Below, piece after piece: positions 1 to 64,000 of a stretch of DNA of 64,000 bases. Position 1 is the first letter of the stretch, and every line of letters begins with the position of its first letter. The stretch spans positions 1 to 64,000 of the forward strand of contig NZ_FZNY01000003.1 of the NCBI RefSeq assembly GCF_900188275.1, read 5' to 3'. Source of the stretch: Dokdonia pacifica (lineage in GTDB: Bacteria > Bacteroidota > Bacteroidia > Flavobacteriales > Flavobacteriaceae). Below the pieces are notes generated by a model that did no database searches, was not told where the DNA came from, and worked only from the letters and a program-made list of their open reading frames with translations. Position numbers and translations under genes: made by a program.

Positions 1-1500
1 TTAGACGCGACAGGAAATCCAAATGGAACGACAAGTTTCAATGGAGATACAGAAGCTGTGATCTGTTTAGATTCACAAGCTGATCCAATAGTTGTGGTAC
101 ACGAGAATGATGCACCAAACTTATCATACAGATATGTAATTACAGATGCAGCAACAGGATTGATCTTAAACGTAGTTGCTACCAACAGTATTGACTTAAA
201 CGGAGTAGCTGCTGGTGTATGCGAAATCTGGGGATGGTCTTACAGAGGTGTTCCTGGAAATGGATTAGATCAAATCGGTGAGCCACTTTCGGCGCTTGAC
301 GATTTAGATTGTTCAGATATTTCAGACAATGCAGTAACGATTATCAGAGAAGCTGCTGATGGAGGAACAGTATCAATAGATTTAGACGCGACAGGAAATC
401 CAAATGGAACGACAAGTTTCAATGGAGATACAGAAGCTGTGATCTGTTTAGATTCACAAGCTGATCCAATAGTTGTAGTACACGAGAATGATGCACCAAA
501 CTTATCATACAGATATGTAATTACAGATGCAGCAACAGGATTGATCTTAAACGTAGTTGCTACCAATAGTATTGACTTAAACGGAGTAGCTGCTGGTGTA
601 TGCGAAATCTGGGGATGGTCTTACAGAGGTGTTCCAGGAAACGGATTAGATCAAATCGGGGAGCCACTTTCGGCACTTGACGATTTAGATTGTTCAGATA
701 TTTCAGACAATGCAGTAACGATTATCAGAGAAGCTGCCGATGGAGGAACAGTATCAATAGATTTAGACGCAACAGGAAATCCAAATGGAACGACAAGTTT
801 CAATGGAGATACAGAAGCTGTGATCTGTTTAGATTCACAAGCTGATCCAATAGTTGTAGTACACGAGAATGATGCACCAAACTTATCGTACAGATATGTA
901 ATTACAGATGCAGCAACAGGCTTAATCTTAAACGTAGTTGCTACTAACAGTATTGACTTAAACGGAGTAGCTGCTGGTGTATGCGAAATCTGGGGATGGT
1001 CTTATAGAGGTGTTCCAGGAAACGGATTAGATCAAATTGGAGAGCCACTTTCGGCACTAGATGATTTAGATTGTTCAGATATTTCAGACAATGCAGTAAC
1101 GATTATCAGAGAAGCTGCAGATGGCGGAACAGTAAACGTTGACATAGATGCTACAAATGAAATTGGAGAAGATACAACTATCATAACAGGAGAAAATTCT
1201 GTAACTATTTTAGTTGATGATGGTGTTGCAAACCCAATCGTAGTAGCACACGAAAATGAATCTCCAAACTTATCATACAGATATGTAATTACCGATGCAG
1301 AAACTGGATTAATATTGAATGTGGTTAACACAAACACCATTGATCTTGAAGGAGCAGGAGTAGGTACTTGCGAAATCTGGGGATGGTCTTACAGAGGTGT
1401 GCCAGGAAACGGATTAGATCAAATTGGAGAACCACTTTCGGCACTTGATGACTTAGATTGTTCAGATATCTCTGAAGATTTTATAGAAGTAATACGTACC
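1..1500 (+). repeat. Tandem 381-bp coding repeats (3 near-identical + 1 diverged)
   Basis: Units run about 1-381, 382-762 and 763-1143, each starting TTAGACGC(G/A)ACAGGAAATCC. A diverged fourth unit spans about 1144-1500. The first three differ at only a few silent-looking positions, such as TCATAC/TCGTAC and GGTGTTCCTGG/GGTGTTCCAGG. This near-identity implies recent duplication or gene conversion. More copies probably lie upstream of the window. Confidence 0.95.
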
Positions 1501-1773
1501 GATGTACTTTCAGTAGAGGATAATCAAATTGATGTTGAGTTAAATATGTATCCAAACCCTACAACTTCGTTCTTAAATATCTCTTTAGGAGGTGTGAATA
1601 ATGGATATGCTATAAATGTATATTCTATCACAGGACAAGTGGTAATGAGTGAGACATACACTACTCAAGATAACACATTAGATGTGTCAAGACTAAGTAA
1701 TGGAATGTATTTACTGGAAGTGATTGATGAAGCTTCAAGCACAAGAACAGTAAAGCGTTTTATAAAGAGATAA
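1..1773 (+). CDS. T9SS-exported surface protein with tandem 127-aa repeats (5' end outside window)
   Basis: The open frame is already running at base 1, so the N-terminus and signal peptide lie upstream; the GTG at 58 is only an internal codon. Seen: three nearly identical 127-residue units and a fourth diverged one. Each contains the motif CEIWGWSYRGVPGNGLDQIG and three cysteines (in VICLD, GVCEI and LDCSD). A roughly 75-residue C-terminal domain follows with NMYPNPTTSFLNIS, YSITGQ, LSNGMYLLEV and a basic end (KRFIKR), the hallmark of the type A T9SS sorting signal. The protein is therefore probably exported across the outer membrane and attached to or released from the surface. The repeat unit's function is unknown to me; repetitive T9SS proteins are often adhesins, which is inference. 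The gene is followed by a strong terminator. Confidence 0.9.
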   Translation, partial: LDATGNPNGTTSFNGDTEAVICLDSQADPIVVVHENDAPNLSYRYVITDAATGLILNVVATNSIDLNGVAAGVCEIWGWSYRGVPGNGLDQIGEPLSALDDLDCSDISDNAVTIIREAADGGTVSIDLDATGNPNGTTSFNGDTEAVICLDSQADPIVVVHENDAPNLSYRYVITDAATGLILNVVATNSIDLNGVAAGVCEIWGWSYRGVPGNGLDQIGEPLSALDDLDCSDISDNAVTIIREAADGGTVSIDLDATGNPNGTTSFNGDTEAVICLDSQADPIVVVHENDAPNLSYRYVITDAATGLILNVVATNSIDLNGVAAGVCEIWGWSYRGVPGNGLDQIGEPLSALDDLDCSDISDNAVTIIREAADGGTVNVDIDATNEIGEDTTIITGENSVTILVDDGVANPIVVAHENESPNLSYRYVITDAETGLILNVVNTNTIDLEGAGVGTCEIWGWSYRGVPGNGLDQIGEPLSALDDLDCSDISEDFIEVIRTDVLSVEDNQIDVELNMYPNPTTSFLNISLGGVNNGYAINVYSITGQVVMSETYTTQDNTLDVSRLSNGMYLLEVIDEASSTRTVKRFIKR

Positions 1774-1827
1774 CGAATTAAACGTAATAAGGATTCGTAA
1801 TGAATTCTTGTTTATGATTGGTTGGGG

Positions 1828-1858
1828 AAAGGTCGTCAAGAAATTGGCGACCTTTTTA
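1828..1858 (+). terminator. Rho-independent terminator
   Basis: Stem AAAGGTCG/CGACCTTT with a 12-base loop followed by a T run, about 55 bases after the stop of the repeat protein. Confidence 0.85.
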
Positions 1859-1900
1859 TATCAGAATAATTGTAAATTAGAGAATCTTAAATAAATTTCT

Positions 1901-2089
1901 ATGAAAAAGAATATAGTAAATATTGATGTGCAGGCATTACCAAAAAAAACTTTGAAAATAATTTTGGGAGGCAGTACTGGGAGTGTAAATGGTTCTACTG
2001 ATGGTACTATTGATGGCTCTACTGAAGGTTATGATATTGGATACGATGAAGGTTTTGATGATGGATATGACGCAGGTCTAGGAGGATAG
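1901..2089 (+). CDS. Small peptide with double-glycine leader, RiPP-precursor-like
   Basis: A 62-residue protein beginning ATG. Seen: a lysine-containing amphipathic N-terminus of about 25 residues (MKKNIVNIDVQ...LKIILGG) ending in Gly-Gly. The remaining low-complexity tail is made of G, S, T, D and Y and has two internal rhythms, first STDG/STEG-like units and then GYD(I/E)G / GFDDG / GYDAG units. Double-Gly leaders are cleaved by C39 peptidase-ABC exporters in many Bacteroidota peptides. No modifying enzyme, peptidase or exporter is visible nearby, so a RiPP precursor role is inference. It could instead be a short acidic repeat protein of another kind. It stands alone, between a terminator and a convergent gene. 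Confidence 0.6.
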   Translation: MKKNIVNIDVQALPKKTLKIILGGSTGSVNGSTDGTIDGSTEGYDIGYDEGFDDGYDAGLGG

Positions 2090-2146
2090 GAAAATATCCC
2101 TTAAGTATTGTTTTGTATACTTAGAAAGTATATAATAACGATTATA

Positions 2147-2569
2147 TTATTTAGCAAATAGTTGGCTGTCGTCTTTAAAGGCTTTGAATTCAAGCGCATT
2201 TCCACAAGGGTCATAAAAAAACATAGTGGCTTGCTCACCTACTAATCCTTCAAATCGAATATAAGGTTCAATCACAAAAGTGATATGAGGTGTTATCGCT
2301 TTCGCGAAAGCGTGAAAATCATCCCACCCAAGTACAACACCGAAATGAGGTACGGGTACAGCCTTACCATCTACTTCATTGTGATGGTTTTCTTCTGTTT
2401 TGTTTTTCTCTTTATAATGAATAACAAGTTGGTGACCGAAAAAATTAAAGTCAACCCAATGGTCACTACTTCTTCCTTCTTCTAGTTGTAGAATATCTCT
2501 ATAAAATACTCTGGCTTTTTCTACATGATCCACTGGAATTGCTAAGTGGAAGGGTCTTACGTTGCTCAT
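2147..2569 (-). CDS. VOC-superfamily (glyoxalase/bleomycin-resistance fold) protein
   Basis: A 140-residue protein with the vicinal-oxygen-chelate pattern: an N-terminal [20 protein letters not shown] strand-helix and a C-terminal [14 protein letters not shown], where His8 and the Glu of LEFK are in the positions of the usual metal ligands. VOC members include lyases, dioxygenases and resistance proteins, and the substrate cannot be told here. The genomic palindrome CGCTTTCGCGAAAGCG lies at 2297-2312 and is translated as AFAKA within [10 protein letters not shown]. It is the last gene of a minus-strand run, 5 bp after the hydrolase gene. Confidence 0.85.
2297..2312. repeat. Intragenic CGCTTTCGCGAAAGCG palindrome (AFAKA frame)
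   Basis: Perfect 16-bp palindrome inside the VOC gene, read as Ala-Phe-Ala-Lys-Ala on the minus strand. Confidence 0.95.
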
Positions 2570-2574
2570 AGGTT

Positions 2575-3414
2575 TTATGTTATAAATTCGATAATGTGAT
2601 TACGTACTTCATCTTGGTATAACGAATGTCCAAGACCAGAAGTTTCTATATAGGTGCTGTCTTTCCAATTTTTATGAATCCCTCTAGAGGCTTCTACTGG
2701 AGTGATTTTGTCATAAACATCATGTATAATAAGCCCTGGAATGTCTATTGATTGTGCAAAACTATATCCAGAAAACTCTTTAATAGCAAATCCAAAACGT
2801 TGTTGGATTAAGCTGTCTAGCCCTCTCATCACCATATTATTCATACTAAGAATCTTTTGGTAGTCTTTCATAATTTCCGAAAGCTCGGAAGGAGCGCCTA
2901 GGCTTACTAGCTTTTTTATATAGGTAGGTTGGTGTTTATAATAGTGGAAAATGGTGGTTAATGCTCCTACAGAATGCCCAATATGAAATTTAGGTTGATA
3001 ATGTTGCGAGACTATTTCTAAACTTTCTGTGTATAAAGGAACATTTAAAATCTTACCCGTAGAATTTCCATGAGCAGGGGCATCAAAACTAACAATATTG
3101 TAATGATGACTTTGTAATACTTCTATAAGACGCCACCATCTATGAGCATTACTTTCCCAACCGTGTATTAATAAAACGGTAGGACCAGAGCCTTCCCATT
3201 TATAGGTTTGAACAGTTACCGTGTCATTGATTTTTAATTGTTCGTCTTTAGCAGCGTTTAAGAATTCCTTTTGATCTTCTTTAATACGTCCTCCTCTAGG
3301 AGTACAAAATATTAAAAAAGCTTTGCGTGCGGCAGCTTTTTTTGACCATAAAGACATGGCATTAATTTGAGTGCCTATAATCTTAGGTAATAATTTAATA
3401 AGGATTTTTTTCAA
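2575..3414 (-). CDS. Alpha/beta-hydrolase family protein
   Basis: A 279-residue protein with the alpha/beta-hydrolase signature: oxyanion-hole HGW at residues 84-86, nucleophile elbow GHSVG (Ser148), a late Asp in VYDKITPV and the catalytic His in GLGHSLYQ near the C-terminus. No signal peptide is evident; residues 1-35 are basic and may sit at the membrane. The start is a TTG two bases after the cupin stop codon, so translation is probably coupled to that gene. Likely an esterase or thioesterase-like enzyme with unknown substrate. Confidence 0.85.
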
Positions 3415-3416
3415 AC

Positions 3417-3782
3417 CTAATCTTCTCTATGAACAGTATCTGGTGAAAAAGCAGGTGTGCAAATAGCTATGTATTCACAAGCTTCATCAAAAGGATTACT
3501 GTATTGAATTCTTGTATTTTTATTAATCTTGATAGACTGACCTGCTTCTAATATAACGGTGTCTCCATCAATAATAAACTGCTTTTTCCCTTTAATGATG
3601 TATGTGTACTCATCAAATTCTGGCGTTTGGAAGGGTTCGCTCCATCCTGAAGGAGCAACCATATGTGCAATACTAATTTCTTGATTACCATCTGTAGCAC
3701 GACCCCAATGTTCTTCTATAACTTTTCCATCTGTAGTAGGTACAACAAAGGGAGCATTTTGTATGTGATATGATTTTTTCAT
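3417..3782 (-). CDS. Cupin-domain protein
   Basis: A 121-residue single-domain cupin: FDEYTYIIKGKKQFIIDGD followed by LEAGQSIKINKNTRIQYSNP matches the two conserved cupin motifs. The first motif carries E and Y where classical cupins have His residues, so metal binding is uncertain. It is immediately upstream of, and probably co-transcribed with, the alpha/beta hydrolase. Confidence 0.8.
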   Translation of the reverse strand: MKKSYHIQNAPFVVPTTDGKVIEEHWGRATDGNQEISIAHMVAPSGWSEPFQTPEFDEYTYIIKGKKQFIIDGDTVILEAGQSIKINKNTRIQYSNPFDEACEYIAICTPAFSPDTVHRED

Positions 3783-3828
3783 CTGGTTTTGAGATGTCTA
3801 GTATATGAAATATGCAGTAATCAAATCA

Positions 3829-4365
3829 TTATTTCAAAGGCCATGTAAACATAAAATGCTTAATAGGAGCTTCTCCAGGTACTTGTACAGGTTCTAATTT
3901 ACTTGATGTGCTAAATCGTACTTCTGACGATAAGTGTTTCTTATCTATGATAAAGTAGACCTCACTCTCTTCAACAAAAACAATAATAAAGTCAATCATA
4001 TTGCTAATCTTCTTAATGGTATACGCATTTTTGATATCCTCAAATGTGCTTTTTAAAGAAATACCATTCTCAGTAGTATAGCGATCATCAAAAAACTGAA
4101 TATGATCAATGATATCGTTATCATTTTTTTTAGGAGATAGTTTCATTAATTTATTTCCTCCTTTTTCATATAGCACATAATTTGCAGATGCTGTTTTTAC
4201 TAAACTATCATTAGGTCCTTTAAACAAGGCATCTAAGTCACTTGTTTTAGTTGCTTTTGTAATAGCTCCTACCGCTTCATTGGTTACTGAAAAAGTAGTG
4301 TCTTTTTCAGTACAAGAAGTAATACATAAGGTAAGTATGAGTAATGTGATATAAATACGATTCAT
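3829..4365 (-). CDS. Hypothetical lipoprotein
   Basis: A 178-residue protein with a type II signal peptide (MNRIYITLLILTLCITSC, Cys18 as the lipidated residue). The mature part has mixed beta character (YVLYEKGGNKLMKLSP, FIIVFVEESEVYFIID). I do not recognise the family. It sits between the cupin/hydrolase pair and the HerA-like ATPase, 24 bp from the latter, so it may be the second gene of that transcript. Confidence 0.7.
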   Translation of the reverse strand: MNRIYITLLILTLCITSCTEKDTTFSVTNEAVGAITKATKTSDLDALFKGPNDSLVKTASANYVLYEKGGNKLMKLSPKKNDNDIIDHIQFFDDRYTTENGISLKSTFEDIKNAYTIKKISNMIDFIIVFVEESEVYFIIDKKHLSSEVRFSTSSKLEPVQVPGEAPIKHFMFTWPLK

Positions 4366-4389
4366 GGGTATAGGTATATTTTAATATGA

Positions 4390-5934
4390 TTATTTAAGCA
4401 TTTTTCCTAAGATTCCAAACACACCACGTATAACTGTTGCGCTGGTAAGGACTTTAATAATTGCTTTTGATGTAGCACTTTGTGCAGGTTTTCTTGAAGA
4501 ACCTCGTCTACTACTAGAGCTTGATCTTGAAGCTTTAGCACGCTCTTCTTTTGCTTTTGCTTTGACCTCCTCTTCGTTTGCTTTTTCTATTTTTTTATTT
4601 AGTAATTCATAAGCACTATCTCTATCTACAGTTTCGCTATATTTTTTAACGAGTTTTGAACTTGTATTAATACTATCAAGTTCTTCTTGCGTTAAAATAT
4701 CCATACGTGACATGGGAGCTCTAAGCATTGTAGCTGCTAGTGGTGTAGGACGTCCTTTTTCATCTAGAGCAGAAACTAGCGCTTCTCCTATTCCTAACGA
4801 AGTTAATACTGTTTTGGTATCATAATAAGGAGAGTCAGGATAATTTTCGGCAGTCAATTTTATGGCTTTACGATCCTTAGCTGTAAAAGCACGTAAAGCA
4901 TGTTGAATTTTTAATCCTAACTGACTTAAAACACCTTCAGGAATATCGGTAGGGTTTTGAGTTACAAAATATAATCCTACTCCTTTCGAACGAATTAGTT
5001 TTACAATACTTTCTATTTGATTGTGAAGTGCTTTTGATGCTTCTTTAAATATAAGATGTGCTTCATCCAAAAAGATCACTAATTCTGGACGATCACTATC
5101 CCCTTGCTCTGGGAATGTACCATATATTTCGGCTAATAAACTCAACATAAAAGTTGAGAATAATCCAGGTCGATCTTGAATATCAGTAAGGCGTACAATA
5201 TTAATAATACCACGGCCATCATCTGTAATACGTGTTAAATCTTCTGTGTCAAATGATTTTTCTCCAAAAAAGATATCGGCCCCTTGTTGTTCTAGCTCAA
5301 CTATTTTACGAAGTATAGATCCTGATGAAGCCGGTGAGATACGACCGTAACTTTCTTCAATCTCTTTTTTCCCTTCACGGGTTGCATATTGCAAAATCTT
5401 TTTAAAATCCTTAAGATCTAATAGCGGCAATTTATTGTCATCACTATACTTAAATAATATAGACACAATTCCTGCTTGCGCTACCGTAGCATCAATAATA
5501 CGAGAAAATAATACAGGTCCAAACTCGCTTACAGTAGCTCTTAAACGTACCCCATCTTGCTCAGACAGTGTCAGAATTTCTACTGGGAAGTCCTTGGCTT
5601 CAAAAGGTATCCCAATTTTTTCGTGACGTTCGTCTATTTTAGGATGTCCGGGACTTGCTTTTGCAATCCCTGAAAGGTCTCCTTTCATATCCATCATCAA
5701 AACAGGAATACCTTGGTCAGAAAGGTTTTCTGCAAGTACTTGCAATGTTTTTGTCTTTCCGGTACCAGTAGCTCCCGCTATTAATCCGTGGCGATTTAAG
5801 GTTTTTAAGGGTACTTTTACATGAGCATTTGTTATAGTTTCTCCTTCTAGCATAGCTGCTCCCATCGTAATAAAGTCTCCTTTAAACGTATTTCCAGCAT
5901 TTATAAAATCAAAAAATTCTTGTTTAGTATCCAT
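4390..5934 (-). CDS. HerA-like ATPase, DUF853/YjgR family
   Basis: A 514-residue P-loop ATPase. Walker A is GATGTGKT (Lys60), followed by LMMDMKGDLSGIAKASPGHP, which is typical of the DUF853 (YjgR) family. Walker B is LVIFLDEAHLIF, and a later LYFVTQNPTDIP segment corresponds to the sensor region of FtsK/HerA-type motors. The C-terminal 60 residues are a Lys/Glu/Ser/Arg-rich linker and a short hydrophobic end. Length agrees with the family. The physiological role of YjgR-type proteins is poorly defined. Confidence 0.9.
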   Translation of the reverse strand: MDTKQEFFDFINAGNTFKGDFITMGAAMLEGETITNAHVKVPLKTLNRHGLIAGATGTGKTKTLQVLAENLSDQGIPVLMMDMKGDLSGIAKASPGHPKIDERHEKIGIPFEAKDFPVEILTLSEQDGVRLRATVSEFGPVLFSRIIDATVAQAGIVSILFKYSDDNKLPLLDLKDFKKILQYATREGKKEIEESYGRISPASSGSILRKIVELEQQGADIFFGEKSFDTEDLTRITDDGRGIINIVRLTDIQDRPGLFSTFMLSLLAEIYGTFPEQGDSDRPELVIFLDEAHLIFKEASKALHNQIESIVKLIRSKGVGLYFVTQNPTDIPEGVLSQLGLKIQHALRAFTAKDRKAIKLTAENYPDSPYYDTKTVLTSLGIGEALVSALDEKGRPTPLAATMLRAPMSRMDILTQEELDSINTSSKLVKKYSETVDRDSAYELLNKKIEKANEEEVKAKAKEERAKASRSSSSSRRGSSRKPAQSATSKAIIKVLTSATVIRGVFGILGKMLK

Positions 5935-5984
5935 AATATATTGGTTGTAAAGCGTATGTGTTATATTGGGTATTTGTAAGCATA

Positions 5985-5999
5985 CGCTTTCGCGAAAGC
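5985..5999. repeat. Intergenic copy of the TTTCGCGAAA palindrome
   Basis: ATACGCTTTCGCGAAAGC in the divergent gap between the HerA-like gene and the RidA gene. It keeps the ATA that begins the long 67-bp element, so it may be a deletion remnant of one. Confidence 0.9.
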
Positions 6000-6070
6000 A
6001 TAAAAATAAACAATCCCTTAAAAAAGCGACAATTATCTGTTACATTTATCTTCTCTAAAACAATGTATCT

Positions 6071-6565
6071 ATGAAAACGAACCTTTTATCTGCACTTTTA
6101 CTAACTATTTTCTTTTTTTCATGCGAAACAAAAGTAACTACTTCGGTGGGTGGAGAAGATGAAAAAGCAACTGCAAAAGCTCCTATTGAAGTCACATACC
6201 ATGCCTCTCATGAACCTAAGAAAGCAAATGCTCCTTTTTCTGATGCTGTACAAGTAGGGGATCTATATTTTTTATCTGGACAAATAGGGATGGACCAAAG
6301 CACCAGAACATTAGTAGAAGGTGGTATTGAAGCCGAGACAAAACAAACATTAGAAAATATCAAAGCCGTTTTGGCGCAGCATGATATGGATATGAGTCAT
6401 GTAGTAAAATCTCTTGTTGTTCTTGATAATATTGAAGACTTTGCTGCTTTTAATGAAATTTATAAAACGTATTTACCTCAGAAACCTGCACGTACTACAT
6501 TTGCTGCCGAAGCTCTAGCGGCGGGCGCAAAAATTGAAATTGAAGTGATTGCTGTAAAGCGTTAA
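6071..6565 (+). CDS. RidA/YjgF-family protein with lipoprotein signal
   Basis: A 164-residue protein. Residues 1-18 (MKTNLLSALLLTIFFFSC) form a lipobox signal peptide. A short acidic linker follows, then a complete RidA domain: APFSDAVQVGDLYFLSGQIG, TKQTLENIKAVLAQ, VVKSLVVLDNIEDF and LPQKPARTTFAAEALAAGAKIEIEVIAV, including the Arg that binds the substrate carboxylate in the family. Cytosolic RidA proteins deaminate reactive enamines/imines made by PLP enzymes. Here export to the periplasm or outer membrane is unusual, so the substrate may differ. Confidence 0.9.
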   Translation: MKTNLLSALLLTIFFFSCETKVTTSVGGEDEKATAKAPIEVTYHASHEPKKANAPFSDAVQVGDLYFLSGQIGMDQSTRTLVEGGIEAETKQTLENIKAVLAQHDMDMSHVVKSLVVLDNIEDFAAFNEIYKTYLPQKPARTTFAAEALAAGAKIEIEVIAVKR

Positions 6566-6577
6566 TGGTATAAAACT

Positions 6578-6604
6578 AAAAAGAGCTACCTAGGTAGCTC
6601 TTTT
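6578..6604. terminator. Bidirectional terminator
   Basis: AAAAGAGCTACC/GGTAGCTCTTTT is a perfect palindrome, placed between the convergent RidA and lipoprotein genes. Confidence 0.85.
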
Positions 6605-6624
6605 ATATATTATTTGTAATTTAA

Positions 6625-7335
6625 TTATTTTACCACTTTTATATCTGTAAAATAGAGTTTTAAATCTCCTACTTTATCCGTATGCGATGTGGAGATATTA
6701 AGACCTTCAAATTTTTGATAGTCAGAAAATGTAGTCATCATAGAAGGTTCCGGCGCATTACTTTTTCTAAAAACCCACTCATCTATAATGTAATCATCGG
6801 CATCATAATAAAAGTCATAAGCATCACCAGGTGTGTACCCGCCTTCATTACCGTAAAGGATCGTTAATTTTTTAGTTTTCTTTTGTGAAATAGGCGCTGT
6901 AGCAGTATCCTGAACGGTTATGCTAGTGCCTTCATCCCATACTAATTGATAAGGTGCTAATAACCAAAACTTATCATTAATAAAACCTTCGTCAGTGCCT
7001 GGAGGGACACTATCCATAGAAGCTCTATTGTATGCTATTACTTGCTCTCCAAGAGTCATCGTCACATCATTTGTTTTGGGTTTCCATGACCAAGAGCGTT
7101 TTGCTACATTTTGTCCTTGACGATCTACATTAAACGTAAAATCTATTTGAGAAACAGCGTCCCAATTTCCAAATCCGTTTGCATTTGCAATTTTTTCAGC
7201 TTCGGTAAGTTCTTTCTTTTCTGTTTGATTTTCTGCATTTACTTCGGGTAATTCAGACTCTTTTTGCTGTGGTGTTTCATTTTTACAACTTAGTGATAGA
7301 AACGCTATACAGGCAATTAAATAGATGGTTTTCAT
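6625..7335 (-). CDS. Hypothetical lipoprotein
   Basis: A 236-residue protein with a type II signal peptide (IACIAFLSLSC, Cys17) and a charged low-complexity linker (residues about 20-48). The globular part includes NGFGNWDAVSQIDFTFNV, KRSWSWKPKTNDVTM and YYDADDYIIDEW. The LolA-like pattern of successive beta strands suggests a beta-rich periplasmic domain, but I cannot name a function. Confidence 0.7.
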   Translation of the reverse strand: MKTIYLIACIAFLSLSCKNETPQQKESELPEVNAENQTEKKELTEAEKIANANGFGNWDAVSQIDFTFNVDRQGQNVAKRSWSWKPKTNDVTMTLGEQVIAYNRASMDSVPPGTDEGFINDKFWLLAPYQLVWDEGTSITVQDTATAPISQKKTKKLTILYGNEGGYTPGDAYDFYYDADDYIIDEWVFRKSNAPEPSMMTTFSDYQKFEGLNISTSHTDKVGDLKLYFTDIKVVK

Positions 7336-7394
7336 TGTCTTTTATTTTGTGTCAAAAGTACTGAAAGTATCATAAATATCTTGTGTATATACAT

Positions 7395-7424
7395 AAAAAG
7401 ACCGCCTATATAGGCGGTCTTTTT
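7395..7424. terminator. Bidirectional terminator
   Basis: AAAAAGACCGCC TATATA GGCGGTCTTTTT; a strong stem with T/A runs on both sides, just downstream of the cupredoxin-like gene. Confidence 0.9.
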
Positions 7425-7449
7425 AGAGTGTAAGTAGCAATGTGAGTTG

Positions 7450-7842
7450 TTACTTTACAATAAGGACATTATCTGTCGAAGTTGGGTTAAGCGGACAGAA
7501 GTATACATATTCTCCTTTTGCTAGTTTTGTAGGGTTTGAATGCCCTGTTGTATTGTTTTCTACAGCTGCAGTTACATAAGCAGTTTTGATATGGTTTTCA
7601 GGATTAGAAACATCTTTTCCTTTTTGTACTAATACAAATCCTACCTTGTGTCCTACATTGTTATTATCAATTTCAAAAACGTATGTTCCTTCAGAAACAG
7701 TGATTTGTTTTTGAGTAAATTCGCCTTTAGTTTGCTCTAGTGTGATTTTTTTTGCTGGAGCATCTTTCATCATTTTGTCTTGTGCTTGTGCTGCGAATGA
7801 TACTGTGAATACTAATACGAATAATGCAATTACTTTTTTCAT
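7450..7842 (-). CDS. Cupredoxin-like periplasmic protein
   Basis: A 130-residue protein with a Sec signal peptide (cleavage near AQAQ, residue 21). The mature domain looks like plastocyanin/azurin: residues 48-72 give a beta strand ending NNVGHKVGFVLV (His65), and near the end KGEYVYFCPLNP supplies Cys116. In true type 1 copper proteins the Cys is followed within about 5 residues by a His and then a Met. Here Asn119, Pro120 and Thr121 take that stretch, so a standard copper site is incomplete. It could bind another metal or be structural. A separate AhpD-like gene lies upstream. Confidence 0.75.
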   Translation of the reverse strand: MKKVIALFVLVFTVSFAAQAQDKMMKDAPAKKITLEQTKGEFTQKQITVSEGTYVFEIDNNNVGHKVGFVLVQKGKDVSNPENHIKTAYVTAAVENNTTGHSNPTKLAKGEYVYFCPLNPTSTDNVLIVK

Positions 7843-7881
7843 TTTTTTAATTTTTAGTGTGTTGTTTATATAGATTTTGAA

Positions 7882-8430
7882 TTAAGCTACTACGCTGTTT
7901 AATGGTTGTGCTACTGGAAAATCAATAGGCACTTGAGTTGTGTTGTGGATGTAGTTTGAAATTGTTTTCTCTCCTACTAATACGATGGTGTCTATTAAGT
8001 TTTCGTTAGTCCATCCTGCATTTAAGAAGTTGTCTACTACTGTTTCTTCTGCACGTCCTCTATTTTCTGTAATGTTTTTTGCAAGTTTTGCAAGTGCATC
8101 AAGTTTAGCATCAAAAGGAGCATTTCCAGCTCTTAATTCTAAAATTTGATCATCGGTAAAACCGTTCATTTTTCCAATAGCTGTGTGAGCAGAAAGACAG
8201 TAATTACATGCGTTTACTTCGCTTACTGCAAGGTTTACTACTTCTTTTTCTTTTGCTTTAAGTGACGTTGGAGCATTTGCAAATGTTAAGTAGTTTGCTA
8301 GTGCATTATCAGAATGTGCATAGGTTGCATATAAATTAGGTACAAATCCTAACATACCTTCTAATTTGTCAAATATTGCTTTGTTTGTATCGTTTACTTG
8401 GTCTTTTGTTGGAACATTGAATGTGCTCAT
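7882..8430 (-). CDS. Carboxymuconolactone decarboxylase / AhpD-like protein
   Basis: A 182-residue helical protein. NACNYCLSAHTAIGK carries the AhpD-type CxxC...H (Cys75, Cys78, His82), the redox centre of alkylhydroperoxidase-D-like peroxidases. No signal peptide. It follows the small Cys/His-rich ORF and precedes the cupredoxin-like gene on the same strand, suggesting a redox or peroxide-stress group; that link is inference. Confidence 0.88.
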   Translation of the reverse strand: MSTFNVPTKDQVNDTNKAIFDKLEGMLGFVPNLYATYAHSDNALANYLTFANAPTSLKAKEKEVVNLAVSEVNACNYCLSAHTAIGKMNGFTDDQILELRAGNAPFDAKLDALAKLAKNITENRGRAEETVVDNFLNAGWTNENLIDTIVLVGEKTISNYIHNTTQVPIDFPVAQPLNSVVA

Positions 8431-8507
8431 AATTTCTATTTTTTATTTGTTTGATGTTTTGTTTTGAATTTATATTGGGTGTACTCAGTGTACGTGATTT
8501 TTAAAGT

Positions 8508-8654
8508 TTAGAAGGAAGCTTCTTGGTCACAATAGTAATCGTGTAAATGTTTTTGAGAACAATACATTTTTGGATTCATCGATTCTATGAATTTTGCTTT
8601 CCCTTTTCTGAAAATCTCTATAAGATTTAATACGGATATATGTTGTTTTGCCAT
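8508..8654 (-). CDS. Small Cys/His-containing protein (48 aa)
   Basis: A longer frame reaches 8813, but its first 53 residues look like translated non-coding DNA. I choose ATG at 8654, which gives MAKQHISVLNLIEIFRKGKA... The C-terminal part has a CSQKHLHDYYC pattern (two Cys with two His between), which could bind metal. It lies 77 bp upstream of the AhpD-like gene in the same direction. No family recognised. Confidence 0.4.
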   Translation of the reverse strand: MAKQHISVLNLIEIFRKGKAKFIESMNPKMYCSQKHLHDYYCDQEASF

Positions 8655-8956
8655 CGTTGATTTTAATTTTATTTGATGACTTTGTCTTAGGAGAAGCGAT
8701 GATCTTACAGCAAATGAGTTGCCATATATTCCTGAGTAGATGTCAATATTACCTATTTGAGATAAAAATGACTGTTTTTTGTATAAAACCGAAAAAAAAT
8801 AAACAGATAACATCTAAAAATCATATCTGTACGTATATGATTATATGTAGACTTTCTAGTAAATGGTTAAGTTAAATATATATAAGTCTACAAAGCATAT
8901 TACTCTTGATATGTCTTTCCCCCAATTTGATGCTGGGAAACCCTAGAAAGTTATTT
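8655..8956. other. 302-bp gap, probable promoter region
   Basis: AT-rich and without a convincing gene. It must carry the minus-strand promoter of the 8508-8654 small gene. A stem AAACCCTA/TTAGGGTTT at 8938-8966 overlaps the stop codon of the next minus-strand gene and may be a weak terminator. Nothing else seen. Confidence 0.4.
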
Positions 8957-9304
8957 TTAGGGTTTTCTTTTTTTAGGGATGTTTCCTATGAGAGGGCTTC
9001 CTGATTTTAGTAGTGTTACAAGAGTATGTGCATCTTCTTCAAATGCATCGTGATTTTCAGGAAGTACAAGCCATGTTTTTATACCTATAGATATGAGAGG
9101 TCTTATGCTTGTGAGTTGGTGTTTTAATTTTTGATGATGTTCTTTTTTTGTGGCAATCCAAATACCATAGTCTTTATGATACTTTTCGTTTTTACATAAA
9201 GCAAATACAATACGTTCTTCTAGATAAAACGCATCGATACCAAACATTTTTTTATGTCTTAGATGTAATGGATACAACCATTCTATAAAAAACTCAAAGG
9301 GCAT
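8957..9304 (-). CDS. Small conserved protein, TfoX/MmcQ-like fold possible
   Basis: A 115-residue protein: KKMFGIDAFYLEERIVFALCKNE, then YGIWIATKKEHHQKLKHQL, WLVLPENHDAFEEDAHTL and a basic end IGNIPKKRKP. The order MFG-strand-strand-W(I/L)AT-helix resembles the TfoX N-terminal/MmcQ-type domain, which is my inference from the pattern. It is 9 bp upstream of the PAP2 gene's 3' end on the same strand, so it is probably transcribed with it. Exact function unknown. Confidence 0.6.
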   Translation of the reverse strand: MPFEFFIEWLYPLHLRHKKMFGIDAFYLEERIVFALCKNEKYHKDYGIWIATKKEHHQKLKHQLTSIRPLISIGIKTWLVLPENHDAFEEDAHTLVTLLKSGSPLIGNIPKKRKP

Positions 9305-9313
9305 ATTACTTTT

Positions 9314-10165
9314 TTAAAATCGTCCTACAATACCCATGCTTCCAACACCAAAATTAATATTCCAAGTAATCCCTTTTTTACGATCGTCTTCACCTGGGTA
9401 TCGTTTTTTTGCATTTAAGTAATTATCTATAGCATCTACAGTAACAACACTTATAGCAATACTCAATGCTACATCTGTAAGCCAGTGAGCTCCATTTACG
9501 ATACGTGATATTGGTGATATCATCCCCACAGTATAGATACCCGCTTTTACCCACGGGTTATCAAATTGTTTTGAAATAGCATATGCTGTTGTAAATGATA
9601 ATATAGTATGTCCAGATGGAAAAGATCTAAAACCTGCTTCACCACTAAAGGGTTTAAAAGCAAACTTACCTTCGTTATTTTGAGGTCTGGATCTTCCGAC
9701 TGTAGTTTTTAGTACTGTTTGAATTAGGCCTACCGCTGTTGCCGAAGAAATTAATAATACACCGGTTTCTCGTACTGGCTCATTTTTGGTAAATAACCCA
9801 AATAGATATACAGATCCTGTTATACCATAGGTTACTTGAGGACTTCCAAAACGTTCTCCAAATTCTTTTAAAATAGTAGGAGATGAATCTTCTTGGTTTC
9901 TAAAAAACTCACTGGTCTCATCATCTACAAAATATAATAAAGCTGTTCCTCCCGCTACAAATCCAAAGGTTGCCCAATCATCCCCATCCCAATGTATGGG
10001 TCTGCTATAAGCATGAAACAACCCTCCTAAAGCCGAGGCTCCGTCATATTTTGCAAGTTGCCAAATGTTTAAACTATCCTGTTCTTGAGATGTTAAAGAC
10101 TGTCTTTGACTATAGGACGTTAGTGTTAATAAACAACATGCGATAAGGAATATATACTTTTTCAA
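9314..10165 (-). CDS. PAP2-family phosphatase (membrane or periplasmic)
   Basis: The three PAP2 motifs are present: KTTVGRSRP, FPSGHT and SRIVNGAHWLTDV. These form the vanadium-peroxidase-like active site that hydrolyses lipid phosphates such as undecaprenyl pyrophosphate or phosphatidate. I choose a TTG start at 10165 (LKKYIFLIACCLLTLTSYSQ is a good signal peptide; 283 aa), because the longer frame to 10315 would overlap the pirin gene by 100 bp and adds no domain. The protein has several hydrophobic helices around residues 65-250. Confidence 0.85.
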   Translation of the reverse strand: MKKYIFLIACCLLTLTSYSQRQSLTSQEQDSLNIWQLAKYDGASALGGLFHAYSRPIHWDGDDWATFGFVAGGTALLYFVDDETSEFFRNQEDSSPTILKEFGERFGSPQVTYGITGSVYLFGLFTKNEPVRETGVLLISSATAVGLIQTVLKTTVGRSRPQNNEGKFAFKPFSGEAGFRSFPSGHTILSFTTAYAISKQFDNPWVKAGIYTVGMISPISRIVNGAHWLTDVALSIAISVVTVDAIDNYLNAKKRYPGEDDRKKGITWNINFGVGSMGIVGRF

Positions 10166-10214
10166 AATGTATGAATGTTTAGTGTTAAATATGAAGCTGT
10201 TTTTGCAATATACA

Positions 10215-11108
10215 TTATTTGCCAAAACTGGGTGGTTTTGGTAATGGTACATATGATGTGTCATTAGGAACTTTAGGGAATAAACCAGTTTTCCAAGCTT
10301 CTTTTGCATGTTCAATTTTTTCTTTAGAATGGCTTACAAAATTCCAGAAAATATGACGTTCTTCAGGAAAAGGCTCACCTCCAAATATAAGTATATGACT
10401 ATCAGGAGAAATCTGTACTGTACATACATCTTCAATTTTACTTACGAGCATATTGCCAGCAGTGATGGTTTGATCACAAGCTGTAATACTACCACTTACA
10501 ATGCAGATGCCTATTTCACCTTTTATATTTCCTTTTGCTACAAAAGTATGCGCTGTTGTAGTGGTAATAGCAATCATAAATAAATCTGAGTGAACAGGAA
10601 CGGGTGACATTTTATTAAAAGCTTGACCAGCTACAAGGGTATATTGAGCGCCTTGATCTGACCAACGGGGAAGCGAAGTAGCTTCAATATGGTGAAACTC
10701 TGGAGTAATATCTTCAAGGTCTTTTGGAAGTGCTACCCATATCTGATAGCCATGCATTGTAAAAACTTCTTTATGGAGCCTCGCTTCTTGTGGTGTACGC
10801 TCTGTATGGGTACATCCTTTTCCTGCGACCATCCAGTTTACAGATCCAGGCCGTATTACTTGATGCGTACCCATACTGTCCTCATGGGTTATTTTTCCTT
10901 CTAAAAGATAAGTCAGTGTCGCAAGTCCTATATGTGGATGCTGATCTACATCCATATAATGATTTGGACCTAATTCTGTAGGTCCCATATGATCTATAAA
11001 AATAAAAGGACCCACCATTCTTTTTTTGCGAAATGGTATTAAACGTCCTACTAAGAAGTCACCTATATCTCGACTTCGTTCTTCTATGATCAACCCTGTA
11101 TTTGACAT
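10215..11108 (-). CDS. Pirin-family protein
   Basis: A 297-residue bicupin with the pirin signature: GPFIFIDHMGP, HPHIGLATLTYLLEGKITHEDS and WMVAGKGCTHTER. The His/His/Glu cluster binds iron in pirins; some have quercetinase activity and others act as redox regulators. The gene is 67 bp downstream of an AraC-type regulator on the same strand, which may control it. Confidence 0.92.
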   Translation of the reverse strand: MSNTGLIIEERSRDIGDFLVGRLIPFRKKRMVGPFIFIDHMGPTELGPNHYMDVDQHPHIGLATLTYLLEGKITHEDSMGTHQVIRPGSVNWMVAGKGCTHTERTPQEARLHKEVFTMHGYQIWVALPKDLEDITPEFHHIEATSLPRWSDQGAQYTLVAGQAFNKMSPVPVHSDLFMIAITTTTAHTFVAKGNIKGEIGICIVSGSITACDQTITAGNMLVSKIEDVCTVQISPDSHILIFGGEPFPEERHIFWNFVSHSKEKIEHAKEAWKTGLFPKVPNDTSYVPLPKPPSFGK

Positions 11109-11175
11109 ATATATGCATATTTCTTTGTACTAGAAAAATACAAAGAAATATGATATAAAATAGAAACCAGTATAC

Positions 11176-12018
11176 TTATGCAGTAACGAGTTGTTTTGTT
11201 TTATTTTTAAATGCAGATGGAGATTCTCCTGTTTGCTTTTTGAAGAGTCTGCTTAAATGCGATGCATCTTGAAAGCCTACTTCAAAAGCAATTTCTTTTG
11301 CAGATTTATCTGTATATGTAAGTAGCCTTTTGGCCTCAAGCACAATTCTATCATGGATAATCTGTAAAGGAGTCTTATCAAATTTTGAAAAATAATTTGA
11401 AATTGTTTTTGGAGATTTATTGAGTTGGGCAGCATAAAAAGATACAGAATGCTCTTTTCTAAAATGCCATTCAACTAAGAATGTAAACATACGTATGATC
11501 TCTAATTTTTCATCATGTACTTGCCCATAATGTCCTTGAGATTTTATGAGACGTGTAATTTTGATAATAAAACGAGCCATTAGTAAGCGTAGCATTTCTG
11601 CCTGAATACTATCCTTTGTCTCTAATTCCTCTAAGAAAACTTCATGTAACATTTGAAGTTTACGTTTTTGATCTTCTTCTAAGGTCACTACAGGTAATTC
11701 TGAGTTTCCATAAAACAAAATCCCAACACAACCTACTTCTTTATCATGATCTTTAATACAGTAAAATTCTCTATTAAATTGATACACTACAGCATTTCCT
11801 TCAATATATTGTAGATGATGTAGTGGTGTAAGAGCTATGATTTGACCAGGTTCAAGTGTAAAATCAACTTGATCTAGTTTTAAAGAAACAGGATTTTTTT
11901 GTGCCCAAATAAATGTAAATAATGATAAGGGCTTAGATTCTAAATAGGGGGATAGGATTTCTTCATCGCCATAATAAAAGACGGCACTAGTAGTAAATTC
12001 TGAAAATTGCTTCTTCAT
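11176..12018 (-). CDS. AraC-family transcriptional regulator
   Basis: A 280-residue protein: a cupin-like N-terminal sensor (residues 1-150, with FTLEPGQIIALTPLHH) and a C-terminal AraC double helix-turn-helix (VSFYAAQLNKSPKTISNYF and AKEIAFEVGFQDASHLSRLFKKQTGESPSAFK). The ligand is unknown. The pirin gene directly downstream is its most likely partner. Confidence 0.9.
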   Translation of the reverse strand: MKKQFSEFTTSAVFYYGDEEILSPYLESKPLSLFTFIWAQKNPVSLKLDQVDFTLEPGQIIALTPLHHLQYIEGNAVVYQFNREFYCIKDHDKEVGCVGILFYGNSELPVVTLEEDQKRKLQMLHEVFLEELETKDSIQAEMLRLLMARFIIKITRLIKSQGHYGQVHDEKLEIIRMFTFLVEWHFRKEHSVSFYAAQLNKSPKTISNYFSKFDKTPLQIIHDRIVLEAKRLLTYTDKSAKEIAFEVGFQDASHLSRLFKKQTGESPSAFKNKTKQLVTA

Positions 12019-12228
12019 AACAACAATTGTCTATTTTTCTTTTAATAACTTACAGTAAACTTCATTTTTTTATAACATTATTTTTGCAGACTGTATAAAA
12101 TGTGAAATTATATGTCACTGTATATAACTTCTTTTTACAAGTCGTATATGATATTCTAACAAAATCAATTTCTATAATGCATTGATATGTTAGCTTTTAT
12201 AAAATTAAAGTGGGAGGGTAAGCAAGTG

Positions 12229-12654
12229 TCAATTTTGCTGTGTGATAGCAATATTCCATTGTCTATACATCTTCTTAAATTTTAAAATTTCTGAAGATAA
12301 TACACGCATATGTTCCCTATTGCGCTTTGAGATTTTTCGAAGCTTTTTGCAATTAGCACGTATTCTATCTATATGATGTATAATACTATTGGTAGAGTCT
12401 AGTCGTAGACCTATGTTTTTTGTAGTCTGTGCAATGGCTATTTTTGATGGTAATGTCACTGCACTAATTACAATTTCTTCTAAGGTATTTTCAGATTCAT
12501 TGTCAGATGCATATAAGGTACTTACAGTCTTATTTTCTGTTAAGTGTGATGTAATAGACCTAGATAAGGTATAAATATCTAATGCCTTGTTATAGAGTAA
12601 AGTATCTTTAACAGGTATTTCAGGTTGTGATATGTGATTATATGCTTTTGCCAT
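12229..12654 (-). CDS. Four-helix-bundle-like small protein
   Basis: A 141-residue all-helical protein. TLPSKIAIAQ is followed by long charged helices and ends SSEILKFKKMYRQWNIAI. The placement of the P-S-K-I-A motif resembles the IPxNIAEG motif of the four-helix-bundle / 23S-rRNA intervening-sequence family. It resembles the protein at 13321-13872 (IPAKIAGI ... LRREIEVLRPLFAEW), so the two may be diverged paralogues. Divergent from the Lrp gene. Function unknown. Confidence 0.55.
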   Translation of the reverse strand: MAKAYNHISQPEIPVKDTLLYNKALDIYTLSRSITSHLTENKTVSTLYASDNESENTLEEIVISAVTLPSKIAIAQTTKNIGLRLDSTNSIIHHIDRIRANCKKLRKISKRNREHMRVLSSEILKFKKMYRQWNIAITQQN

Positions 12655-12768
12655 TTCTTATGAAAACAAAGTTACAATCATAAAAGGAGAGTCTAACTTT
12701 TGATTTTAAAGCAAAAAAGAGTTTTGTCTTTAAAAATGATGTATTTTTGAAAATAAAATTTAAAATTT

Positions 12769-13212
12769 ATGGTAGATGAGCTAAACCTCAAAATTTTAAA
12801 ATGTTTGCAAGAAAATGCAAGACAATCTAATGCCGAAATAGGGCGTAAAGTTGGAATTACATCACCTGCAGTTTCAGAGCGTATTAGGAAGATGGAAGAT
12901 ATGGGAGTGATTACGGGTTTTAAAGCTATCATCTCTCCCTTAGAAATGGGATATCAATTTAAAGCCATTATAACCCTTCGCGCATTTATGGGAAAACTAA
13001 AACCATTCCTAGAAAAAGTAAAAACTTTTGAAGAAGTTGTGAATTGTTATCGTATTACAGGGAATGAAAATATTGTGATGGAAGTAGTTTTAAATAATCA
13101 ATACCACTTAGAAAGATTTATAGATCAAATTATAAGCTATGGAGAATCTAAGACACAAATTGTACTCTCTCAGGTAGTGCAATTTAATCCTATTTTAAAA
13201 TTGAATAAGTAA
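12769..13212 (+). CDS. Lrp/AsnC-family transcriptional regulator
   Basis: A 147-residue protein: N-terminal winged helix-turn-helix (LNLKILKCLQENARQSNAEIG, SPAVSERIRKMEDMGVI) and a C-terminal RAM ligand-binding domain (residues about 65-140, VVNCYRITGNENIVMEV). Such proteins sense amino acids and bind DNA as octamers. A possible -7 element TATTTTTG lies at 12742-12749, 20 bp before the ATG. Confidence 0.92.
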   Translation: MVDELNLKILKCLQENARQSNAEIGRKVGITSPAVSERIRKMEDMGVITGFKAIISPLEMGYQFKAIITLRAFMGKLKPFLEKVKTFEEVVNCYRITGNENIVMEVVLNNQYHLERFIDQIISYGESKTQIVLSQVVQFNPILKLNK

Positions 13213-13220
13213 TAAGATGT

Positions 13221-13287
13221 ATACGCTTTAACGCTACGCTCTCCCTTTGGTCGTGAATCTCACAAGTTCGATTTCGCGAAAGCGTAT
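13221..13287 (-). repeat. 67-bp dispersed repeat (long TTTCGCGAAA element), minus orientation
   Basis: Begins ATACGCTTTAACGCTACGC and ends TTTCGCGAAAGCGTAT. Terminal inverted repeats are ATACGCTTT/AAAGCGTAT. It lies between the convergent Lrp and helical-protein genes and may serve as a terminator hairpin. Confidence 0.95.
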
Positions 13288-13320
13288 ATCTAAAAAACAT
13301 TATCTAACCTTATAGTGTGA

Positions 13321-13872
13321 TTAATCTTCATCACTATCAAAATCTTCATACAGGTGATTATTGTCATAAGGCAAATCATCTCCTGGCATTTTATCATTAT
13401 AATCTACACCCGGAGGATTAAAGAGTCCCCAACGATCTATAATATAATTATAAGGATTAAAGGTTTTAACCCACTCTGCAAATAACGGGCGTAATACTTC
13501 GATTTCTCTACGTAATAATTCTAGATATTCTATTTCTCTAAAGCCTGCAATTTGTAAACCTCTTAAATTTGTAATGATTTCTTGTGCAGCTTTTCTTATA
13601 ATGACTGCATTTTCCATTTTTATATCATAGAGCTCTACACCATGAATTCCAGCAATCTTAGCAGGGATAATAAGTGCATTTTCCATCATACTAGCCGTAT
13701 GGTAGTCAAATAGCGAATGTTCATACACAGAAGAAGCATTGCTTTCTTCTTTCGGAATACAATCTACTATATGCTCTACTAATTTTAAGATAACCTCAGC
13801 CTGAATGAAAACAGGTAACTGCCTCCAAGAGTCTATATCATAATTGTGGTTATCATCATCGTCATCATACAT
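13321..13872 (-). CDS. Four-helix-bundle-like protein with acidic ends
   Basis: A 183-residue protein whose first 12 residues are mostly Asp (MYDDDDDNHNYD) and whose tail is also acidic (YEDFDSDED). The core is helical: FIQAEVILKLVEHIVDCIP, IIPAKIAGIHGVELYDIK, MENAVIIRKAAQEI and LELLRREIEVLRPLFAEW. It is similar in layout to the 12229-12654 protein. No known function. The C-terminal Asn/Pro-rich linker resembles a scaffold or partner-binding tail. Confidence 0.6.
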   Translation of the reverse strand: MYDDDDDNHNYDIDSWRQLPVFIQAEVILKLVEHIVDCIPKEESNASSVYEHSLFDYHTASMMENALIIPAKIAGIHGVELYDIKMENAVIIRKAAQEIITNLRGLQIAGFREIEYLELLRREIEVLRPLFAEWVKTFNPYNYIIDRWGLFNPPGVDYNDKMPGDDLPYDNNHLYEDFDSDED

Positions 13873-14230
13873 ATTAAGTCGGGTTTTACTTTTTAAAACT
13901 AACTATTCGGGCATATAGTTATTATAAAAGTATACTATTTATAACGGTACACATACATTTTACGTATATGATTTTGATATATTCGACAAGTGATATAAAA
14001 GTCTCGATGTTTGGCTTTCATTTCCCAATTCTTTTATCAAAAAAAATCCTTTTCGAATTGAATATTGTAAAAAAATGAATCATTTCGTAATAAAAACAAA
14101 CGGTTCTGTTTAAAAATAATTAGGAATACTATTATATGGCTAGTTACAAATTGGATGAGTATGGTTATAACCTCTCTAAGATTTATTATTTTAGACCTTT
14201 TATAATAGTGTAATCATTAGATCAAAAATT
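13873..14230. other. 358-bp divergent intergenic region
   Basis: AT-rich DNA that must hold the promoters of the helical-protein gene (minus) and the S9 peptidase gene (plus). I see no clear TTTG-N20-TAnnTTTG promoter, inverted repeat or small gene. Confidence 0.4.
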
Positions 14231-16255
14231 ATGAAGTACATAAACCTATGCATCGTATTGTTTTTAAGTAACTTACTCTTTGCACAAGAATACAAAGCTT
14301 TTGAAGCGTTAGATGTTTTTGAATTAGAGTATGCAGGTGATCCTCAAATATCACCAGATGGCACAAAAGTAATATACAGACGTACGGGTTTTGATATTAT
14401 GAAAGATAGGAGTAGAGGTAATTTATGGATGATTCACTCAGATGGAACAAACCATCGTAAACTCACACAATTTGACGGCAATGAATTCCAGGCACGTTGG
14501 TCTCCAGATGGGACAAAGATTGCCTATATTGCGAGTACTTCCGAAGGAAGCGAACTTTTTATTTATTGGGTAGCTTCAGGAGCTACAGCCCGATTGAGTC
14601 AATTAGAAAATAGTCCATCTGGACTAAGCTGGTCACCCGATGGAAAATGGCTTTCCTTTAGTGCAATGGAATATGTGGCACCTCCAGTCATAGCAAAAAT
14701 GCCTAAGAAACCAAAAGGAGCTAAATGGGCAGCAACTCCTAGAATTACAGATCGTTTTAAGCATGAAGCAGATGGTCAAGGTTATTTAAAGCCTGGATAT
14801 CGTCATATATATATGATCCCGTCAGAAGGAGGTACAGCACGTAAAATTACTTCTGGTGATTTTAATCATGGAGGTTCATTAAGTTGGTCTCGTGATGCAC
14901 AGTATATTTATTTTTCAGCAAACCGAAATGAAGACTGGGAATATGATTTTCGCAATAGCGAGATCTATAGTGTACATACGCAAACAGGAGCAATAACAGC
15001 ATTAACAGATCGCAATGGTCCCGATAGAAATCCTATCGTATCACCCGATGGGAAAAAGATTGCTTATCTAGGGTTTGATGATAAAGTTCAAACCTATCAA
15101 GTAACTCGTTTATATATGATGAATATTGATGGGACAAATAAGAAAGAAATAAAAACCAATTTAGATCGCAGTCTTTCTAACATTCAATGGACATCAGATA
15201 GTAAATCATTCTATTGTACGTATGATGATAAAGGGAATTCTAAAATAGCACAGGTTACCCTTTCGGGAAAAGTAACGAAGCTTGCAGACGATCTTGGAGG
15301 AACCACATTAGGGCGTCCGTATGCGAGTGGCAGTTATACAGCCTCTACCAATGGAACGATTGCATTTACCTATTCTCAACCCGATCGCCCAGCAGATCTC
15401 GGTATTCTATATCAAAAACAAAAAGAACCTAAGATTCGTACCCAACTTAATGAAGACCTTTTAGGATATCGTACTTTAGGAAAGGTTGAAGAACTATGGT
15501 ACACCTCTTCTTATGATGGACGTGATATACAAGGATGGATTGTATACCCTCCATTTTATGAAAAAGGAAAGCAATACCCATTATTGGTTGAAAATCATGG
15601 AGGCCCTATTTTAAATTACGGAGATCGTTTTTCTGCAGAAATACAACTCTATGCGGCTGCGGGATATATTGTATTTTATCCTAACCCTAGAGGCAGTACT
15701 AGTTATGGAGAAGCATTTGGGAACCTACTATACAATAACTATCCGGGACAAGATTATGATGATGTGATGGATGGAGTAGATGCATGCCTGGCTAAAGGAA
15801 TCACTTCTGAAGATCAATTATATGTAACTGGAGGAAGTGCAGGAGGTATTATGACCGCTTGGATGATTGGAAAAAATAATCGATTTGAAGCGGCTGTAGT
15901 TGCAAAACCTGTGATGAATTGGATCTCAAAAACATTAGTAGCCGATAATTATTATGGGTATGCAAATTCTAGATATCCAGGACAACCTTGGGAAAATTTT
16001 GAAGGTTATTGGAAATTCTCTCCTTTATCATTAGTAGGAAATATAGAAACACCTACCATGGTAATGGTTGGGATGAACGATTTGCGTACCCCTCCTAGTG
16101 AAGCCAAACAATTATACCACGCCCTAAAAATTAGAAAAAAAGAAACCGTACTCGTAGAAATTCCTGAAGCCTCACACGGAATTGCTGCCAGACCAAGTAA
16201 CCTTATTACAAAAGTGAACCATACGTTAGCTTGGTTTAAAAAGTTTACCAAATAA
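14231..16255 (+). CDS. S9-family prolyl oligopeptidase-like peptidase, secreted
   Basis: A 674-residue protein. Residues 1-18 are a signal peptide (cut after LLFA). Residues about 25-400 form a TolB/PD40-type beta-propeller with repeated (S/W)SPDG motifs (PQISPDGTKV, ARWSPDGTKIAY, SWSPDGKWLSF). The C-terminal third is the alpha/beta hydrolase: GGSAGG around residue 536 (Ser nucleophile), Asp in GMNDLRTPP around 616 and His in EASHGIAAR around 648. It is a likely dipeptidyl/oligopeptidase acting on peptides in the periplasm. Confidence 0.92.
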   Translation: MKYINLCIVLFLSNLLFAQEYKAFEALDVFELEYAGDPQISPDGTKVIYRRTGFDIMKDRSRGNLWMIHSDGTNHRKLTQFDGNEFQARWSPDGTKIAYIASTSEGSELFIYWVASGATARLSQLENSPSGLSWSPDGKWLSFSAMEYVAPPVIAKMPKKPKGAKWAATPRITDRFKHEADGQGYLKPGYRHIYMIPSEGGTARKITSGDFNHGGSLSWSRDAQYIYFSANRNEDWEYDFRNSEIYSVHTQTGAITALTDRNGPDRNPIVSPDGKKIAYLGFDDKVQTYQVTRLYMMNIDGTNKKEIKTNLDRSLSNIQWTSDSKSFYCTYDDKGNSKIAQVTLSGKVTKLADDLGGTTLGRPYASGSYTASTNGTIAFTYSQPDRPADLGILYQKQKEPKIRTQLNEDLLGYRTLGKVEELWYTSSYDGRDIQGWIVYPPFYEKGKQYPLLVENHGGPILNYGDRFSAEIQLYAAAGYIVFYPNPRGSTSYGEAFGNLLYNNYPGQDYDDVMDGVDACLAKGITSEDQLYVTGGSAGGIMTAWMIGKNNRFEAAVVAKPVMNWISKTLVADNYYGYANSRYPGQPWENFEGYWKFSPLSLVGNIETPTMVMVGMNDLRTPPSEAKQLYHALKIRKKETVLVEIPEASHGIAARPSNLITKVNHTLAWFKKFTK

Positions 16256-16385
16256 TCATTTTTAGCGAAACTTTATGAAAGAATGTTAATTGTATTTTAA
16301 ATGTGACTACATTCGTAAAATAGTAAACACCATAATCCAAATACGGTCGTTATACGTATAACCATTAAATATAAATTTTAAAACC

Positions 16386-17267
16386 ATGGAAAACGAGAAG
16401 AATAATAACGGAATAAAAATCATTACGGGAATTCTCGCTGTATTATTAGTAGTTGCTGGAGCATTTGCTGTAAAATTATATAACCAAGAAAAAGACACTA
16501 AAGCAGAGCTTACGAAAGAAAAGAATCTAGTGATTGCTAACCTTAGAGAAATGAATGACAAATATGATGTTGTTATTGAAGAAAATAATCTAAAGGATAC
16601 AGAACTTAATGAAGCACGTGATAGAATTCAAGCATTAATAGATGATATTAATGAGAAAGAAGTAACTATTACAAGTTTAAGTAGGTATAGAGGTGAGGTA
16701 TTTAAACTCCGTAAAGAGCGTGATTTCTTATTTGCACAAAACGATTCATTACGAGGTAGTAATAGATTATTAGCTATGCGTGTAGATAGTACTAGTTATG
16801 AATTAGAAGTACAGCGTGGGGTAGGAGACTCTTTATCTTTAGAGAATGACAAATTAGCAGAACGTGTAGAAATAGGAGCCGCTCTTGCAGCAAATAAGCT
16901 TAAAGCAGTTGGTGTTATTGAGCGTTCTTCTGGAAAACTTGTAGAAAATGCACGTGCACGTAGAGTAGATAAAGTAAGAGCTTGTTTTACAGTACCTCAA
17001 AATAGACTTGCCGAAGCAGGAGATAGAGTATTATATGTACAAGTAGTAGATCCTTCAAATAATATTTTAGGCGCAAATGAACGAGTTACATTTGAAGAAG
17101 AAACAATCACCTATAGTAAGGTTTCTAAATTTTACTATGAAAATACCGCCTTAGACATTTGTGAAAATATACCTCCAATAGGCGATAGCTTTGAGGCGGG
17201 TGTATATAAAGTAAATGTATACGATCAGGCGACGCTTATAGCTCAAACCAGCTTTACACTTAAGTAA
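16386..17267 (+). CDS. Membrane-anchored coiled-coil protein
   Basis: A 293-residue protein. One TM helix (about residues 10-29, IKIITGILAVLLVVAGAFAV) is followed by a coiled coil of about 110 residues rich in E, K, R and N (KAELTKEKNLVIANLREMND...), and then a globular C-terminal domain (AANKLKAVGVIERSSGKL ... DQATLIAQTSFTLK). Proteins of this shape are conserved in Flavobacteriaceae without a known function. It is flanked by a promoter-bearing gap and a terminator. Confidence 0.75.
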   Translation: MENEKNNNGIKIITGILAVLLVVAGAFAVKLYNQEKDTKAELTKEKNLVIANLREMNDKYDVVIEENNLKDTELNEARDRIQALIDDINEKEVTITSLSRYRGEVFKLRKERDFLFAQNDSLRGSNRLLAMRVDSTSYELEVQRGVGDSLSLENDKLAERVEIGAALAANKLKAVGVIERSSGKLVENARARRVDKVRACFTVPQNRLAEAGDRVLYVQVVDPSNNILGANERVTFEEETITYSKVSKFYYENTALDICENIPPIGDSFEAGVYKVNVYDQATLIAQTSFTLK

Positions 17268-17292
17268 AGAAAGAAACACTTTAAGTAGGAAA

Positions 17293-17334
17293 GATTCCGT
17301 GATGTGATTTGTAAAAATCCTCACGGAATTTTTT
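17293..17334 (+). terminator. Rho-independent terminator
   Basis: Stem ATTCCGTGA/TCACGGAAT followed by a T run, 26 bp after the coiled-coil gene. Confidence 0.85.
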
Positions 17335-17370
17335 GGTTCATAGTGTATCCTGTTTTTGAGATATGTTTAT

Positions 17371-17402
17371 TTTGAGAACCATTTTTTCTTGCAGTATCTT
17401 TG
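17371..17402 (+). promoter_or_regulatory. Bacteroidota-type promoter; decides the start codon
   Basis: TTTG at 17371-17374, 20 bases, then TATCTTTG at 17395-17402, matching the -33/-7 consensus TTTG and TAnnTTTG with proper spacing. Transcription would begin about 17407, so the TTG at 17400 lies inside the promoter and cannot start translation. The ATG at 17409 would make a nearly leaderless message. Confidence 0.7.
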
Positions 17403-17408
17403 AAAGAA

Positions 17409-19289
17409 ATGGCTAGAATCACAAAAAGAGTTCTTATTGTCTTGTGCTGTATCATTTCCTTTGATGCGGTATATGGTCAATTGGGTTTTTGTGAAGGTGA
17501 TCTAGGAGACCCTATATTTACAGAAGACTTTGGAACGGGTACTACCAATGGCCCTCCTTTAGATCCTAGTGTCACTACATATACCTATGTAGATAGTGGT
17601 CCAGAAGACGGATTCTATACCATATCATCACAGTTGCAACAACTAGGTGCTTTTCATTCGGGATTAGATAATACCCCTGGCGATGTGAATGGGAGAGCAT
17701 TTATTGTAAATGCTAGTTTTACAGCAGATCAGTTTTATAACAGAACCATAGAAGGGCTTTGTGAAAATACTTCCTATGAGTTTTCTGCTTTTCTTCAAAA
17801 CCTATATGATATTGATTCTGGCGTGTGTGATAATACAGGGATTCCTGTAAATGTTAGGTTTCAAATATGGGATAGCACAGATACGATATTATTAGCCTCT
17901 GGAGATACTGGCGATATCGATGGAACATCTACACCCATTTGGACACAATATGGATTGGTTTTTGAAACAGGTGCAGGACAAACAGAGGTGATTCTAAAAA
18001 TGATCAATAATGGTAATGGTGGTTGCGGAAATGATCTAGCAATAGATGATATTGTTTTTAGGGCTTGTGGCGATATTACAACCATAAGCTCAGATGTTTC
18101 TGGAGAAGATGATATCATTGTATGTAATAATCAAACAGCTTTAAATACAACACTTACCGTATCTGTTGCATCTAATATTTTTATACAATGGCAAGAGAGT
18201 ACAGATGGTGAAAACTGGAATAATATTCCTGGAGCAACTTCAGTAACCTATGTCACTCCAGGGATTTCAACCTCCACTTTTTATAGAGTAAATACTGCTA
18301 CAGATACCGATAATTTAGGAAATGTATTTTGTTCTTTCTTTTCTAATTCTTACAGCATTGAATTTATTGAAGGTCCAGATGCTCCAGTAAGTGATGGAGA
18401 TATCATGTCTTGTGATAATGAAAGTGTCCCGGCACTTACTGTAATGTCTTCTCCTGATGTAGAAATACGATGGTATGCTAGTGAGTCAAGTACAGAGGTA
18501 CTAGCTACGGGATCTAGTTATACCCCTGAAGAGGCAGGAACATTTTATGCACAATCATTTGTAACAGGAACCGATTGTGGTAGTACTTCTAGAACCCCAA
18601 TAACACTTAGTTTTCTAGAAGCACCTTTCTTTACAAATCCTCTAGAAACCTTAGAGATTTGTAATGGGCAAGAGATGAAAACCTTATCTGCTGGAATATC
18701 AAATGTACAATACGCATGGTCTACGGGAGAAATTACATCTTCTATACAAATAGAAATAGGAGGTGTATATACCGTTACAGTTACTAATGATGTAGGATGC
18801 AGCGCTACCAAGACATTTCAAGTTGAAGGATTAGCTCCACCCGTAATTTCCAATATCTTTTCTGAAGGAGAAAGTATTATTATCGAAACAGAAAACGAAG
18901 GGAATTTTGAATATTCATTAGATGGTATTTTTTATAGAAGCACTCCAGTTTTTAGAAATGTACCAGGTGGGTTAAAGGTCATATTTGCTAGAAATGATAC
19001 AGGATGTCCTCCTATACTTACAGAGTTTTATCATTTTAATATTCCTACGTTTTTCACACCGAATAACGATGGGATTAATGATTTTTTTAGACTCCCAGAT
19101 GCTTCGTTCTTTTCGTCCAGTTTTATCAGAGTATTTGATCGTTTTGGGAAGTTGCTCATAAGTGGTAATGGAGCTTCATTTCAATGGAATGGTGTGTACA
19201 ATGGAGAAGAATTACCTCCTGATGACTATTGGTATGAAATCACTATAGAAGATCGTATAGTGATAGGACACATCTCTTTGTTAAGGTGA
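17409..19289 (+). CDS. T9SS type B (gliding-motility-associated C-terminal) secreted protein
   Basis: A 626-residue protein starting at ATG 17409 (MARITKRVLIVLCCIISF..., signal peptide ending near YGQ). Mature part: a jelly-roll-like region (about 25-220), Ig-like segments (WQESTDGENWNNIPGATS, WYASESS..., YAWSTGE) and a C-terminal domain with the type B T9SS hallmark TFFTPNNDGINDFFRLP, VFDRFGKLL, WNGVYNGEELPPDDYWYEI. It is probably exported and cell-surface-attached or secreted. The partner is unknown. Confidence 0.9.
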   Translation: MARITKRVLIVLCCIISFDAVYGQLGFCEGDLGDPIFTEDFGTGTTNGPPLDPSVTTYTYVDSGPEDGFYTISSQLQQLGAFHSGLDNTPGDVNGRAFIVNASFTADQFYNRTIEGLCENTSYEFSAFLQNLYDIDSGVCDNTGIPVNVRFQIWDSTDTILLASGDTGDIDGTSTPIWTQYGLVFETGAGQTEVILKMINNGNGGCGNDLAIDDIVFRACGDITTISSDVSGEDDIIVCNNQTALNTTLTVSVASNIFIQWQESTDGENWNNIPGATSVTYVTPGISTSTFYRVNTATDTDNLGNVFCSFFSNSYSIEFIEGPDAPVSDGDIMSCDNESVPALTVMSSPDVEIRWYASESSTEVLATGSSYTPEEAGTFYAQSFVTGTDCGSTSRTPITLSFLEAPFFTNPLETLEICNGQEMKTLSAGISNVQYAWSTGEITSSIQIEIGGVYTVTVTNDVGCSATKTFQVEGLAPPVISNIFSEGESIIIETENEGNFEYSLDGIFYRSTPVFRNVPGGLKVIFARNDTGCPPILTEFYHFNIPTFFTPNNDGINDFFRLPDASFFSSSFIRVFDRFGKLLISGNGASFQWNGVYNGEELPPDDYWYEITIEDRIVIGHISLLR

Positions 19290-19290
19290 T

Positions 19291-19422
19291 ATACGCTTTC
19301 GCGAAATCGAACTTGTGAGATTCACGACCGGAGGGAGAATGAAATGGTAAATCGAGCCTGCGAGACCTGCCTACCGGCAGGCAGGTTCACGACCAGAGGG
19401 AGAGCGTAGCGTTAAAGCGTAT
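19291..19422 (+). repeat. Long TTTCGCGAAA element, tandem composite
   Basis: Two unit-lengths: the first starts ATACGCTTTCGCGAAATCGA, the second ends AGCGTTAAAGCGTAT. The second unit contains the extra palindrome CCTGCCTACCGGCAGGCAGG at 19366-19385. It begins right after the stop codon of the T9SS gene and ends next to the stop of the convergent dihydrofolate-reductase-like gene. Confidence 0.95.
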
Positions 19423-19424
19423 AA

Positions 19425-19958
19425 TTATTTTATTAATTCATACGTGATAATTTGTAACCCATTTTCATATAAAGTACTTTCTGTTAGATTCATGCGTGCA
19501 TTGGTTTTTGAATTTCCAAAAAGGGAAATTCCATCTCCAAGAATAATAGGGTTTATTTTTAGCTTTAGAATATCAATTTGCCCATGGTCTAAAAGCCAAC
19601 CTGCAAACTCTCCACCACCACATAGATATACATCAGTGGAAGAATGCTCTTTGATCTCTTGTATACGTCCAATGTTTAGCTTTTCAATATGTAATAGATC
19701 ATGTGTACTGTCTAAGTGTAACGAATCTGAAAAAATATAGTGTTGCATATGGGGATATGCAAGTTGTCCAGGCTGAAGACCAAATTGATATCCAAATTCG
19801 TAGGTTCTACGACCCATGATTACCGTTTTGAAACTTTGCAAATCAGATAGATACTTTTCTACACCCTCTCCGTCTGGTATAAACATACTTATATCATCAT
19901 TGACGCCAGCAATATAACCATCTAGAGAAATTGCTACATAGTAAACTATCTTTTTCAT
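19425..19958 (-). CDS. Dihydrofolate reductase / RibD-C family protein
   Basis: A 177-residue protein of the RibD C-terminal/DHFR-like family: the start MKKIVYYVAISLDGYIAG, FKTVIMGRRTYEFGY, and DVYLCGGGEFAGWLLDHGQI carry the nucleotide-binding strand-loop motifs. Known members are NAD(P)H-dependent reductases of pteridine or riboflavin intermediates, and the actual substrate is unknown here. Confidence 0.88.
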   Translation of the reverse strand: MKKIVYYVAISLDGYIAGVNDDISMFIPDGEGVEKYLSDLQSFKTVIMGRRTYEFGYQFGLQPGQLAYPHMQHYIFSDSLHLDSTHDLLHIEKLNIGRIQEIKEHSSTDVYLCGGGEFAGWLLDHGQIDILKLKINPIILGDGISLFGNSKTNARMNLTESTLYENGLQIITYELIK

Positions 19959-20024
19959 TTTATGAAGACTAATTATACGTGTTTTATAATAGGAAGATAC
20001 GTAAACGATAGTACTTTAGAAGAT

Positions 20025-20468
20025 TCAATCCCAAACAAATCGCCAAGTACCATCAGCTTGTCTACGCCATACGGTATGAAAAATACCTTTATTTATCTTT
20101 TTAGTACCTAATGAATCTAGGGATGTAAATGTATAATCACCATAGGTAAATGCCATGTCGCCTGCATTGCTTACCTCAATATAGGTAGGAATCCAAGTAA
20201 GTGTCTCATTAGGTCGTACATCTTTTTTATACCAATCTGCAATAGCTTTTTTCCCTTTGATGACTTTCTTACCACGTCGTATTACACCATCTTCAGCAGC
20301 ATAAAATTCAAAAGCTTTGATAAGACCTTCTTTTTGAGCCATATCATTGAATGCTTTTTCAACATTCATAACCTCAGCTTTCCATTTTTCAACATCTTGT
20401 GACGTGTCAGCATGTTGACATCCTATCATGCAGAAAGTGAATACCAGTAGAAAAACACCTGTTCTCAT
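20025..20468 (-). CDS. SnoaL/DUF4440-like lipoprotein
   Basis: A 147-residue protein with a type II signal peptide (LLVFTFCMIGC, Cys17) and a nuclear-transport-factor-2-like domain: VEKAFNDMAQKEGLIKAFEFYA, IADWYKKDV, MAFTYGDYTFTS and the final TVWRRQADGTWRFVWD. NTF2-like cavities bind small ligands. It is 3 bp downstream of the metallo-hydrolase gene and probably in the same operon. Confidence 0.85.
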   Translation of the reverse strand: MRTGVFLLVFTFCMIGCQHADTSQDVEKWKAEVMNVEKAFNDMAQKEGLIKAFEFYAAEDGVIRRGKKVIKGKKAIADWYKKDVRPNETLTWIPTYIEVSNAGDMAFTYGDYTFTSLDSLGTKKINKGIFHTVWRRQADGTWRFVWD

Positions 20469-20471
20469 AAT

Positions 20472-21263
20472 TTACTTTTTAGCATACCAATCTAATTGCA
20501 CCACATTAATAGCAGGATTTCCTTTATTGACAATGGTTTTAAAATTGGCGACATCACTCAACCCTTCAGTACCTCTGTAGTGATATGGATACATAGTTTT
20601 GGGAGCGAATTCTAGAACCGCATCGGCAGCGCTTACTTCGGTCATCGTGTATGGTAAATTCATACATACAAAAGCAGCATCTATATTTTTAAGAGCACGC
20701 ATTTCAGGAATGTCTTCAGTATCTCCAGAGATATACACTCGGGTGCCATCTTTTTCAATCACATAGCCATTACCACGTCCTTTGGTATGAAATTTTAATG
20801 CCTCTTCTCGTAAGTTGTACATTGGGATGGCTTCTACAGAAAAGCCAAAACGCTCTTTACTATCCCCATTATTTAATACATCCAGTTGAGGAACAAAAGC
20901 TTCAGGCATCTTATCGGCTACGGCTTGTGGCACCATGATTTTTGCCTTTGAAGTATCAAGTCCTTCAATAGTTTTGACGTTTAAATGATCTCCGTGTATA
21001 TCGGTTACTAGGATTAAGTCTGGTTGTGGGTACGCTGCAAATACCTCAGCACCACCTACAGGATCAATATATATGGTAGTATCTCCCCATTGTAAAACCA
21101 TGGTCGCATGGCTTATAGGATGTATTTTAAATGGAAGTTCCTTGTTAGTTGGTGGTGTTACAACCTCTGCTGTTTCTGGTAGTGCAGTAGCAGTTTCAGT
21201 TTGTTTTTCTTTACAACTTATAAAAGTGATGCAGGCGAATACTAAGATACCAAGATGTCTCAT
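20472..21263 (-). CDS. Metallo-beta-lactamase-fold lipoprotein (UlaG-like)
   Basis: A 263-residue protein with a lipobox signal (ACITFISC, Cys17), then an MBL fold: HATMVLQWGDTTIYIDPVGG, the metal motif VTDIHGDHLN (HxDH form), YISGDTED and MYPYHYRGTEG. The order and spacing match UlaG/L-ascorbate-6-phosphate lactonase-like hydrolases. Exported location is unusual for that family. Confidence 0.85.
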   Translation of the reverse strand: MRHLGILVFACITFISCKEKQTETATALPETAEVVTPPTNKELPFKIHPISHATMVLQWGDTTIYIDPVGGAEVFAAYPQPDLILVTDIHGDHLNVKTIEGLDTSKAKIMVPQAVADKMPEAFVPQLDVLNNGDSKERFGFSVEAIPMYNLREEALKFHTKGRGNGYVIEKDGTRVYISGDTEDIPEMRALKNIDAAFVCMNLPYTMTEVSAADAVLEFAPKTMYPYHYRGTEGLSDVANFKTIVNKGNPAINVVQLDWYAKK

Positions 21264-21271
21264 GTCTAATT

Positions 21272-21733
21272 TTATTTTAAGATTAATTCCATTTTTATAT
21301 TAGCTCTGTCGTAATTTGATGTGGTCTCTAGCGGGATTTCAACAAATCCCCATTTTTTATATATATAAATAGCGTTTTCAAGAAGGGTATTGGAGTATAA
21401 AACAAGTTTTGGAGCATTTTCTGCTTTCGCGAAAGCAATACAATGCGCCATCAATTTTTGCCCAATTCCTTTACCACGTATGGTCGTATTTACCGCCATT
21501 TTTGTGAGTTCGTAGACGTTTGCTTCTTGCATAGGCATTAACGCTACAGTACCCACAACATTTCCATCAATAAGCGCGAAAAAAATATGACCTCCTTTTG
21601 AAATAATATATTTTTCAGGATTACTTAATACTTCATTATCATAAGGTTCTACATAAAAGAAGGTTTCAAGCCACTCGATATTAAGTGCTTTAAAATCGGA
21701 AGCATATATAGGATCATAAGTACTAATCTGCAT
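21272..21733 (-). CDS. GNAT-family N-acetyltransferase
   Basis: Start chosen at ATG 21733 (MQISTYDPIYASDF), giving 153 aa. GNAT features: ALMPMQEANVYELTKMAVNTTIRGKGIGQKL (the R-G-x-G-I/G acetyl-CoA pyrophosphate loop), KLVLYSNTLLENAIYIYKKWGFVEIP. It overlaps the end of hutG by 11 bp and is the last gene of that operon. GCTTTCGCGAAAGC at 21423-21436 is translated IAFAKAENA. Acetyl acceptor unknown. Confidence 0.88.
   Translation of the reverse strand: MQISTYDPIYASDFKALNIEWLETFFYVEPYDNEVLSNPEKYIISKGGHIFFALIDGNVVGTVALMPMQEANVYELTKMAVNTTIRGKGIGQKLMAHCIAFAKAENAPKLVLYSNTLLENAIYIYKKWGFVEIPLETTSNYDRANIKMELILK
21423..21436. repeat. Intragenic TTTCGCGAAA palindrome (AFAKA frame)
   Basis: GCTTTCGCGAAAGC inside the GNAT gene. 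Confidence 0.95.
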
Positions 21734-22727
21734 GATGGGAACGTATAAAATCGGTGACAAAATAACTAATGGCTTTTCCTACCTGTCCAGCTTTTTTTCT
21801 TCCAGGGGATGCTTCACAGATATGGAAATAGCGACAATTTTTTTGAGAAGCTGTATGCATAATAAACTGCCTCACATCATTTAAATATAAACCACTAGGC
21901 GTGCGAGCACTACTTGGGAAATTGGTAATAGCATCACAATCTAACTCTAAACCAAAAGTCTCTTGAGAAACAAATTGTAATGCCTTAGCATATTGTTGGG
22001 CGATAGGAGTATCTACTTCCCATGTATCTTCTAGAAAGTGATATTGTAATCTGTTTTTGTGTTTTTTGAAAAGATCGAAAATATATTGTGGTGTATAGTT
22101 TTTATGCAATCCAAAAACAGTGTATTTATTTAAAGACGCATTTTCGGGTGTATCTAAAGAAAGTGCGTATGAAAACCCATTGCCACTATGTCTATAATCT
22201 GTTGTGCGTAAATCTGTATGTGCATCTATATTCATTACATTAATAGTGCTTCCTAATGCTTGACTTGTGCCTGTAATATTTCCATAGGCATTATTATGGC
22301 CGCCACCAATGATAATAGGTATTTTACCAGTAGCAACAATAGCCTGTACGATATAAGCAACCTTTTTGTCAATACGTTTTACGACGTCTCCTAAAATAGG
22401 TTTTGGTGTGGTGTATTTAATATCATCAGGAGTGACAGAAATATATCCTAATAATAACATGTCTTCTCCTTTGTTATAGTCGTTTTCTTGAATATTGACA
22501 AAGGTTTTTAAGAATGCATCCCAAGCATTTGCAGTACCTCGTTTTCCATAATTTGCACGAACTCCATAGTCTTCGGCTATTCCAAAAATGACATACTTGG
22601 CTGAACTTTGTTCAATAGCTTCTAAACTATAACAATACTGTAATTTTTCTCCAATTTTTGTTTCACCATCTCTTTTTGAAATGATTTCTTCTAGCGTTTC
22701 TTGCGATTGGATATGAAGCTGAATCAT
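21723..22727 (-). CDS. hutG: Formimidoylglutamase (arginase superfamily)
   Basis: A 334-residue ureohydrolase. I start at ATG 22727 (MIQLHIQSQETL), 5 bp after the stop of the preceding gene; the frame could extend to 22778 but that overlaps it. Metal-binding motifs of the arginase fold: IIIGGGHNNAYG, NIDAHTDLR and ELDCDAITNFP. The first motif has Asn where many arginase-fold enzymes have Asp or Glu. Formimidoylglutamase hydrolyses N-formimidoyl-L-glutamate to glutamate and formamide, ending histidine degradation; the neighbour hutI supports this assignment. Confidence 0.82.
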   Translation of the reverse strand: MIQLHIQSQETLEEIISKRDGETKIGEKLQYCYSLEAIEQSSAKYVIFGIAEDYGVRANYGKRGTANAWDAFLKTFVNIQENDYNKGEDMLLLGYISVTPDDIKYTTPKPILGDVVKRIDKKVAYIVQAIVATGKIPIIIGGGHNNAYGNITGTSQALGSTINVMNIDAHTDLRTTDYRHSGNGFSYALSLDTPENASLNKYTVFGLHKNYTPQYIFDLFKKHKNRLQYHFLEDTWEVDTPIAQQYAKALQFVSQETFGLELDCDAITNFPSSARTPSGLYLNDVRQFIMHTASQKNCRYFHICEASPGRKKAGQVGKAISYFVTDFIRSHHAD

Positions 22728-22732
22728 CGGAT

Positions 22733-23302
22733 TTATTTTTTTGCTAAAGCCTGAATACAAGCTTCCCGAATATGCCACATTTTATCAAGTGTATAAGGGA
22801 TATTATCTCGTTGTATCCAATCTTTAAGAATAGATTTATGATAAGAAACTTTATAATCAAGAATTTGATCAGGATCGATGGTTGTCTCAATAAGAATATC
22901 TGGTTCCCATAATTTTTCAGAATTCCCAGGAAATGTAAAATCATACCGTTCATTATCATAGCTTAAGAAGGTATGTGCTTCTAGAATATAGGGTAGTGCA
23001 TATGCATCAAGTATTCTTCCTACACCTGGTGTATTTTGCTCGGTCATTGAGAAAATACAAAGATTAAGGCTTATGCTATGAATCTCATTTTCTTCAGCTA
23101 GTGTTTTTAAGCATGCATTTTTTGTAGAGCAGGTTCCTACACCTTCTCGTATAATGCTCGCAATATTACGCGGGTTTTTGTTACGTCCATATGGAAGGTT
23201 ATGGATATAACGTACCGCATCATGAAAGGTTTTAATCTTTTTGATTAAAAATTGATCTGAAACGGGATTTCCTCCTGTTAAGTTAAAGTTTGGTAAACTC
23301 AT
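22733..23302 (-). CDS. Transglutaminase-like protein embedded in the hut operon
   Basis: A 189-residue protein with no match I recognise. Its pattern EGVGTCSTKNACLKTLAEE (Cys58), then ILEAHTFLSYDNERYDFT (His110, Asp121) has the Cys-His-Asp spacing of transglutaminase-like cysteine hydrolases. It overlaps hutI by an ATGA and is followed closely by hutG, so it is almost certainly in the histidine-utilisation operon. Its role there is not part of the standard pathway. It could act on a pathway intermediate or a peptide; that is speculation. Confidence 0.75.
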   Translation of the reverse strand: MSLPNFNLTGGNPVSDQFLIKKIKTFHDAVRYIHNLPYGRNKNPRNIASIIREGVGTCSTKNACLKTLAEENEIHSISLNLCIFSMTEQNTPGVGRILDAYALPYILEAHTFLSYDNERYDFTFPGNSEKLWEPDILIETTIDPDQILDYKVSYHKSILKDWIQRDNIPYTLDKMWHIREACIQALAKK

Positions 23303-24528
23303 AGTCTTTTTCCGTTTAGGATGAGTTGTTCAATTTGATGGTGTCCAAACCGATATGGAATGGTGTTGTAAGACTTTTGAGGTGTTGTAATGATGAGGTT
23401 TGCTTTCTTTCCTTTGGTGATACTTCCAGTTTCTGAGGCAATATCCATAGCAAATGCGCCATTAATAGTAGCTGCAGTAATTGCTTCTTCGGGTGTCATA
23501 TTTAATTGTATACAGGCTTGCGCCACTACAAAATTCATATTACCGCTAGGTGCAGATCCAGGGTTGTAATCTGTAGCAATAGCTAGGGGAAGTCCTGCAT
23601 CTATAAGTTGTCTAGCTGGGGTATAGGGAATACTTAAGAAGAAGGAACACCCTGGTAATGCTACAGGTATAGTATTGCTGCCTTTAAGAGCATCAATATC
23701 TTCAGTCACCAATTCTTCAAGGTGATCTACAGAAAGAGCGTCGTATTTTACAGCAGCAGCAATGCCTCCAATAGCATTAAATTGATTTACGTGAACTTTA
23801 GGGCGTAAACCATGCGCTTTACCGGCTTCAAGAATAGCTTCCATTTCTGCGACTGTAAAATAACCCGATTCACAGAATACATCTATAAAATCACATAAAT
23901 TGTCTTTCGCGAAAGCGGGAATCATCTCTTTTATAATAAGTTGTATATATGCCTTTCGATCATCTTTATACTCAGTAGGAATAGCATGTGCTCCTAATAA
24001 AGTTGCCTTTATAGGGATGTCAAAATGTGTTTTAAGTCGTGCAATGACAGAAAGCATTTTCTTTTCTGCGGCTACCGAAAGTCCATAACCACTTTTAATT
24101 TCGATGGCGCCTGTTCCCAATGAAATAAGATGTTCTAATCGCTTTGTAGCATCTTCAAATAAAGCATCTTCACTCATAGCTCGTAAACGCGCAACGGAGT
24201 TTAAAATACCACCACCACGCTTAGCAATTTCTTCATAAGACAACCCATTAATACGGTCTACAAACTCATCTTCACGCCCTGTAGCATATACAAGATGCGT
24301 GTGTGAATCACACCACATGGGGAGTACAATCTTACCCGTGGCATCTATAATTTCTACATTGGTAATAGCAGGAATATCTTGCATAGCCCCATAGTCATGA
24401 ATACGATCTTCTTTAATAAGAAGATATGCATTTGAGATGTACGGCATTTGGGACATGGCTTTCCCGCGTACTGGTGCCTTATATTCACCAGTAACTAATA
24501 ATTGGTGTATGTTGGTGATGAGTTTCAT
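23299..24528 (-). CDS. hutI: Imidazolonepropionase
   Basis: A 409-residue amidohydrolase-fold enzyme. Metal motifs: DSHTHLVYATGRE (HxH), RPKVHVNQFN, ALSVDHLEEL and ATDYNPGSAPSGNM. Imidazolonepropionase converts 4-imidazolone-5-propanoate to N-formimidoyl-L-glutamate. It is the first gene of the operon hutI, transglutaminase-like gene, hutG, GNAT. A palindrome at 23904-23915 gives IPAFAKDN. Histidine ammonia-lyase and urocanase are not in this window. Confidence 0.93.
   Translation of the reverse strand: MKLITNIHQLLVTGEYKAPVRGKAMSQMPYISNAYLLIKEDRIHDYGAMQDIPAITNVEIIDATGKIVLPMWCDSHTHLVYATGREDEFVDRINGLSYEEIAKRGGGILNSVARLRAMSEDALFEDATKRLEHLISLGTGAIEIKSGYGLSVAAEKKMLSVIARLKTHFDIPIKATLLGAHAIPTEYKDDRKAYIQLIIKEMIPAFAKDNLCDFIDVFCESGYFTVAEMEAILEAGKAHGLRPKVHVNQFNAIGGIAAAVKYDALSVDHLEELVTEDIDALKGSNTIPVALPGCSFFLSIPYTPARQLIDAGLPLAIATDYNPGSAPSGNMNFVVAQACIQLNMTPEEAITAATINGAFAMDIASETGSITKGKKANLIITTPQKSYNTIPYRFGHHQIEQLILNGKRL
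23904..23915. repeat. Intragenic TTTCGCGAAA palindrome (AFAK frame)
   Basis: CTTTCGCGAAAG inside hutI, read as AFAKD. Confidence 0.9.
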
Positions 24529-24614
24529 TAAAAATTAAAGGTAGTTACTTTATTGCTTATATAATAAAATAAGGAATTGTTTTTTGTACTTTTATGTGAT
24601 AAAAAATAAGGCAA

Positions 24615-25790
24615 ATGAATAATCAGAAGAAAGGAGTAAATACCATCTGCACGCATGTAGGTGAAGTAAAAGACGAACAGTTTCAAGGAGCCGTGTCTCC
24701 TATTTATATGTCTTCATCTTATGCTTTTATGGATGTAGATGTAAAGCGATACCCAAGGTATTTTAATACCCCAAACCAAGAGGCATTATGTAAGAAAATT
24801 GCAGCCCTTGAAGGAACGGAATCAGCTATGATTTTTGGAAGTGGTATGGCAGCTGTCAGTACTACATTACTTGCTTTTTTAAGACATGGGGATCATATTG
24901 TACTTCAAAAAACCTTATACGGAGGAACTTATAATCTAGTGGTAGAAGAGTTTGAGAAATACGGAATAGACTATACGTTTACAGATGGTTTGGATAAGCA
25001 CGCTTTCGCGAAAGCGATTACACCTAAAACAAAAGTACTCTACATAGAAACACCATCCAATCCTTTAATGACCATCACGGATATGCAAATGGTTTCTGAT
25101 CTAGCAAAAGAAAAAGGAATTGTCACAATGATTGATAATACGTTTGCATCTCCAATTAATCAAAATCCATTGAAATTTGGAATAGATATTATGATTCATA
25201 GTGCGACCAAGTATATGGGAGGACATAGTGATATTTGTGCTGGAGCTGTTGCTGCGAGTGAAGAACATATAGATCGTATCTGGAATTTAGGGAAGAACTT
25301 GGGAGGAAGTTTAAGTGATATGACCGTATGGTTATTAGAACGTAGTATGAAAACGATGGCTATACGTGTAAAAGCACAGAATAAGAATGCAAGAAAACTA
25401 GCTAAGTGGCTTGATAAGAATGAGCATATCAATCGTGTGTATTATCCAGGATTAAAATCGCATCCAGATTATTTATTGGCAAAAGCACAAATGCGAGGAT
25501 ACGGAGGAATGCTTTCTTTTGAACTAGCCGAAGGATTAGATCCAGAACTTTTTCAGAAATCACTACAACTTGTAAAACCATCTATGAGTCTTGCAGGGGT
25601 AGAGAGTACCATGCTTTCACCAGCGCAGACATCTCATTTATTATTAGGAGAAGAAGAAAGAGCACGCCAAGGAATTGCCGAAGGATTGATTCGTTTTTCT
25701 GTAGGTATTGAAGATAAAAAAGACATTATTGCAGATATAGAGCAAGCACTACAAGTAGTTACTGCTCGAGTAAAAGTTCCCGTGTTATAA
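24615..25790 (+). CDS. Methionine gamma-lyase / cystathionine gamma-synthase-type PLP enzyme
   Basis: A 391-residue trans-sulfuration enzyme: SGMAAVSTTLLAFLRHGDHIV, YIETPSNPL, MIDNTFASPINQNPL, then HSATKYMGGHSD with the PLP-binding Lys near residue 199, and a C-terminal SLAGVESTMLSPAQTSH. The family makes or breaks C-S bonds of cysteine, homocysteine and methionine; which reaction cannot be decided by eye. CGCTTTCGCGAAAGCG at 25001-25016 is read HAFAKAITP. bshB1 follows 46 bp later, suggesting a shared role in low-molecular-weight thiol metabolism. Confidence 0.88.
   Translation: MNNQKKGVNTICTHVGEVKDEQFQGAVSPIYMSSSYAFMDVDVKRYPRYFNTPNQEALCKKIAALEGTESAMIFGSGMAAVSTTLLAFLRHGDHIVLQKTLYGGTYNLVVEEFEKYGIDYTFTDGLDKHAFAKAITPKTKVLYIETPSNPLMTITDMQMVSDLAKEKGIVTMIDNTFASPINQNPLKFGIDIMIHSATKYMGGHSDICAGAVAASEEHIDRIWNLGKNLGGSLSDMTVWLLERSMKTMAIRVKAQNKNARKLAKWLDKNEHINRVYYPGLKSHPDYLLAKAQMRGYGGMLSFELAEGLDPELFQKSLQLVKPSMSLAGVESTMLSPAQTSHLLLGEEERARQGIAEGLIRFSVGIEDKKDIIADIEQALQVVTARVKVPVL
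25001..25016. repeat. Intragenic CGCTTTCGCGAAAGCG palindrome (AFAKA frame)
   Basis: Inside the PLP enzyme gene, encoding AFAKA within [11 protein letters not shown]. Confidence 0.95.
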
Positions 25791-25836
25791 AACAACAATT
25801 ATTACGACATAGAACGCAACGACTAAAAAATCATTA

Positions 25837-26553
25837 ATGAAATTAGACATACTCGCCATAGGCGCACATCCTGATGATGTAGAATTAGGATGCGGTGCAA
25901 CCATCGCTAAAGAAATAGCAAGAGGTAAAAAAGTTGGAATTTTAGATTTAACCCGAGGAGAATTAGGAACTAGAGGAACCGCAGCAACTAGAAAAGAAGA
26001 AGCGGCTAATGCTGCTAAAATTTTAGGAGTGAGTGTACGTGAAAACATAGGTCTCGCCGATGGGTTTTTTCAAAATGATAAAGAAAGTCAGCTAAAGATT
26101 ATCGAAGTGATACGAGCATATCAACCAGAAATAGTCTTGTGTAATGCGATAGAGGATAGACATATAGATCATAGCAAGGGAAGTAAACTAGCTAGTGATG
26201 CGTGCTTTTTAAGTGGTCTTGTCAAAATTGAAACTAAAAGAGATGGGGTTGTTCAAGAAAAATGGCGACCAAAAACCGTATATCATTATGAGCAATGGGC
26301 ACATCTCAAGCCAGATATTGTAGTCGATGTAAGTGGTTTTATAGATAAAAAATGTGAAGCAGTATTTGCTTACAAAACACAATTTCACGATCCAACTTCT
26401 GACGAAGGAAGTACACCTATTTCTAGTCTGACATTTAAAGAAAGTGTGAGTTATAGAGCAAGAGACTTAGGGCGCTTAATAGGTACAGACTATGCAGAAG
26501 GCTTTAATGTAGAGCGTTACCCAGCAGTAGACAGTCTTTTTGATTTGATATAG
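25837..26553 (+). CDS. bshB1: Bacillithiol biosynthesis deacetylase BshB1
   Basis: A 238-residue LmbE-like zinc deacetylase with AIGAHPDDVELGCGATIA at the N-terminus (zinc site), LDLTRGELGTRGTAATRKEEA and NAIEDRHIDHSKGSKL (third zinc ligand). BshB1 removes the acetyl group from N-acetylglucosaminyl-malate in bacillithiol synthesis. Bacillithiol is known in some Bacteroidota. It follows the PLP lyase gene and precedes an unknown membrane protein. Confidence 0.92.
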   Translation: MKLDILAIGAHPDDVELGCGATIAKEIARGKKVGILDLTRGELGTRGTAATRKEEAANAAKILGVSVRENIGLADGFFQNDKESQLKIIEVIRAYQPEIVLCNAIEDRHIDHSKGSKLASDACFLSGLVKIETKRDGVVQEKWRPKTVYHYEQWAHLKPDIVVDVSGFIDKKCEAVFAYKTQFHDPTSDEGSTPISSLTFKESVSYRARDLGRLIGTDYAEGFNVERYPAVDSLFDLI

Positions 26554-26570
26554 ATTCTTTTGGACCTTTT

Positions 26571-27089
26571 ATGGATGAAACTATTGAGGTAGAAGATTTA
26601 GATGACTTAGTTAAAACACGGTTTAAAGAAGTTTTGGATACGTTAAGTCCAAATGAAAAGAAATATTTTAACCCTGAATCCATCAAAAATATTATTTATC
26701 ATCTGATAGATAATCCTCAAATACATCCAAAAGGCAATAAAAGATTACAAGAGCTTGGAGAAATTAGAATGAAAAAGCATTTATTAGAGTATTTTGAAGC
26801 GATACATAAGAATGAATTAAATAAAGATACTTCTGCTAATTTTTATAAAGAATATTTTATAAAAATAGAAAGTTTTATGGGGCGGTATTATGGATTTTCT
26901 GGAGGAGGAAGTGTATCTATTCTTATAAGTGTCTTTTTTATATTCTTTACTGGAATTATTCTTGACCTTATTTTAAATGCAATTAATTGGACAAATTTCC
27001 CTTTAATGACATCTATGTTATTTACCTTATTTATAGTAAGAAAATTAATTAAGTATAATCATCGAAGAGTGAGTGGAATGTTTTATTAA
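26571..27089 (+). CDS. Hypothetical membrane protein
   Basis: A 172-residue protein, probably cytoplasmic and helical for residues 1-110 (VEDLDDLVKTRFKEVLDTL...), then two hydrophobic segments at about 118-140 and 145-163 (SILISVFFIFFTGIILDLIL, MTSMLFTLFIV). It starts 17 bp after bshB1 and may be its operon partner. No family recognised. Confidence 0.65.
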   Translation: MDETIEVEDLDDLVKTRFKEVLDTLSPNEKKYFNPESIKNIIYHLIDNPQIHPKGNKRLQELGEIRMKKHLLEYFEAIHKNELNKDTSANFYKEYFIKIESFMGRYYGFSGGGSVSILISVFFIFFTGIILDLILNAINWTNFPLMTSMLFTLFIVRKLIKYNHRRVSGMFY

Positions 27090-27163
27090 AAGTCAATGCT
27101 CTAAATTGTTAAAAAACATTCCTTTAACATTATTATAAGTGACAACCTTCTATCTTTAGGACT

Positions 27164-27502
27164 ATGAAAATGACACTAACTCTTTTACTACTGTGTTTTT
27201 GTACATCTCTTTTTGCCCAGAATAGCGATTCAAAAAAAGATGAAGGCTCTACCTTTGCTCCTTTTGCATGGTATACAGAACAAGAGGAAAGAAAAGAGGC
27301 TTTTTTGAAAGATTATTTTAAAAGTAATTTAGAAGACTTTGGTATACTTCCTAAAGTTACTAGTGAAACAGAAGAGGAAGTAGTAGCTCCAAAAATGCCC
27401 ATATACCCAGTGCCAAAATCGAGATTATCACCTATGCCAATTATACCTTCTGATACAGTTATAAAACAATATTTAAAAGTATATCCAGTAAAAGAAGAGT
27501 AA
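27164..27502 (+). CDS. Hypothetical secreted protein
   Basis: A 112-residue protein with a signal peptide (MKMTLTLLLLCFCTSLFAQ). The mature part is proline-rich toward the end (KMPIYPVPKSRLSPMPIIPSD) without Cys. A TATCTTTA element at 27151-27158 resembles the -7 box, but I see no TTTG at -33. Function unknown. Confidence 0.6.
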   Translation: MKMTLTLLLLCFCTSLFAQNSDSKKDEGSTFAPFAWYTEQEERKEAFLKDYFKSNLEDFGILPKVTSETEEEVVAPKMPIYPVPKSRLSPMPIIPSDTVIKQYLKVYPVKEE

Positions 27503-27697
27503 CATAATCAGTTGTGCATTTTGAATGGATTTCTTGATTTTTCCCCCTCCCTGAAGGGTGAATCGAAGAAATCTTCATTACTTCCTTTAGGATCTGAGGA
27601 AAATAATGAAGATTGATAGTATATATAACAGTTGTTTGTCAAAATGCAAAACGGGTAAACATACTATTTTACGATACGAATTACTAAATAGTAGTTA

Positions 27698-27742
27698 AGG
27701 TGATTGAGTGATTTGCTGGAAGCAAATTGTATCGAAATCACT
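27698..27742. repeat. Second-family hairpin repeat / probable terminator
   Basis: AAGGTGATTGAGTGATTTGCT, loop GGA, AGCAAATTGTATCGAAATCAC. Stem GATTTGCT/AGCAAAT with GTGATT/AATCAC at the outer ends. It overlaps the stop codon of the beta-propeller lipoprotein gene. Three relatives lie in the leuC-leuA gap. Confidence 0.85.
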
Positions 27743-28631
27743 TCAACTCATAAAATAACAAACGGCTCTGCTTATTCATAGGTAATAACAATAAGTTTTT
27801 CTCTTTGATATAAGCAATGTCGCCTACACTTTGTCCTACAGTAACCACTTCTTGTGTTGTACCGTCAAAATTCATGAGATGTACTTTTCCACTACGCCAA
27901 TCTGAAATGATGAGATGGTTTTTATCATAAGGACGAATACCATCAAGATTACCAATAATATCAGTCACAGAAGTAATTTTCTTTGTATTCATATCAAATT
28001 TTGAAACTCGTCCTCCTTCTGGAGCACCTCCCCAAGAAGCAACATACATAGTGTCTCCCTGAATTAACAACCCATTTGGATTATCCAATTTTGGATCGGC
28101 GAGCCAAAAATCAAAATTCCCATCTTGATCTAATCTATATATTTTTGAAGTACGTGTATCTGACACATAAATAGCACCATCTGGCGCTATCGCTACGTCA
28201 TTTAAAAACTCGATACCTTCAGCAGTATACGTATTTAAAACTTTCCCAGTTTTAAGATCAGCCTCTACGAGTTCAGTTACATCAGAAACATACAATTTAT
28301 CTTTTGTAATCGCAATACCTTTAGGGTCATTGAGACCAGCTACAAATTGTGCATTGATTAATTTTCCATCAACACCTACCGTAGCAATAGATCCATTTCC
28401 TGGTTTTCTATTTCCTATTAGAGAAGCATAAATCACATCATTGTTTTTGTCATATACCGCAGACTCGCAATGTGTTAATTCTAAAGTTTCTGTTATAAAA
28501 GTTGCTTTAGAAGGTGTCGCTATTTCAACAACCTCAGCAACAGCAATTTCTTTTTGGGCAGTGTCTTCTTTTTTAGTATTACAAGAGATACATAATATAC
28601 TTAGTACAAATAGTGATAATAAAGTTTTCAT
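27738..28631 (-). CDS. NHL/SMP-30-type beta-propeller lipoprotein
   Basis: A 297-residue protein with a lipobox (LSILCISC, Cys17). Repeats LTHCESAVYDKNNDVIYASL, GLNDPKGIAITKDKLYVSDV, FLNDVAIAPDGAIYVSDT, NPNGLLIQGDTMYVASW resemble six-bladed SMP-30/gluconolactonase or NHL propellers. These are calcium-dependent lactonases or ligand-binding proteins. No catalytic assignment possible from the sequence alone. Confidence 0.83.
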   Translation of the reverse strand: MKTLLSLFVLSILCISCNTKKEDTAQKEIAVAEVVEIATPSKATFITETLELTHCESAVYDKNNDVIYASLIGNRKPGNGSIATVGVDGKLINAQFVAGLNDPKGIAITKDKLYVSDVTELVEADLKTGKVLNTYTAEGIEFLNDVAIAPDGAIYVSDTRTSKIYRLDQDGNFDFWLADPKLDNPNGLLIQGDTMYVASWGGAPEGGRVSKFDMNTKKITSVTDIIGNLDGIRPYDKNHLIISDWRSGKVHLMNFDGTTQEVVTVGQSVGDIAYIKEKNLLLLPMNKQSRLLFYELK

Positions 28632-28809
28632 AGTATGATTGATTAATGAATATTAAAAATAACAAATGGTCTACAAAAGCTTTCCTATGGAAGTGTTAAA
28701 TAAGTCTTTGTTTATTGGCACCGTCAAAAGGTTTACTATCCCGAGGCTTGCTTCGAAATTAAAATTTGTTTTGTTTGAATGCCGAGAGGTATTGCTCCAA
28801 GGTAATTTT

Positions 28810-29952
28810 CTAGAGACTTTCTATAGTTTTGATAAGTTTTTCTTGTATGCTTACAAAATGCCAATTATTAGCACTGTTATCTAGGAGTACCAAACAGGTT
28901 TTTGAAGCTGTATTTCTGTATATAAAGGTACGTGCTGCGAGCCAACCTCCAGGATGCTGCATCACATCTCCTTGTAATGACCAACCAAAACCATATTCAG
29001 ACAAGGTGTTATTTGTAAGCGTAGGTGCTTTAAAAGCTTCTTGTATCTTTTCCTGAGGGAGTAGCGTAGTACCATTACCATACCAAGCAGCATCCCAAAT
29101 AACAAAATCTTCTATACTGGCAAAGACACCTCCATCTCCAGAAACTCCATCTATAAATGTAGGATACATAGGGATATATTGATCTCCTTGTTTTTCAAAA
29201 CCAAGCGTTTTATTGGGGAAACTTTTTGTTACTGAAAGTAAATTCCATACCCGTGCATTATGCATTTCTAAAGGATCAAAAATGGCTTCTTGCATATAGT
29301 TTTCAAAAGATGTTCCAGATACATTCTCAATAATACCCGCTAATAAAATATAATTAGAATTAGAGTAGTTAAACCAGCTGTTGGCTGGTGCTGCTTTTGA
29401 GGGATACTCGCAAAGTAAAGTAACCGCTTCTTGAATGCTTAATTCGGTTCCTAACTCGGCTTTATGTTTTTCGGCGAGTTGTAAGTAACCATCAGGAATA
29501 CCTGAAGTCATATTGAGTAAATGTCTTACGGTGACACCATCATATGGAAATGACGTGATATAGGTCGTAACAGGTGCGTCATAATCCAAAAGCCCTTTAT
29601 GTTCTAATAACATAATACCCATCGCGGTAAACTGTTTTGATACGGACGCAAGTCTAAATGATGATTGTGTAGTGAGGCGTTTTGTGCGTGTATGATCTGT
29701 ATACCCATAGGTACTCATAAAAATGGGTTTCCCTTCCTTTATGAGTAAAACCCCTCCATTAAACTTACCTTCAGATTCTAATGTAGATAACCAAGTGTCT
29801 AAAGCTTCATTGCCTTCAGGAGAAGTAACAGAAGTTGTAATTTCGAGATCAGGAACAGCCGTTTTTGTAGCTATTACTATTTTGAGCGTTCCCCAGATGA
29901 GTAGTCCAGCGATGACTACAATACTTGTGATTTTAAGAAATGTATTCTTCAT
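28810..29952 (-). CDS. Serine hydrolase, class C beta-lactamase family
   Basis: I start at ATG 29952 (MKNTFLKITSIVVIAGLLIWG, TM anchor), giving 380 aa; a TTG at 29964 is less likely. Catalytic motifs of the S12 family: SVSK (Ser-x-x-Lys), YSNSNY (Tyr-x-Asn) and QHPGGW (His-x-Gly). S12 enzymes hydrolyse peptides, esters or D-Ala-type substrates; no evidence for true beta-lactamase activity. A second S12 gene follows at 30151, on the same strand. Confidence 0.9.
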   Translation of the reverse strand: MKNTFLKITSIVVIAGLLIWGTLKIVIATKTAVPDLEITTSVTSPEGNEALDTWLSTLESEGKFNGGVLLIKEGKPIFMSTYGYTDHTRTKRLTTQSSFRLASVSKQFTAMGIMLLEHKGLLDYDAPVTTYITSFPYDGVTVRHLLNMTSGIPDGYLQLAEKHKAELGTELSIQEAVTLLCEYPSKAAPANSWFNYSNSNYILLAGIIENVSGTSFENYMQEAIFDPLEMHNARVWNLLSVTKSFPNKTLGFEKQGDQYIPMYPTFIDGVSGDGGVFASIEDFVIWDAAWYGNGTTLLPQEKIQEAFKAPTLTNNTLSEYGFGWSLQGDVMQHPGGWLAARTFIYRNTASKTCLVLLDNSANNWHFVSIQEKLIKTIESL

Positions 29953-30026
29953 AAGTACCTGCAAGATATTTATTTTTTTAATGCCATGTAAATAACAAGC
30001 AGGTCCTCTTTTGTGAACTATTCTTT

Positions 30027-30138
30027 ATACGCTTTAACGCTACGCTCTCCCTCTGGTCGTGAATCTCGCAGGCTTGATTTACCATTTCATTCTCCCTCCG
30101 GTCGTGAATCTCACAAGTTCGATTTCGCGAAAGCGTAT
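30027..30138 (-). repeat. Long TTTCGCGAAA element, composite, minus orientation
   Basis: Starts ATACGCTTTAACGCTACGC, holds a second GGTCGTGAATCTC half, and ends TTTCGCGAAAGCGTAT. It lies between the two S12 hydrolase genes, which are both on the minus strand. Confidence 0.95.
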
Positions 30139-30150
30139 AGAGCAAGAAAC

Positions 30151-31533
30151 CTATTTAAAACTAATCATAGGTGTTTGTTCTAACGGAGCTATTTTATGCC
30201 TAGTGTGGTATATAAATAGGTCTCCTTGAGCGTATTCTATATCTGTCATCTGAAGATATAGTATCCCGGCTTTAGTGATTGCTACATAATGTTGGTTTCC
30301 TATATAATAGATTGGAGCAGACGAAATAAAACCAATGGTATCTACAGTTAACATTCCTTGATTTCCTTGATATCTAAATTCTCCAGAGTGTTGCGTCACC
30401 TCATTATTAAGTCTTGATGTTAGGGAAACTTTTTTATGGACATCAAGAGGCAAATCTGTTGAGGTATTGTGATTCCGAATTAAATAAGCGAGCAAATGTG
30501 CGGTCTCCTCAATAAGAATTTGACTATCTGCATTAATCATAATAGCAATATTTAAATTGTCTTTTGGATAATGCACCACAACCGTTCGTGTACCTCGCCA
30601 ACTTCCAGCATGTTCTATTACTTTATAGCCAAAAGCATCTACAGAAGATCGCCAGGTAATGCCCACTTGTGTAGTCGTCCCATCTTTAAGTTGGTGACTT
30701 TTAAATAACGTCTCCTTTGCTTGAGGTGTAATAAAACCATTGGTGTATCCATGCATCATCTTGACAAGATCTGTGGGCGTACTTCTAAACCCAGCTCCAG
30801 CTAGTTTATAACTAGCATTGGTAAGTTTTTCTTTCACTAGTTTTTCCTTTTTATGATAATACAATTGCGCATCTTTTTCAGAAAGTTGTTTAATGTTTTC
30901 AGGAAACGTCTGTTGCATTCCTAAAGGGGTAAAAACATGTTCCTCTAAATACGTATCAAAAGGTTGTCCGGAAGAACCTTCTATTGCGGCAGCTACCAAA
31001 TTAAAAGCATGTGTAGAGTATTGATACTGTGTGTCAGGTTCAAAAAGCAACGGTGCTTTTAGTAACTGAGTACTCTCTTTAATACTTGTGTATTGCTTTT
31101 TCTTATACGCATTTCCTTTAGGACGATGCGCCATACCAGAAGTATGACCTGTAAGTTGTCGTAAGATGAGATGCTCGTATTGTGTATCTATATATGGCAC
31201 ATAGGTTTTAATAGGAACATCCAGGTCTATTGCACCTTCAGAAAGTAATTTTCCCAGCGCTGTTGTTGTAATAACTTTAGCAACAGATGCAGTACGTAAT
31301 TGCATATGAGGTGTCATAGGGATCTTATTTTCAAGATCGGCATACCCATATCCTTTAGCATAGATAAGTTGCTCATCTTGGCTCACAGCTATAGAGATGC
31401 CAGGAAGATTAGCCGTTTCTAAAAAAGATGTGACTATAGTATCTAGTAGCGGGTATGCTTGCTGCGCCTGTAGGGTAGTTGTACCGCTTATAAGAAGTAT
31501 GAGGAATATATGGAAAGCTATTATTGATTTCAT
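30151..31533 (-). CDS. Serine hydrolase, class C beta-lactamase family (secreted)
   Basis: A 460-residue protein with signal peptide (cut near TLQAQ, residue 24). Motifs: TASVAKVITT (Ser-x-x-Lys), YQYSTHAFN (Tyr-Ser-Thr form seen in non-lactamase S12 peptidases) and HAGSWRGTR (His-x-Gly). A C-terminal beta domain of about 100 residues follows. Likely an esterase/D-aminopeptidase-like enzyme. Confidence 0.9.
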   Translation of the reverse strand: MKSIIAFHIFLILLISGTTTLQAQQAYPLLDTIVTSFLETANLPGISIAVSQDEQLIYAKGYGYADLENKIPMTPHMQLRTASVAKVITTTALGKLLSEGAIDLDVPIKTYVPYIDTQYEHLILRQLTGHTSGMAHRPKGNAYKKKQYTSIKESTQLLKAPLLFEPDTQYQYSTHAFNLVAAAIEGSSGQPFDTYLEEHVFTPLGMQQTFPENIKQLSEKDAQLYYHKKEKLVKEKLTNASYKLAGAGFRSTPTDLVKMMHGYTNGFITPQAKETLFKSHQLKDGTTTQVGITWRSSVDAFGYKVIEHAGSWRGTRTVVVHYPKDNLNIAIMINADSQILIEETAHLLAYLIRNHNTSTDLPLDVHKKVSLTSRLNNEVTQHSGEFRYQGNQGMLTVDTIGFISSAPIYYIGNQHYVAITKAGILYLQMTDIEYAQGDLFIYHTRHKIAPLEQTPMISFK

Positions 31534-31559
31534 AACAGAAGTATTGATGTATACAGTGA

Positions 31560-32528
31560 TTATTCTTGTGCGCCTATACTTTTAAGATAGGCTACGACGT
31601 CAGTGTGCTGACCTCTTATGGCCATTTTGAGAGCATTTCGTTTTTCGGAAGAGAGGTAATACCCATCGCGAACAGTTTTATTAACCTCGGCTCCTTGACC
31701 CACTAAATATGTGACGACATCAAGATGTCCATTCCAAGCAGCTTGTATTAGTGGTGTTTCATCGCCTTTTATATGCGCATTTACATCGGCGCCAGATGCT
31801 ACAAGAAATTGAACAATCGGGAGGTTTCCTATTTTAGATGCTGCAATTAATGGATTCCCATCTCCACGACTACTTTTATTCACATCGGCTCCAGCTTGAA
31901 CCATAGCTTTGACCATCGCTAGATTTCCTCTAGATACTGCTTGAATGAGCCCTGTGCCATCGCCTAAAGATTCCTTATCCATAGTAGGATTGTATTGTAG
32001 CAATAGTTGTAGTATCGCTGGATTTCCAGATTTTCCAGCCATAATTATTGCATTTCCATCTCCTTTTACATTGGTATTAGGGTTGGCTCCTTTTTCTAAT
32101 AATAATTTTATAATACGTAAGTCTCCGCCTTGTATGGCTGCCATAAGCGGTGTTCCGTCGCCATCAATTGCTGCATTGATATCAGCTCCTTTTTCGATAA
32201 GATAGGTAGCAACATCAAGATGCCCTTGTTGTGTAGCAATCATTAAAGCACTGGCATCGCCACGACTTTTGTAATTCACTCGAACGCCAGCCACAAATAA
32301 TAATTGAACGATTTCTAGATTTCCTACATAAGATGCAACACCTAATGGAGATCGTGGTTCGCCATTGCCTCGATAAGAGCAATTAGGATTGGTGTTTTTT
32401 AAGAGTTGCGTAACCGTAGTTACTTGTTCGTTTTTAATAGCTTGTAATAAAGCTTCGCATGAGGTTGATTGCGCTTTCGCGAAAGCGGAAACACATAGCA
32501 TAACTAGTAAAAAGATTCGTTTTTTCAT
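31560..32528 (-). CDS. Secreted ankyrin-repeat protein
   Basis: A 322-residue protein with roughly eight to nine ankyrin repeats (GNLEIVQLLFVAGVRVN, GHLDVATYLIEKGADIN, GDLRIIKLLLEKGANPN and so on). The signal peptide is MKKRIFLLVMLCVSAFAKAQ. Its cleavage end AFAKA comes from the palindrome CGCTTTCGCGAAAGCG at 32472-32487. Ankyrin repeats bind proteins; the partner is unknown. Confidence 0.93.
   Translation of the reverse strand: MKKRIFLLVMLCVSAFAKAQSTSCEALLQAIKNEQVTTVTQLLKNTNPNCSYRGNGEPRSPLGVASYVGNLEIVQLLFVAGVRVNYKSRGDASALMIATQQGHLDVATYLIEKGADINAAIDGDGTPLMAAIQGGDLRIIKLLLEKGANPNTNVKGDGNAIIMAGKSGNPAILQLLLQYNPTMDKESLGDGTGLIQAVSRGNLAMVKAMVQAGADVNKSSRGDGNPLIAASKIGNLPIVQFLVASGADVNAHIKGDETPLIQAAWNGHLDVVTYLVGQGAEVNKTVRDGYYLSSEKRNALKMAIRGQHTDVVAYLKSIGAQE
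32472..32487. repeat. Intragenic CGCTTTCGCGAAAGCG palindrome (AFAKA frame)
   Basis: Inside the signal peptide region of the ankyrin protein (residues SAFAKAQ). Confidence 0.95.
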
Positions 32529-32740
32529 GATGTGATGAATTTTAAATTTGACTCAAAAGTATGGGCAAGAAGGAAGCAATCTGTAAAATATAGACCAACA
32601 TAGGTTTGTGGAAGACAGAAGGAGGTTTGTTTGTGAATTTCTATTTTGTAGGTAGGAAATAGATGTTTAGATGTTGGTATATGAGATTCGTCTACTTGAA
32701 GAAAGAAACGAATAGATATTGTGTATTTTAGATTCGAATT

Positions 32741-33823
32741 ATGAGTACTAATCTTCCATTTGTAGATAGAATTGTCCAAAACAGTGTGTTATCACATATA
32801 TTGTTTTGGTGTTCATTTTTACTCATATTTACGTTGTTAGGGTCTCTTAACTCAGGATCTTTTTCAAGCCATTTAATTAATTATTTGGCATTATTACCTT
32901 CACAATTAGCAGCAGCTTATTTTCTAAACTACTACCAGATTCCTGTATTGTTTTTAAAGAAACGATATGTGCGTTTTGTGATTTCTTTTTTAGTGTCAGG
33001 CTATGTATTTGTAGTCTTTGCAAGAATATGTACGGTACATATCGCAGAGCCATTAACCAGAGAAGGAATGTTTGAAAAAGAAACATTCTTAGAGATTTTA
33101 GCCGATCCTTTTTATTTGTTTTATGTCTATTTTCCTGCAGTGTATGTGATTGTCTTTTTAATGATGGCGATCAAAAGTATTAAAAGAGGTTTTGAAGAAA
33201 AACACCAATTAGAAGTATTGCAAAAAGAAAAAGCCAAAACAGAATTACAGTTTTTAAAAGCACAAATCCACCCACATTTTTTATTTAATACCCTTAATAG
33301 TATTTATGCATTAACCCTTACCAAGTCTGATGCTGCTCCAGAAGTAGTTTTAAAACTCTCTGAGATGCTGGATTATATATTATATCAATGTAATGAACCT
33401 ACCATCGCACTTCACAAGGAAATTACACTTATTCAAGGGTATATTGATTTAGAAAAAATAAGATATGGAGATCAACTAGATTTAGAATTTATACACGAAC
33501 TGTCAGATAAACAAAGACCCATAGCTCCTCTCATATTATTAGGATTTATAGAAAATGCCTTTAAGCATGGAGCAAGTAAAAACCCTATAAACCCTAAAAT
33601 ACATATACAGCTTCAAGAAAAGGAATCGCAGTTATATTTACGCGTATACAATACCAAAATCTCTGTCAAAAGTGATGTAACTTCAGAACAAACGAAAGGC
33701 ATAGGGATTACTAATGTAAGTCGTCAATTAGAATTGCATTACCCCAACGCACATACCTTAAAAATTGAGGACACCGAGACAAGTTATGAAGTGCAACTTA
33801 CGATAGATTTAACAAATAAATAA
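32741..33823 (+). CDS. LytS-like sensor histidine kinase
   Basis: A 360-residue protein: four TM segments in residues 14-148, a coiled linker, then the His_kinase domain with LKAQIHPHFLFNTLNSIYAL (phospho-acceptor His near residue 178) and an ATPase end GFIENAFKHGASKNP / KGIGITNVSRQLEL. This is the Bacteroidota form that pairs with LytTR regulators. It overlaps its response regulator by 1 bp (TAATG). The 212-bp divergent gap upstream carries its promoter; no clear operator seen. Confidence 0.93.
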   Translation: MSTNLPFVDRIVQNSVLSHILFWCSFLLIFTLLGSLNSGSFSSHLINYLALLPSQLAAAYFLNYYQIPVLFLKKRYVRFVISFLVSGYVFVVFARICTVHIAEPLTREGMFEKETFLEILADPFYLFYVYFPAVYVIVFLMMAIKSIKRGFEEKHQLEVLQKEKAKTELQFLKAQIHPHFLFNTLNSIYALTLTKSDAAPEVVLKLSEMLDYILYQCNEPTIALHKEITLIQGYIDLEKIRYGDQLDLEFIHELSDKQRPIAPLILLGFIENAFKHGASKNPINPKIHIQLQEKESQLYLRVYNTKISVKSDVTSEQTKGIGITNVSRQLELHYPNAHTLKIEDTETSYEVQLTIDLTNK

Positions 33824-34527
33824 TGAAGATACCTTGTATTATTATAGACGATGAACCCCTTGCTATTCAAGTAATACAAAGCCATGTAGCACAAATACCA
33901 GACTTACAACTTGTAGCTACATTTCAAAATCCTGTAGCAGCATTTGAGTTACTTAAAAAAGAAACGATAGCCCTTATTTTTTTAGATATCGAAATGCCAC
34001 TGCTTACAGGAATAGACTTCGCAAAAGAGCTACAGGGAACACCTAAAATTATTTTCACGACGGCCTATCGTAATTACGCTATAGAGAGTTATGAACTTGA
34101 TGTGGTAGATTATTTATTAAAACCGATCTCCTTTACTCGCTTTTTTAAAGCAGTAAATAAGTATAAATCGTTATCAAATCTTTCTCCAGTGATAGATATT
34201 CCTGAAAAAAAGGAATTTGTAAATGATCATATCTATGTAAATGCAAATAAGAAGTATATCAAAGTTTTATTTGCAGATATACTATATGTAGAGAGTGTCA
34301 AAGATTATATACGTATTCACACTGCTGAAGAACGAGTGATAACGAAAGATACCCTTAGTGACTTTGAAGCAAAACTTCCTGCGTTCTTTCTGAGAATACA
34401 TCGCTCTTATATTGTAAATACCTCTAAAATTACGGCGTTTACAGCAGTAGATGTAGAAATAGCAACCAAAGAAATTCCAATAGGCGCTAGTTATAAAGAG
34501 CACGTACTTGCATTTTTAAAACAGTAA
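33823..34527 (+). CDS. LytTR-family response regulator
   Basis: A 234-residue protein: receiver domain (CIIIDDEPLA, phosphorylated Asp in LIFLDIEMPLLTG, IIFTTAYRNYAIESYELD, DYLLKP) and a C-terminal LytTR DNA-binding domain (KYIKVLFADILYVESVKDY, FLRIHRSYIVNTSKI). It probably receives phosphate from the upstream kinase; target genes unknown. Confidence 0.95.
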   Translation: MKIPCIIIDDEPLAIQVIQSHVAQIPDLQLVATFQNPVAAFELLKKETIALIFLDIEMPLLTGIDFAKELQGTPKIIFTTAYRNYAIESYELDVVDYLLKPISFTRFFKAVNKYKSLSNLSPVIDIPEKKEFVNDHIYVNANKKYIKVLFADILYVESVKDYIRIHTAEERVITKDTLSDFEAKLPAFFLRIHRSYIVNTSKITAFTAVDVEIATKEIPIGASYKEHVLAFLKQ

Positions 34528-34570
34528 CTAATAATACTTCTTTATGTACTATTAAGTTTCCCTTCTTTTG

Positions 34571-34605
34571 GTTCGGTTTTCTTTGGACAAGCAAAGAAAA
34601 TGAAC
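34571..34605. repeat. Hairpin downstream of the LytTR gene
   Basis: GTTC-GG-TTTTCTTTG / CAAAGAAAA-T-GAAC, 9-bp perfect stem with a GACAAG loop. There is no T-run after it, so it is a weak terminator or RNA structure. Confidence 0.6.
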
Positions 34606-34703
34606 AAGATGATTGATTATTTATTTCACTAATAAGATATAATAAAGACTATCTATTTATATATTCTGAACTCGAATTAATTCTTATCTCTTTTGTAAGT
34701 TTT

Positions 34704-37135
<2,432 letters not shown>

Positions 37136-37166
37136 TATATAATTCCCCCTATGGTTTTATAGGAAG

Positions 37167-37198
37167 CACCCTAACCGTTATGGCTAGGGTGTTTTTTT
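37167..37198 (+). terminator. Rho-independent terminator of katG
   Basis: CACCCTAACC GTTAT GGCTAGGGTG followed by seven or more T. Confidence 0.9.
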
Positions 37199-37238
37199 AT
37201 AAGTATAATTCTATATTTTGATTGTGATCCTTATGAAG

Positions 37239-37304
37239 TTCGCTTTCGCGAAATCGAACTTGTGAGATTCACGACCGGAGGGAGAGCGTAGCGCTAAAGC
37301 GTAT
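37239..37304 (+). repeat. Long TTTCGCGAAA element, plus orientation
   Basis: TTCGCTTTCGCGAAATCGAA ... GCGTAGCGCTAAAGCGTAT; its 5' end is degraded (GTTCGC for ATACGC). Confidence 0.9.
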
Positions 37305-37376
37305 AAAGAAACATTCGCGGTATGTGTAATAGTTTTAGTGTCTATACATCTTAATGTATGCTCTTTAATGAGCTTA

Positions 37377-38156
37377 TCAGTGTTTTTGTAACCAAAGCGT
37401 TTTTTTTGTTATCTCCAGCTTTTTTCCCTTCTTCTTTTTATAATACACGGTCAATACAATAATGAATGCTACGGTTAGTAATCGAAATACATTTGAATAC
37501 ATACCTCCAAATGCATTGTCGCTTACAGAAAACAATTCCCAAGACAGATTCATAAGCATATGCAAGAAAATAGGAACCCATATATTAAAGTTCCATTCGG
37601 CATATACCCAGGCAAATAAAACACTTCCTAAAAAGGTAACTAAGAAAATTCCTAATAATTCGGCAAGTTCAGTACTTTGATATAAGTGTAAAAAACCAAA
37701 ATAAATTGAACCAAATAAAACAGAAAGAATAAACCCAAGCTTGGTCTTTTTAAATAACAATCCAAATAAGAATCCTCTAAAAAATAATTCTTCAAAAAAA
37801 CCTGCCGAAACTACTGAAATCAAAAATGTGTTAAGCGATATTTCTGAGTTGAAATTAAAAACAATACTAAAACCAATATACATAGGTAGAGTACAAATAA
37901 GCGCAAATAGGAAGCCTTTGGTGATTGACTTGTCAAGTCCTAAGTTTTGAAAAAAATCAGTTTTACGTCCTATAAAGAGCACTCCTATAAAAAGTGGGAT
38001 TCCAGAAATTATATATGTTACTATGTGACTTACTCCTAATTGATTTGTTACTTCAAACAACCATTTTCTAAGAGTCTTGAAGTATAGATCATCAAAAACA
38101 AAATAGGTTCCAAATGCTATGATAATAATGAGCAACACTTTGATTGAATTCTTCAT
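37377..38156 (-). CDS. CPBP-family intramembrane protease
   Basis: A 259-residue protein with about seven to eight TM segments. CPBP motifs: GFFEELFFRGFLFG (EExxxR), SIYFGFLHLYQ (second, FxxxH) and PIFLHMLMN (third, His). Members include CAAX-prenyl protease-like and bacteriocin-immunity proteins. No bacteriocin gene is nearby. Confidence 0.9.
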   Translation of the reverse strand: MKNSIKVLLIIIIAFGTYFVFDDLYFKTLRKWLFEVTNQLGVSHIVTYIISGIPLFIGVLFIGRKTDFFQNLGLDKSITKGFLFALICTLPMYIGFSIVFNFNSEISLNTFLISVVSAGFFEELFFRGFLFGLLFKKTKLGFILSVLFGSIYFGFLHLYQSTELAELLGIFLVTFLGSVLFAWVYAEWNFNIWVPIFLHMLMNLSWELFSVSDNAFGGMYSNVFRLLTVAFIIVLTVYYKKKKGKKLEITKKTLWLQKH

Positions 38157-38273
38157 ATATACGTAATTGTTGGTTTCTATATATAAAGACGTTCATTTCT
38201 GACAAATGGTTGCCTTAGGTACATACATTAAGTTTAGAAGGGTATTTTTTTATGTTCTAACCTACTGGTAGAC

Positions 38274-38357
38274 TCGCTTTCGCGAAATCGAACTTGTGAG
38301 ACCTGCCTGCCGGCAGGCAGGTTCACGACCGGAGGAAGAGCGTAGCGCTAAAGCGTA
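38274..38357 (+). repeat. Long TTTCGCGAAA element with CCTGCC palindrome
   Basis: CGCTTTCGCGAAATCGAACT...GCGCTAAAGCGTA; includes CCTGCCTGCCGGCAGGCAGG at 38302-38321 in the middle (between GAGA and TTCACGACC). Confidence 0.9.
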
Positions 38358-38394
38358 CTCAAGAATATAATTAGTAGAAATAAGGCTAAGTACC

Positions 38395-39381
38395 CTATTT
38401 TATAGAAATTGCTCTCCAAACACCTCCATAAATCTCATCTTCAGTACCAAATGAAAGGGTCGCATTTATGTTTTTACTTGGTCCAGAAAGGGCTTCAATT
38501 TTAAATCCAGAAACGGGAACCCATTTCGAGAAATCGCTATAAATGGTGAATGGCTGTTCTTTATTAGAATCGTTTACGTGTCCTAATTGATAAATAACCG
38601 AATAAAATGGCCCTACATCACTCGTGTCTTCAGAAGCTGCGGCCCATATGTTGCCTTCAGCATCAATATGAAGGTCTGTAATATCTCTTTTGTTTTTTAG
38701 ATATGTCCAATGACCAGGCGCATTTACAGTAATTCCTTTTATCCCAGCATCACTAAATTGTAGTTGGTGTGTCATTAAATTATAGATGCCCCATTTGATA
38801 TTCCCTCTTGGATTTATCTCGGATCCTCCACGTTCTCCCAAAATCAAGATCCTTTCTGTTTCACTGTATGGCAAACATGCCATAGACTCGTATTGATCCC
38901 CAACAAGTTCTGGCGTATTGAGATTCTTAAATGGAAGTTTTGTAATCCCTAAAATAGTAGCAGAATGTTGTGTTGTATCTATTCTGATATGAAAAATACG
39001 ACCTAAATTTCCTTTCCAATTCCCAGATTCTGCGATAACATATTCATTTGTTTTTCCAGGTATTTTACAAATACTCTCTAAATCACTTGAGATGCCTTCA
39101 TCTCCCCATCCAGAAATTGCTATTGGAGTCACTTGGATGGTTTCATCGGTAACATGTATCAAGGCGAGTCGTGTACCTTCCTTAAAGTTTTTTATATCAT
39201 ATACCACGACATACGATTGATCATCTAATTGTTCCATGCCGCTGGAACCACCACTTAATTTTAAAGGATCAATGTCTTGCTGCGTACTAGCTACTAAAGA
39301 TTGGGATGTCTTACACGAACTCATTTGAAAAATGATCATGGACATCAAGAGGAAGCGCACTAATTTTTGTAAACGTATCAT
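38395..39381 (-). CDS. Hypothetical lipoprotein, beta-propeller/phytase-like
   Basis: A 328-residue protein with lipobox signal (FQMSSC, Cys23). The mature region has short repeated beta-segments: SSDLESICKIPGKTNEYVIAESGNWKGNLG, PELVGDQYESMACLP and LHIDAEGNIWAAASED. The DLES...E-SG pattern resembles esterase-like/phytase-like propellers. No function can be named. Confidence 0.65.
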   Translation of the reverse strand: MIRLQKLVRFLLMSMIIFQMSSCKTSQSLVASTQQDIDPLKLSGGSSGMEQLDDQSYVVVYDIKNFKEGTRLALIHVTDETIQVTPIAISGWGDEGISSDLESICKIPGKTNEYVIAESGNWKGNLGRIFHIRIDTTQHSATILGITKLPFKNLNTPELVGDQYESMACLPYSETERILILGERGGSEINPRGNIKWGIYNLMTHQLQFSDAGIKGITVNAPGHWTYLKNKRDITDLHIDAEGNIWAAASEDTSDVGPFYSVIYQLGHVNDSNKEQPFTIYSDFSKWVPVSGFKIEALSGPSKNINATLSFGTEDEIYGGVWRAISIK

Positions 39382-39451
39382 GCTGAGGTATTATGGATGT
39401 AGTTGGGAAGTTAACGCTTTATTTCCAGTACCTACTAATCGTTGGTTATAT

Positions 39452-39489
39452 AAAAAACACCCTAACTGTTTATAGTTAAGGTGTTTTTT
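39452..39489. terminator. Bidirectional terminator
   Basis: AAAAAACACC...TAACTGTTTATAGTTA...GGTGTTTTTT, the same loop-type as the katG terminator. Confidence 0.85.
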
Positions 39490-39503
39490 ATACTTTAATT
39501 TTA

Positions 39504-39603
39504 GGAGTGAACCTTCCGACAGGCAGGCAGGTTCACAGGTTTGATTTACCATTTCATTCTCCCTCCGGTCGTGAATCTCACAAGTTCGCTTTCGCGAAAG
39601 TTT
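39504..39603 (-). repeat. Long TTTCGCGAAA element, degenerate and composite
   Basis: Ends GAATCTCACAAGTTCGCTTTCGCGAAAG. The outer part has a damaged CCTGCC palindrome (39512-39532). It reaches the stop codon of the small lipoprotein gene. Confidence 0.85.
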
Positions 39604-40027
39604 ACTCAAGAATTAATTCAGTAGCTCCTGAAACCAAATTAATATGACAGCAATCTGTAGCGACCATATAATTGCTAGTGATGACTTCTACATCATTGAT
39701 AAAGCCTCTTATTTGTAGTTCAGCTTCTTGATTTACAGGAAATGTGCCATCACCAGCTATAGGATATACGCCTGTTTGTTGTGCTGCTTCAAAATCGGCA
39801 TCAGAAGAGAACGTAGGGAGATTTTCTCCATTTTCTAAATTAATGACCTCATAGGCATCTAATGCCACAGGATTCCCATCTGCATCTTGTATAAACACCG
39901 TAATAGATCTAAGCTCTAATGTGCAGAATCTCTCACCACACTCTGAACTATCGTCACCGTTACAAGCTACCTGTAGAATAGATAGCGATAGTAGCAAAAG
40001 AAATGCAAGTTTGGATATATGTTTCAT
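39602..40027 (-). CDS. Hypothetical lipoprotein
   Basis: Start at ATG 40027 (MKHISKLAFLLLLSLSILQVAC, lipobox Cys22), 141 aa; a frame extending to 40048 is probably not used. Residues include CGERFCTLELRSITVFIQDADGNPV and the end NYMVATDCCHINLVSGATELIL. Four or more Cys in the mature protein could form disulfides. The Ig-like beta pattern is plausible; function unknown. Confidence 0.65.
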   Translation of the reverse strand: MKHISKLAFLLLLSLSILQVACNGDDSSECGERFCTLELRSITVFIQDADGNPVALDAYEVINLENGENLPTFSSDADFEAAQQTGVYPIAGDGTFPVNQEAELQIRGFINDVEVITSNYMVATDCCHINLVSGATELILE

Positions 40028-40061
40028 AGGCTTTAAAATGAATATCAAAATTTAATTTAAA

Positions 40062-40139
40062 CGCCAACCTGAACTCGTTTCAGGTTCTCATTCTCTATGG
40101 TTATAAGGTGATGAGATCCCGAAATACATTCGGAATGAC
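40062..40139. repeat. Flavobacterial REP-like hairpins
   Basis: Two short hairpins: AACCTGAA/TTCAGGTT (40067-40087) and CCGAAATACATTCGG (40119-40133) followed by AATGAC. They lie in the gap between the small lipoprotein and the amidohydrolase gene. Confidence 0.5.
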
Positions 40140-40216
40140 TATACTGTTTATTATATAGACACTAAAACAATGATTAGGTTGCGCTATGTGATGTTAAGAA
40201 AGTGTTATCTGTAAAA

Positions 40217-41500
40217 TTATTCTTGATCTAGGAGAAGAATAGTTTGTAATAACACATTGGCGCCATTTGCCATGTCTTCAGCAGAAGTATATTCCTTTGG
40301 AGAATGGCTAATCCCATTTTTGCTAGGAACAAAAATCATTCCCGTAGGTGCGATGAGTGCCATATCCTGTGCATCATGTCCTGCGCCACTTTGCATTTGT
40401 ATTTGTGATAACCCTAAAGCTTTTGTGGCTTTTGCAATTTGTTGTTGAATACGTGTATCTGTAAGTGCTGGCTTTCCAGTAGTAGAAAGTGCTGTAAAGG
40501 TGATTTTGGTATTCGTTTCTTTGGCAATTTCTTGACCTCTCTTTTCAATAGCGGCATATACCTCTTTAATTTTTTTCGCCGAAAGGTCACGTATTTCCAA
40601 ACTTAAGGTTACTTTTCCAGGAATTACATTGGGAGCGCCAGGTGCTGCGTTGATACGACCTACCGTACCGACTTGCTTCCCTTCAAAGCTATTGGTTGTT
40701 TCATTGACCGCAATGATAAATTGTGCTGCTGTTAAAAGCGCATCTTGGCGTGCATTCATTGGGGTTGTTCCCGCATGATTGGCAAATCCTTCTATCGTAA
40801 CATCCCACCAGTTTAAACCTACAATTCCTTCTACGACTCCAATATTGACTTGCTCCTGATCCAGAATGCCACCTTGTTCAATATGTAATTCTAAAAAGGC
40901 AGCAAGCGATCCTTTTTTACGAATCACCTCTTTAAGTTTTGTAGGATCTCCTCCTAACACCTTGATTCCGTCTCCCATAGATATTCCTGTGCTATTGATA
41001 ATCGTTAAAGCATCAGCCGGTAATTCTCCTGCCAAGGCACGACTTCCCATCACACCGCCTTCTTCATTAGAAAAAATAATCAATTCTAAAGGATGTTGTG
41101 TTGTGATATTGTTGTCTTGTAAGGTCTTCACCACTTCAATAGCCGCCATAGATCCTACACAACCATCATAATTCCCACCATCAGGAACTGTATCAGTATG
41201 TGAACCAAAGGCAATGGGTTTTTTGGATGGGTCTGATCCCGCTTTTCTACCAATAATATTCCCTGCATAATCAATACTCACTTCAAGTCCAACATCTTTC
41301 ATTAGTGCTATCAAATAAGTACGGCTTTCAATATCAGCTTGGCTAAAAGCAACACGACTGGTTTCTCCATTTTCCTTTTTTCCAAACTCAGCCAGCTCAA
41401 AAATGGATTTCTCCAAACGGTCTTGATTTACTTTTGGTGTTTGTGCATACGTAATGGATAGAATCAAAAAGAAGGAGAAAAAAGAGAGTGTTGTCTTCAT
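40217..41500 (-). CDS. M20-family Zn-dependent amidohydrolase (allantoate amidohydrolase / N-carbamoyl-amino-acid hydrolase type), secreted
   Basis: A 427-residue protein with signal peptide (cut near TYAQ). Di-metal motifs: AFGSHTDTVPDGGNYDGCVG, FSNEEGGVMGSRALAGE, ELHIEQGGILDQ, GAGHDAQDMALIAPTGMIFVP and ISHSPKEYT. These match the hydantoinase/carbamoylase subgroup. Export is unusual for this enzyme group, which is normally cytosolic. Substrate undetermined. Confidence 0.87.
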   Translation of the reverse strand: MKTTLSFFSFFLILSITYAQTPKVNQDRLEKSIFELAEFGKKENGETSRVAFSQADIESRTYLIALMKDVGLEVSIDYAGNIIGRKAGSDPSKKPIAFGSHTDTVPDGGNYDGCVGSMAAIEVVKTLQDNNITTQHPLELIIFSNEEGGVMGSRALAGELPADALTIINSTGISMGDGIKVLGGDPTKLKEVIRKKGSLAAFLELHIEQGGILDQEQVNIGVVEGIVGLNWWDVTIEGFANHAGTTPMNARQDALLTAAQFIIAVNETTNSFEGKQVGTVGRINAAPGAPNVIPGKVTLSLEIRDLSAKKIKEVYAAIEKRGQEIAKETNTKITFTALSTTGKPALTDTRIQQQIAKATKALGLSQIQMQSGAGHDAQDMALIAPTGMIFVPSKNGISHSPKEYTSAEDMANGANVLLQTILLLDQE

Positions 41501-41580
41501 GGGATGGTTGGTTTGCTATAACTACGATCGTTATTGTGTTATGAAGAAAAAGGTACGATAAAAAATAATAGCTACTTTAT

Positions 41581-41997
41581 TTAATGCTCATCCAATAATT
41601 TTTGAAATCGCCAATATGCCACTTTTCGGATACGCATCATTCTGTCTGCTATTTCAGGATTATAGGAACATCTAGATTCATCAAACCCTATCCAGTTGGG
41701 AAAATATTTTTTAGCCATTTCAAAAATATGCTTATCAAATTTTTTAGAACGCATCACCCCAACATCGTTTTCAGGTCCCACAACTAATGTCATACGATGA
41801 TGAATTACATATTTAAATGCATCTATCAGATGATGACTCCTAACCTCCCACAAGCCTTCATCTTCCCAAATAAAGGCTCCAGACATACCTTCATGCTCCA
41901 TTTTTGGATGAATGATTTTAGATTTTGTAGGTAATGAATTTTTGTTCTTTAAGAATGTTATCCATATCCATATTTTTAAAATCAAATTCATAATCAT
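41581..41997 (-). CDS. Hypothetical protein, possible downstream half of a frameshifted gene
   Basis: The open frame is 138 aa, but the first about 25 residues are probably not natural; a start at MEHEGMSGAFIWEDEG (near 41900) gives about 105 aa. The sequence WEVRSHHLIDAFKYVIHHRM / YWRFQKLLDEH is well-formed and helical. It overlaps the 41918-42127 frame by about 80 bp in another frame, so the pair may be one gene with a +1 shift or two coupled genes. No family recognised. Confidence 0.45.
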   Translation of the reverse strand: MIMNLILKIWIWITFLKNKNSLPTKSKIIHPKMEHEGMSGAFIWEDEGLWEVRSHHLIDAFKYVIHHRMTLVVGPENDVGVMRSKKFDKHIFEMAKKYFPNWIGFDESRCSYNPEIADRMMRIRKVAYWRFQKLLDEH

Positions 41998-42127
41998 TTA
42001 GTGAGACTTGGTAAATGTTAACGGAGGGTGGATGGGTTCGTACAACCGAAGGGAGTATGACGTCATCCATAATGTTGTATGCCGTTTTTATTTTATTCAT
42101 TTCATTTTTTAGCGTTTGTGCAAGCAT
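41918..42127 (-). CDS. Hypothetical protein, possible upstream half of a frameshifted gene
   Basis: I start at ATG 42127 (MLAQTLKNEMNKIKTAYN), 69 aa; the frame is open back to a TTG at 42178, inside the palindrome. Ends DNILKEQKFITYKI. It may be joined to the next frame (41581-41997) by a frameshift around 41930-41945. First gene after the island's palindrome. Confidence 0.4.
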   Translation of the reverse strand: MLAQTLKNEMNKIKTAYNIMDDVILPSVVRTHPPSVNIYQVSLNDYEFDFKNMDMDNILKEQKFITYKI

Positions 42128-42194
42128 ACTCTTTGACAAGTTTTGGCTCGTGCCGTTGGTTATTGAACCACTTGACAATGTTTATGATTGCTTG
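42121..42194. repeat. attC-like imperfect palindrome at the 3' end of the NTPase gene
   Basis: Outer arms CAAGCA/TGCTTG, then partly matched inner arms (TTGACAAGTTTTGGCTC against GAACCACTTGACAA on the other side) around a CGTTGG-containing core. It sits 2 bp beyond the stop codon of the NTPase gene. The size and bulged stem recall the attC sites of integron cassettes, which is inference. Confidence 0.6.
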
Positions 42195-42196
42195 CG

Positions 42197-45100
42197 TCAG
42201 GTGTTCTTGGTGTTAATAACTCCTTTTAATTCTTCTTTGTCAAAATAGTAAGCTCCACTGATTTCTAATCTTCCTAGATAGTCAGTTCCAAAAGATCGTC
42301 CTCCAATTATTTGCTTTTCTCCCAATACTGTCCAAACAACTTTTAAATTATTTTCATTAAGAAACTTCAAAAAAGAAGTCTTTCGGACAAGCAGATATGA
42401 TTTCGAATTATGATAAACATTTGGTGCAAAGCATTGTACTACTTTAGAGTCGTCAACAAATTCCCCTTCTCTTGGACTATATTTTAAATCCATACCCTTA
42501 TGAACAACGGTACTTGGTTTTAAAAAACTAATGGTTTCTTCTTTTGATTTATCAAACTCTTCCTCCCATAAAAAACCTTGTGCAGTTACATTGACTTCTG
42601 CTACATACTCCCCTGATTTCCTGTCATGAACTTCTGTCCATTCAGTGCCTCCATAATAATCAGACATAAAATAGTCCTGAGCTGGTGACCAATAATATTC
42701 TCTGCTGAACATTTCGTATCTGTCACCACTTTCAGGCATCCAACGCCCCATGAATTCCTGTTCGATAGCCCAATCTTTAAATGAGTCATATTCATCATCT
42801 TTAACTAGATAACTTCTAATGTGACACCAAAGCTTTTTATGTGGTTGATCCCATTTTTCTTCACCAATTTTTTTCGGTTCTGACCAAGATGGATATCCCT
42901 CCAATACCAACCATTCTTCTCCCAGACCATCTTTAACCTGGATGATTTCTTCCATTTTAGGCAATTCATTTGAGTCATTTACCCAGCTTTCGTTTGTACA
43001 GTCCCAATTAAATATTTTGTTGTTAACCCACCAGAAATCTTGAGGCTCGTCATCATCATAACTTCCTGTTTCACTAATAACCAATGTTGGATCAATATCT
43101 CTTATGTAAGGATCCCAAGGGCCTAGGTATGGCACTTCTTTTTCCTTTTCAAAACTCCATCTTTCATATTTCTTGAAATTGTCCGAAACTCGCGCTACCA
43201 TTTCGTAAAGAGCAATCCACTGGTACTTTTTGCCAATTCTTTCAATCGTAGAAGCTCGCCTATTATATGAATTAGTGTTTCTGTCATATTCTCCATGTTT
43301 TTCTACGTCATAACCATATTTTTCAAAAATCCACTCAATAGCAAGATTACTTAGCTGGTTTGTATTAACATCCCATGACCTTAAAGCACTTTCAAAAGTG
43401 TATCTTCCAAAATCTCCGTATCCACCAGTACCTCGACCGTATTCGGTTGTCATTGAACTAAGAATCGAATTCTGAGACCAATAATGCTTTTTGAAATCCT
43501 TGGCGTCATAATCGAATTTGTATTTTTTATCGATTTCCTTATTAGTCATGGTTTTGTGAGGAAATAAACTTTTGTACGGAGGTCTTACATCTTCAATATC
43601 AAAAGGTAATTCAATACCCGAGAAACTTGTAAACTCAATTACCCCTCTAGCATAATCACGGAGTAGAACATGCGGATAAACTTCATCTTTATCCTTAAAT
43701 ATGGTTTCGTATATATAATTACTTAGGACTGCTAATTCCTCTTTCTTATTTGTTCTCACTGCACAACCGTAAGCAACTGCAAACAAACGATCATAAACGT
43801 AAGGGTCATTTACCGTTTCAAACTTTTGAAGGAGTTCAATAAGTACCTGAACTCTGTCTTGAAGCAAGCAAATCATTGCTTTTGTGGAACAGTCTCGAAG
43901 TTCTCTATTTGTAGAAGTATGAAACCATGATAAGGTAATGCTCGAAAGTAAAACTGATTCATCCGAGATGTGCGATTTGTCTGTTTCATTCCATGCCCAA
44001 TCAATAAGCCGTTTTACTGATGATTCATTATCATATTTGTATTTCAGCAATTGAGTCCAATTTGTATCTCGGTCAGCAAGTGAGAACTTGAGTAAATGAT
44101 TATGTAAAGAGTGGGCATTGAAGAAATGGTTAGGTATTGCTGTAACCGCAAGAATAGTTTCCCAGAAATAATCATGTGTACCTTGGTAGGATAATACATG
44201 TTCATTTACATATTTCTTTGACTCTTCATTAATGGTATCTACCTTTCTCCAAAGTAAACTTTCAACAAAAGACTCAACAATTGGATATTTATCCTTTAAG
44301 TCAGGAATAAGACTATAAAACTCATAACCTTTGATTTCAGGAATCTGAATTGAAAAGGCCTCAATTAGTCCTTTATACCTATAAACTGCGTTTTCATTTT
44401 CTACATATTTGTACAGTTTGCCATTTTCTTTGAAATCTTTCTCAAATTCAGGATATTGTTCAAGCAAGCATTGAACAGCTAAATGGTCTTCAAATCGCTC
44501 GTAGGTTAAATAAACTCCCTCTTCATAATCATCCGCTTCTTTCCAAAAGAGGTTTTTTGATAGTACACCTTCTGTAATTAATTCATCTATAAATCCTTTT
44601 TTGTTGATAAAACTTGAAATAGATTCATTGACGACTTCATAAGCTTGTTCATATGGCACATACCTAAGTTCATTGTCAACTTTGCACTTTATTAAAGCAT
44701 TAATGGATTTTTGTACTAGGTTTAAACTATCAGAGTACCCAACTCTTTTTGGTTTCGATAAAACAATATTAACGTTTTTGACGAAAAAGTTAATAATTGA
44801 AGTTATGCCTTGAAGACCATCTGGGATACGGGTTAATCCTGCTTTGTTTATTCCTTCACAAAATAATTTTAAGAAGAGTGGGTTTTGAAATTCTGGGTGC
44901 AACAGAGGTACATTAGGCAGTTCAATGCTGTAATTGTCAAAAAACAATTTGCTTGCTTCATATTCGATATTCCTAAATCCATAATGATGATGTTCTACTA
45001 TTTTTAGACTAGATCTTTCTTCTTTAGGAAAAATTAAGTTTTTGTAGGAAGTTCTTATAGTGAATACAAGCCCAAGCCATTCATATTTCTTTATCTCATT

Positions 45101-46441
45101 AATGAAACTTTTTACAAACTCGTTCCAGAAGTAGTTTCCTTTTCCTTCATTAATCGCATCAATAAAAAGAACTATTCTCTTTCCGGATTCTTCAGCTTTT
45201 TGATTTAATTTTCTAAGAAAATCTGAAGACTTAGAATTGATTTGAAGTCTTTTAAAAATTTGTGTCCACGGGTCTTCCTCCGTAACAAAATGCTGCCCCA
45301 GAAGAAAAACACTTTCATGTTCTTTTTTAATTCTCCTTGAAACTATATCTCCAATCAAATGTGATTTCCCAATGCCAGCTTCACCATCTAGTAATAAAAA
45401 AGGATTATTAACAAGTTTAAATGAAGAGCTATGAATTAAATTTTGAAAAGTAGAAAGCTCGTGTTCAAACTCTCTAATATTTCTTAATTCAGTACCGTGT
45501 TTATGATAATATTGGTAGTCATTTTTTTCTTTTTGTACTTTACGTTCTTCTGTTATATAGTAGTCATAAACACCTTGAACAGAGCTTTGAGACTTGTTCA
45601 ATAAGTCTTCAAAGTCATTTACTGGAATTGATGCAGTTCCTAAGAAATCAGTATTATGAAACAAAGTCTGTAATTCATCAAAGGCATTTTCTAAACTCTC
45701 AAGACCTTCTTTAACTTCAGGTTGATTCTTTAATACTTTTTTTCCTTTTATCAGAAACTGATCAAATTGCTTTGTTACTTTCCTTTTAAATTGTTCGGTT
45801 CTTCCTAGGCCTTCGAATATTTCAGATACTTCAAGTTTTACATTTAGCTCAGGAGTGTACCTTTTTCCAAGGTCATCAATTGATGATTTACATTGCTCCT
45901 TGAACCAATCTTGATCTGGTTGAAATGTCGTTTCGGAGTGAAGAGTTTGGACAGTAGAACCTATTGTGTCAAGTTTTCTTTCTATCCTATTGATACTTTC
46001 ACCTAAATCAAAGATTTTGCCCTTATAATTTTCTTCAATAAATAACTTCTTGAGTTTACTGTCATAGCTCATCTTTTCTGTGAAAATCCCATAAAATGCT
46101 TCCAATTCACTAGTGCTAGGAATCAAAATGTTGGAGTTAGTTTTCAATAATTCAATGACAGATCCATAATCGATTTGTGAATTGTTGAATAGAATATACT
46201 TGTTTAGTTCATCAAATAATATTTGGGAATGATAAAAAGAGAACTTGTCGGAAGCGATATCTGCTGTGTTTTTTTTCTCATATTCCTCAACTGTTTCATA
46301 TATTACTTTAACTAGTCTATTTTGATACTTTTTTGTAGGAAAGAAAAGTTTTTTAAGCCTTCCGTAACCTTGTTCTTTTATAAATTGATCAACAAACTTT
46401 AGAGATACGTATGTTATTATTGTAATTGATACTGGCTCCAT
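42197..46441 (-). CDS. Large STAND-type NTPase, candidate anti-phage defence protein
   Basis: A 1414-residue protein. Residues 1-170 form a helical N-terminal region (MEPVSITIITYVSLKFV...), perhaps an effector/membrane-associated domain. From about 310-600 is a STAND/NACHT-type NTPase: LLLDGEAGIGKSHLI (Walker A, Lys near 357), RIVLFIDAINEGKG (Walker B near 424), LVFTIRTSYKN (sensor) and FLKLFCEGINKAG. The rest (about 620-1414) is a long helical-repeat-like sensor region, W/Y/D-rich at the C-terminus (RYEMFSREYYWSP, VWTVLGEKQIIGG). The architecture fits antiviral STAND (Avs-type) proteins; the N-terminal effector type is unclear. Bounded on each side by a large palindrome. Confidence 0.75.
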   Translation of the reverse strand: MEPVSITIITYVSLKFVDQFIKEQGYGRLKKLFFPTKKYQNRLVKVIYETVEEYEKKNTADIASDKFSFYHSQILFDELNKYILFNNSQIDYGSVIELLKTNSNILIPSTSELEAFYGIFTEKMSYDSKLKKLFIEENYKGKIFDLGESINRIERKLDTIGSTVQTLHSETTFQPDQDWFKEQCKSSIDDLGKRYTPELNVKLEVSEIFEGLGRTEQFKRKVTKQFDQFLIKGKKVLKNQPEVKEGLESLENAFDELQTLFHNTDFLGTASIPVNDFEDLLNKSQSSVQGVYDYYITEERKVQKEKNDYQYYHKHGTELRNIREFEHELSTFQNLIHSSSFKLVNNPFLLLDGEAGIGKSHLIGDIVSRRIKKEHESVFLLGQHFVTEEDPWTQIFKRLQINSKSSDFLRKLNQKAEESGKRIVLFIDAINEGKGNYFWNEFVKSFINEIKKYEWLGLVFTIRTSYKNLIFPKEERSSLKIVEHHHYGFRNIEYEASKLFFDNYSIELPNVPLLHPEFQNPLFLKLFCEGINKAGLTRIPDGLQGITSIINFFVKNVNIVLSKPKRVGYSDSLNLVQKSINALIKCKVDNELRYVPYEQAYEVVNESISSFINKKGFIDELITEGVLSKNLFWKEADDYEEGVYLTYERFEDHLAVQCLLEQYPEFEKDFKENGKLYKYVENENAVYRYKGLIEAFSIQIPEIKGYEFYSLIPDLKDKYPIVESFVESLLWRKVDTINEESKKYVNEHVLSYQGTHDYFWETILAVTAIPNHFFNAHSLHNHLLKFSLADRDTNWTQLLKYKYDNESSVKRLIDWAWNETDKSHISDESVLLSSITLSWFHTSTNRELRDCSTKAMICLLQDRVQVLIELLQKFETVNDPYVYDRLFAVAYGCAVRTNKKEELAVLSNYIYETIFKDKDEVYPHVLLRDYARGVIEFTSFSGIELPFDIEDVRPPYKSLFPHKTMTNKEIDKKYKFDYDAKDFKKHYWSQNSILSSMTTEYGRGTGGYGDFGRYTFESALRSWDVNTNQLSNLAIEWIFEKYGYDVEKHGEYDRNTNSYNRRASTIERIGKKYQWIALYEMVARVSDNFKKYERWSFEKEKEVPYLGPWDPYIRDIDPTLVISETGSYDDDEPQDFWWVNNKIFNWDCTNESWVNDSNELPKMEEIIQVKDGLGEEWLVLEGYPSWSEPKKIGEEKWDQPHKKLWCHIRSYLVKDDEYDSFKDWAIEQEFMGRWMPESGDRYEMFSREYYWSPAQDYFMSDYYGGTEWTEVHDRKSGEYVAEVNVTAQGFLWEEEFDKSKEETISFLKPSTVVHKGMDLKYSPREGEFVDDSKVVQCFAPNVYHNSKSYLLVRKTSFLKFLNENNLKVVWTVLGEKQIIGGRSFGTDYLGRLEISGAYYFDKEELKGVINTKNT

Positions 46442-46500
46442 ATTTTAATAAATATTGTCATTTCCTAGCTAAGAATAGCTCTTTGGGTTTGCGTGGTGAC

Positions 46501-46535
46501 AAAAGCCAAATGTGCTATTTGTGCGGTGGCTTTTT
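46501..46535. terminator. Terminator-like hairpin
   Basis: AAAAGCCA...TGGCTTTTT with a loop of about 20 bases, in the gap between NTPase and helicase genes; it can act on either strand. Confidence 0.5.
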
Positions 46536-46548
46536 CATTTTCCAATGG

Positions 46549-46679
46549 CATACAACGGTTAATATATGAAAAGTAGGCGATTTCTAGGTACTAAACTTTT
46601 GGTTAAGCACAAAGTTTGAAGTGAGCCAAAACCTCCGAATTTATCACTTTTCCGTCTGTTTTTTATATACATTGTTATG
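46549..46679. repeat. Long imperfect palindrome (attC-like) between the two defence genes
   Basis: Outer arms CATACAACGGTTAATATATG and (reverse) CATAACAATGTATATAAAAA; next arms GAAAAGTAGGCGATTTCTAGG against GAAAAGTGATAAATTCGG; inner arms TTTTGGTT / AGCCAAAA. It starts about 108 bp upstream of the NTPase start and ends 11 bp beyond the helicase stop codon. Confidence 0.6.
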
Positions 46680-46689
46680 TTTTCGTACT

Positions 46690-48849
46690 TTATTTCACTT
46701 TGTCTATTAGGTTTTTCAACTTACTATGATACTCTTCATTTCCAAAGTTTATTATTATCAAATTCGCTCTACTTCTAGTAATTCCTGTATACAAAATTTC
46801 ATCAAAAGTCATTTGCATTTGGGAATACTTCTTTTCAAGAATTAGGAAAAGTGTTTCACTTTCCCAACCTTTAAAGCTGTGAACTGTAGATATTTTAACA
46901 GTTCCACTATTCATATAGAAATGTATTTTTTTATTATTTCTAATCATTTTCAGATTACTGGTCTGTCTCTTTGGACCAAAATCCTTTATAAAATCATTGA
47001 TTTCTGATTCATACTTTTCTCTAAATGCTAGATAATCTTTTGTTGTTGTCTTAAATTTTGTGGAATAATAATCAAGTTTGTCTTTGAACTTATCGCCATA
47101 TTCTTTATAAAGGTCATAGATTGTAAACAAAACACTTAATTGATTAAAAGCATTGTCTGCCTTATAATCATTTTGACGTTTTATTAATAGTATTCCATCT
47201 TTTAACCAAGTTGGTTGATTGTTTTTCTTTATGTAATTCAGTCCCATTCTGTAAACCATTTCAAATGTTTCAAACATTGTATTTGTTTTTTCATTTGAAG
47301 AATATCGGTAATAGGCATCAAACTTTTTAAGCAATGAAATTGAATGACCTAAAATGGTTATGTCATTTGGTGGAATATCCTTATTTATTGCGTTTGCGTG
47401 TATTATTGTATAAAGACTGGTTACATTATCTGTATTTGTTAAATGAATATAATTTAGAGTGCCTTGTTGATTTCTTCCAAAATCAAACTCCAAATTATTC
47501 TGTTTAGCATTAAAATTGTCTATTTCATACTTGTCTTTAAAAATGTCTCTTTGATAATGTATCGCCAAGTCCTTTATTTTAAAGTCTGAACGGAAACAAT
47601 TTTTTAATTCTGTCACACCTCTAACATTTGTAGAAACATCTTTTCCGTCTGTTGTATTATTGTATATATTTTGCTTTACGTCTCCGAATAGTACATATTC
47701 TCCATTTTCACTTAAAAAACATTCTTTTACTATTTCCATCCAAGCTCTTTTGTAATCTTGAATTTCATCAATTAGAATTACATCATAGGTTTTAATATCG
47801 TCTTTTCGTTCTAGAAAAAGTTTCTTGTTTGAATAGTATTTATTTTCAAAAAAAGCATCCTTGTCAACATCACTTAATTCGTTAAAATCTTTAGGTACTT
47901 CAACTGGAATACCAAGGTTGTTCAATTGAGAATTAATAAATAAGTGATAATTTAATATTACAAAGTTTTCCCAAGGAAATTCTTCTCTAACATCACTAAT
48001 TTTGTCTTTAATGTAGTTTCGTAACGTAATATTGAAAGTCAAGATTAAGACATTTCCATTTGTTCGTTTATGTGCTTGAACTGCTCTTGCAGCAAGAATT
48101 GTAGTTTTACCTGAACCTACAACACCTTTAATTCTTTGTTCTTTTCTTGTGGAATCATAAATGATTTCCATTTGTTTTTTGCTGTACTTAATTTCTTTTC
48201 CTTGTTCTTTTATATGGATTGGTGGTTTTAAAAAACGCTTAAAACTTTCATAAATATCGTCTGTAAATAGAAAAGAAGTTCTGTCCGATTTTAAATATCT
48301 TTTTTTGAGGATTTTGTTAAAATCAAGTTCATTAAGATTATCTCGCCCGATTAGGTCAATGTTATATTTTAAGAATTTTTGATAATTGAAATTTTCTTCA
48401 AATGGATTAATCATTAACTCCTTTATTTTCTCTGAGTTAGCCTTATGAAAGTAAACAGCAGAAGTTACAATATTGAAGTTTCTAATGTCCTTTATCTTTT
48501 TCTCTAATAATTTGTCAATGTGTAACTCGTAAAGGTTGTCTTTGTACTTTAATACTTGTGAAATTGGTGATTTATAAGTTTTTGCCTTATTACTTTTAAC
48601 AACAAAGTTTTTTCTGTCATCAAGTTCGTACAAGTCCAAATTATAGTCTTTGACCTCAATAATCATTACTCCATACCCTTTCCGCATAATTACTATGTCT
48701 GGTCTATCTCCATTCATATATGGATTGAAGTAAATCTCAAATGATGAATCTAGTTCTTTGTCTAAAAATTTTAACAGATATAATTCTCCTTCTTCTGGTT
48801 TGACTTTCATTGTCAAAACTTTTTCATAAGAAGGAATCAATGTCGCCAT
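46690..48849 (-). CDS. NERD-nuclease / UvrD-like helicase fusion, candidate defence protein
   Basis: A 719-residue protein. Residues about 10-120 form a NERD domain: GDRPDIVIMRKGYGVMIIEVKDY gives the PD-(D/E)xK-like catalytic set (Asp51, Glu65, Lys67). From about 220 is an SF1 helicase: GVVGSGKTTILAARAV (Walker A), DVILIDEIQDYKRAW (Walker B), VKISTVHSFKGWESETLFLI and LYTGITRSRANLIIIN (late motifs). Such fusions occur in defence loci; a single-gene nuclease-helicase, Nhi, is a known analogue. Codon and repeat content suggest acquisition with the NTPase gene. Terminates near the long palindrome. Confidence 0.8.
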   Translation of the reverse strand: MATLIPSYEKVLTMKVKPEEGELYLLKFLDKELDSSFEIYFNPYMNGDRPDIVIMRKGYGVMIIEVKDYNLDLYELDDRKNFVVKSNKAKTYKSPISQVLKYKDNLYELHIDKLLEKKIKDIRNFNIVTSAVYFHKANSEKIKELMINPFEENFNYQKFLKYNIDLIGRDNLNELDFNKILKKRYLKSDRTSFLFTDDIYESFKRFLKPPIHIKEQGKEIKYSKKQMEIIYDSTRKEQRIKGVVGSGKTTILAARAVQAHKRTNGNVLILTFNITLRNYIKDKISDVREEFPWENFVILNYHLFINSQLNNLGIPVEVPKDFNELSDVDKDAFFENKYYSNKKLFLERKDDIKTYDVILIDEIQDYKRAWMEIVKECFLSENGEYVLFGDVKQNIYNNTTDGKDVSTNVRGVTELKNCFRSDFKIKDLAIHYQRDIFKDKYEIDNFNAKQNNLEFDFGRNQQGTLNYIHLTNTDNVTSLYTIIHANAINKDIPPNDITILGHSISLLKKFDAYYRYSSNEKTNTMFETFEMVYRMGLNYIKKNNQPTWLKDGILLIKRQNDYKADNAFNQLSVLFTIYDLYKEYGDKFKDKLDYYSTKFKTTTKDYLAFREKYESEINDFIKDFGPKRQTSNLKMIRNNKKIHFYMNSGTVKISTVHSFKGWESETLFLILEKKYSQMQMTFDEILYTGITRSRANLIIINFGNEEYHSKLKNLIDKVK

Positions 48850-49144
48850 TTATATTTTTAGTTTGAAGTTGTTTTTGTATGAAACATAACAACAATATAT
48901 AATACATATATCCTTTACGTCTCTTATACGCTTATTCACAAATCTAACGAAATATAAATGATATACTATTGATATTTTGAGAGTTAAGTATTTTTTGTTT
49001 CCGTTAAATACTATTCCTAAACCTACCCATTCCCAAGCATTCTACGTTACGGTTTCCCGTAGACCCAAAAAATAATACACCCATAGTACACATTAGAAAA
49101 TCTATTCCACCTTTGTACTACTGCAAATACGAACGCTATGCTGT

Positions 49145-49190
49145 ATTTTTTAATTTCATCATAGCGATGCTATGCAGAAATTAAGAAAAT
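49145..49190. repeat. Hairpin in the island-edge gap
   Basis: About 13-bp outer stem plus a 5-bp inner stem; may be a remnant of an accessory element or a transcript structure. Confidence 0.5.
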
Positions 49191-49252
49191 CCTAGTATTT
49201 ATTGTATTTCAAATGCTCATAACGAAGTTCTAATGTATACTCTGGGTTACAC

Positions 49253-49290
49253 AAAAAAAAGCCAGACACGTACACATATGTCTGACTTTT
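49253..49290. terminator. Bidirectional terminator at the end of the leu operon
   Basis: AAAAAGCCAGACA...TGTCTGACTTTT, 39 bp beyond the leuB stop codon. Confidence 0.85.
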
Positions 49291-49328
49291 CAAGAAACCT
49301 AGCATTGCTGCTATGGCTAAAACTATTT

Positions 49329-50444
49329 TTAGATAATCGTGCTTTGTCCCACAAATATGTTTTCAAAATTTCTATTTGGATCTTCAGGATTCATGATAAA
49401 ATCAGCAATAAAATCACCTACTTTTGAGGTGCCAAATGGATTTTCAGCATTCAGATCTTCAGTTGTAAAACCGAGTTCTAACGATTTTTCAACGGCCTTT
49501 TCTACCAGCGCGGCTTCTTTGTGCAAATTCAAATGACGTAATAATAGCGCGGCACTCAAAATACTTGCTAACGGATTGGCAATATCCTTCCCGGTCGCTT
49601 GCGGGAAACTCCCATGAATAGGTTCAAATAGTGCATTGTCTGTCCCAATAGATGCCGAAGCTAATAACCCGATAGAACCGCCTATCACGCTCGCTTCATC
49701 AGAGATAATATCACCAAATAAATTCTCTGTTAAAATCACATCAAACTGCTTCGGATTGAGGATCATTTGCATGGCCGCATTATCAACAAATAGAAAATCC
49801 AATTCCACATCTGGATACTCTTTTGCTATTTCTGTCACGGTTTTACGCCATAAACGCGATGTTTCCAACACATTTGCCTTATCGACAAGGGTGAGTTTAC
49901 GTTTTCGCGAAAGCGCTTCCTTAAACGCCAAATGCGCAATACGACTAATCTCTTCTACCGAATAGGAACACCCATCGGATGCTACTTGACCATCGTCACT
50001 TAAGTGTTTTTCTCCAAAATAAATACCCCCTGTGAGTTCGCGATATATAGAAATATCGGTTCCTACAATACGATCCTTTTTCAAAGGCGAACGTTCAATA
50101 AGTTGATCATAGGCTTTTACAGGTCTGATATTACAGAAAAGTCCTAGTGATTTACGAAGACGTAATAACCCTAGCTCAGGACGCACCTTTGCATTCGGAT
50201 CATTATCATATTTTGGATGTCCAATAGCACCAAATAGAATAGCATCTGCGGCTTCACAAATATCAATAGTCTCTTCTGGTAATGGATTTCCTGTCGCATC
50301 AATAGCACAAGCACCCATTAATGCAGGTGTATATGTAAAATGATGATCAAACATATCTGCAATAGCATCTAACGCTTTTTGAGCCTGTGCTGTCACTTCT
50401 GGTCCTATCCCGTCTCCAGGAATTATTGCGATGTTATAGTTCAT
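49329..50444 (-). CDS. leuB: 3-isopropylmalate dehydrogenase
   Basis: A 371-residue enzyme starting MNYNIAIIPGDGIGPEV. NAD+-dependent oxidative decarboxylation of 3-isopropylmalate. Active-site motifs: RPELGLLRLRKSLGLFCNIRP, DISIYRELTGGIYFGEK, DKANVLETSRLWRK, LTENLFGDIISDEAS and HGSFPQATGKD (NAD site). It is the last gene of the leuA-C-D-B operon. A palindrome at 49902-49916 is translated ALSRKRK (not AFAKA frame). Confidence 0.95.
   Translation of the reverse strand: MNYNIAIIPGDGIGPEVTAQAQKALDAIADMFDHHFTYTPALMGACAIDATGNPLPEETIDICEAADAILFGAIGHPKYDNDPNAKVRPELGLLRLRKSLGLFCNIRPVKAYDQLIERSPLKKDRIVGTDISIYRELTGGIYFGEKHLSDDGQVASDGCSYSVEEISRIAHLAFKEALSRKRKLTLVDKANVLETSRLWRKTVTEIAKEYPDVELDFLFVDNAAMQMILNPKQFDVILTENLFGDIISDEASVIGGSIGLLASASIGTDNALFEPIHGSFPQATGKDIANPLASILSAALLLRHLNLHKEAALVEKAVEKSLELGFTTEDLNAENPFGTSKVGDFIADFIMNPEDPNRNFENIFVGQSTII
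49902..49916. repeat. Intragenic TTTCGCGAAA palindrome (LSR frame)
   Basis: Inside leuB, TTTTCGCGAAAGCG, read Leu-Ser-Arg-Lys on the minus strand. Confidence 0.9.
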
Positions 50445-50666
50445 AATTCATGCCTCGTCTATGTACGAGGATCTTTTTTAATTCGTTATATACTTCCTTT
50501 TAATAAGGATTGTTTTTAACACCTCCCTCATTCCCTCACTTCGACAAGCTCAGTATGACACCTTTCTAGGAGGAGGTAATTTTTCTTATTCAGAAATAGA
50601 GTAACACTCTATTTTAGAGTAGTACTCTATTTTGATTTTCGTATTTCGTATTTCCAACTTCGTATT
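50445..50666. repeat. Gap with REP-like element and two small hairpins
   Basis: ACTTCGACAAGCTCAGTAT at 50538-50556 is an REP-like sequence, whose near copy ACTTCGACCTTGCTCAGTAT is found in leuD. Two hairpins follow: AATAGAGT/ACTCTATT (50595-50613) and TAGAGT/ACTCTA (50615-50629), then TTCGTATTTCGTATTTCC repeats. Confidence 0.6.
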
Positions 50667-51281
50667 TCAAAACACCATTCGTTCTTTTTCAAATGCTTCG
50701 ATGGTATCTTTTTTACTCACTAAAAAGTCAATATCATCATATCCATTAATCAGGCATACTTTCTTGTACGGGTCTATCTCAAATTCCGATTTCGTACTTC
50801 GACCTTGCTCAGTATAAACTCCAGCATATTCTACCACCTGATTTTCCAAATCGACTGTGATTTTTGTTGCTGGATTTTCTTGAACACTCGTAAGTAATTG
50901 TTTTAAAAAATCGGGAGATACCTGAATAGGAAGCAGTCCGTTATTGAGTGCATTTCCTTTAAAGATATCGGCAAAAAAGCTTGAAATCACCACCTTTAAA
51001 CCGTATCCAGCAATCGCCCATGCGGCATGCTCACGACTCGAACCACAGCCAAAGTTGTCACCAGCAACGAGGATTTGAGCCTCTTTGTATTGCGGTGCAT
51101 TTAATGGGAAATCCATATTGAGATTTCCATCACTATCATAGCGCCAATCTCTAAATACATTGTCTCCAAATCCCTTCTTATCGGTTGCTTTTAAGAAACG
51201 CGCAGGAATGATCTGATCGGTATCTATATTTTCAATAGGTAACGGAATGGCTGTTGTCGTTAATTTTGTAAATCTTTCCAT
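50667..51281 (-). CDS. leuD: 3-isopropylmalate dehydratase small subunit
   Basis: A 204-residue protein: [70 protein letters not shown]. It forms the isopropylmalate isomerase with LeuC. Overlaps leuC by 1 bp. Residues about 155-168 ([13 protein letters not shown]) come from REP-like DNA at 50791-50815, so this stretch is likely an insertion in a surface loop. Confidence 0.94.
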
Positions 51282-52666
51282 TACGTAAGTATAGTTTTAG
51301 TGATATCTACTATTTTTCCTTCTATGGCAGTAGCTGCTGCTACCAGCGGACTTGCCAGTATGGTACGAGAACCTTGTCCTTGACGTCCTTCAAAGTTTCT
51401 GTTGGACGTAGAGACACAATACTCTCCTGCAGGAATTTTATCGTCATTCATCGCTAGACATGCAGAACATCCCGGTTCTCTAAGCGTAAACCCTGCATTT
51501 TTAAACACCTCATCAAGACCTTCTTCTTTCAGTTGTTTTACAACCTGTTGTGATCCTGGTACCAACCAAGCGTTTACATTGGGTGCTTTTTGTTTTCCTT
51601 TTACATAGCTGGCTGCGACTCTAAAATCTTCAATACGAGAATTGGTACAACTTCCTATAAATACATAATTAATTGTGGTGTCTAGTAATTGAGACCCGCC
51701 TTTAAAATCCATGTATTCTAATGCTTTTTCAAAGGTCATATCACCTGTTTCTGGAATATGCTCATTTATTTTGATGCCCATACCAGGGTTGGTTCCATAG
51801 GTAAGCATCGGTGCAATAGCTGCCGCATCAAAGTGATATTCTTTATCAAATGTAGCATCGGGATCGGTAGGAAGTGTTTTCCAGTAGGAGACCGCTTTCG
51901 CGAAAGCGTCCCCTTGCGGCGCAAATTTCTTTCCTTCTATATAATCAAATGTTGTTTGGTCTGGTGCAATCATGCCGCCACGAGCCCCCATTTCGATACT
52001 CATATTACAAACGGTCATACGGCCTTCCATAGACATTTCTTCAAAGACATTTCCTGCATATTCGCAGAAATAACCCGTACCTGCATTGGTGCCTATTTGT
52101 GAGATGATATATAAGATCACATCTTTAGGCAATACACCAGGCGCTAAGGTTCCATTGACGCTAACGCGTAGACTTTTTGGTTTTTTAAGAAGCAGACTTT
52201 GACTCGCAAATACTTGTGCTACTTGGCTGGTGCCAATTCCAAAAGCGATACTTCCAAAAGCACCATGAGTACTGGTGTGACTATCACCACATACCATAGT
52301 CATACCGGGTTGTGTGATGCCCAATTCTGGAGCCATCACGTGTACAATACCATTGTATTGATGTCCTAACCCATATAGTGTAATGCCGTGTTTGTCACAG
52401 TTTTTAGTGAGCTGCTCTAATTGGTTTCGCGAAAGCGGATCCTGAACAGGCAAATGCTGATTTACGGTAGGTGTATTATGATCTGCTGTGGCTACGATTT
52501 GATCTGGACGTGCAATAGGAATTCCTCTTGCTTCCAGCTCATTAAAGGCCTGCGGACTTGTGACTTCGTGAATTAAATGTTTGTCGATATATAAAATCTG
52601 AGGCCCATCGGGTATGGTATCTACCACGTGTGCATCCCAAACTTTATCAAATAATGTTTTTCCCAT
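51281..52666 (-). CDS. leuC: 3-isopropylmalate dehydratase large subunit
   Basis: A 461-residue aconitase-fold protein: [58 protein letters not shown], with three Cys (CTN and CSAC) that bind the 4Fe-4S cluster. Two copies of the genomic palindrome lie inside it: 51893-51908 (GDAFAKAVS) and about 52424-52438 (DPLSRNQL). Confidence 0.96.
51893..51908. repeat. Intragenic CGCTTTCGCGAAAGCG palindrome (AFAKA frame)
   Basis: In leuC; AFAKA within [11 protein letters not shown]. Confidence 0.95.
52424..52438. repeat. Intragenic TTTCGCGAAA palindrome (LSR frame)
   Basis: Second copy in leuC, read as Pro-Leu-Ser-Arg-Asn. Confidence 0.9.
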
Positions 52667-52778
52667 GTGTACGCCGTTAAAGCTGGTATTAAAATTTGAT
52701 ATTTAACTGATATAAAATTAGATATTTCTAAACGTATCTAATAGATTTTTAATTGTTTATACTGAAATGACTGAATTT

Positions 52779-52837
52779 TGATTTCGATACAATTTAAATA
52801 CTTCGTTATCACTTTGTATTTAAATCACTCAATCATC
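52779..52837. repeat. Second-family hairpin repeat, minus orientation
   Basis: TGATTTCGATACAATTTAAA ... TTTAAATCACTCAATCATC; inner ATTTAAATAC/GTATTTAAAT stem. Confidence 0.85.
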
Positions 52838-52864
52838 TGTTTTTATTGTTATGTTTTAATACTC

Positions 52865-52924
52865 GGTGATTTCGATATTATTTTAAACCTTCATTTCATT
52901 ACGTTTTAAAATCACTCAATCACC
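52865..52924. repeat. Second-family hairpin repeat, minus orientation
   Basis: GGTGATTTCGATATTATTTT ... AAAATCACTCAATCACC; outer ends GGTGATT/AATCACC are complementary. Confidence 0.85.
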
Positions 52925-52963
52925 TGATCTTATTTATTTATTTATTTATTACTATTACTTTAA

Positions 52964-53034
52964 GGTCACTGAGTGATTTTATAAGATTTTTAAACGTTTA
53001 GTGAAAAGATCTTGTAAAATTGTATCGAAGTGCC
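52964..53034. repeat. Second-family hairpin repeat, plus orientation
   Basis: GGTCACTGAGTGATTTTATA ... AAAATTGTATCGAAGTGCC with an inner AAGATTTTTAAA/TTTAGTGAAAAGATCTT segment. It ends 6 bp from the leuA stop codon and is the opposite orientation to the other two. Confidence 0.8.
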
Positions 53035-53039
53035 CATGT

Positions 53040-54212
53040 TTATGCTAAAACCCCCGCCTGAATATTAACGGTTTCCATAATTTTATGAATGTCCTGATCT
53101 TGCACTTCTTTTTGACGATCGGCAATCGATAGGAAATTAGTATACGCAATATCTAATTGGTCTTTCGTCAATTCATATCCTATTTTTTTAGAACGATACG
53201 CAAGTGCAGCACGACCACTACGCGCGGTCAATACAATAGCACTTTCGGTGACGCCTACATCTGCCGGGTCAATAATTTCATAGGTCTCACGATTTTTAAT
53301 AACCCCATCTTGGTGAATCCCAGAACTATGGGCAAATGCATTGGCACCTACAATCGCTTTATTAGGTTGTACAGGCATTCCCATTTTTTCACTCACCATC
53401 TGGCTTGTGTCGTATAATAATTGGGTGTTGATCGTGGTATCTAGGTTTAAATACGGGTGTTGTTTTAGTACCATGACCACTTCTTCTAAGGAAGTATTTC
53501 CTGCCCGCTCTCCGATACCATTAATGGTGCATTCTATCTGTCGGGCACCATTTTGTACGCCAGCAATAGAATTTGCGGTAGCCAATCCTAAATCATTATG
53601 ACAATGACATGATAAGATGACGTTTTCAATGCCTTTAACGTTCTCACGTAGGTATTTCATTTTTGCACCATACTCATCAGGTAAACAATATCCTGTTGTA
53701 TCTGGAATATTTAAAACAGTAGCTCCAGCTTTGATGACAGCTTCTAGTACTCGGGCTAAATATTCATTGTCTGTACGTCCAGCATCTTCTGCATAGAATT
53801 CTACATCTTCTACAAAGCTTTTTGCATAGGCAGTTGCTTTTACAGCACGCTCTATGATCTTTTCTGGTGTACTATTAAATTTATGTTTGATGTGTGAAGC
53901 ACTAGTTCCGATACCTGTATGAATACGTGGGTATTTAGCATACTTTAAGGCTTGTGCAGCAACTTCAATATCTTTTTCGACGGCTCTAGTAAGACCGCAT
54001 ACGGTTGCATTCTTAACAAGTTTTGCAATTTCTTCTACAGATGTGAAATCACCTGGACTAGAAATTGGAAATCCAGCTTCAATGACATTAACGCCCAGAA
54101 GGTCCAGACGCTCAGCAATAATTAATTTTTCTTTTGTTGCTAGTTTGCATCCTGGTACTTGCTCTCCATCTCGAAGGGTAGTATCAAATATTTGAATTTT
54201 ATCTCTGGACAT
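53040..54212 (-). CDS. leuA: 2-isopropylmalate synthase, short form
   Basis: A 390-residue enzyme: [30 protein letters not shown] (metal His), [10 protein letters not shown] and [11 protein letters not shown]. Condenses acetyl-CoA with 2-ketoisovalerate. Compared with about 510-residue LeuA enzymes, it lacks the C-terminal leucine-binding regulatory domain, so feedback inhibition by that route is unlikely. First gene of the operon leuA-C-D-B, with a divergent unknown gene 118 bp upstream. Confidence 0.93.
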
Positions 54213-54330
54213 GATTTGTTTTTAATTACGAATATATATATTGGAGACAGCTAAGCGATGTCGAAAACATGGATTATTACGATGTTAAATTGCTTTTTAA
54301 TTATTTTAAGTATCTGTATTATAGATTTTT

Positions 54331-55893
54331 ATGAGAAAAATCATTACAACGCCAAATGAAGAAAGTGACGCTCTTTTTGTGTTGGTAAAATCGTTATCTA
54401 AAAGCGAGAAACGACAATTCAAGTTGTATGTAGGAAGATTAGAACGAAATACAGATGCAAAATTTATGGCACTTTTTGACGTACTTGATAAAATGTCATC
54501 TTATGACGAACAAGTCATTATTAAAAAAGGCGTTGTTACCAAATTACAGTTATCAAATCTCAAAGCCCATTTGTACAGACAAATTCTTGTAAGTCTTAGA
54601 CTCACGCCATTGCATAGAAATATTAGAGTACAAATACGAGAGCAGTTAGATTTTGCAACCATATTATATCAAAAAGGCCTCTACAAACAAAGTCTTAAAG
54701 TATTGGATAAAGCCAAACTCATGGCGATTGAAAATGAAGAAAAGAATATAGCGTATGAAATCGTAGAGTTAGAAAAAGTAATTGAAACACAGTATATCAC
54801 AAGAAGTATATTATCGCGTGCTGATGAGCTTTCTACACAGTCTAAGGAATTGAGTGAAGCCAATGTGATGACAAGCAAACTTTCTAATATATCGCTAGAA
54901 TTATATGGAATGATGTTACGTACAGGCTATGTAAGAAGTGATGAAGAACGACAAGAAATCAAAGATTATTTTGATAAAACAATGCCTGATTATGACTATG
55001 ATAGTTTAGGGTTTAGAGAAAAACTTTGGTTATATAAAGCACATTTGTGGTATAATTTTCTAATACAAGATTTTGTATCCTGTTATAAATATTCAAAACG
55101 ATGGGTATTGCTATTTGAAGATAACCCTACGATGATACAACGGAATCCAGTATTCTTTTTAAAAGGGCAACATTACTTATTAGAGTCTTTGTTTTATTTG
55201 AAGTTGAGCGCCAAATTTGATGAAGCATTACAACGTCTGGAAGGGCTTCAAGAAGATTCAAATTTCCCGAAAGGGGATAACTTAGACACCTTACTATTCT
55301 TATATATCTACAGCAATAAGTTGAATCATCGCTTTATGGTGGGTGATTATGAAGATTTTGAAGGATTAATTACCGAGGTGATGGACGGGATTGCCTCTCC
55401 AAAATACCGTATAGATGAACATCATATTATGGTATTTTACTATAAAATAGCCTGTCTTTATTTTGGATCAGAAAATTATACGAAATGTATTGAATACCTT
55501 TCTAAGATTATTAATGCAAAGAGCTTAAAAACACGACAGGATTTGATGTGTTTTGCGAGGTTATTAAATCTTATTGCACATTATGAAGCGGCAAAAGATT
55601 ATCATTTAGAATCCTTACTTCGCAGTACCTATAAGTTTTTATTAAAGATGGATGATCTCCATGAGGTGCAGAAAGAGATGATCAATTTTGTACAAGAACT
55701 CAAGAATATTTATCCGCATGAACTCAAAGGAGCTTTCAAGAGATTGTATAAGAAACTAAAGGTCTATGAAGATGATCCATATGAGCGTAGAGCCTTTTTA
55801 TATCTGGATGTATTGTCATGGCTGGAAAGTAAAATTCAAGACAGGCCTGTTGCCGAGGTAATTAAAGAAAAAGCAAAAGCCTTGATGCGATAA
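54331..55893 (+). CDS. Hypothetical helical-repeat (TPR-like) protein
   Basis: A 520-residue helical protein. It begins MRKIITTPNEESDALFVLVKSLSKSEKRQFK. Several helical pairs (LYQKGLYKQSLKVLDKAKLMAI, LLESLFYLKLSAKFDEALQRLEGL, FGSENYTKCIEYLSKIINAK) look like tetratricopeptide repeats. No signal peptide. Conserved in Flavobacteriaceae; function unknown. It is divergent from leuA. Confidence 0.75.
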   Translation: MRKIITTPNEESDALFVLVKSLSKSEKRQFKLYVGRLERNTDAKFMALFDVLDKMSSYDEQVIIKKGVVTKLQLSNLKAHLYRQILVSLRLTPLHRNIRVQIREQLDFATILYQKGLYKQSLKVLDKAKLMAIENEEKNIAYEIVELEKVIETQYITRSILSRADELSTQSKELSEANVMTSKLSNISLELYGMMLRTGYVRSDEERQEIKDYFDKTMPDYDYDSLGFREKLWLYKAHLWYNFLIQDFVSCYKYSKRWVLLFEDNPTMIQRNPVFFLKGQHYLLESLFYLKLSAKFDEALQRLEGLQEDSNFPKGDNLDTLLFLYIYSNKLNHRFMVGDYEDFEGLITEVMDGIASPKYRIDEHHIMVFYYKIACLYFGSENYTKCIEYLSKIINAKSLKTRQDLMCFARLLNLIAHYEAAKDYHLESLLRSTYKFLLKMDDLHEVQKEMINFVQELKNIYPHELKGAFKRLYKKLKVYEDDPYERRAFLYLDVLSWLESKIQDRPVAEVIKEKAKALMR

Positions 55894-55906
55894 ATCATTG
55901 TTTTTC

Positions 55907-55919
55907 CGCTTTCGCGAAA
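55907..55919. repeat. Short TTTCGCGAAA palindrome, intergenic
   Basis: CGCTTTCGCGAAAA just after the helical-repeat gene. Confidence 0.85.
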
Positions 55920-56052
55920 ATACACTTCGTTTCAAAACAATCCCTATACTTCTAGTTACCTAATCGATATCTAATGTTTACTCATTGGTTGTTTTTTGAA
56001 AATAATAGTGCTTTTATTTTTGAGAAGAATAATCAATCCATGAAATTGCACT

Positions 56053-56889
56053 ATGAGAATTTTACTAGTAGCCATTACAATGTTAGTTACCACAACTTGT
56101 TTTGGGCAGAAAAAGAAAATCAAACGTTTAAAAAAAGAAACCATGGCCATTGCTATGGAACTCTATAAATCTGAATTGGCATCTTGGCATAGTACAGACG
56201 TATTAGGAGATGAATTGCGTGCTACTCCTAATCTTGGTGGATACTTATCATACACAGATGGTGATGAGACAATAGCTATCTATTACGATCAGTCTGAAGA
56301 TATAAATATACTTTATGAGTTGAAGTATTCTCAAATTTTAGAATTAAAAGAGGTATATACACTGGATACAGTACCTAGAAAGGCGACAGTACTAGAAAAG
56401 CGATTGTTAAAAACTAGAAATCAAGCAAGAGATTTAGTTCAGAATAATGAAGACCAATTTTTTAGTTTCTATGAAAATGTAGGTTGGAATTTTGTTCCTA
56501 TACTAATCGATAATAAAGTAACAGTGTATAGTATAGCAGGGCCTCAATTATCTGGTCAAGTACTTATAGGAAACGATTACAAATTTGAATTTGATAAAAA
56601 AGATACATTAATCTCAAAATCAAAAGTTCATAATTCATTACTTGTTTATTCTTATGGGAGTGAAGAAAATAAGACAGAACAAGTAATGCATAATCATATT
56701 GTAGAAGAATATCCTATTATTTCAGAAACCGATATTTGTACTCTAATGCTTTATGAACCTTATGTGACTTGGAAGCAACATACCGTTATTTCTGATTCTT
56801 ATGTGAGTATATTTATCCTGAAGGAAAAGCAATTAATAGTTATGACTAGAAAAGCATGGGATAAAATATATGCATCTGATAAAGATTAA
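56053..56889 (+). CDS. Hypothetical secreted protein
   Basis: A 278-residue protein with signal peptide (MRILLVAITMLVTTTCFGQ). The mature part is beta-rich (TDGDETIAIYYDQSEDINILYEL, VTVYSIAGPQLSGQVLIGNDYKFEF, VSIFILKEKQLIVMTRKAW). No family recognised. Confidence 0.7.
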   Translation: MRILLVAITMLVTTTCFGQKKKIKRLKKETMAIAMELYKSELASWHSTDVLGDELRATPNLGGYLSYTDGDETIAIYYDQSEDINILYELKYSQILELKEVYTLDTVPRKATVLEKRLLKTRNQARDLVQNNEDQFFSFYENVGWNFVPILIDNKVTVYSIAGPQLSGQVLIGNDYKFEFDKKDTLISKSKVHNSLLVYSYGSEENKTEQVMHNHIVEEYPIISETDICTLMLYEPYVTWKQHTVISDSYVSIFILKEKQLIVMTRKAWDKIYASDKD

Positions 56890-56911
56890 ATTTATAGAAA
56901 TGAGTTTTTTT

Positions 56912-56990
56912 CCGCTTTCGCGAAATCGAACTAGTGAGACCTGTCTACCAACAGGCATATTCACGACCGTATGGGAGAGCGAAGCGATGC
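56912..56990 (+). repeat. Degenerate long TTTCGCGAAA element
   Basis: CCGCTTTCGCGAAATCGAAC ... GGGAGAGCGAAGCGATGCAT; includes a degraded CCTGTCTACCAACAGGCA palindrome. It lies directly before the EamA gene and may affect its expression. Confidence 0.8.
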
Positions 56991-57023
56991 ATAAAAAGTG
57001 AATAAAATACGACAGAGTAGTTG

Positions 57024-57884
57024 ATGACTAAAAAAACAACCTTAGGTCCTATACTAGAAATTAATCTGGCCATGCTATTTATTAGTACGTCAGGTGTTTT
57101 AGGACGATACATACAACTCCCTCCAGAACTTACGATTGCCTTACGGGGTATTTTTGCAGCAGTATTTTTAGGGCTCTTTATTTTGTGGCGTAAATCTTCA
57201 TGGCATATTGATACTAAGGATCGTAAAGCCATTTTGATTGGAGGTATATTATTAGGAGCACATTGGGTTTTATATTTCTATGCCTTACAGTTATCTAACG
57301 TAGCGATAGGTATGCTTTCCATATTTACCTATCCCGTCATTACAAGTTTATTAGAACCGTTAGTTCTCAAAACAAAATTTCACCCCATACATATTTTTCT
57401 AGCCATTTTAGTATTGTTTGGATTGTACTTATTGGCCCCCGAATTCAGTTTAGAAAGTGATGCAACATTGGCTATTATTTTGGGAGTGATTTCAGCGCTT
57501 TGTTATGCTTTGCGTAACCTGATTATGAAAACCAAAGTACAGAAATATGAAGGCACTATTTTAATGTGGTACCAAATTATGATAGTATCGGTGTTATTGA
57601 TTCCTGCACTATTTATGGATGTCAATTGGCCTTCGGTACAAGAACAATTGCCATATCTAGCATTACTAGGGTTACTTACCACGACCATCGGGCATACCTT
57701 ATTTCTATCTAGTTTTAAACATTTTTCAGTCACTACGGCTAGTTTAATGAGTAGTGCGCAACCTATTTATGGAATCATATTGGGTATTTTCTTTTTACAA
57801 GAAATACCAGGCATCCGAACCATTATTGGTGGTGCACTTATTTTAGTGAGTGTAGTAGTAGAGAGCCGAAGAGCTGTGAAATGA
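57024..57884 (+). CDS. EamA-family (DMT) permease
   Basis: A 286-residue protein, starting at ATG 57024 (a TTG at 57021 is in frame but unlikely). About ten hydrophobic helices in two EamA halves, with TSGVLGRYIQLPPELTIALRG, and LMSSAQPIYGIILGIFFLQEIPG, the typical end of each repeat. A drug/metabolite transporter; substrate unknown. Confidence 0.9.
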   Translation: MTKKTTLGPILEINLAMLFISTSGVLGRYIQLPPELTIALRGIFAAVFLGLFILWRKSSWHIDTKDRKAILIGGILLGAHWVLYFYALQLSNVAIGMLSIFTYPVITSLLEPLVLKTKFHPIHIFLAILVLFGLYLLAPEFSLESDATLAIILGVISALCYALRNLIMKTKVQKYEGTILMWYQIMIVSVLLIPALFMDVNWPSVQEQLPYLALLGLLTTTIGHTLFLSSFKHFSVTTASLMSSAQPIYGIILGIFFLQEIPGIRTIIGGALILVSVVVESRRAVK

Positions 57885-57987
57885 CTTTTGAATTTTAATT
57901 ATCTACTGAAATTATTGAAAAATAGGTGTATATACGCTGTTTTTCAACGGAATAGTGGTGTAGTTTAGTCTTCTAAACTATATAACC

Positions 57988-59895
57988 ATGGAAATTTGGC
58001 AGTACATTCTAATGCTTATTGGAGTTATTACAGTAATTTTTATAGGATATTATCTTATAAAAAAACTAGTAAAAGAAATTGAAAAAGTACATCATTTACC
58101 CATTAGAGAAAAAGGATTAACGGCAATGCCGGCAGTTCCTTTTATCATTTCTGAAACCATCGAATCCATCATAAATTTAGGATTACGAGGAGAACAATTT
58201 AAAATGGCAAAAGCGGGATTGAGTAATGATTATACCATACAAGGTGTGACGCAAAGCGCCTATACCTTTATGTATGATACTCAAGAAATAGATGTCTCAA
58301 AAGAAGATAGAGAAGAGCTTTTAGAACGATTACGAAGTTCTGATGAAAAAGAGTTTTTAAATAAAACACTTCTAGATGCTCATTTAGAAAAAGCATCTTT
58401 CCCTAAACATGCTACTAAAGAAGAAGCCTTCACTTCTTTTTTCTTAGACAAACCGGAAGATTTCAGTCTCTCTTGGACGAACTATTACAATGTCCATAGA
58501 GAAGGGCTTAAAAATCACCAAAAAGAATATGCTGCTATTTTAAAAGATGCTAAAACCGCCACAAAACAGTTTTGGCCTATGATTGCCGAAAATGGATTGG
58601 CTTATAATTTATTAATTCTTCAAAAGGTAGCAGGAGCTACTTTAGAAAAAGTAAAGCGCGTATTCTCTAATCAATGGGATGATCTTTTAGAACCTATTCA
58701 TGCAGATGGATTATTATACGCAATAGACTTAACGATTTTTAATCAGTTTGAGGCAAGTCAAGTAGAAGGGTTTGATAGATGGACCCCTGGCGCTTTTGTA
58801 CTTTTAAAACAAGATAAAAACACGAAGGAATTAACACCTGTTTGTGTTCAAATCTCAAAGAAAGACACAAGTGCTTCGCAAATATATACACAAGAAAACA
58901 CTACAGATGCCACGTGGATTTATGCACTGTCTGCAGCAAGAACAGCGGTGACGGTTTATGGTATATGGTTAGGCCATGTATACCATTGGCATATTGTATC
59001 TGCCTCTATGCAAATGACTATGTTTAATAATGTATCCAAAGATCATGATCTTAGAAAATTACTAGATCCGCAGTCTAATTATCTCATAGGTTTTAATGAT
59101 GCGTTGTTCTTATTATGGAAAAAAATAGGACCTCCTACGTCATTTGCAACCACCGATTCTTTTTTACAACTCACCAATGCTTTTGCTACAGGAAGAGAAT
59201 TTTTTGATGATGATCCTAAAGTGACGCTAGCGAAGTTTGGAATTCATAAAGAAGACTTTTCTGATAAAGAAGATTGGGACCGTTTTCCAATTGCAGGTTT
59301 ATTATTAGAATTGTGGGAGACTTCAGATAAAATGGCAACTGTATTTGTAGAGACTACCTATGCTACCGATGAAGATGTTTCTAACGATCAAGAACTTCAA
59401 AATTGGATAGAAGCTGCTTCAGATCCTGAAGAAGGAAATATAAGAGGTTTACCCATGATGAGTAGTAAAAGAGAACTAAAAGCAGTACTCGTTAGTTTAA
59501 TATATAGAGTAGTAGCCCATGGAAACTCTAGACAAATGAGATCATTAGGACCTGCCTTATCTTTTGTATCAAATTATCCGCCTTGTCTTCAAAAAACAGC
59601 TATCGTTGCACCAGATGATAAGAAATTTACCACAGAAGATGTATTACGTTATTTGCCTAATACAGGCACCATAGGTTCTATGATGACCTTCTATTACATT
59701 TTTATTTTTTCTGCTCCTTATGAACCATTATTACCATTATTTGGAAATGATACCAACCTATATTTTCCAGATAAAGATGACCCTAGAAATAAAGCACTAG
59801 AAGCATTTAGAGGTGATATCGGTGAGTTTATTGTAGATTATAGTGATGGAAATTCACCTTTAATTCATCAATGGCCTGCTAGTATAGAAACGTGA
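57988..59895 (+). CDS. Membrane-anchored lipoxygenase-like protein
   Basis: A 635-residue protein with an N-terminal TM helix (residues 4-26) and a domain that follows the lipoxygenase order. Residues 315-360 contain the HVYHWH stretch, with His330 and His335 as the HxxxxH ligand pair, then SKDHDLRKLLDP. At 511 is VVAHGNSRQM (third His), then SNYPPCLQ, EDVLRYLPNTGTIG, and the end HQWPASIET. Lipoxygenases oxidise polyunsaturated fatty acids with a mononuclear iron. The fourth ligand position is not Asn here, and the chain ends two residues past the expected C-terminal Ile, so activity is uncertain. Confidence 0.7.
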   Translation: MEIWQYILMLIGVITVIFIGYYLIKKLVKEIEKVHHLPIREKGLTAMPAVPFIISETIESIINLGLRGEQFKMAKAGLSNDYTIQGVTQSAYTFMYDTQEIDVSKEDREELLERLRSSDEKEFLNKTLLDAHLEKASFPKHATKEEAFTSFFLDKPEDFSLSWTNYYNVHREGLKNHQKEYAAILKDAKTATKQFWPMIAENGLAYNLLILQKVAGATLEKVKRVFSNQWDDLLEPIHADGLLYAIDLTIFNQFEASQVEGFDRWTPGAFVLLKQDKNTKELTPVCVQISKKDTSASQIYTQENTTDATWIYALSAARTAVTVYGIWLGHVYHWHIVSASMQMTMFNNVSKDHDLRKLLDPQSNYLIGFNDALFLLWKKIGPPTSFATTDSFLQLTNAFATGREFFDDDPKVTLAKFGIHKEDFSDKEDWDRFPIAGLLLELWETSDKMATVFVETTYATDEDVSNDQELQNWIEAASDPEEGNIRGLPMMSSKRELKAVLVSLIYRVVAHGNSRQMRSLGPALSFVSNYPPCLQKTAIVAPDDKKFTTEDVLRYLPNTGTIGSMMTFYYIFIFSAPYEPLLPLFGNDTNLYFPDKDDPRNKALEAFRGDIGEFIVDYSDGNSPLIHQWPASIET

Positions 59896-59940
59896 TATTA
59901 TAACGTAACTACATAGCAATGGCTACATGCTAATGTTTTT

Positions 59941-60009
59941 TATACGCTTTCGCGAAATCGAGCCTGTGAGATCCATGACCAAAGGGAGAGTGAAACGTTA
60001 AAGCGTATA
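59941..60009 (+). repeat. Long TTTCGCGAAA element, plus orientation
   Basis: TATACGCTTTCGCGAAATCG ... GAAACGTTAAAGCGTATA; complete with both terminal inverted repeats but diverged in the middle. Confidence 0.9.
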
Positions 60010-60154
60010 CTTGTAACACTTCATTTTATAACTTAAGAAGAGAATTTTTGTAAAAAACTATAAAATGAAGCAGAATGTTGTATTCATGTATAGGTAGATT
60101 TTAAGGGAAACGGGTGCTATTATTGTATCTTTCTCCTTCAGTAATTGAGATGCT

Positions 60155-61225
60155 ATGAAAACCTTTATTCTTCTATTTTTTATAAGTTGTATGAGTCTAC
60201 CTATGTTTGCACAAGGAGGCAATTACGAATTGGTATGGTCTGATGAGTTTAATGTTGCGGGACCTATTGAGGCAACAAAATGGCACCATCAAACTCTGTT
60301 ACCTAATGGTAATAGTTGGTATAACGGAGAGATACAACACTACACCAATCGTATAGAGAATTCTTTTGTGAGTGATGGTACTTTAAAAATAGTTGCCAAA
60401 AAAGAAATATTTACAGATCAAGGATCTACCAAAACCCATACCTCAGCACGATTAAACTCTAAGTTTGCATTTACCTATGGTTATGTAGAAATACGTGCAA
60501 AACTACCTATAGGCATCGGTACATGGCCTGCCATGTGGACTTTAGGACAGAATATTACAGAACCTGGTGGTTACTGGTATGAAACCAATGGAGAAGTATC
60601 CTGGCCAGCTTGTGGAGAGATCGATATCATGGAGCATTGGGGAACTAATCAAAACTATGTGCAAAGTGCTATGCATACGCCTTCTAGCTTCGGAGATACG
60701 GTAAATAAAGGAGGACAAACGATTGCTACCGCTTCCTCTGCATTTCATATTTATGGATTAGAATGGACTCCAGATCGTATGGTATTTAGTGTAGATGGTA
60801 CAACGCATTATATCTATGAACCGTCCGTGCAAAATGCCAATACGTGGCCTTTTGATGCCCCTCAATATCTTTTATTGAATGTTGCGATATTACCAGAAAT
60901 TCTAGACTCTTTTACAGAAAGTGCTTTAGAAATAGATTATGTACGTGTCTTTCAAGATCCTACCTTGTCTATAACAGAAGAAGCAATAACGACGCGTATA
61001 CAACTTTCTCCAAACCCAGTAAGAGATACATTATCATTACAGGTTGCACCTACTATTATAGGCGCCAAAGCCACTGTATATAGTATGACAGGACAAAAAG
61101 TATATACAGCTACTATAGAAAGCGGAAATACGTTGGTAGATGTATCTGGCTATACAAAAGGAGTGTATTTTGTAACCATAGAAACTGGACAAACTAGCGT
61201 TACAAGACGTGTGATTAAACGATAA
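60155..61225 (+). CDS. GH16-family endo-beta-glucanase, T9SS type A
   Basis: A 356-residue protein: signal peptide (cut near MFAQ), GH16 catalytic domain (residues about 22-270) with GEIDIMEHWG carrying Glu-x-Asp-x-x-Glu near residues 155-160, and a C-terminal sorting domain (LSPNPVRDTLSLQV, YSMTGQ, YTKGVYFVTIE, RRVIKR). Laminarinase-like cleavage of beta-1,3(-1,4) glucans is likely, consistent with algal glucan use by marine Flavobacteria. Confidence 0.93.
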   Translation: MKTFILLFFISCMSLPMFAQGGNYELVWSDEFNVAGPIEATKWHHQTLLPNGNSWYNGEIQHYTNRIENSFVSDGTLKIVAKKEIFTDQGSTKTHTSARLNSKFAFTYGYVEIRAKLPIGIGTWPAMWTLGQNITEPGGYWYETNGEVSWPACGEIDIMEHWGTNQNYVQSAMHTPSSFGDTVNKGGQTIATASSAFHIYGLEWTPDRMVFSVDGTTHYIYEPSVQNANTWPFDAPQYLLLNVAILPEILDSFTESALEIDYVRVFQDPTLSITEEAITTRIQLSPNPVRDTLSLQVAPTIIGAKATVYSMTGQKVYTATIESGNTLVDVSGYTKGVYFVTIETGQTSVTRRVIKR

Positions 61226-61283
61226 TTAGCGTTTACAAAATGTATTCTTTATATCTTTATGAAGATGGTACGAATCTTTATAG

Positions 61284-62018
61284 ATGCTTAAAAAGTATAT
61301 TTCTTTACATATATATCCAAAACTGGCTTTATGGATCTTACTTGGATTTATAGGGTTTACGATTGTTGGTACGCTTACGCATGAGTTGGGTCATATCGCT
61401 TTCGCGAAAGCGTTTGATTATAAAACCCATTTGGGATATGGGTATATGAATTATTACGATAGTCCTTTCTCTATAGAATTTGATACTATTGCAGCTCGGA
61501 ATCAGGAGGCGATCGCATCTAATCGTGATTTTCCAGAGAAAGAACGCTTAGATACACTTGTTGAAAAACTTAAAATCAGTTCATTTCTCATTACCCTTGG
61601 AGGTCCTTTACAAACTACTATTTCAGGGACTGTTGGTTTTGCTTTTCTATGTAGTTGGAGAAGGCGTATAAGAGAATATGGAATGAAATTAAAGGACTGG
61701 ATCTTTGTATTTATTTCTTTGTTCTGGTTGCGACAACTCGCAAATCCTGTGACTGGTTTGATGCGATCTATAGCTAAAGGCGGTTTTAATCCTTTTGGAG
61801 GTCATAGTGATGAACTTGTACTTTCCAGATATTTAGGTTGGTGGGAAGGAAGCATTTCTTTACCATTAGCGCTTATTGCTTTAGGAATTGCCACCTATGT
61901 AATTTTTAAAATACTTCCTACACCCGTACGATTCACTTTTATAAGCGCAGGATTTATAGGAGGTGTATTAGGCTATATGATTTGGTTAGTTTGGATTGGG
62001 CCCGTTTTAATGCCTTAA
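61284..62018 (+). CDS. M50-like membrane metalloprotease
   Basis: A 244-residue protein with four to five TM helices. THELGHIAFAKAFDYK carries the zinc motif HExxH (His33-Glu34-Leu-Gly-His37), and LGGPLQTTISG is a second conserved region seen in M50-type families. The palindrome at 61397-61412 encodes AFAKA right after the zinc helix. Stop codon overlaps that of the RluA gene by 4 bp (convergent). Confidence 0.8.
   Translation: MLKKYISLHIYPKLALWILLGFIGFTIVGTLTHELGHIAFAKAFDYKTHLGYGYMNYYDSPFSIEFDTIAARNQEAIASNRDFPEKERLDTLVEKLKISSFLITLGGPLQTTISGTVGFAFLCSWRRRIREYGMKLKDWIFVFISLFWLRQLANPVTGLMRSIAKGGFNPFGGHSDELVLSRYLGWWEGSISLPLALIALGIATYVIFKILPTPVRFTFISAGFIGGVLGYMIWLVWIGPVLMP
61397..61412. repeat. 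Intragenic CGCTTTCGCGAAAGCG palindrome (AFAKA frame)
   Basis: In the M50-like protease, AFAKA within GHIAFAKAFDY. Confidence 0.95.
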
Positions 62019-62716
62019 CCTTCACACGCTTCCCAAACGACATCATCTTTAGGTACAGGAGCTACAAATGTCATTTCTTCTTTTTGTACGGGATGTACAA
62101 ACGTAAGTTTACGTGCATGTAAACTAATACTTCCGTCTTTATTAGAACGATCAAAACCATATTTCAAATCTCCCCGTATGGGACTTCCTATAGCTGTCAG
62201 TTGACTTCGTATTTGATGATGTCTTCCAGTGTGTAAATCAATTTCAAGAAGCGTAAAAGTTTTTAGTTTTTTGAGCACTCGATAGGTAAGACTTGCTTCT
62301 TTTGAATCTGGCACCGCTTTCGCGAAAGCGTAACTTTTATTCTGCTTTGTATTGCGTTTTAAATAATGAGTCAGCGTTGCTTTTTCAGGCGAAGGGTGCT
62401 TTTTGACCAATGCCCAATAGGTTTTTTGTGTCTTTCGTTCGGAGAATAATTTATTGAGACGTGTGAGTGCTTTACTGGTGCGAGCAAACACCACAATTCC
62501 ACTCGTAGGACGATCTAACCGATGTACAACTCCTAAAAAAACAGCGCCAGGTTTGTTATATTTTTTGGCAATATATTGCTTGACAACCTCGCTTAATGGT
62601 GCATCACCCGTTTTGTCACCTTGTACAATATCTCCCGCTCGTTTATTAATCACAATCAGATGATTGTCTTCATAAATCACTTGTAAATTTGTAGGTGTAG
62701 AATGCGTATGTGTCAT
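62015..62716 (-). CDS. RluA-family RNA pseudouridine synthase
   Basis: A 233-residue enzyme. The catalytic motif HRLDRPTSGIVVFA carries Asp68; LLEIDLHTGRHHQIRSQLTAIG is the conserved RNA-binding motif. No S4 domain. Modifies uridines in rRNA or tRNA; target site not determinable. A palindrome at 62315-62330 encodes AFAKA within SYAFAKAVPD. Confidence 0.93.
   Translation of the reverse strand: MTHTHSTPTNLQVIYEDNHLIVINKRAGDIVQGDKTGDAPLSEVVKQYIAKKYNKPGAVFLGVVHRLDRPTSGIVVFARTSKALTRLNKLFSERKTQKTYWALVKKHPSPEKATLTHYLKRNTKQNKSYAFAKAVPDSKEASLTYRVLKKLKTFTLLEIDLHTGRHHQIRSQLTAIGSPIRGDLKYGFDRSNKDGSISLHARKLTFVHPVQKEEMTFVAPVPKDDVVWEACEG
62315..62330. repeat. Intragenic CGCTTTCGCGAAAGCG palindrome (AFAKA frame)
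   Basis: In the RluA-type synthase gene. Confidence 0.95.
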
Positions 62717-62722
62717 AAAGTA

Positions 62723-63340
62723 TTAAACTGAGGTTCCTGTAGGTTTTACTTCATATTCAGGACAATCTAAACGAATTTCGTGATGTTCTAGAGGCTGTTT
62801 TAGATAGTTACAATAATGCCCCTTTCCTTTTTTCTCATAAAAAGCACAGCTATGGCAATTACGTTGTACACTAAGAATCCCCGTTTTATTAAGTCCGTAA
62901 ATTAATTTGGTAATGGTATGGTACAGTTGTTTTACCTCATCCTCATCTATATGCTCTAGTTGATGCTTAACAGGAAGTGCAAAATTTTCTATTTGCAGGA
63001 GTAGTTCGTTTCCTTTTTTAGTGAGCGCAATGGCATAACTTCTACTATCTGTAGAGGCCGTTTTCTTTTGAATGAGCTCCTTTTTGAGTAAGGCTTTTAC
63101 GGCATCACTCACTGTAGGTTTTGTAATATTAAACTCTTGCGCAAGATAACTTACGGTACACATCTCTAACTTGTGATGTGCGACAAACAGTACGATTTGT
63201 ATTTGAATAGGGCTTAAGCCTACTACTTTTGCGTGTTCCCAAAGCAATACTTTAAATGCTTCAGAAATACGTTCTAATCCTACCACGACCTTATTAGCAA
63301 TGTCGTCTTGATATGCGGTGTTAAATATTGTTTTTTTCAT
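62723..63340 (-). CDS. MarR-family regulator with C-terminal Cys cluster
   Basis: A 205-residue protein; start chosen at ATG 63340 (the frame also opens at a TTG at 63346, inside the operator). Winged helix: EMCTVSYLAQEFNITKPTVSDAVKALLKKELI and DSRSYAIALTKKGNELL. Beyond the usual MarR length it has a tail CHSCAFYEKKGKGHYCNYL ... RLDCPEYE with four Cys in a CxxC...C...C arrangement that could bind Zn or an Fe-S cluster. The operator at 63346-63384 just upstream suggests autoregulation. Confidence 0.9.
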   Translation of the reverse strand: MKKTIFNTAYQDDIANKVVVGLERISEAFKVLLWEHAKVVGLSPIQIQIVLFVAHHKLEMCTVSYLAQEFNITKPTVSDAVKALLKKELIQKKTASTDSRSYAIALTKKGNELLLQIENFALPVKHQLEHIDEDEVKQLYHTITKLIYGLNKTGILSVQRNCHSCAFYEKKGKGHYCNYLKQPLEHHEIRLDCPEYEVKPTGTSV

Positions 63341-63345
63341 AAGCA

Positions 63346-63384
63346 AACTTTGCCTATAATGATGTATGTGTTATAGGCAAAGTT
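63346..63384. promoter_or_regulatory. Perfect inverted repeat upstream of marR, probable operator
   Basis: AACTTTGCCTATAA, 11 bases (TGATGTATGTG), TTATAGGCAAAGTT. The 14-bp arms are exact complements. It lies between the marR start and the divergent-side gap, the classical place for a MarR-type operator. Confidence 0.8.
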
Positions 63385-63410
63385 AGTAATCCTAATTATA
63401 TGATGCGATA

Positions 63411-63674
63411 TTAATCACAATTTTGTAATTCTATAATGTGATATCCCTTTTCTTGAATAGAAGTGATCACTTGAGGCGGTGCTGTTTCCATATGACATAA
63501 ACGACACTCTGAAGCACTCAATGATTGGATATGCACATTTTTGTCACTTAGATAGTCATCACCATATTGGAAGACGGTATCTTCTTCTGAGGTTTCTATG
63601 GGAACCAGAATATCAAAATGCATTAAGGTTCCATTTTTTTTAAGGACATAGGTATCCCAAACGTTTACTTTCAT
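63411..63674 (-). CDS. DUF2024-family small protein
   Basis: An 87-residue protein beginning MKVNVWDTYVLKKNGTLMHFDILVP, typical of the DUF2024 family. It also has CRLCHMETAP (CxxC). Function unknown. Located between the marR operator and the partial gene at the window edge, on the same strand. Confidence 0.75.
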   Translation of the reverse strand: MKVNVWDTYVLKKNGTLMHFDILVPIETSEEDTVFQYGDDYLSDKNVHIQSLSASECRLCHMETAPPQVITSIQEKGYHIIELQNCD

Positions 63675-63678
63675 ACGA

Positions 63679-64000
63679 TTAATTTTGAGTTACTTTATAA
63701 GGTAAAGAGAGATCTCCGCTGGCGACACCATATACTTCATATACCCCTAATAAAGGTTTGTCTTCTATACTGGTGTTTACCTTCATAAGGGAAGTAACGC
63801 CATCATATGAAAATGTAGTAGTACCGATTCTATAATCAGGAATCATTACTTTGATGGTATTTCCGGTAGTGATTACTTGATAGCCTGGCGAATCCATATA
63901 CATAGGCATTCCTGGATTGGTAAGAGGGAGGATCACACTCGTATCTCCTTTTTTAAATTGTTTTACAGCGAGACCACCTTCTACACGATCGTCTGGAACT
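63679..64000 (-). CDS. Hypothetical protein, 5' end outside window
   Basis: The frame stays open to the last base (VPDDRVEGGLAVKQFKKGDT...), so the gene begins beyond 64000; the GTG at 63936 is internal. The visible 106 residues are beta-rich (TSVILPLTNPGMPMYMDSPGY, DGVTSLMKVNTSIEDKPLL, GVYEVYGVASGDL). No family recognised. Probably the first gene of a unit with the DUF2024 gene 4 bp downstream. Confidence 0.6.
   Translation of the reverse strand, partial: VPDDRVEGGLAVKQFKKGDTSVILPLTNPGMPMYMDSPGYQVITTGNTIKVMIPDYRIGTTTFSYDGVTSLMKVNTSIEDKPLLGVYEVYGVASGDLSLPYKVTQN

Follow-up and report, generated by a model that had tools for sequence, protein, structure and literature searches.

The genome of Dokdonia pacifica carries an exact palindrome of 14-16 bp whose maintenance at a density of roughly one per 3-7 kb is best explained by selection or drive acting at the DNA level. 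We read it as a lineage-specific self-DNA signature, most likely a DNA-uptake sequence with a putative reader protein, a reading that we hold as a good possibility rather than a probable one. In broader terms, the palindrome probably represents a new class of self-DNA signature in three Flavobacteriaceae lineages, regularly spaced in chromosomes and resident phages alike, defined by a long palindrome and a putative, probably dimeric reader, not made by methylation, and serving either as an uptake signal or as an intracellular self-mark.

In the window (the whole 64-kb stretch of D. pacifica DNA analysed), the 10-bp core palindrome TTTCGCGAAA occurs 20 times, namely at ten coding sites listed by a first-pass annotation and at ten more that it had missed (cores at 5988, 13272, 19297, 30123, 37244, 38278, 39590, 55910, 56916 and 59948; Table 1). 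Nine of the latter lie in no ORF of at least 70 aa, and the core at 39590 falls within a doubtful 72-aa ORF. The peptides read at the ten coding sites were confirmed, eight as AFAK(A/D) and two as LSR. However, the annotation had placed a 16-bp palindrome at all ten, while the exact 16-mer CGCTTTCGCGAAAGCG occurs only six times in the window, and the sites at 21423, 23904, 49902 and 52424 match over 14, 12, 10 and 10 bp, respectively. The ORF at 61284-62018 gave no Pfam match at E 1e-5, which leaves the annotation's M50 protease label unconfirmed.

Table 1. Palindrome sites and associated features in the 64-kb window. ORF strands are in brackets; G-numbers denote compared genomes.
Feature	Position	Element strand	Context	Details
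16-bp palindrome	2297..2312		ORF 2147-2569 (-)	HAFAKA; core kept in G014, G013
14-bp palindrome	5986..5999		intergenic, divergent genes either side	core kept in G014, G013
Long element, core 13272-13281	13220..13288	-		one ~45-bp unit within palindrome
Long element, core 19297-19306	19290..19423	+		two units and nested 20-bp palindrome
14-bp palindrome	21423..21436		GNAT gene 21272-21760 (-)	IAFAKA
12-bp palindrome	23904..23915		amidohydrolase gene 23299-24528 (-)	PAFAKD
16-bp palindrome	25001..25016		Cys/Met PLP enzyme 24615-25790 (+)	HAFAKA
Long element, core 30123-30132	30026..30139	-		two units
16-bp palindrome	32472..32487		ankyrin gene 31560-32528 (-)	SAFAKA
Long element, core 37244-37253	37237..37305	+		one unit
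Long element, core 38278-38287	38271..38359	+		nested CCTGCCTGCCGGCAGGCAGG
12-bp palindrome	39589..39600		edge of degenerate long element (about 39488-39606)	
Site-free gap, 10.3 kb	39600..49902		Avs2-type defence gene 42197-46441; NERD-UvrD gene 46690-48849	
10-bp core	49903..49912		leuB 49329-50444 (-)	ALSRKR; kept in G014, G015
16-bp palindrome	51893..51908		leuC 51281-52666 (-)	DAFAKA; identical in 11/11 Dokdonia compared
10-bp core	52425..52434		leuC	PLSRNQ; also in G013, G014, G015 and G238 (different genus)
10-bp core	55910..55919		intergenic	kept in G014
10-bp core	56916..56925		intergenic, in degenerate long element	
Long element, core 59948-59957	59941..60009	+		one unit
16-bp palindrome	61397..61412		ORF 61284-62018 (+)	IAFAKA
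16-bp palindrome	62315..62330		pseudouridine synthase gene 62015-62716 (-)	YAFAKA; core kept in G013, G014, G238

Genome-wide, D. pacifica holds 1195 copies of the core against 15 of a reversed-word control, and 903 copies of the 14-mer GCTTTCGCGAAAGC against none. In a 314-kb sample, 72 cores and 48 14-mers were observed where a second-order Markov model expected 0.31 and 0.0004, bearing out the earlier statement that chance would give far fewer than one; the genome-wide count proposed as a check thus came out far above chance, and "highly iterated palindrome like HIP1" holds as a description. The fullest intergenic form, the 24-bp palindrome TATACGCTTTCGCGAAAGCGTATA, has seven exact copies in this sample, and the conserved unit measures 10-16 bp.

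The palindrome is kept exact. At zero, one and two mismatches, the 14-mer was counted 48/15/12 times in D. pacifica, 116/7/23 times in D. donghaensis DSW-1, 51/18/27 times in genome G238 and 64/7/5 times in genome G289, while 60 control palindromes gave means of 0/0.02-0.05/0.18-0.77; the mismatched forms are rarer than the exact one, as is the case for USS/DUS words. Its spacing is also unusually even, again a property of USS/DUS: gaps shorter than 1 kb between cores numbered 12 where 36 were expected in D. donghaensis, 3 versus 10 in G238 and 0 versus 11 in G289. Flanks in G289 are T-rich out to about -16, which we count in favour of uptake. Across four genomes the palindrome is 1.7 to 8.7 times denser in intergenic than in coding DNA, and 35 of the 72 copies in the D. 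pacifica sample and 75 of 136 in a 400-kb sample of D. donghaensis lie inside ORFs. The claim that the third frame, RFRES, is never used was correct for the window but not elsewhere, as this frame is read at 4/35 and 18/75 coding sites of the two samples, respectively.

Alignment of leuC from 25 genomes (11 Dokdonia and 14 from outside the genus) revealed that both of its palindrome sites arose by gapless substitution. The proposal of insertions tolerated as a helical peptide thus fails in leuC, the sole gene tested in depth, other genes having been compared with close relatives only. None of the 14 outside sequences encodes AFAKA at the AFAKA site, so that the outcome named by the annotation as a refutation did not occur there. 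At the second site, by contrast, five non-carrier genera already have the residues LSR, spelled by different codons, indicating that this site is a recoding and not a new peptide. At window 55012, likewise, a site gained or lost between D. pacifica and G013 differs by substitutions only. Moreover, cores in the window are conserved between species, being kept in G014 in 14 of 15 cases (23.6% of other 10-mers) and in G013 in 6 of 9 (8%); in D. donghaensis and in G017, at 73% identity, only one of four aligned cases each was kept, which weighs against the favoured reading.

The taxonomic distribution is patchy and all-or-none. Six of 397 genomes of the family, D. pacifica included, carry 559-1195 cores and belong to three genera, while the other 391 have at most 34; all 17 congeners surveyed carry 481-1107. 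A ParB tree of 30 genomes does not join the three carrier genera. Some clusters of the palindrome in other genera fall in heavy-metal efflux genes, and these probably came from carriers.

Besides genes and intergenic DNA, the palindrome is found in phages of the carrier lineages. Three Mu-like phages of 36-38 kb, each with a Mu-type transposase, have 8, 5 and 5 cores, or 130-214 copies per Mb. These cores lie partly at common positions, though the phages are only 66-68% identical. A CI-like repressor was found in two of the three Mu-like phages, the two included in that scan, and an integrase in 8 of 24 palindrome-carrying phage records, fragments included. Lysogeny genes were present in every carrier phage whose life style was readable, in a survey made up mostly of fragments and leaving out strictly lytic phages of carriers. 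Accumulation in temperate phages is likewise known for USS, which builds up in almost all temperate Pasteurellaceae phages profiled in the passages cited of PMC6776037.

We considered whether methylation could build such a word. In a HIP1-like methylation ratchet (Elhai 2015), a methyltransferase would modify the site, and methylation-linked repair or selection would build the palindrome. The genomic style is indeed that of HIP1 (GCGATCGC) and the alternate HIPs of cyanobacteria, to judge from the parts of PMC4390886 used here: a palindrome in gross genome-wide excess, made by substitution and lineage-specific, whose hundreds to thousands of copies lie within genes as well as between them. HIP1, however, is 8 bp long with sites for 6-bp and 4-bp methyltransferases inside (same parts of PMC4390886), whereas the unit here is 10-16 bp or more, and its inner hexamer TCGCGA shows little or no enrichment outside the core (17/23/93/16 observed versus 14/23/71/21 expected in four genomes, somewhat above expectation in G238), so that a 6-bp methyltransferase or restriction site was rejected. 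Among four Pfam families searched, a set without type I PF02384, we found no methyltransferase convincingly common to all carriers. Eight of 18 Dokdonia, including D. donghaensis DSW-1 (its PacBio RS II sequencing is described in PMC4974333), have PF00145 enzymes, but these are missing from D. pacifica and nine others, six of the nine at least 99% complete. PF02086 was found in 9/12 but is missing from G006, G008, G009, G027, G289 and G238; none of the 12 Dokdonia tested gave a PF01555 match above cut-off; and PF07669 was above it in 20/20 genomes, equally in non-carriers, and weakly (best E above 1e-6) in the carriers G003, G014, G289 and G238. The methylation site suggested earlier is therefore improbable. 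A transcription terminator or RNA hairpin seems more doubtful still. The 24-mer folds into a 10-bp RNA stem of -9.7 kcal/mol and stop codons lie close upstream of many intergenic copies, but convergent spacers are not denser (7 copies in 6.8 kb, versus 24 in 18.6 kb of tandem and 5 in 5.9 kb of divergent spacers, with 3 copies at stretch edges unclassed), and many copies are intragenic. Least probable of all is a mobile palindromic element of the REP, RPE or MITE kind, self-inserted into genes and spacers. It would fit the intergenic excess and a ~45-bp unit sitting in many intergenic copies of D. pacifica, but it is contradicted in leuC by the gapless alignment with 14 genomes outside the genus, and at window 55012 by substitution. 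The unit itself is absent in G014 at two places, where the alignment starts at the core (locus 13220..13288) or has GCG following it (19290..19423), and a pattern search retrieved none in 400 kb of D. donghaensis or 346 kb of G289; judging from these sequences, it looks like a later passenger of the palindrome.

The main rival of the uptake reading is an intracellular self-mark or chromosome-organising site read by a dimeric DNA-binding protein, be it nucleoid-structuring, involved in repair or recombination, or defence-related. DNA without the palindrome would then fare worse in these hosts, and chromosomes and prophages would be selected for regular copies. We regard this as possible, with a smaller share of our confidence than uptake. 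Two-fold symmetry of a site points to a DNA-binding protein that acts as a dimer, and such proteins are commonly intracellular, which counts against uptake; the 14-24 bp footprint, the even spacing and the conservation in diverged phages also agree with a self-mark, and the carriers' scatter over genera unjoined in the ParB tree looks as though a reader gene had moved. On the other hand, no candidate reader emerged: chromosomal ParB is present in 16/16 carriers and likewise in 16/16 non-carriers tested, and a further 616-aa ParB protein occurs among carriers only in D. pacifica and G015. Nor did the palindrome show a trend along the chromosome, by eye, over 20 stretches in each of two single-contig genomes, and the phages of readable life style, many records being fragments, all have lysogeny genes. 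The parS and Noc-binding sites are also 16-bp palindromes on TTTC/GAAA half-sites, but they number tens of copies with a half-site spacing of 4, against a thousand copies and a spacing of 2 here; with no ParB-family protein peculiar to carriers and no second one common to them, this identity was rejected. Chi sites are directional words of 5-8 nt; the present word shares their over-representation in self DNA but is long, palindromic and without direction. In E. coli, Chi numbers 1008 copies in 4.64 Mb (PMC1939737, figures as excerpted).

Returning to DNA uptake, we infer that a sequence-specific putative protein reads the palindrome, and the likeliest such reader would be the uptake machinery of natural transformation. 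By analogy with USS/DUS in Pasteurellaceae and Neisseriaceae, uptake would favour fragments bearing the palindrome, and recombination would go on to propagate the exact word and keep it intact at every place where the encoded protein can accommodate it, and in resident prophages as well. USS/DUS occur at about one per kb, compared with one per 3-7 kb here. To our knowledge, a palindromic uptake signal would be the first in Bacteroidota. The likeness to USS/DUS lies in a long, exact, lineage-specific word with roughly a thousand copies, evenly spaced and more frequent than expected between genes (PMC1939737, in the sections relied on), and, as for USS, accumulating in temperate phages (PMC6776037, same passages). 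The differences are the Bacteroidota host, the putative nature of the uptake role here, and the form: known uptake signals are non-palindromic in the account given in those sections of PMC1939737, and oriented, whereas this is a perfect palindrome. The non-palindromic form may be customary among the known cases without being required. The same-place sites in phages could equally mean that the phage itself profits from them directly. One Riemerella transformation gene has a DUF5689 domain (PMC8459023, in part), and a DUF5689 protein is present in 30/30 genomes, an indirect point in favour of uptake; against it, the protein does not distinguish carriers from non-carriers, and the carriers do not form a group in its tree. 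According to the relevant portions of PMC7965970, R. columbina favours its own DNA, but the Riemerella k-mer table (top words, 7-10 bp) holds A/T-rich words only and Flavobacterium johnsoniae showed no competence under the conditions tried, both of which count against uptake. Pilus homologues were not found in competent Riemerella, as far as the portion cited of PMC8459023 extends.

Were the palindrome an uptake signal, this would mean a further origin of sequence-specific DNA uptake, beyond those in Pasteurellaceae and Neisseriaceae, in a group where the competent members studied have no pilus genes, and marine flavobacterial phages would carry the palindrome as a host tag. Were it instead an intracellular mark, there would be an undiscovered reader with sites every few kilobases genome-wide, tying phages to their host. 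Since D. donghaensis DSW-1 can be cultivated and has a full genome sequence, the question lends itself to direct testing; under either reading, the palindrome can flag transferred DNA.

Within the window (64 kb, 35% GC), we counted 20 copies of the 10-bp palindromic core TTTCGCGAAA, 8 of the 14-mer GCTTTCGCGAAAGC and 6 of the 16-mer CGCTTTCGCGAAAGCG. The ten coding sites and their reading frames listed in the first-pass annotation were all correct; nine of the remaining ten cores lay outside any ORF of at least 70 aa, and one was within a doubtful 72-aa ORF. The suspected excess was borne out by a count over all 31 contigs of the genome (5.52 Mb), which gave 1195 cores against 15 copies of the reversed word, and 903 14-mers against none. 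The signal is real and strong. Frame selection, which had been described as strong, with RFRES never used, held only as a preference for AFAKA: among 203 coding sites in four samples, AFAKA was read 99 times, LSRK 59 times and RFRES 45 times.

We then determined which genomes carry the palindrome. In a 79-genome set that included this genome, all 17 congeners had 481-1107 cores and one genome of another genus (G027) had 595, while the other 60 had at most 12. Among 397 genomes of the family, again with our own included, 559-1195 cores were found in six (G000, which is this genome, G011, G027, G289, G441 and G238) and at most 34 in the other 391; G027, G289 and G441 belong to one non-Dokdonia genus and G238 to a third genus. 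A phylum-wide count of the 14-mer in 392 genomes, own included, gave 903 in this genome and at most 6 in each of the other 391. An RF3 query gave 80 loci from other bacteria, almost all of them titled as Flavobacteriaceae, in a set from which near relatives may be missing; 79 were without the core, and one had a single copy. A ParB tree (30 genomes, one gene) did not place the three carrier genera in one clade: the three species of the G027 genus joined the non-carrier G029 (97/95), and G238 joined the non-carrier G024 (90/67). The lowest number of copies per Mb among Dokdonia was found in G013 (663 in 4.3 Mb). At the places in G013 matching window 21425 and 25004 (L163-L166), TTTTGCAAAA stands where this genome has the site, as would result if CG had changed to TG/CA on either side.

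To define the conserved unit, we compared samples from this genome (314 kb), D. donghaensis DSW-1 (G016, 400 kb), G238 (400 kb) and G289 (346 kb), with flank statistics limited to sites more than 40 bp from either end of a stretch. Aligned copies shared the 10-bp core, of which single variants were rare; beyond it, 14-16 bp were strongly preferred, and weaker T-rich flanks reached about -16 in G289. The fullest intergenic form in this genome, the 24-bp TATACGCTTTCGCGAAAGCGTATA, had 7 exact copies in 314 kb and none in the samples of the other three genomes. Perfect 14-mers outnumbered those with one mismatch by 48:15, 116:7, 51:18 and 64:7 in G000, G016, G238 and G289, respectively, against an average of 0:0.02-0.05 for 60 shuffled palindromes. 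Outside the core, the hexamer TCGCGA occurred 17, 23, 93 and 16 times in the same order (14, 23, 71 and 21 expected), and half-sites outside the palindrome were at most in modest excess (31 against 18 expected, 36 against 25, 83 against 70 and 18 against 20). The usual methyltransferase site is shorter than the palindrome unit. Since mismatched forms are rare and the hexamer and half-sites are at most modestly enriched, the selected unit is longer than such a site.

Sites per kb of coding and intergenic DNA were 0.13 and 1.09 in G000, 0.21 and 1.73 in G016, 0.17 and 0.29 in G238, and 0.11 and 0.76 in G289, with genes called as simple non-overlapping ORFs, two versions of which gave 33/39 and 35/37 coding/intergenic sites in this genome's sample. 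Spacing was more even than random, with a coefficient of variation of 0.67-0.69 in the first contiguous sets against about 1, and gaps below 1 kb were fewer than expected (12 against 36 in G016, 3 against 10 in G238, 0 against 11 in G289). No obvious trend along the chromosome was seen by eye in 20 stretches each of the single-contig genomes G016 and G238. Two genes occupy the longest site-free gap in the window (42197-48849), one for an Avs2-type STAND defence protein and one for a NERD-UvrD helicase; in the congener G014, only about 1.7 kb separates the matches flanking this region.

The first-pass annotation had also raised insertion of a short helical peptide as one possible origin. For leuC this was contradicted by a 25-genome codon alignment, in which the 11 Dokdonia all shared the same AFAKA site down to its synonymous positions, and the 14 non-Dokdonia genomes had other residues there and no gap. 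The LSR site of leuC was present in four Dokdonia and G238; the 20 genomes lacking it encoded LSR by other codons (five other genera and one Dokdonia), MSR (six Dokdonia), LSK (one genus) or LSA (seven). Because both sites are gapless, the palindromes in leuC arose by substitution. Sites were also retained between species in alignments longer than 250 bp: 14 of 15 aligned window sites were exact in G014 (85% identity), where the background was 23.6% for other 10-mers and 14.6% for CpG-rich ones, as were 6 of 9 in G013 (76% identity; 8% of other 10-mers), 3 of 3 in the congener G015, 2 of 4 in G238 (71% identity; 3% of other 10-mers), 1 of 4 in each of G016 and G017 (73% identity), and 0 of 3 in the non-carrier G030. 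An earlier comparison had tallied the aligned sites in a slightly different way, and the figures given here are those of the later one.

Of 39 intergenic copies sampled from this genome, 14 have one or two units of about 45 bp inside the palindrome, directly after TTTCGCGAAA, and some of these elements hold a nested CCTGCCTGCCGGCAGGCAGG-like palindrome. The unit was missing from the G014 alignment at window 13272 and 19297, the pattern was absent from the G016 and G289 samples, and it was rare in G238 (3 in 400 kb). The unit looks like a small repeat using the palindrome as a target.

Elements in the window that contain the ~45-bp unit
Feature	Position in window
~45-bp unit element	13220-13288
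~45-bp unit element	19290-19423
~45-bp unit element	30026-30139
~45-bp unit element	37237-37305
~45-bp unit element	38271-38359
~45-bp unit element	59941-60009

When viral contigs were scanned with the 16-mer, 41 stretches in 30 contigs were identified. Of four contigs tested, three proved to be phages, as they had genes for a portal, terminase, major head, baseplate or tape-measure protein, and the single ORF tested in the fourth had no match. Five loci related in one head protein (99-100% identical, and so not independent) had 2-3 cores each, and 30 more distant ones (20-58% identical) had none; among six terminase relatives, five (74-100% identical) had 2-5 cores and one (34%) had none. Three Mu-type transposase phages of 36-38 kb, G823, G815 and G828 (L405-L410), whose hosts are presumed to be carriers, had 8, 5 and 5 cores, that is, 214, 130 and 137 per Mb against 177-340 in the host samples, although choosing the records by the 16-mer inflates the density of every phage by one copy or more, and some records represent nearly the same phage. 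These three were 66-68% identical pairwise and kept 2-4% of 10-mers, and homologous cores were kept in 2 of 4 (G823-G815), 3 of 4 (G823-G828) and 2 of 3 (G815-G828) aligned cases. A CI-like repressor was found in both phages scanned for it, G823 and G815, and an integrase in 8 of 24 carrier phage records against 1 of 6 others.

Small palindrome clusters were sampled in nine non-carrier genomes (G208, G149, G029, G090, G224, G366, G191, G155 and G367), and cluster proteins of the first six were tested. Those of G208, G149 and G029 (L270, L271, L273, L275, L282-L284) belong to heavy-metal efflux: outer-membrane efflux, HlyD and AcrB proteins, a FUR-family regulator and a P-type ATPase. One gene has palindromes at the same two offsets in both G208 and G149, and the clusters of these three genomes are probably DNA received from carriers. 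Cluster proteins tested in G090, G224 and G366 were the unrelated SHMT, pirin and AbiEii. Three copies in G191 (L272) share a different context, TTTTCGCGAAAGACAGACA, and so probably represent a local repeat that has nothing to do with the signature.

The reading that we prefer, tentatively and as something short of probable, is that the palindrome would serve as a DNA-uptake signal of natural transformation, because it is a long exact word with even spacing and T-rich flanks, arose by substitution, occurs in temperate phages and is lineage-specific. In Pasteurellaceae, almost all temperate phages profiled are reported to accumulate uptake sequences, and large, probably lytic ones not to do so (PMC6776037); palindromes in phages with lysogeny genes fit this precedent, and a self-mark would predict the same. 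Riemerella, placed in Flavobacteriaceae by the papers, is described as naturally transformable by means of its own distinctive genes (PMC8459023), and R. columbina as favouring its own DNA in tests in which F. johnsoniae was not competent (PMC7965970). DUF5689, a domain of one Riemerella transformation gene, was found in 30 of 30 genomes, carriers and non-carriers alike, which shows only that uptake machinery may exist; as a carrier-specific uptake receptor it was rejected, since its tree (a fast-evolving protein, with some long rows) does not group carriers. The chief point against an uptake signal, the perfect two-fold symmetry of the palindrome, is also the chief point for a dimeric DNA-binding protein reading it inside the cell, which we consider possible, if rather doubtful. 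ParB/Noc was rejected as a carrier-specific reader of this kind, chromosomal ParB being present in 32 of 32 genomes tested, non-carriers included. ORFs of 616 aa with a ParB_N domain occur at G000:C21:474723, G015:C154:11961 and G029:C18:76088; that of G029 has several palindromes nearby on its contig and may belong to a conjugative element.

HIP1-like methylation was one of the possibilities raised in the first-pass annotation, and Elhai's account ties cyanobacterial HIPs to methyltransferases (PMC4390886). The search for a cognate enzyme (PF00145 in 79 genomes; PF01555, PF02086 and PF07669 in 20 each) spoke against it: three of the families were each absent from several carriers, and the fourth was also in non-carriers. 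PF00145 was missing from this genome and 9 of 17 congeners, with one or two in the other eight, D. donghaensis included; PF01555 was over the cut-off in 0 of 12 Dokdonia tested; and PF02086 was missing from G006, G008, G009, G027, G289 and G238. PF07669 was over the cut-off in 20 of 20 genomes, weakly in G003, G014, G289 and G238, and many of its matches are weak, probably reflecting generic methyltransferases. We consider methylation very improbable overall, but a cognate enzyme from another family, or one with a more complex distribution among carriers, may exist.

In the literature searched, which covered few subscription papers, the papers matching TTTCGCGAAA included no flavobacterial title, and searches on a Dokdonia palindrome, flavobacterial palindromic repeats, palindromic uptake signals, highly iterated palindromes, uptake sequences in Bacteroidetes, Chi sites and HIP1 spacing gave no report of the motif; a passage of PMC12306157, consulted on flavobacterial palindromic repeats, is without it. 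Within that literature, the palindrome is apparently undescribed. It resembles HIPs in form and uptake sequences in behaviour, with proven membership in neither, and the question that it poses can be tested by experiment.
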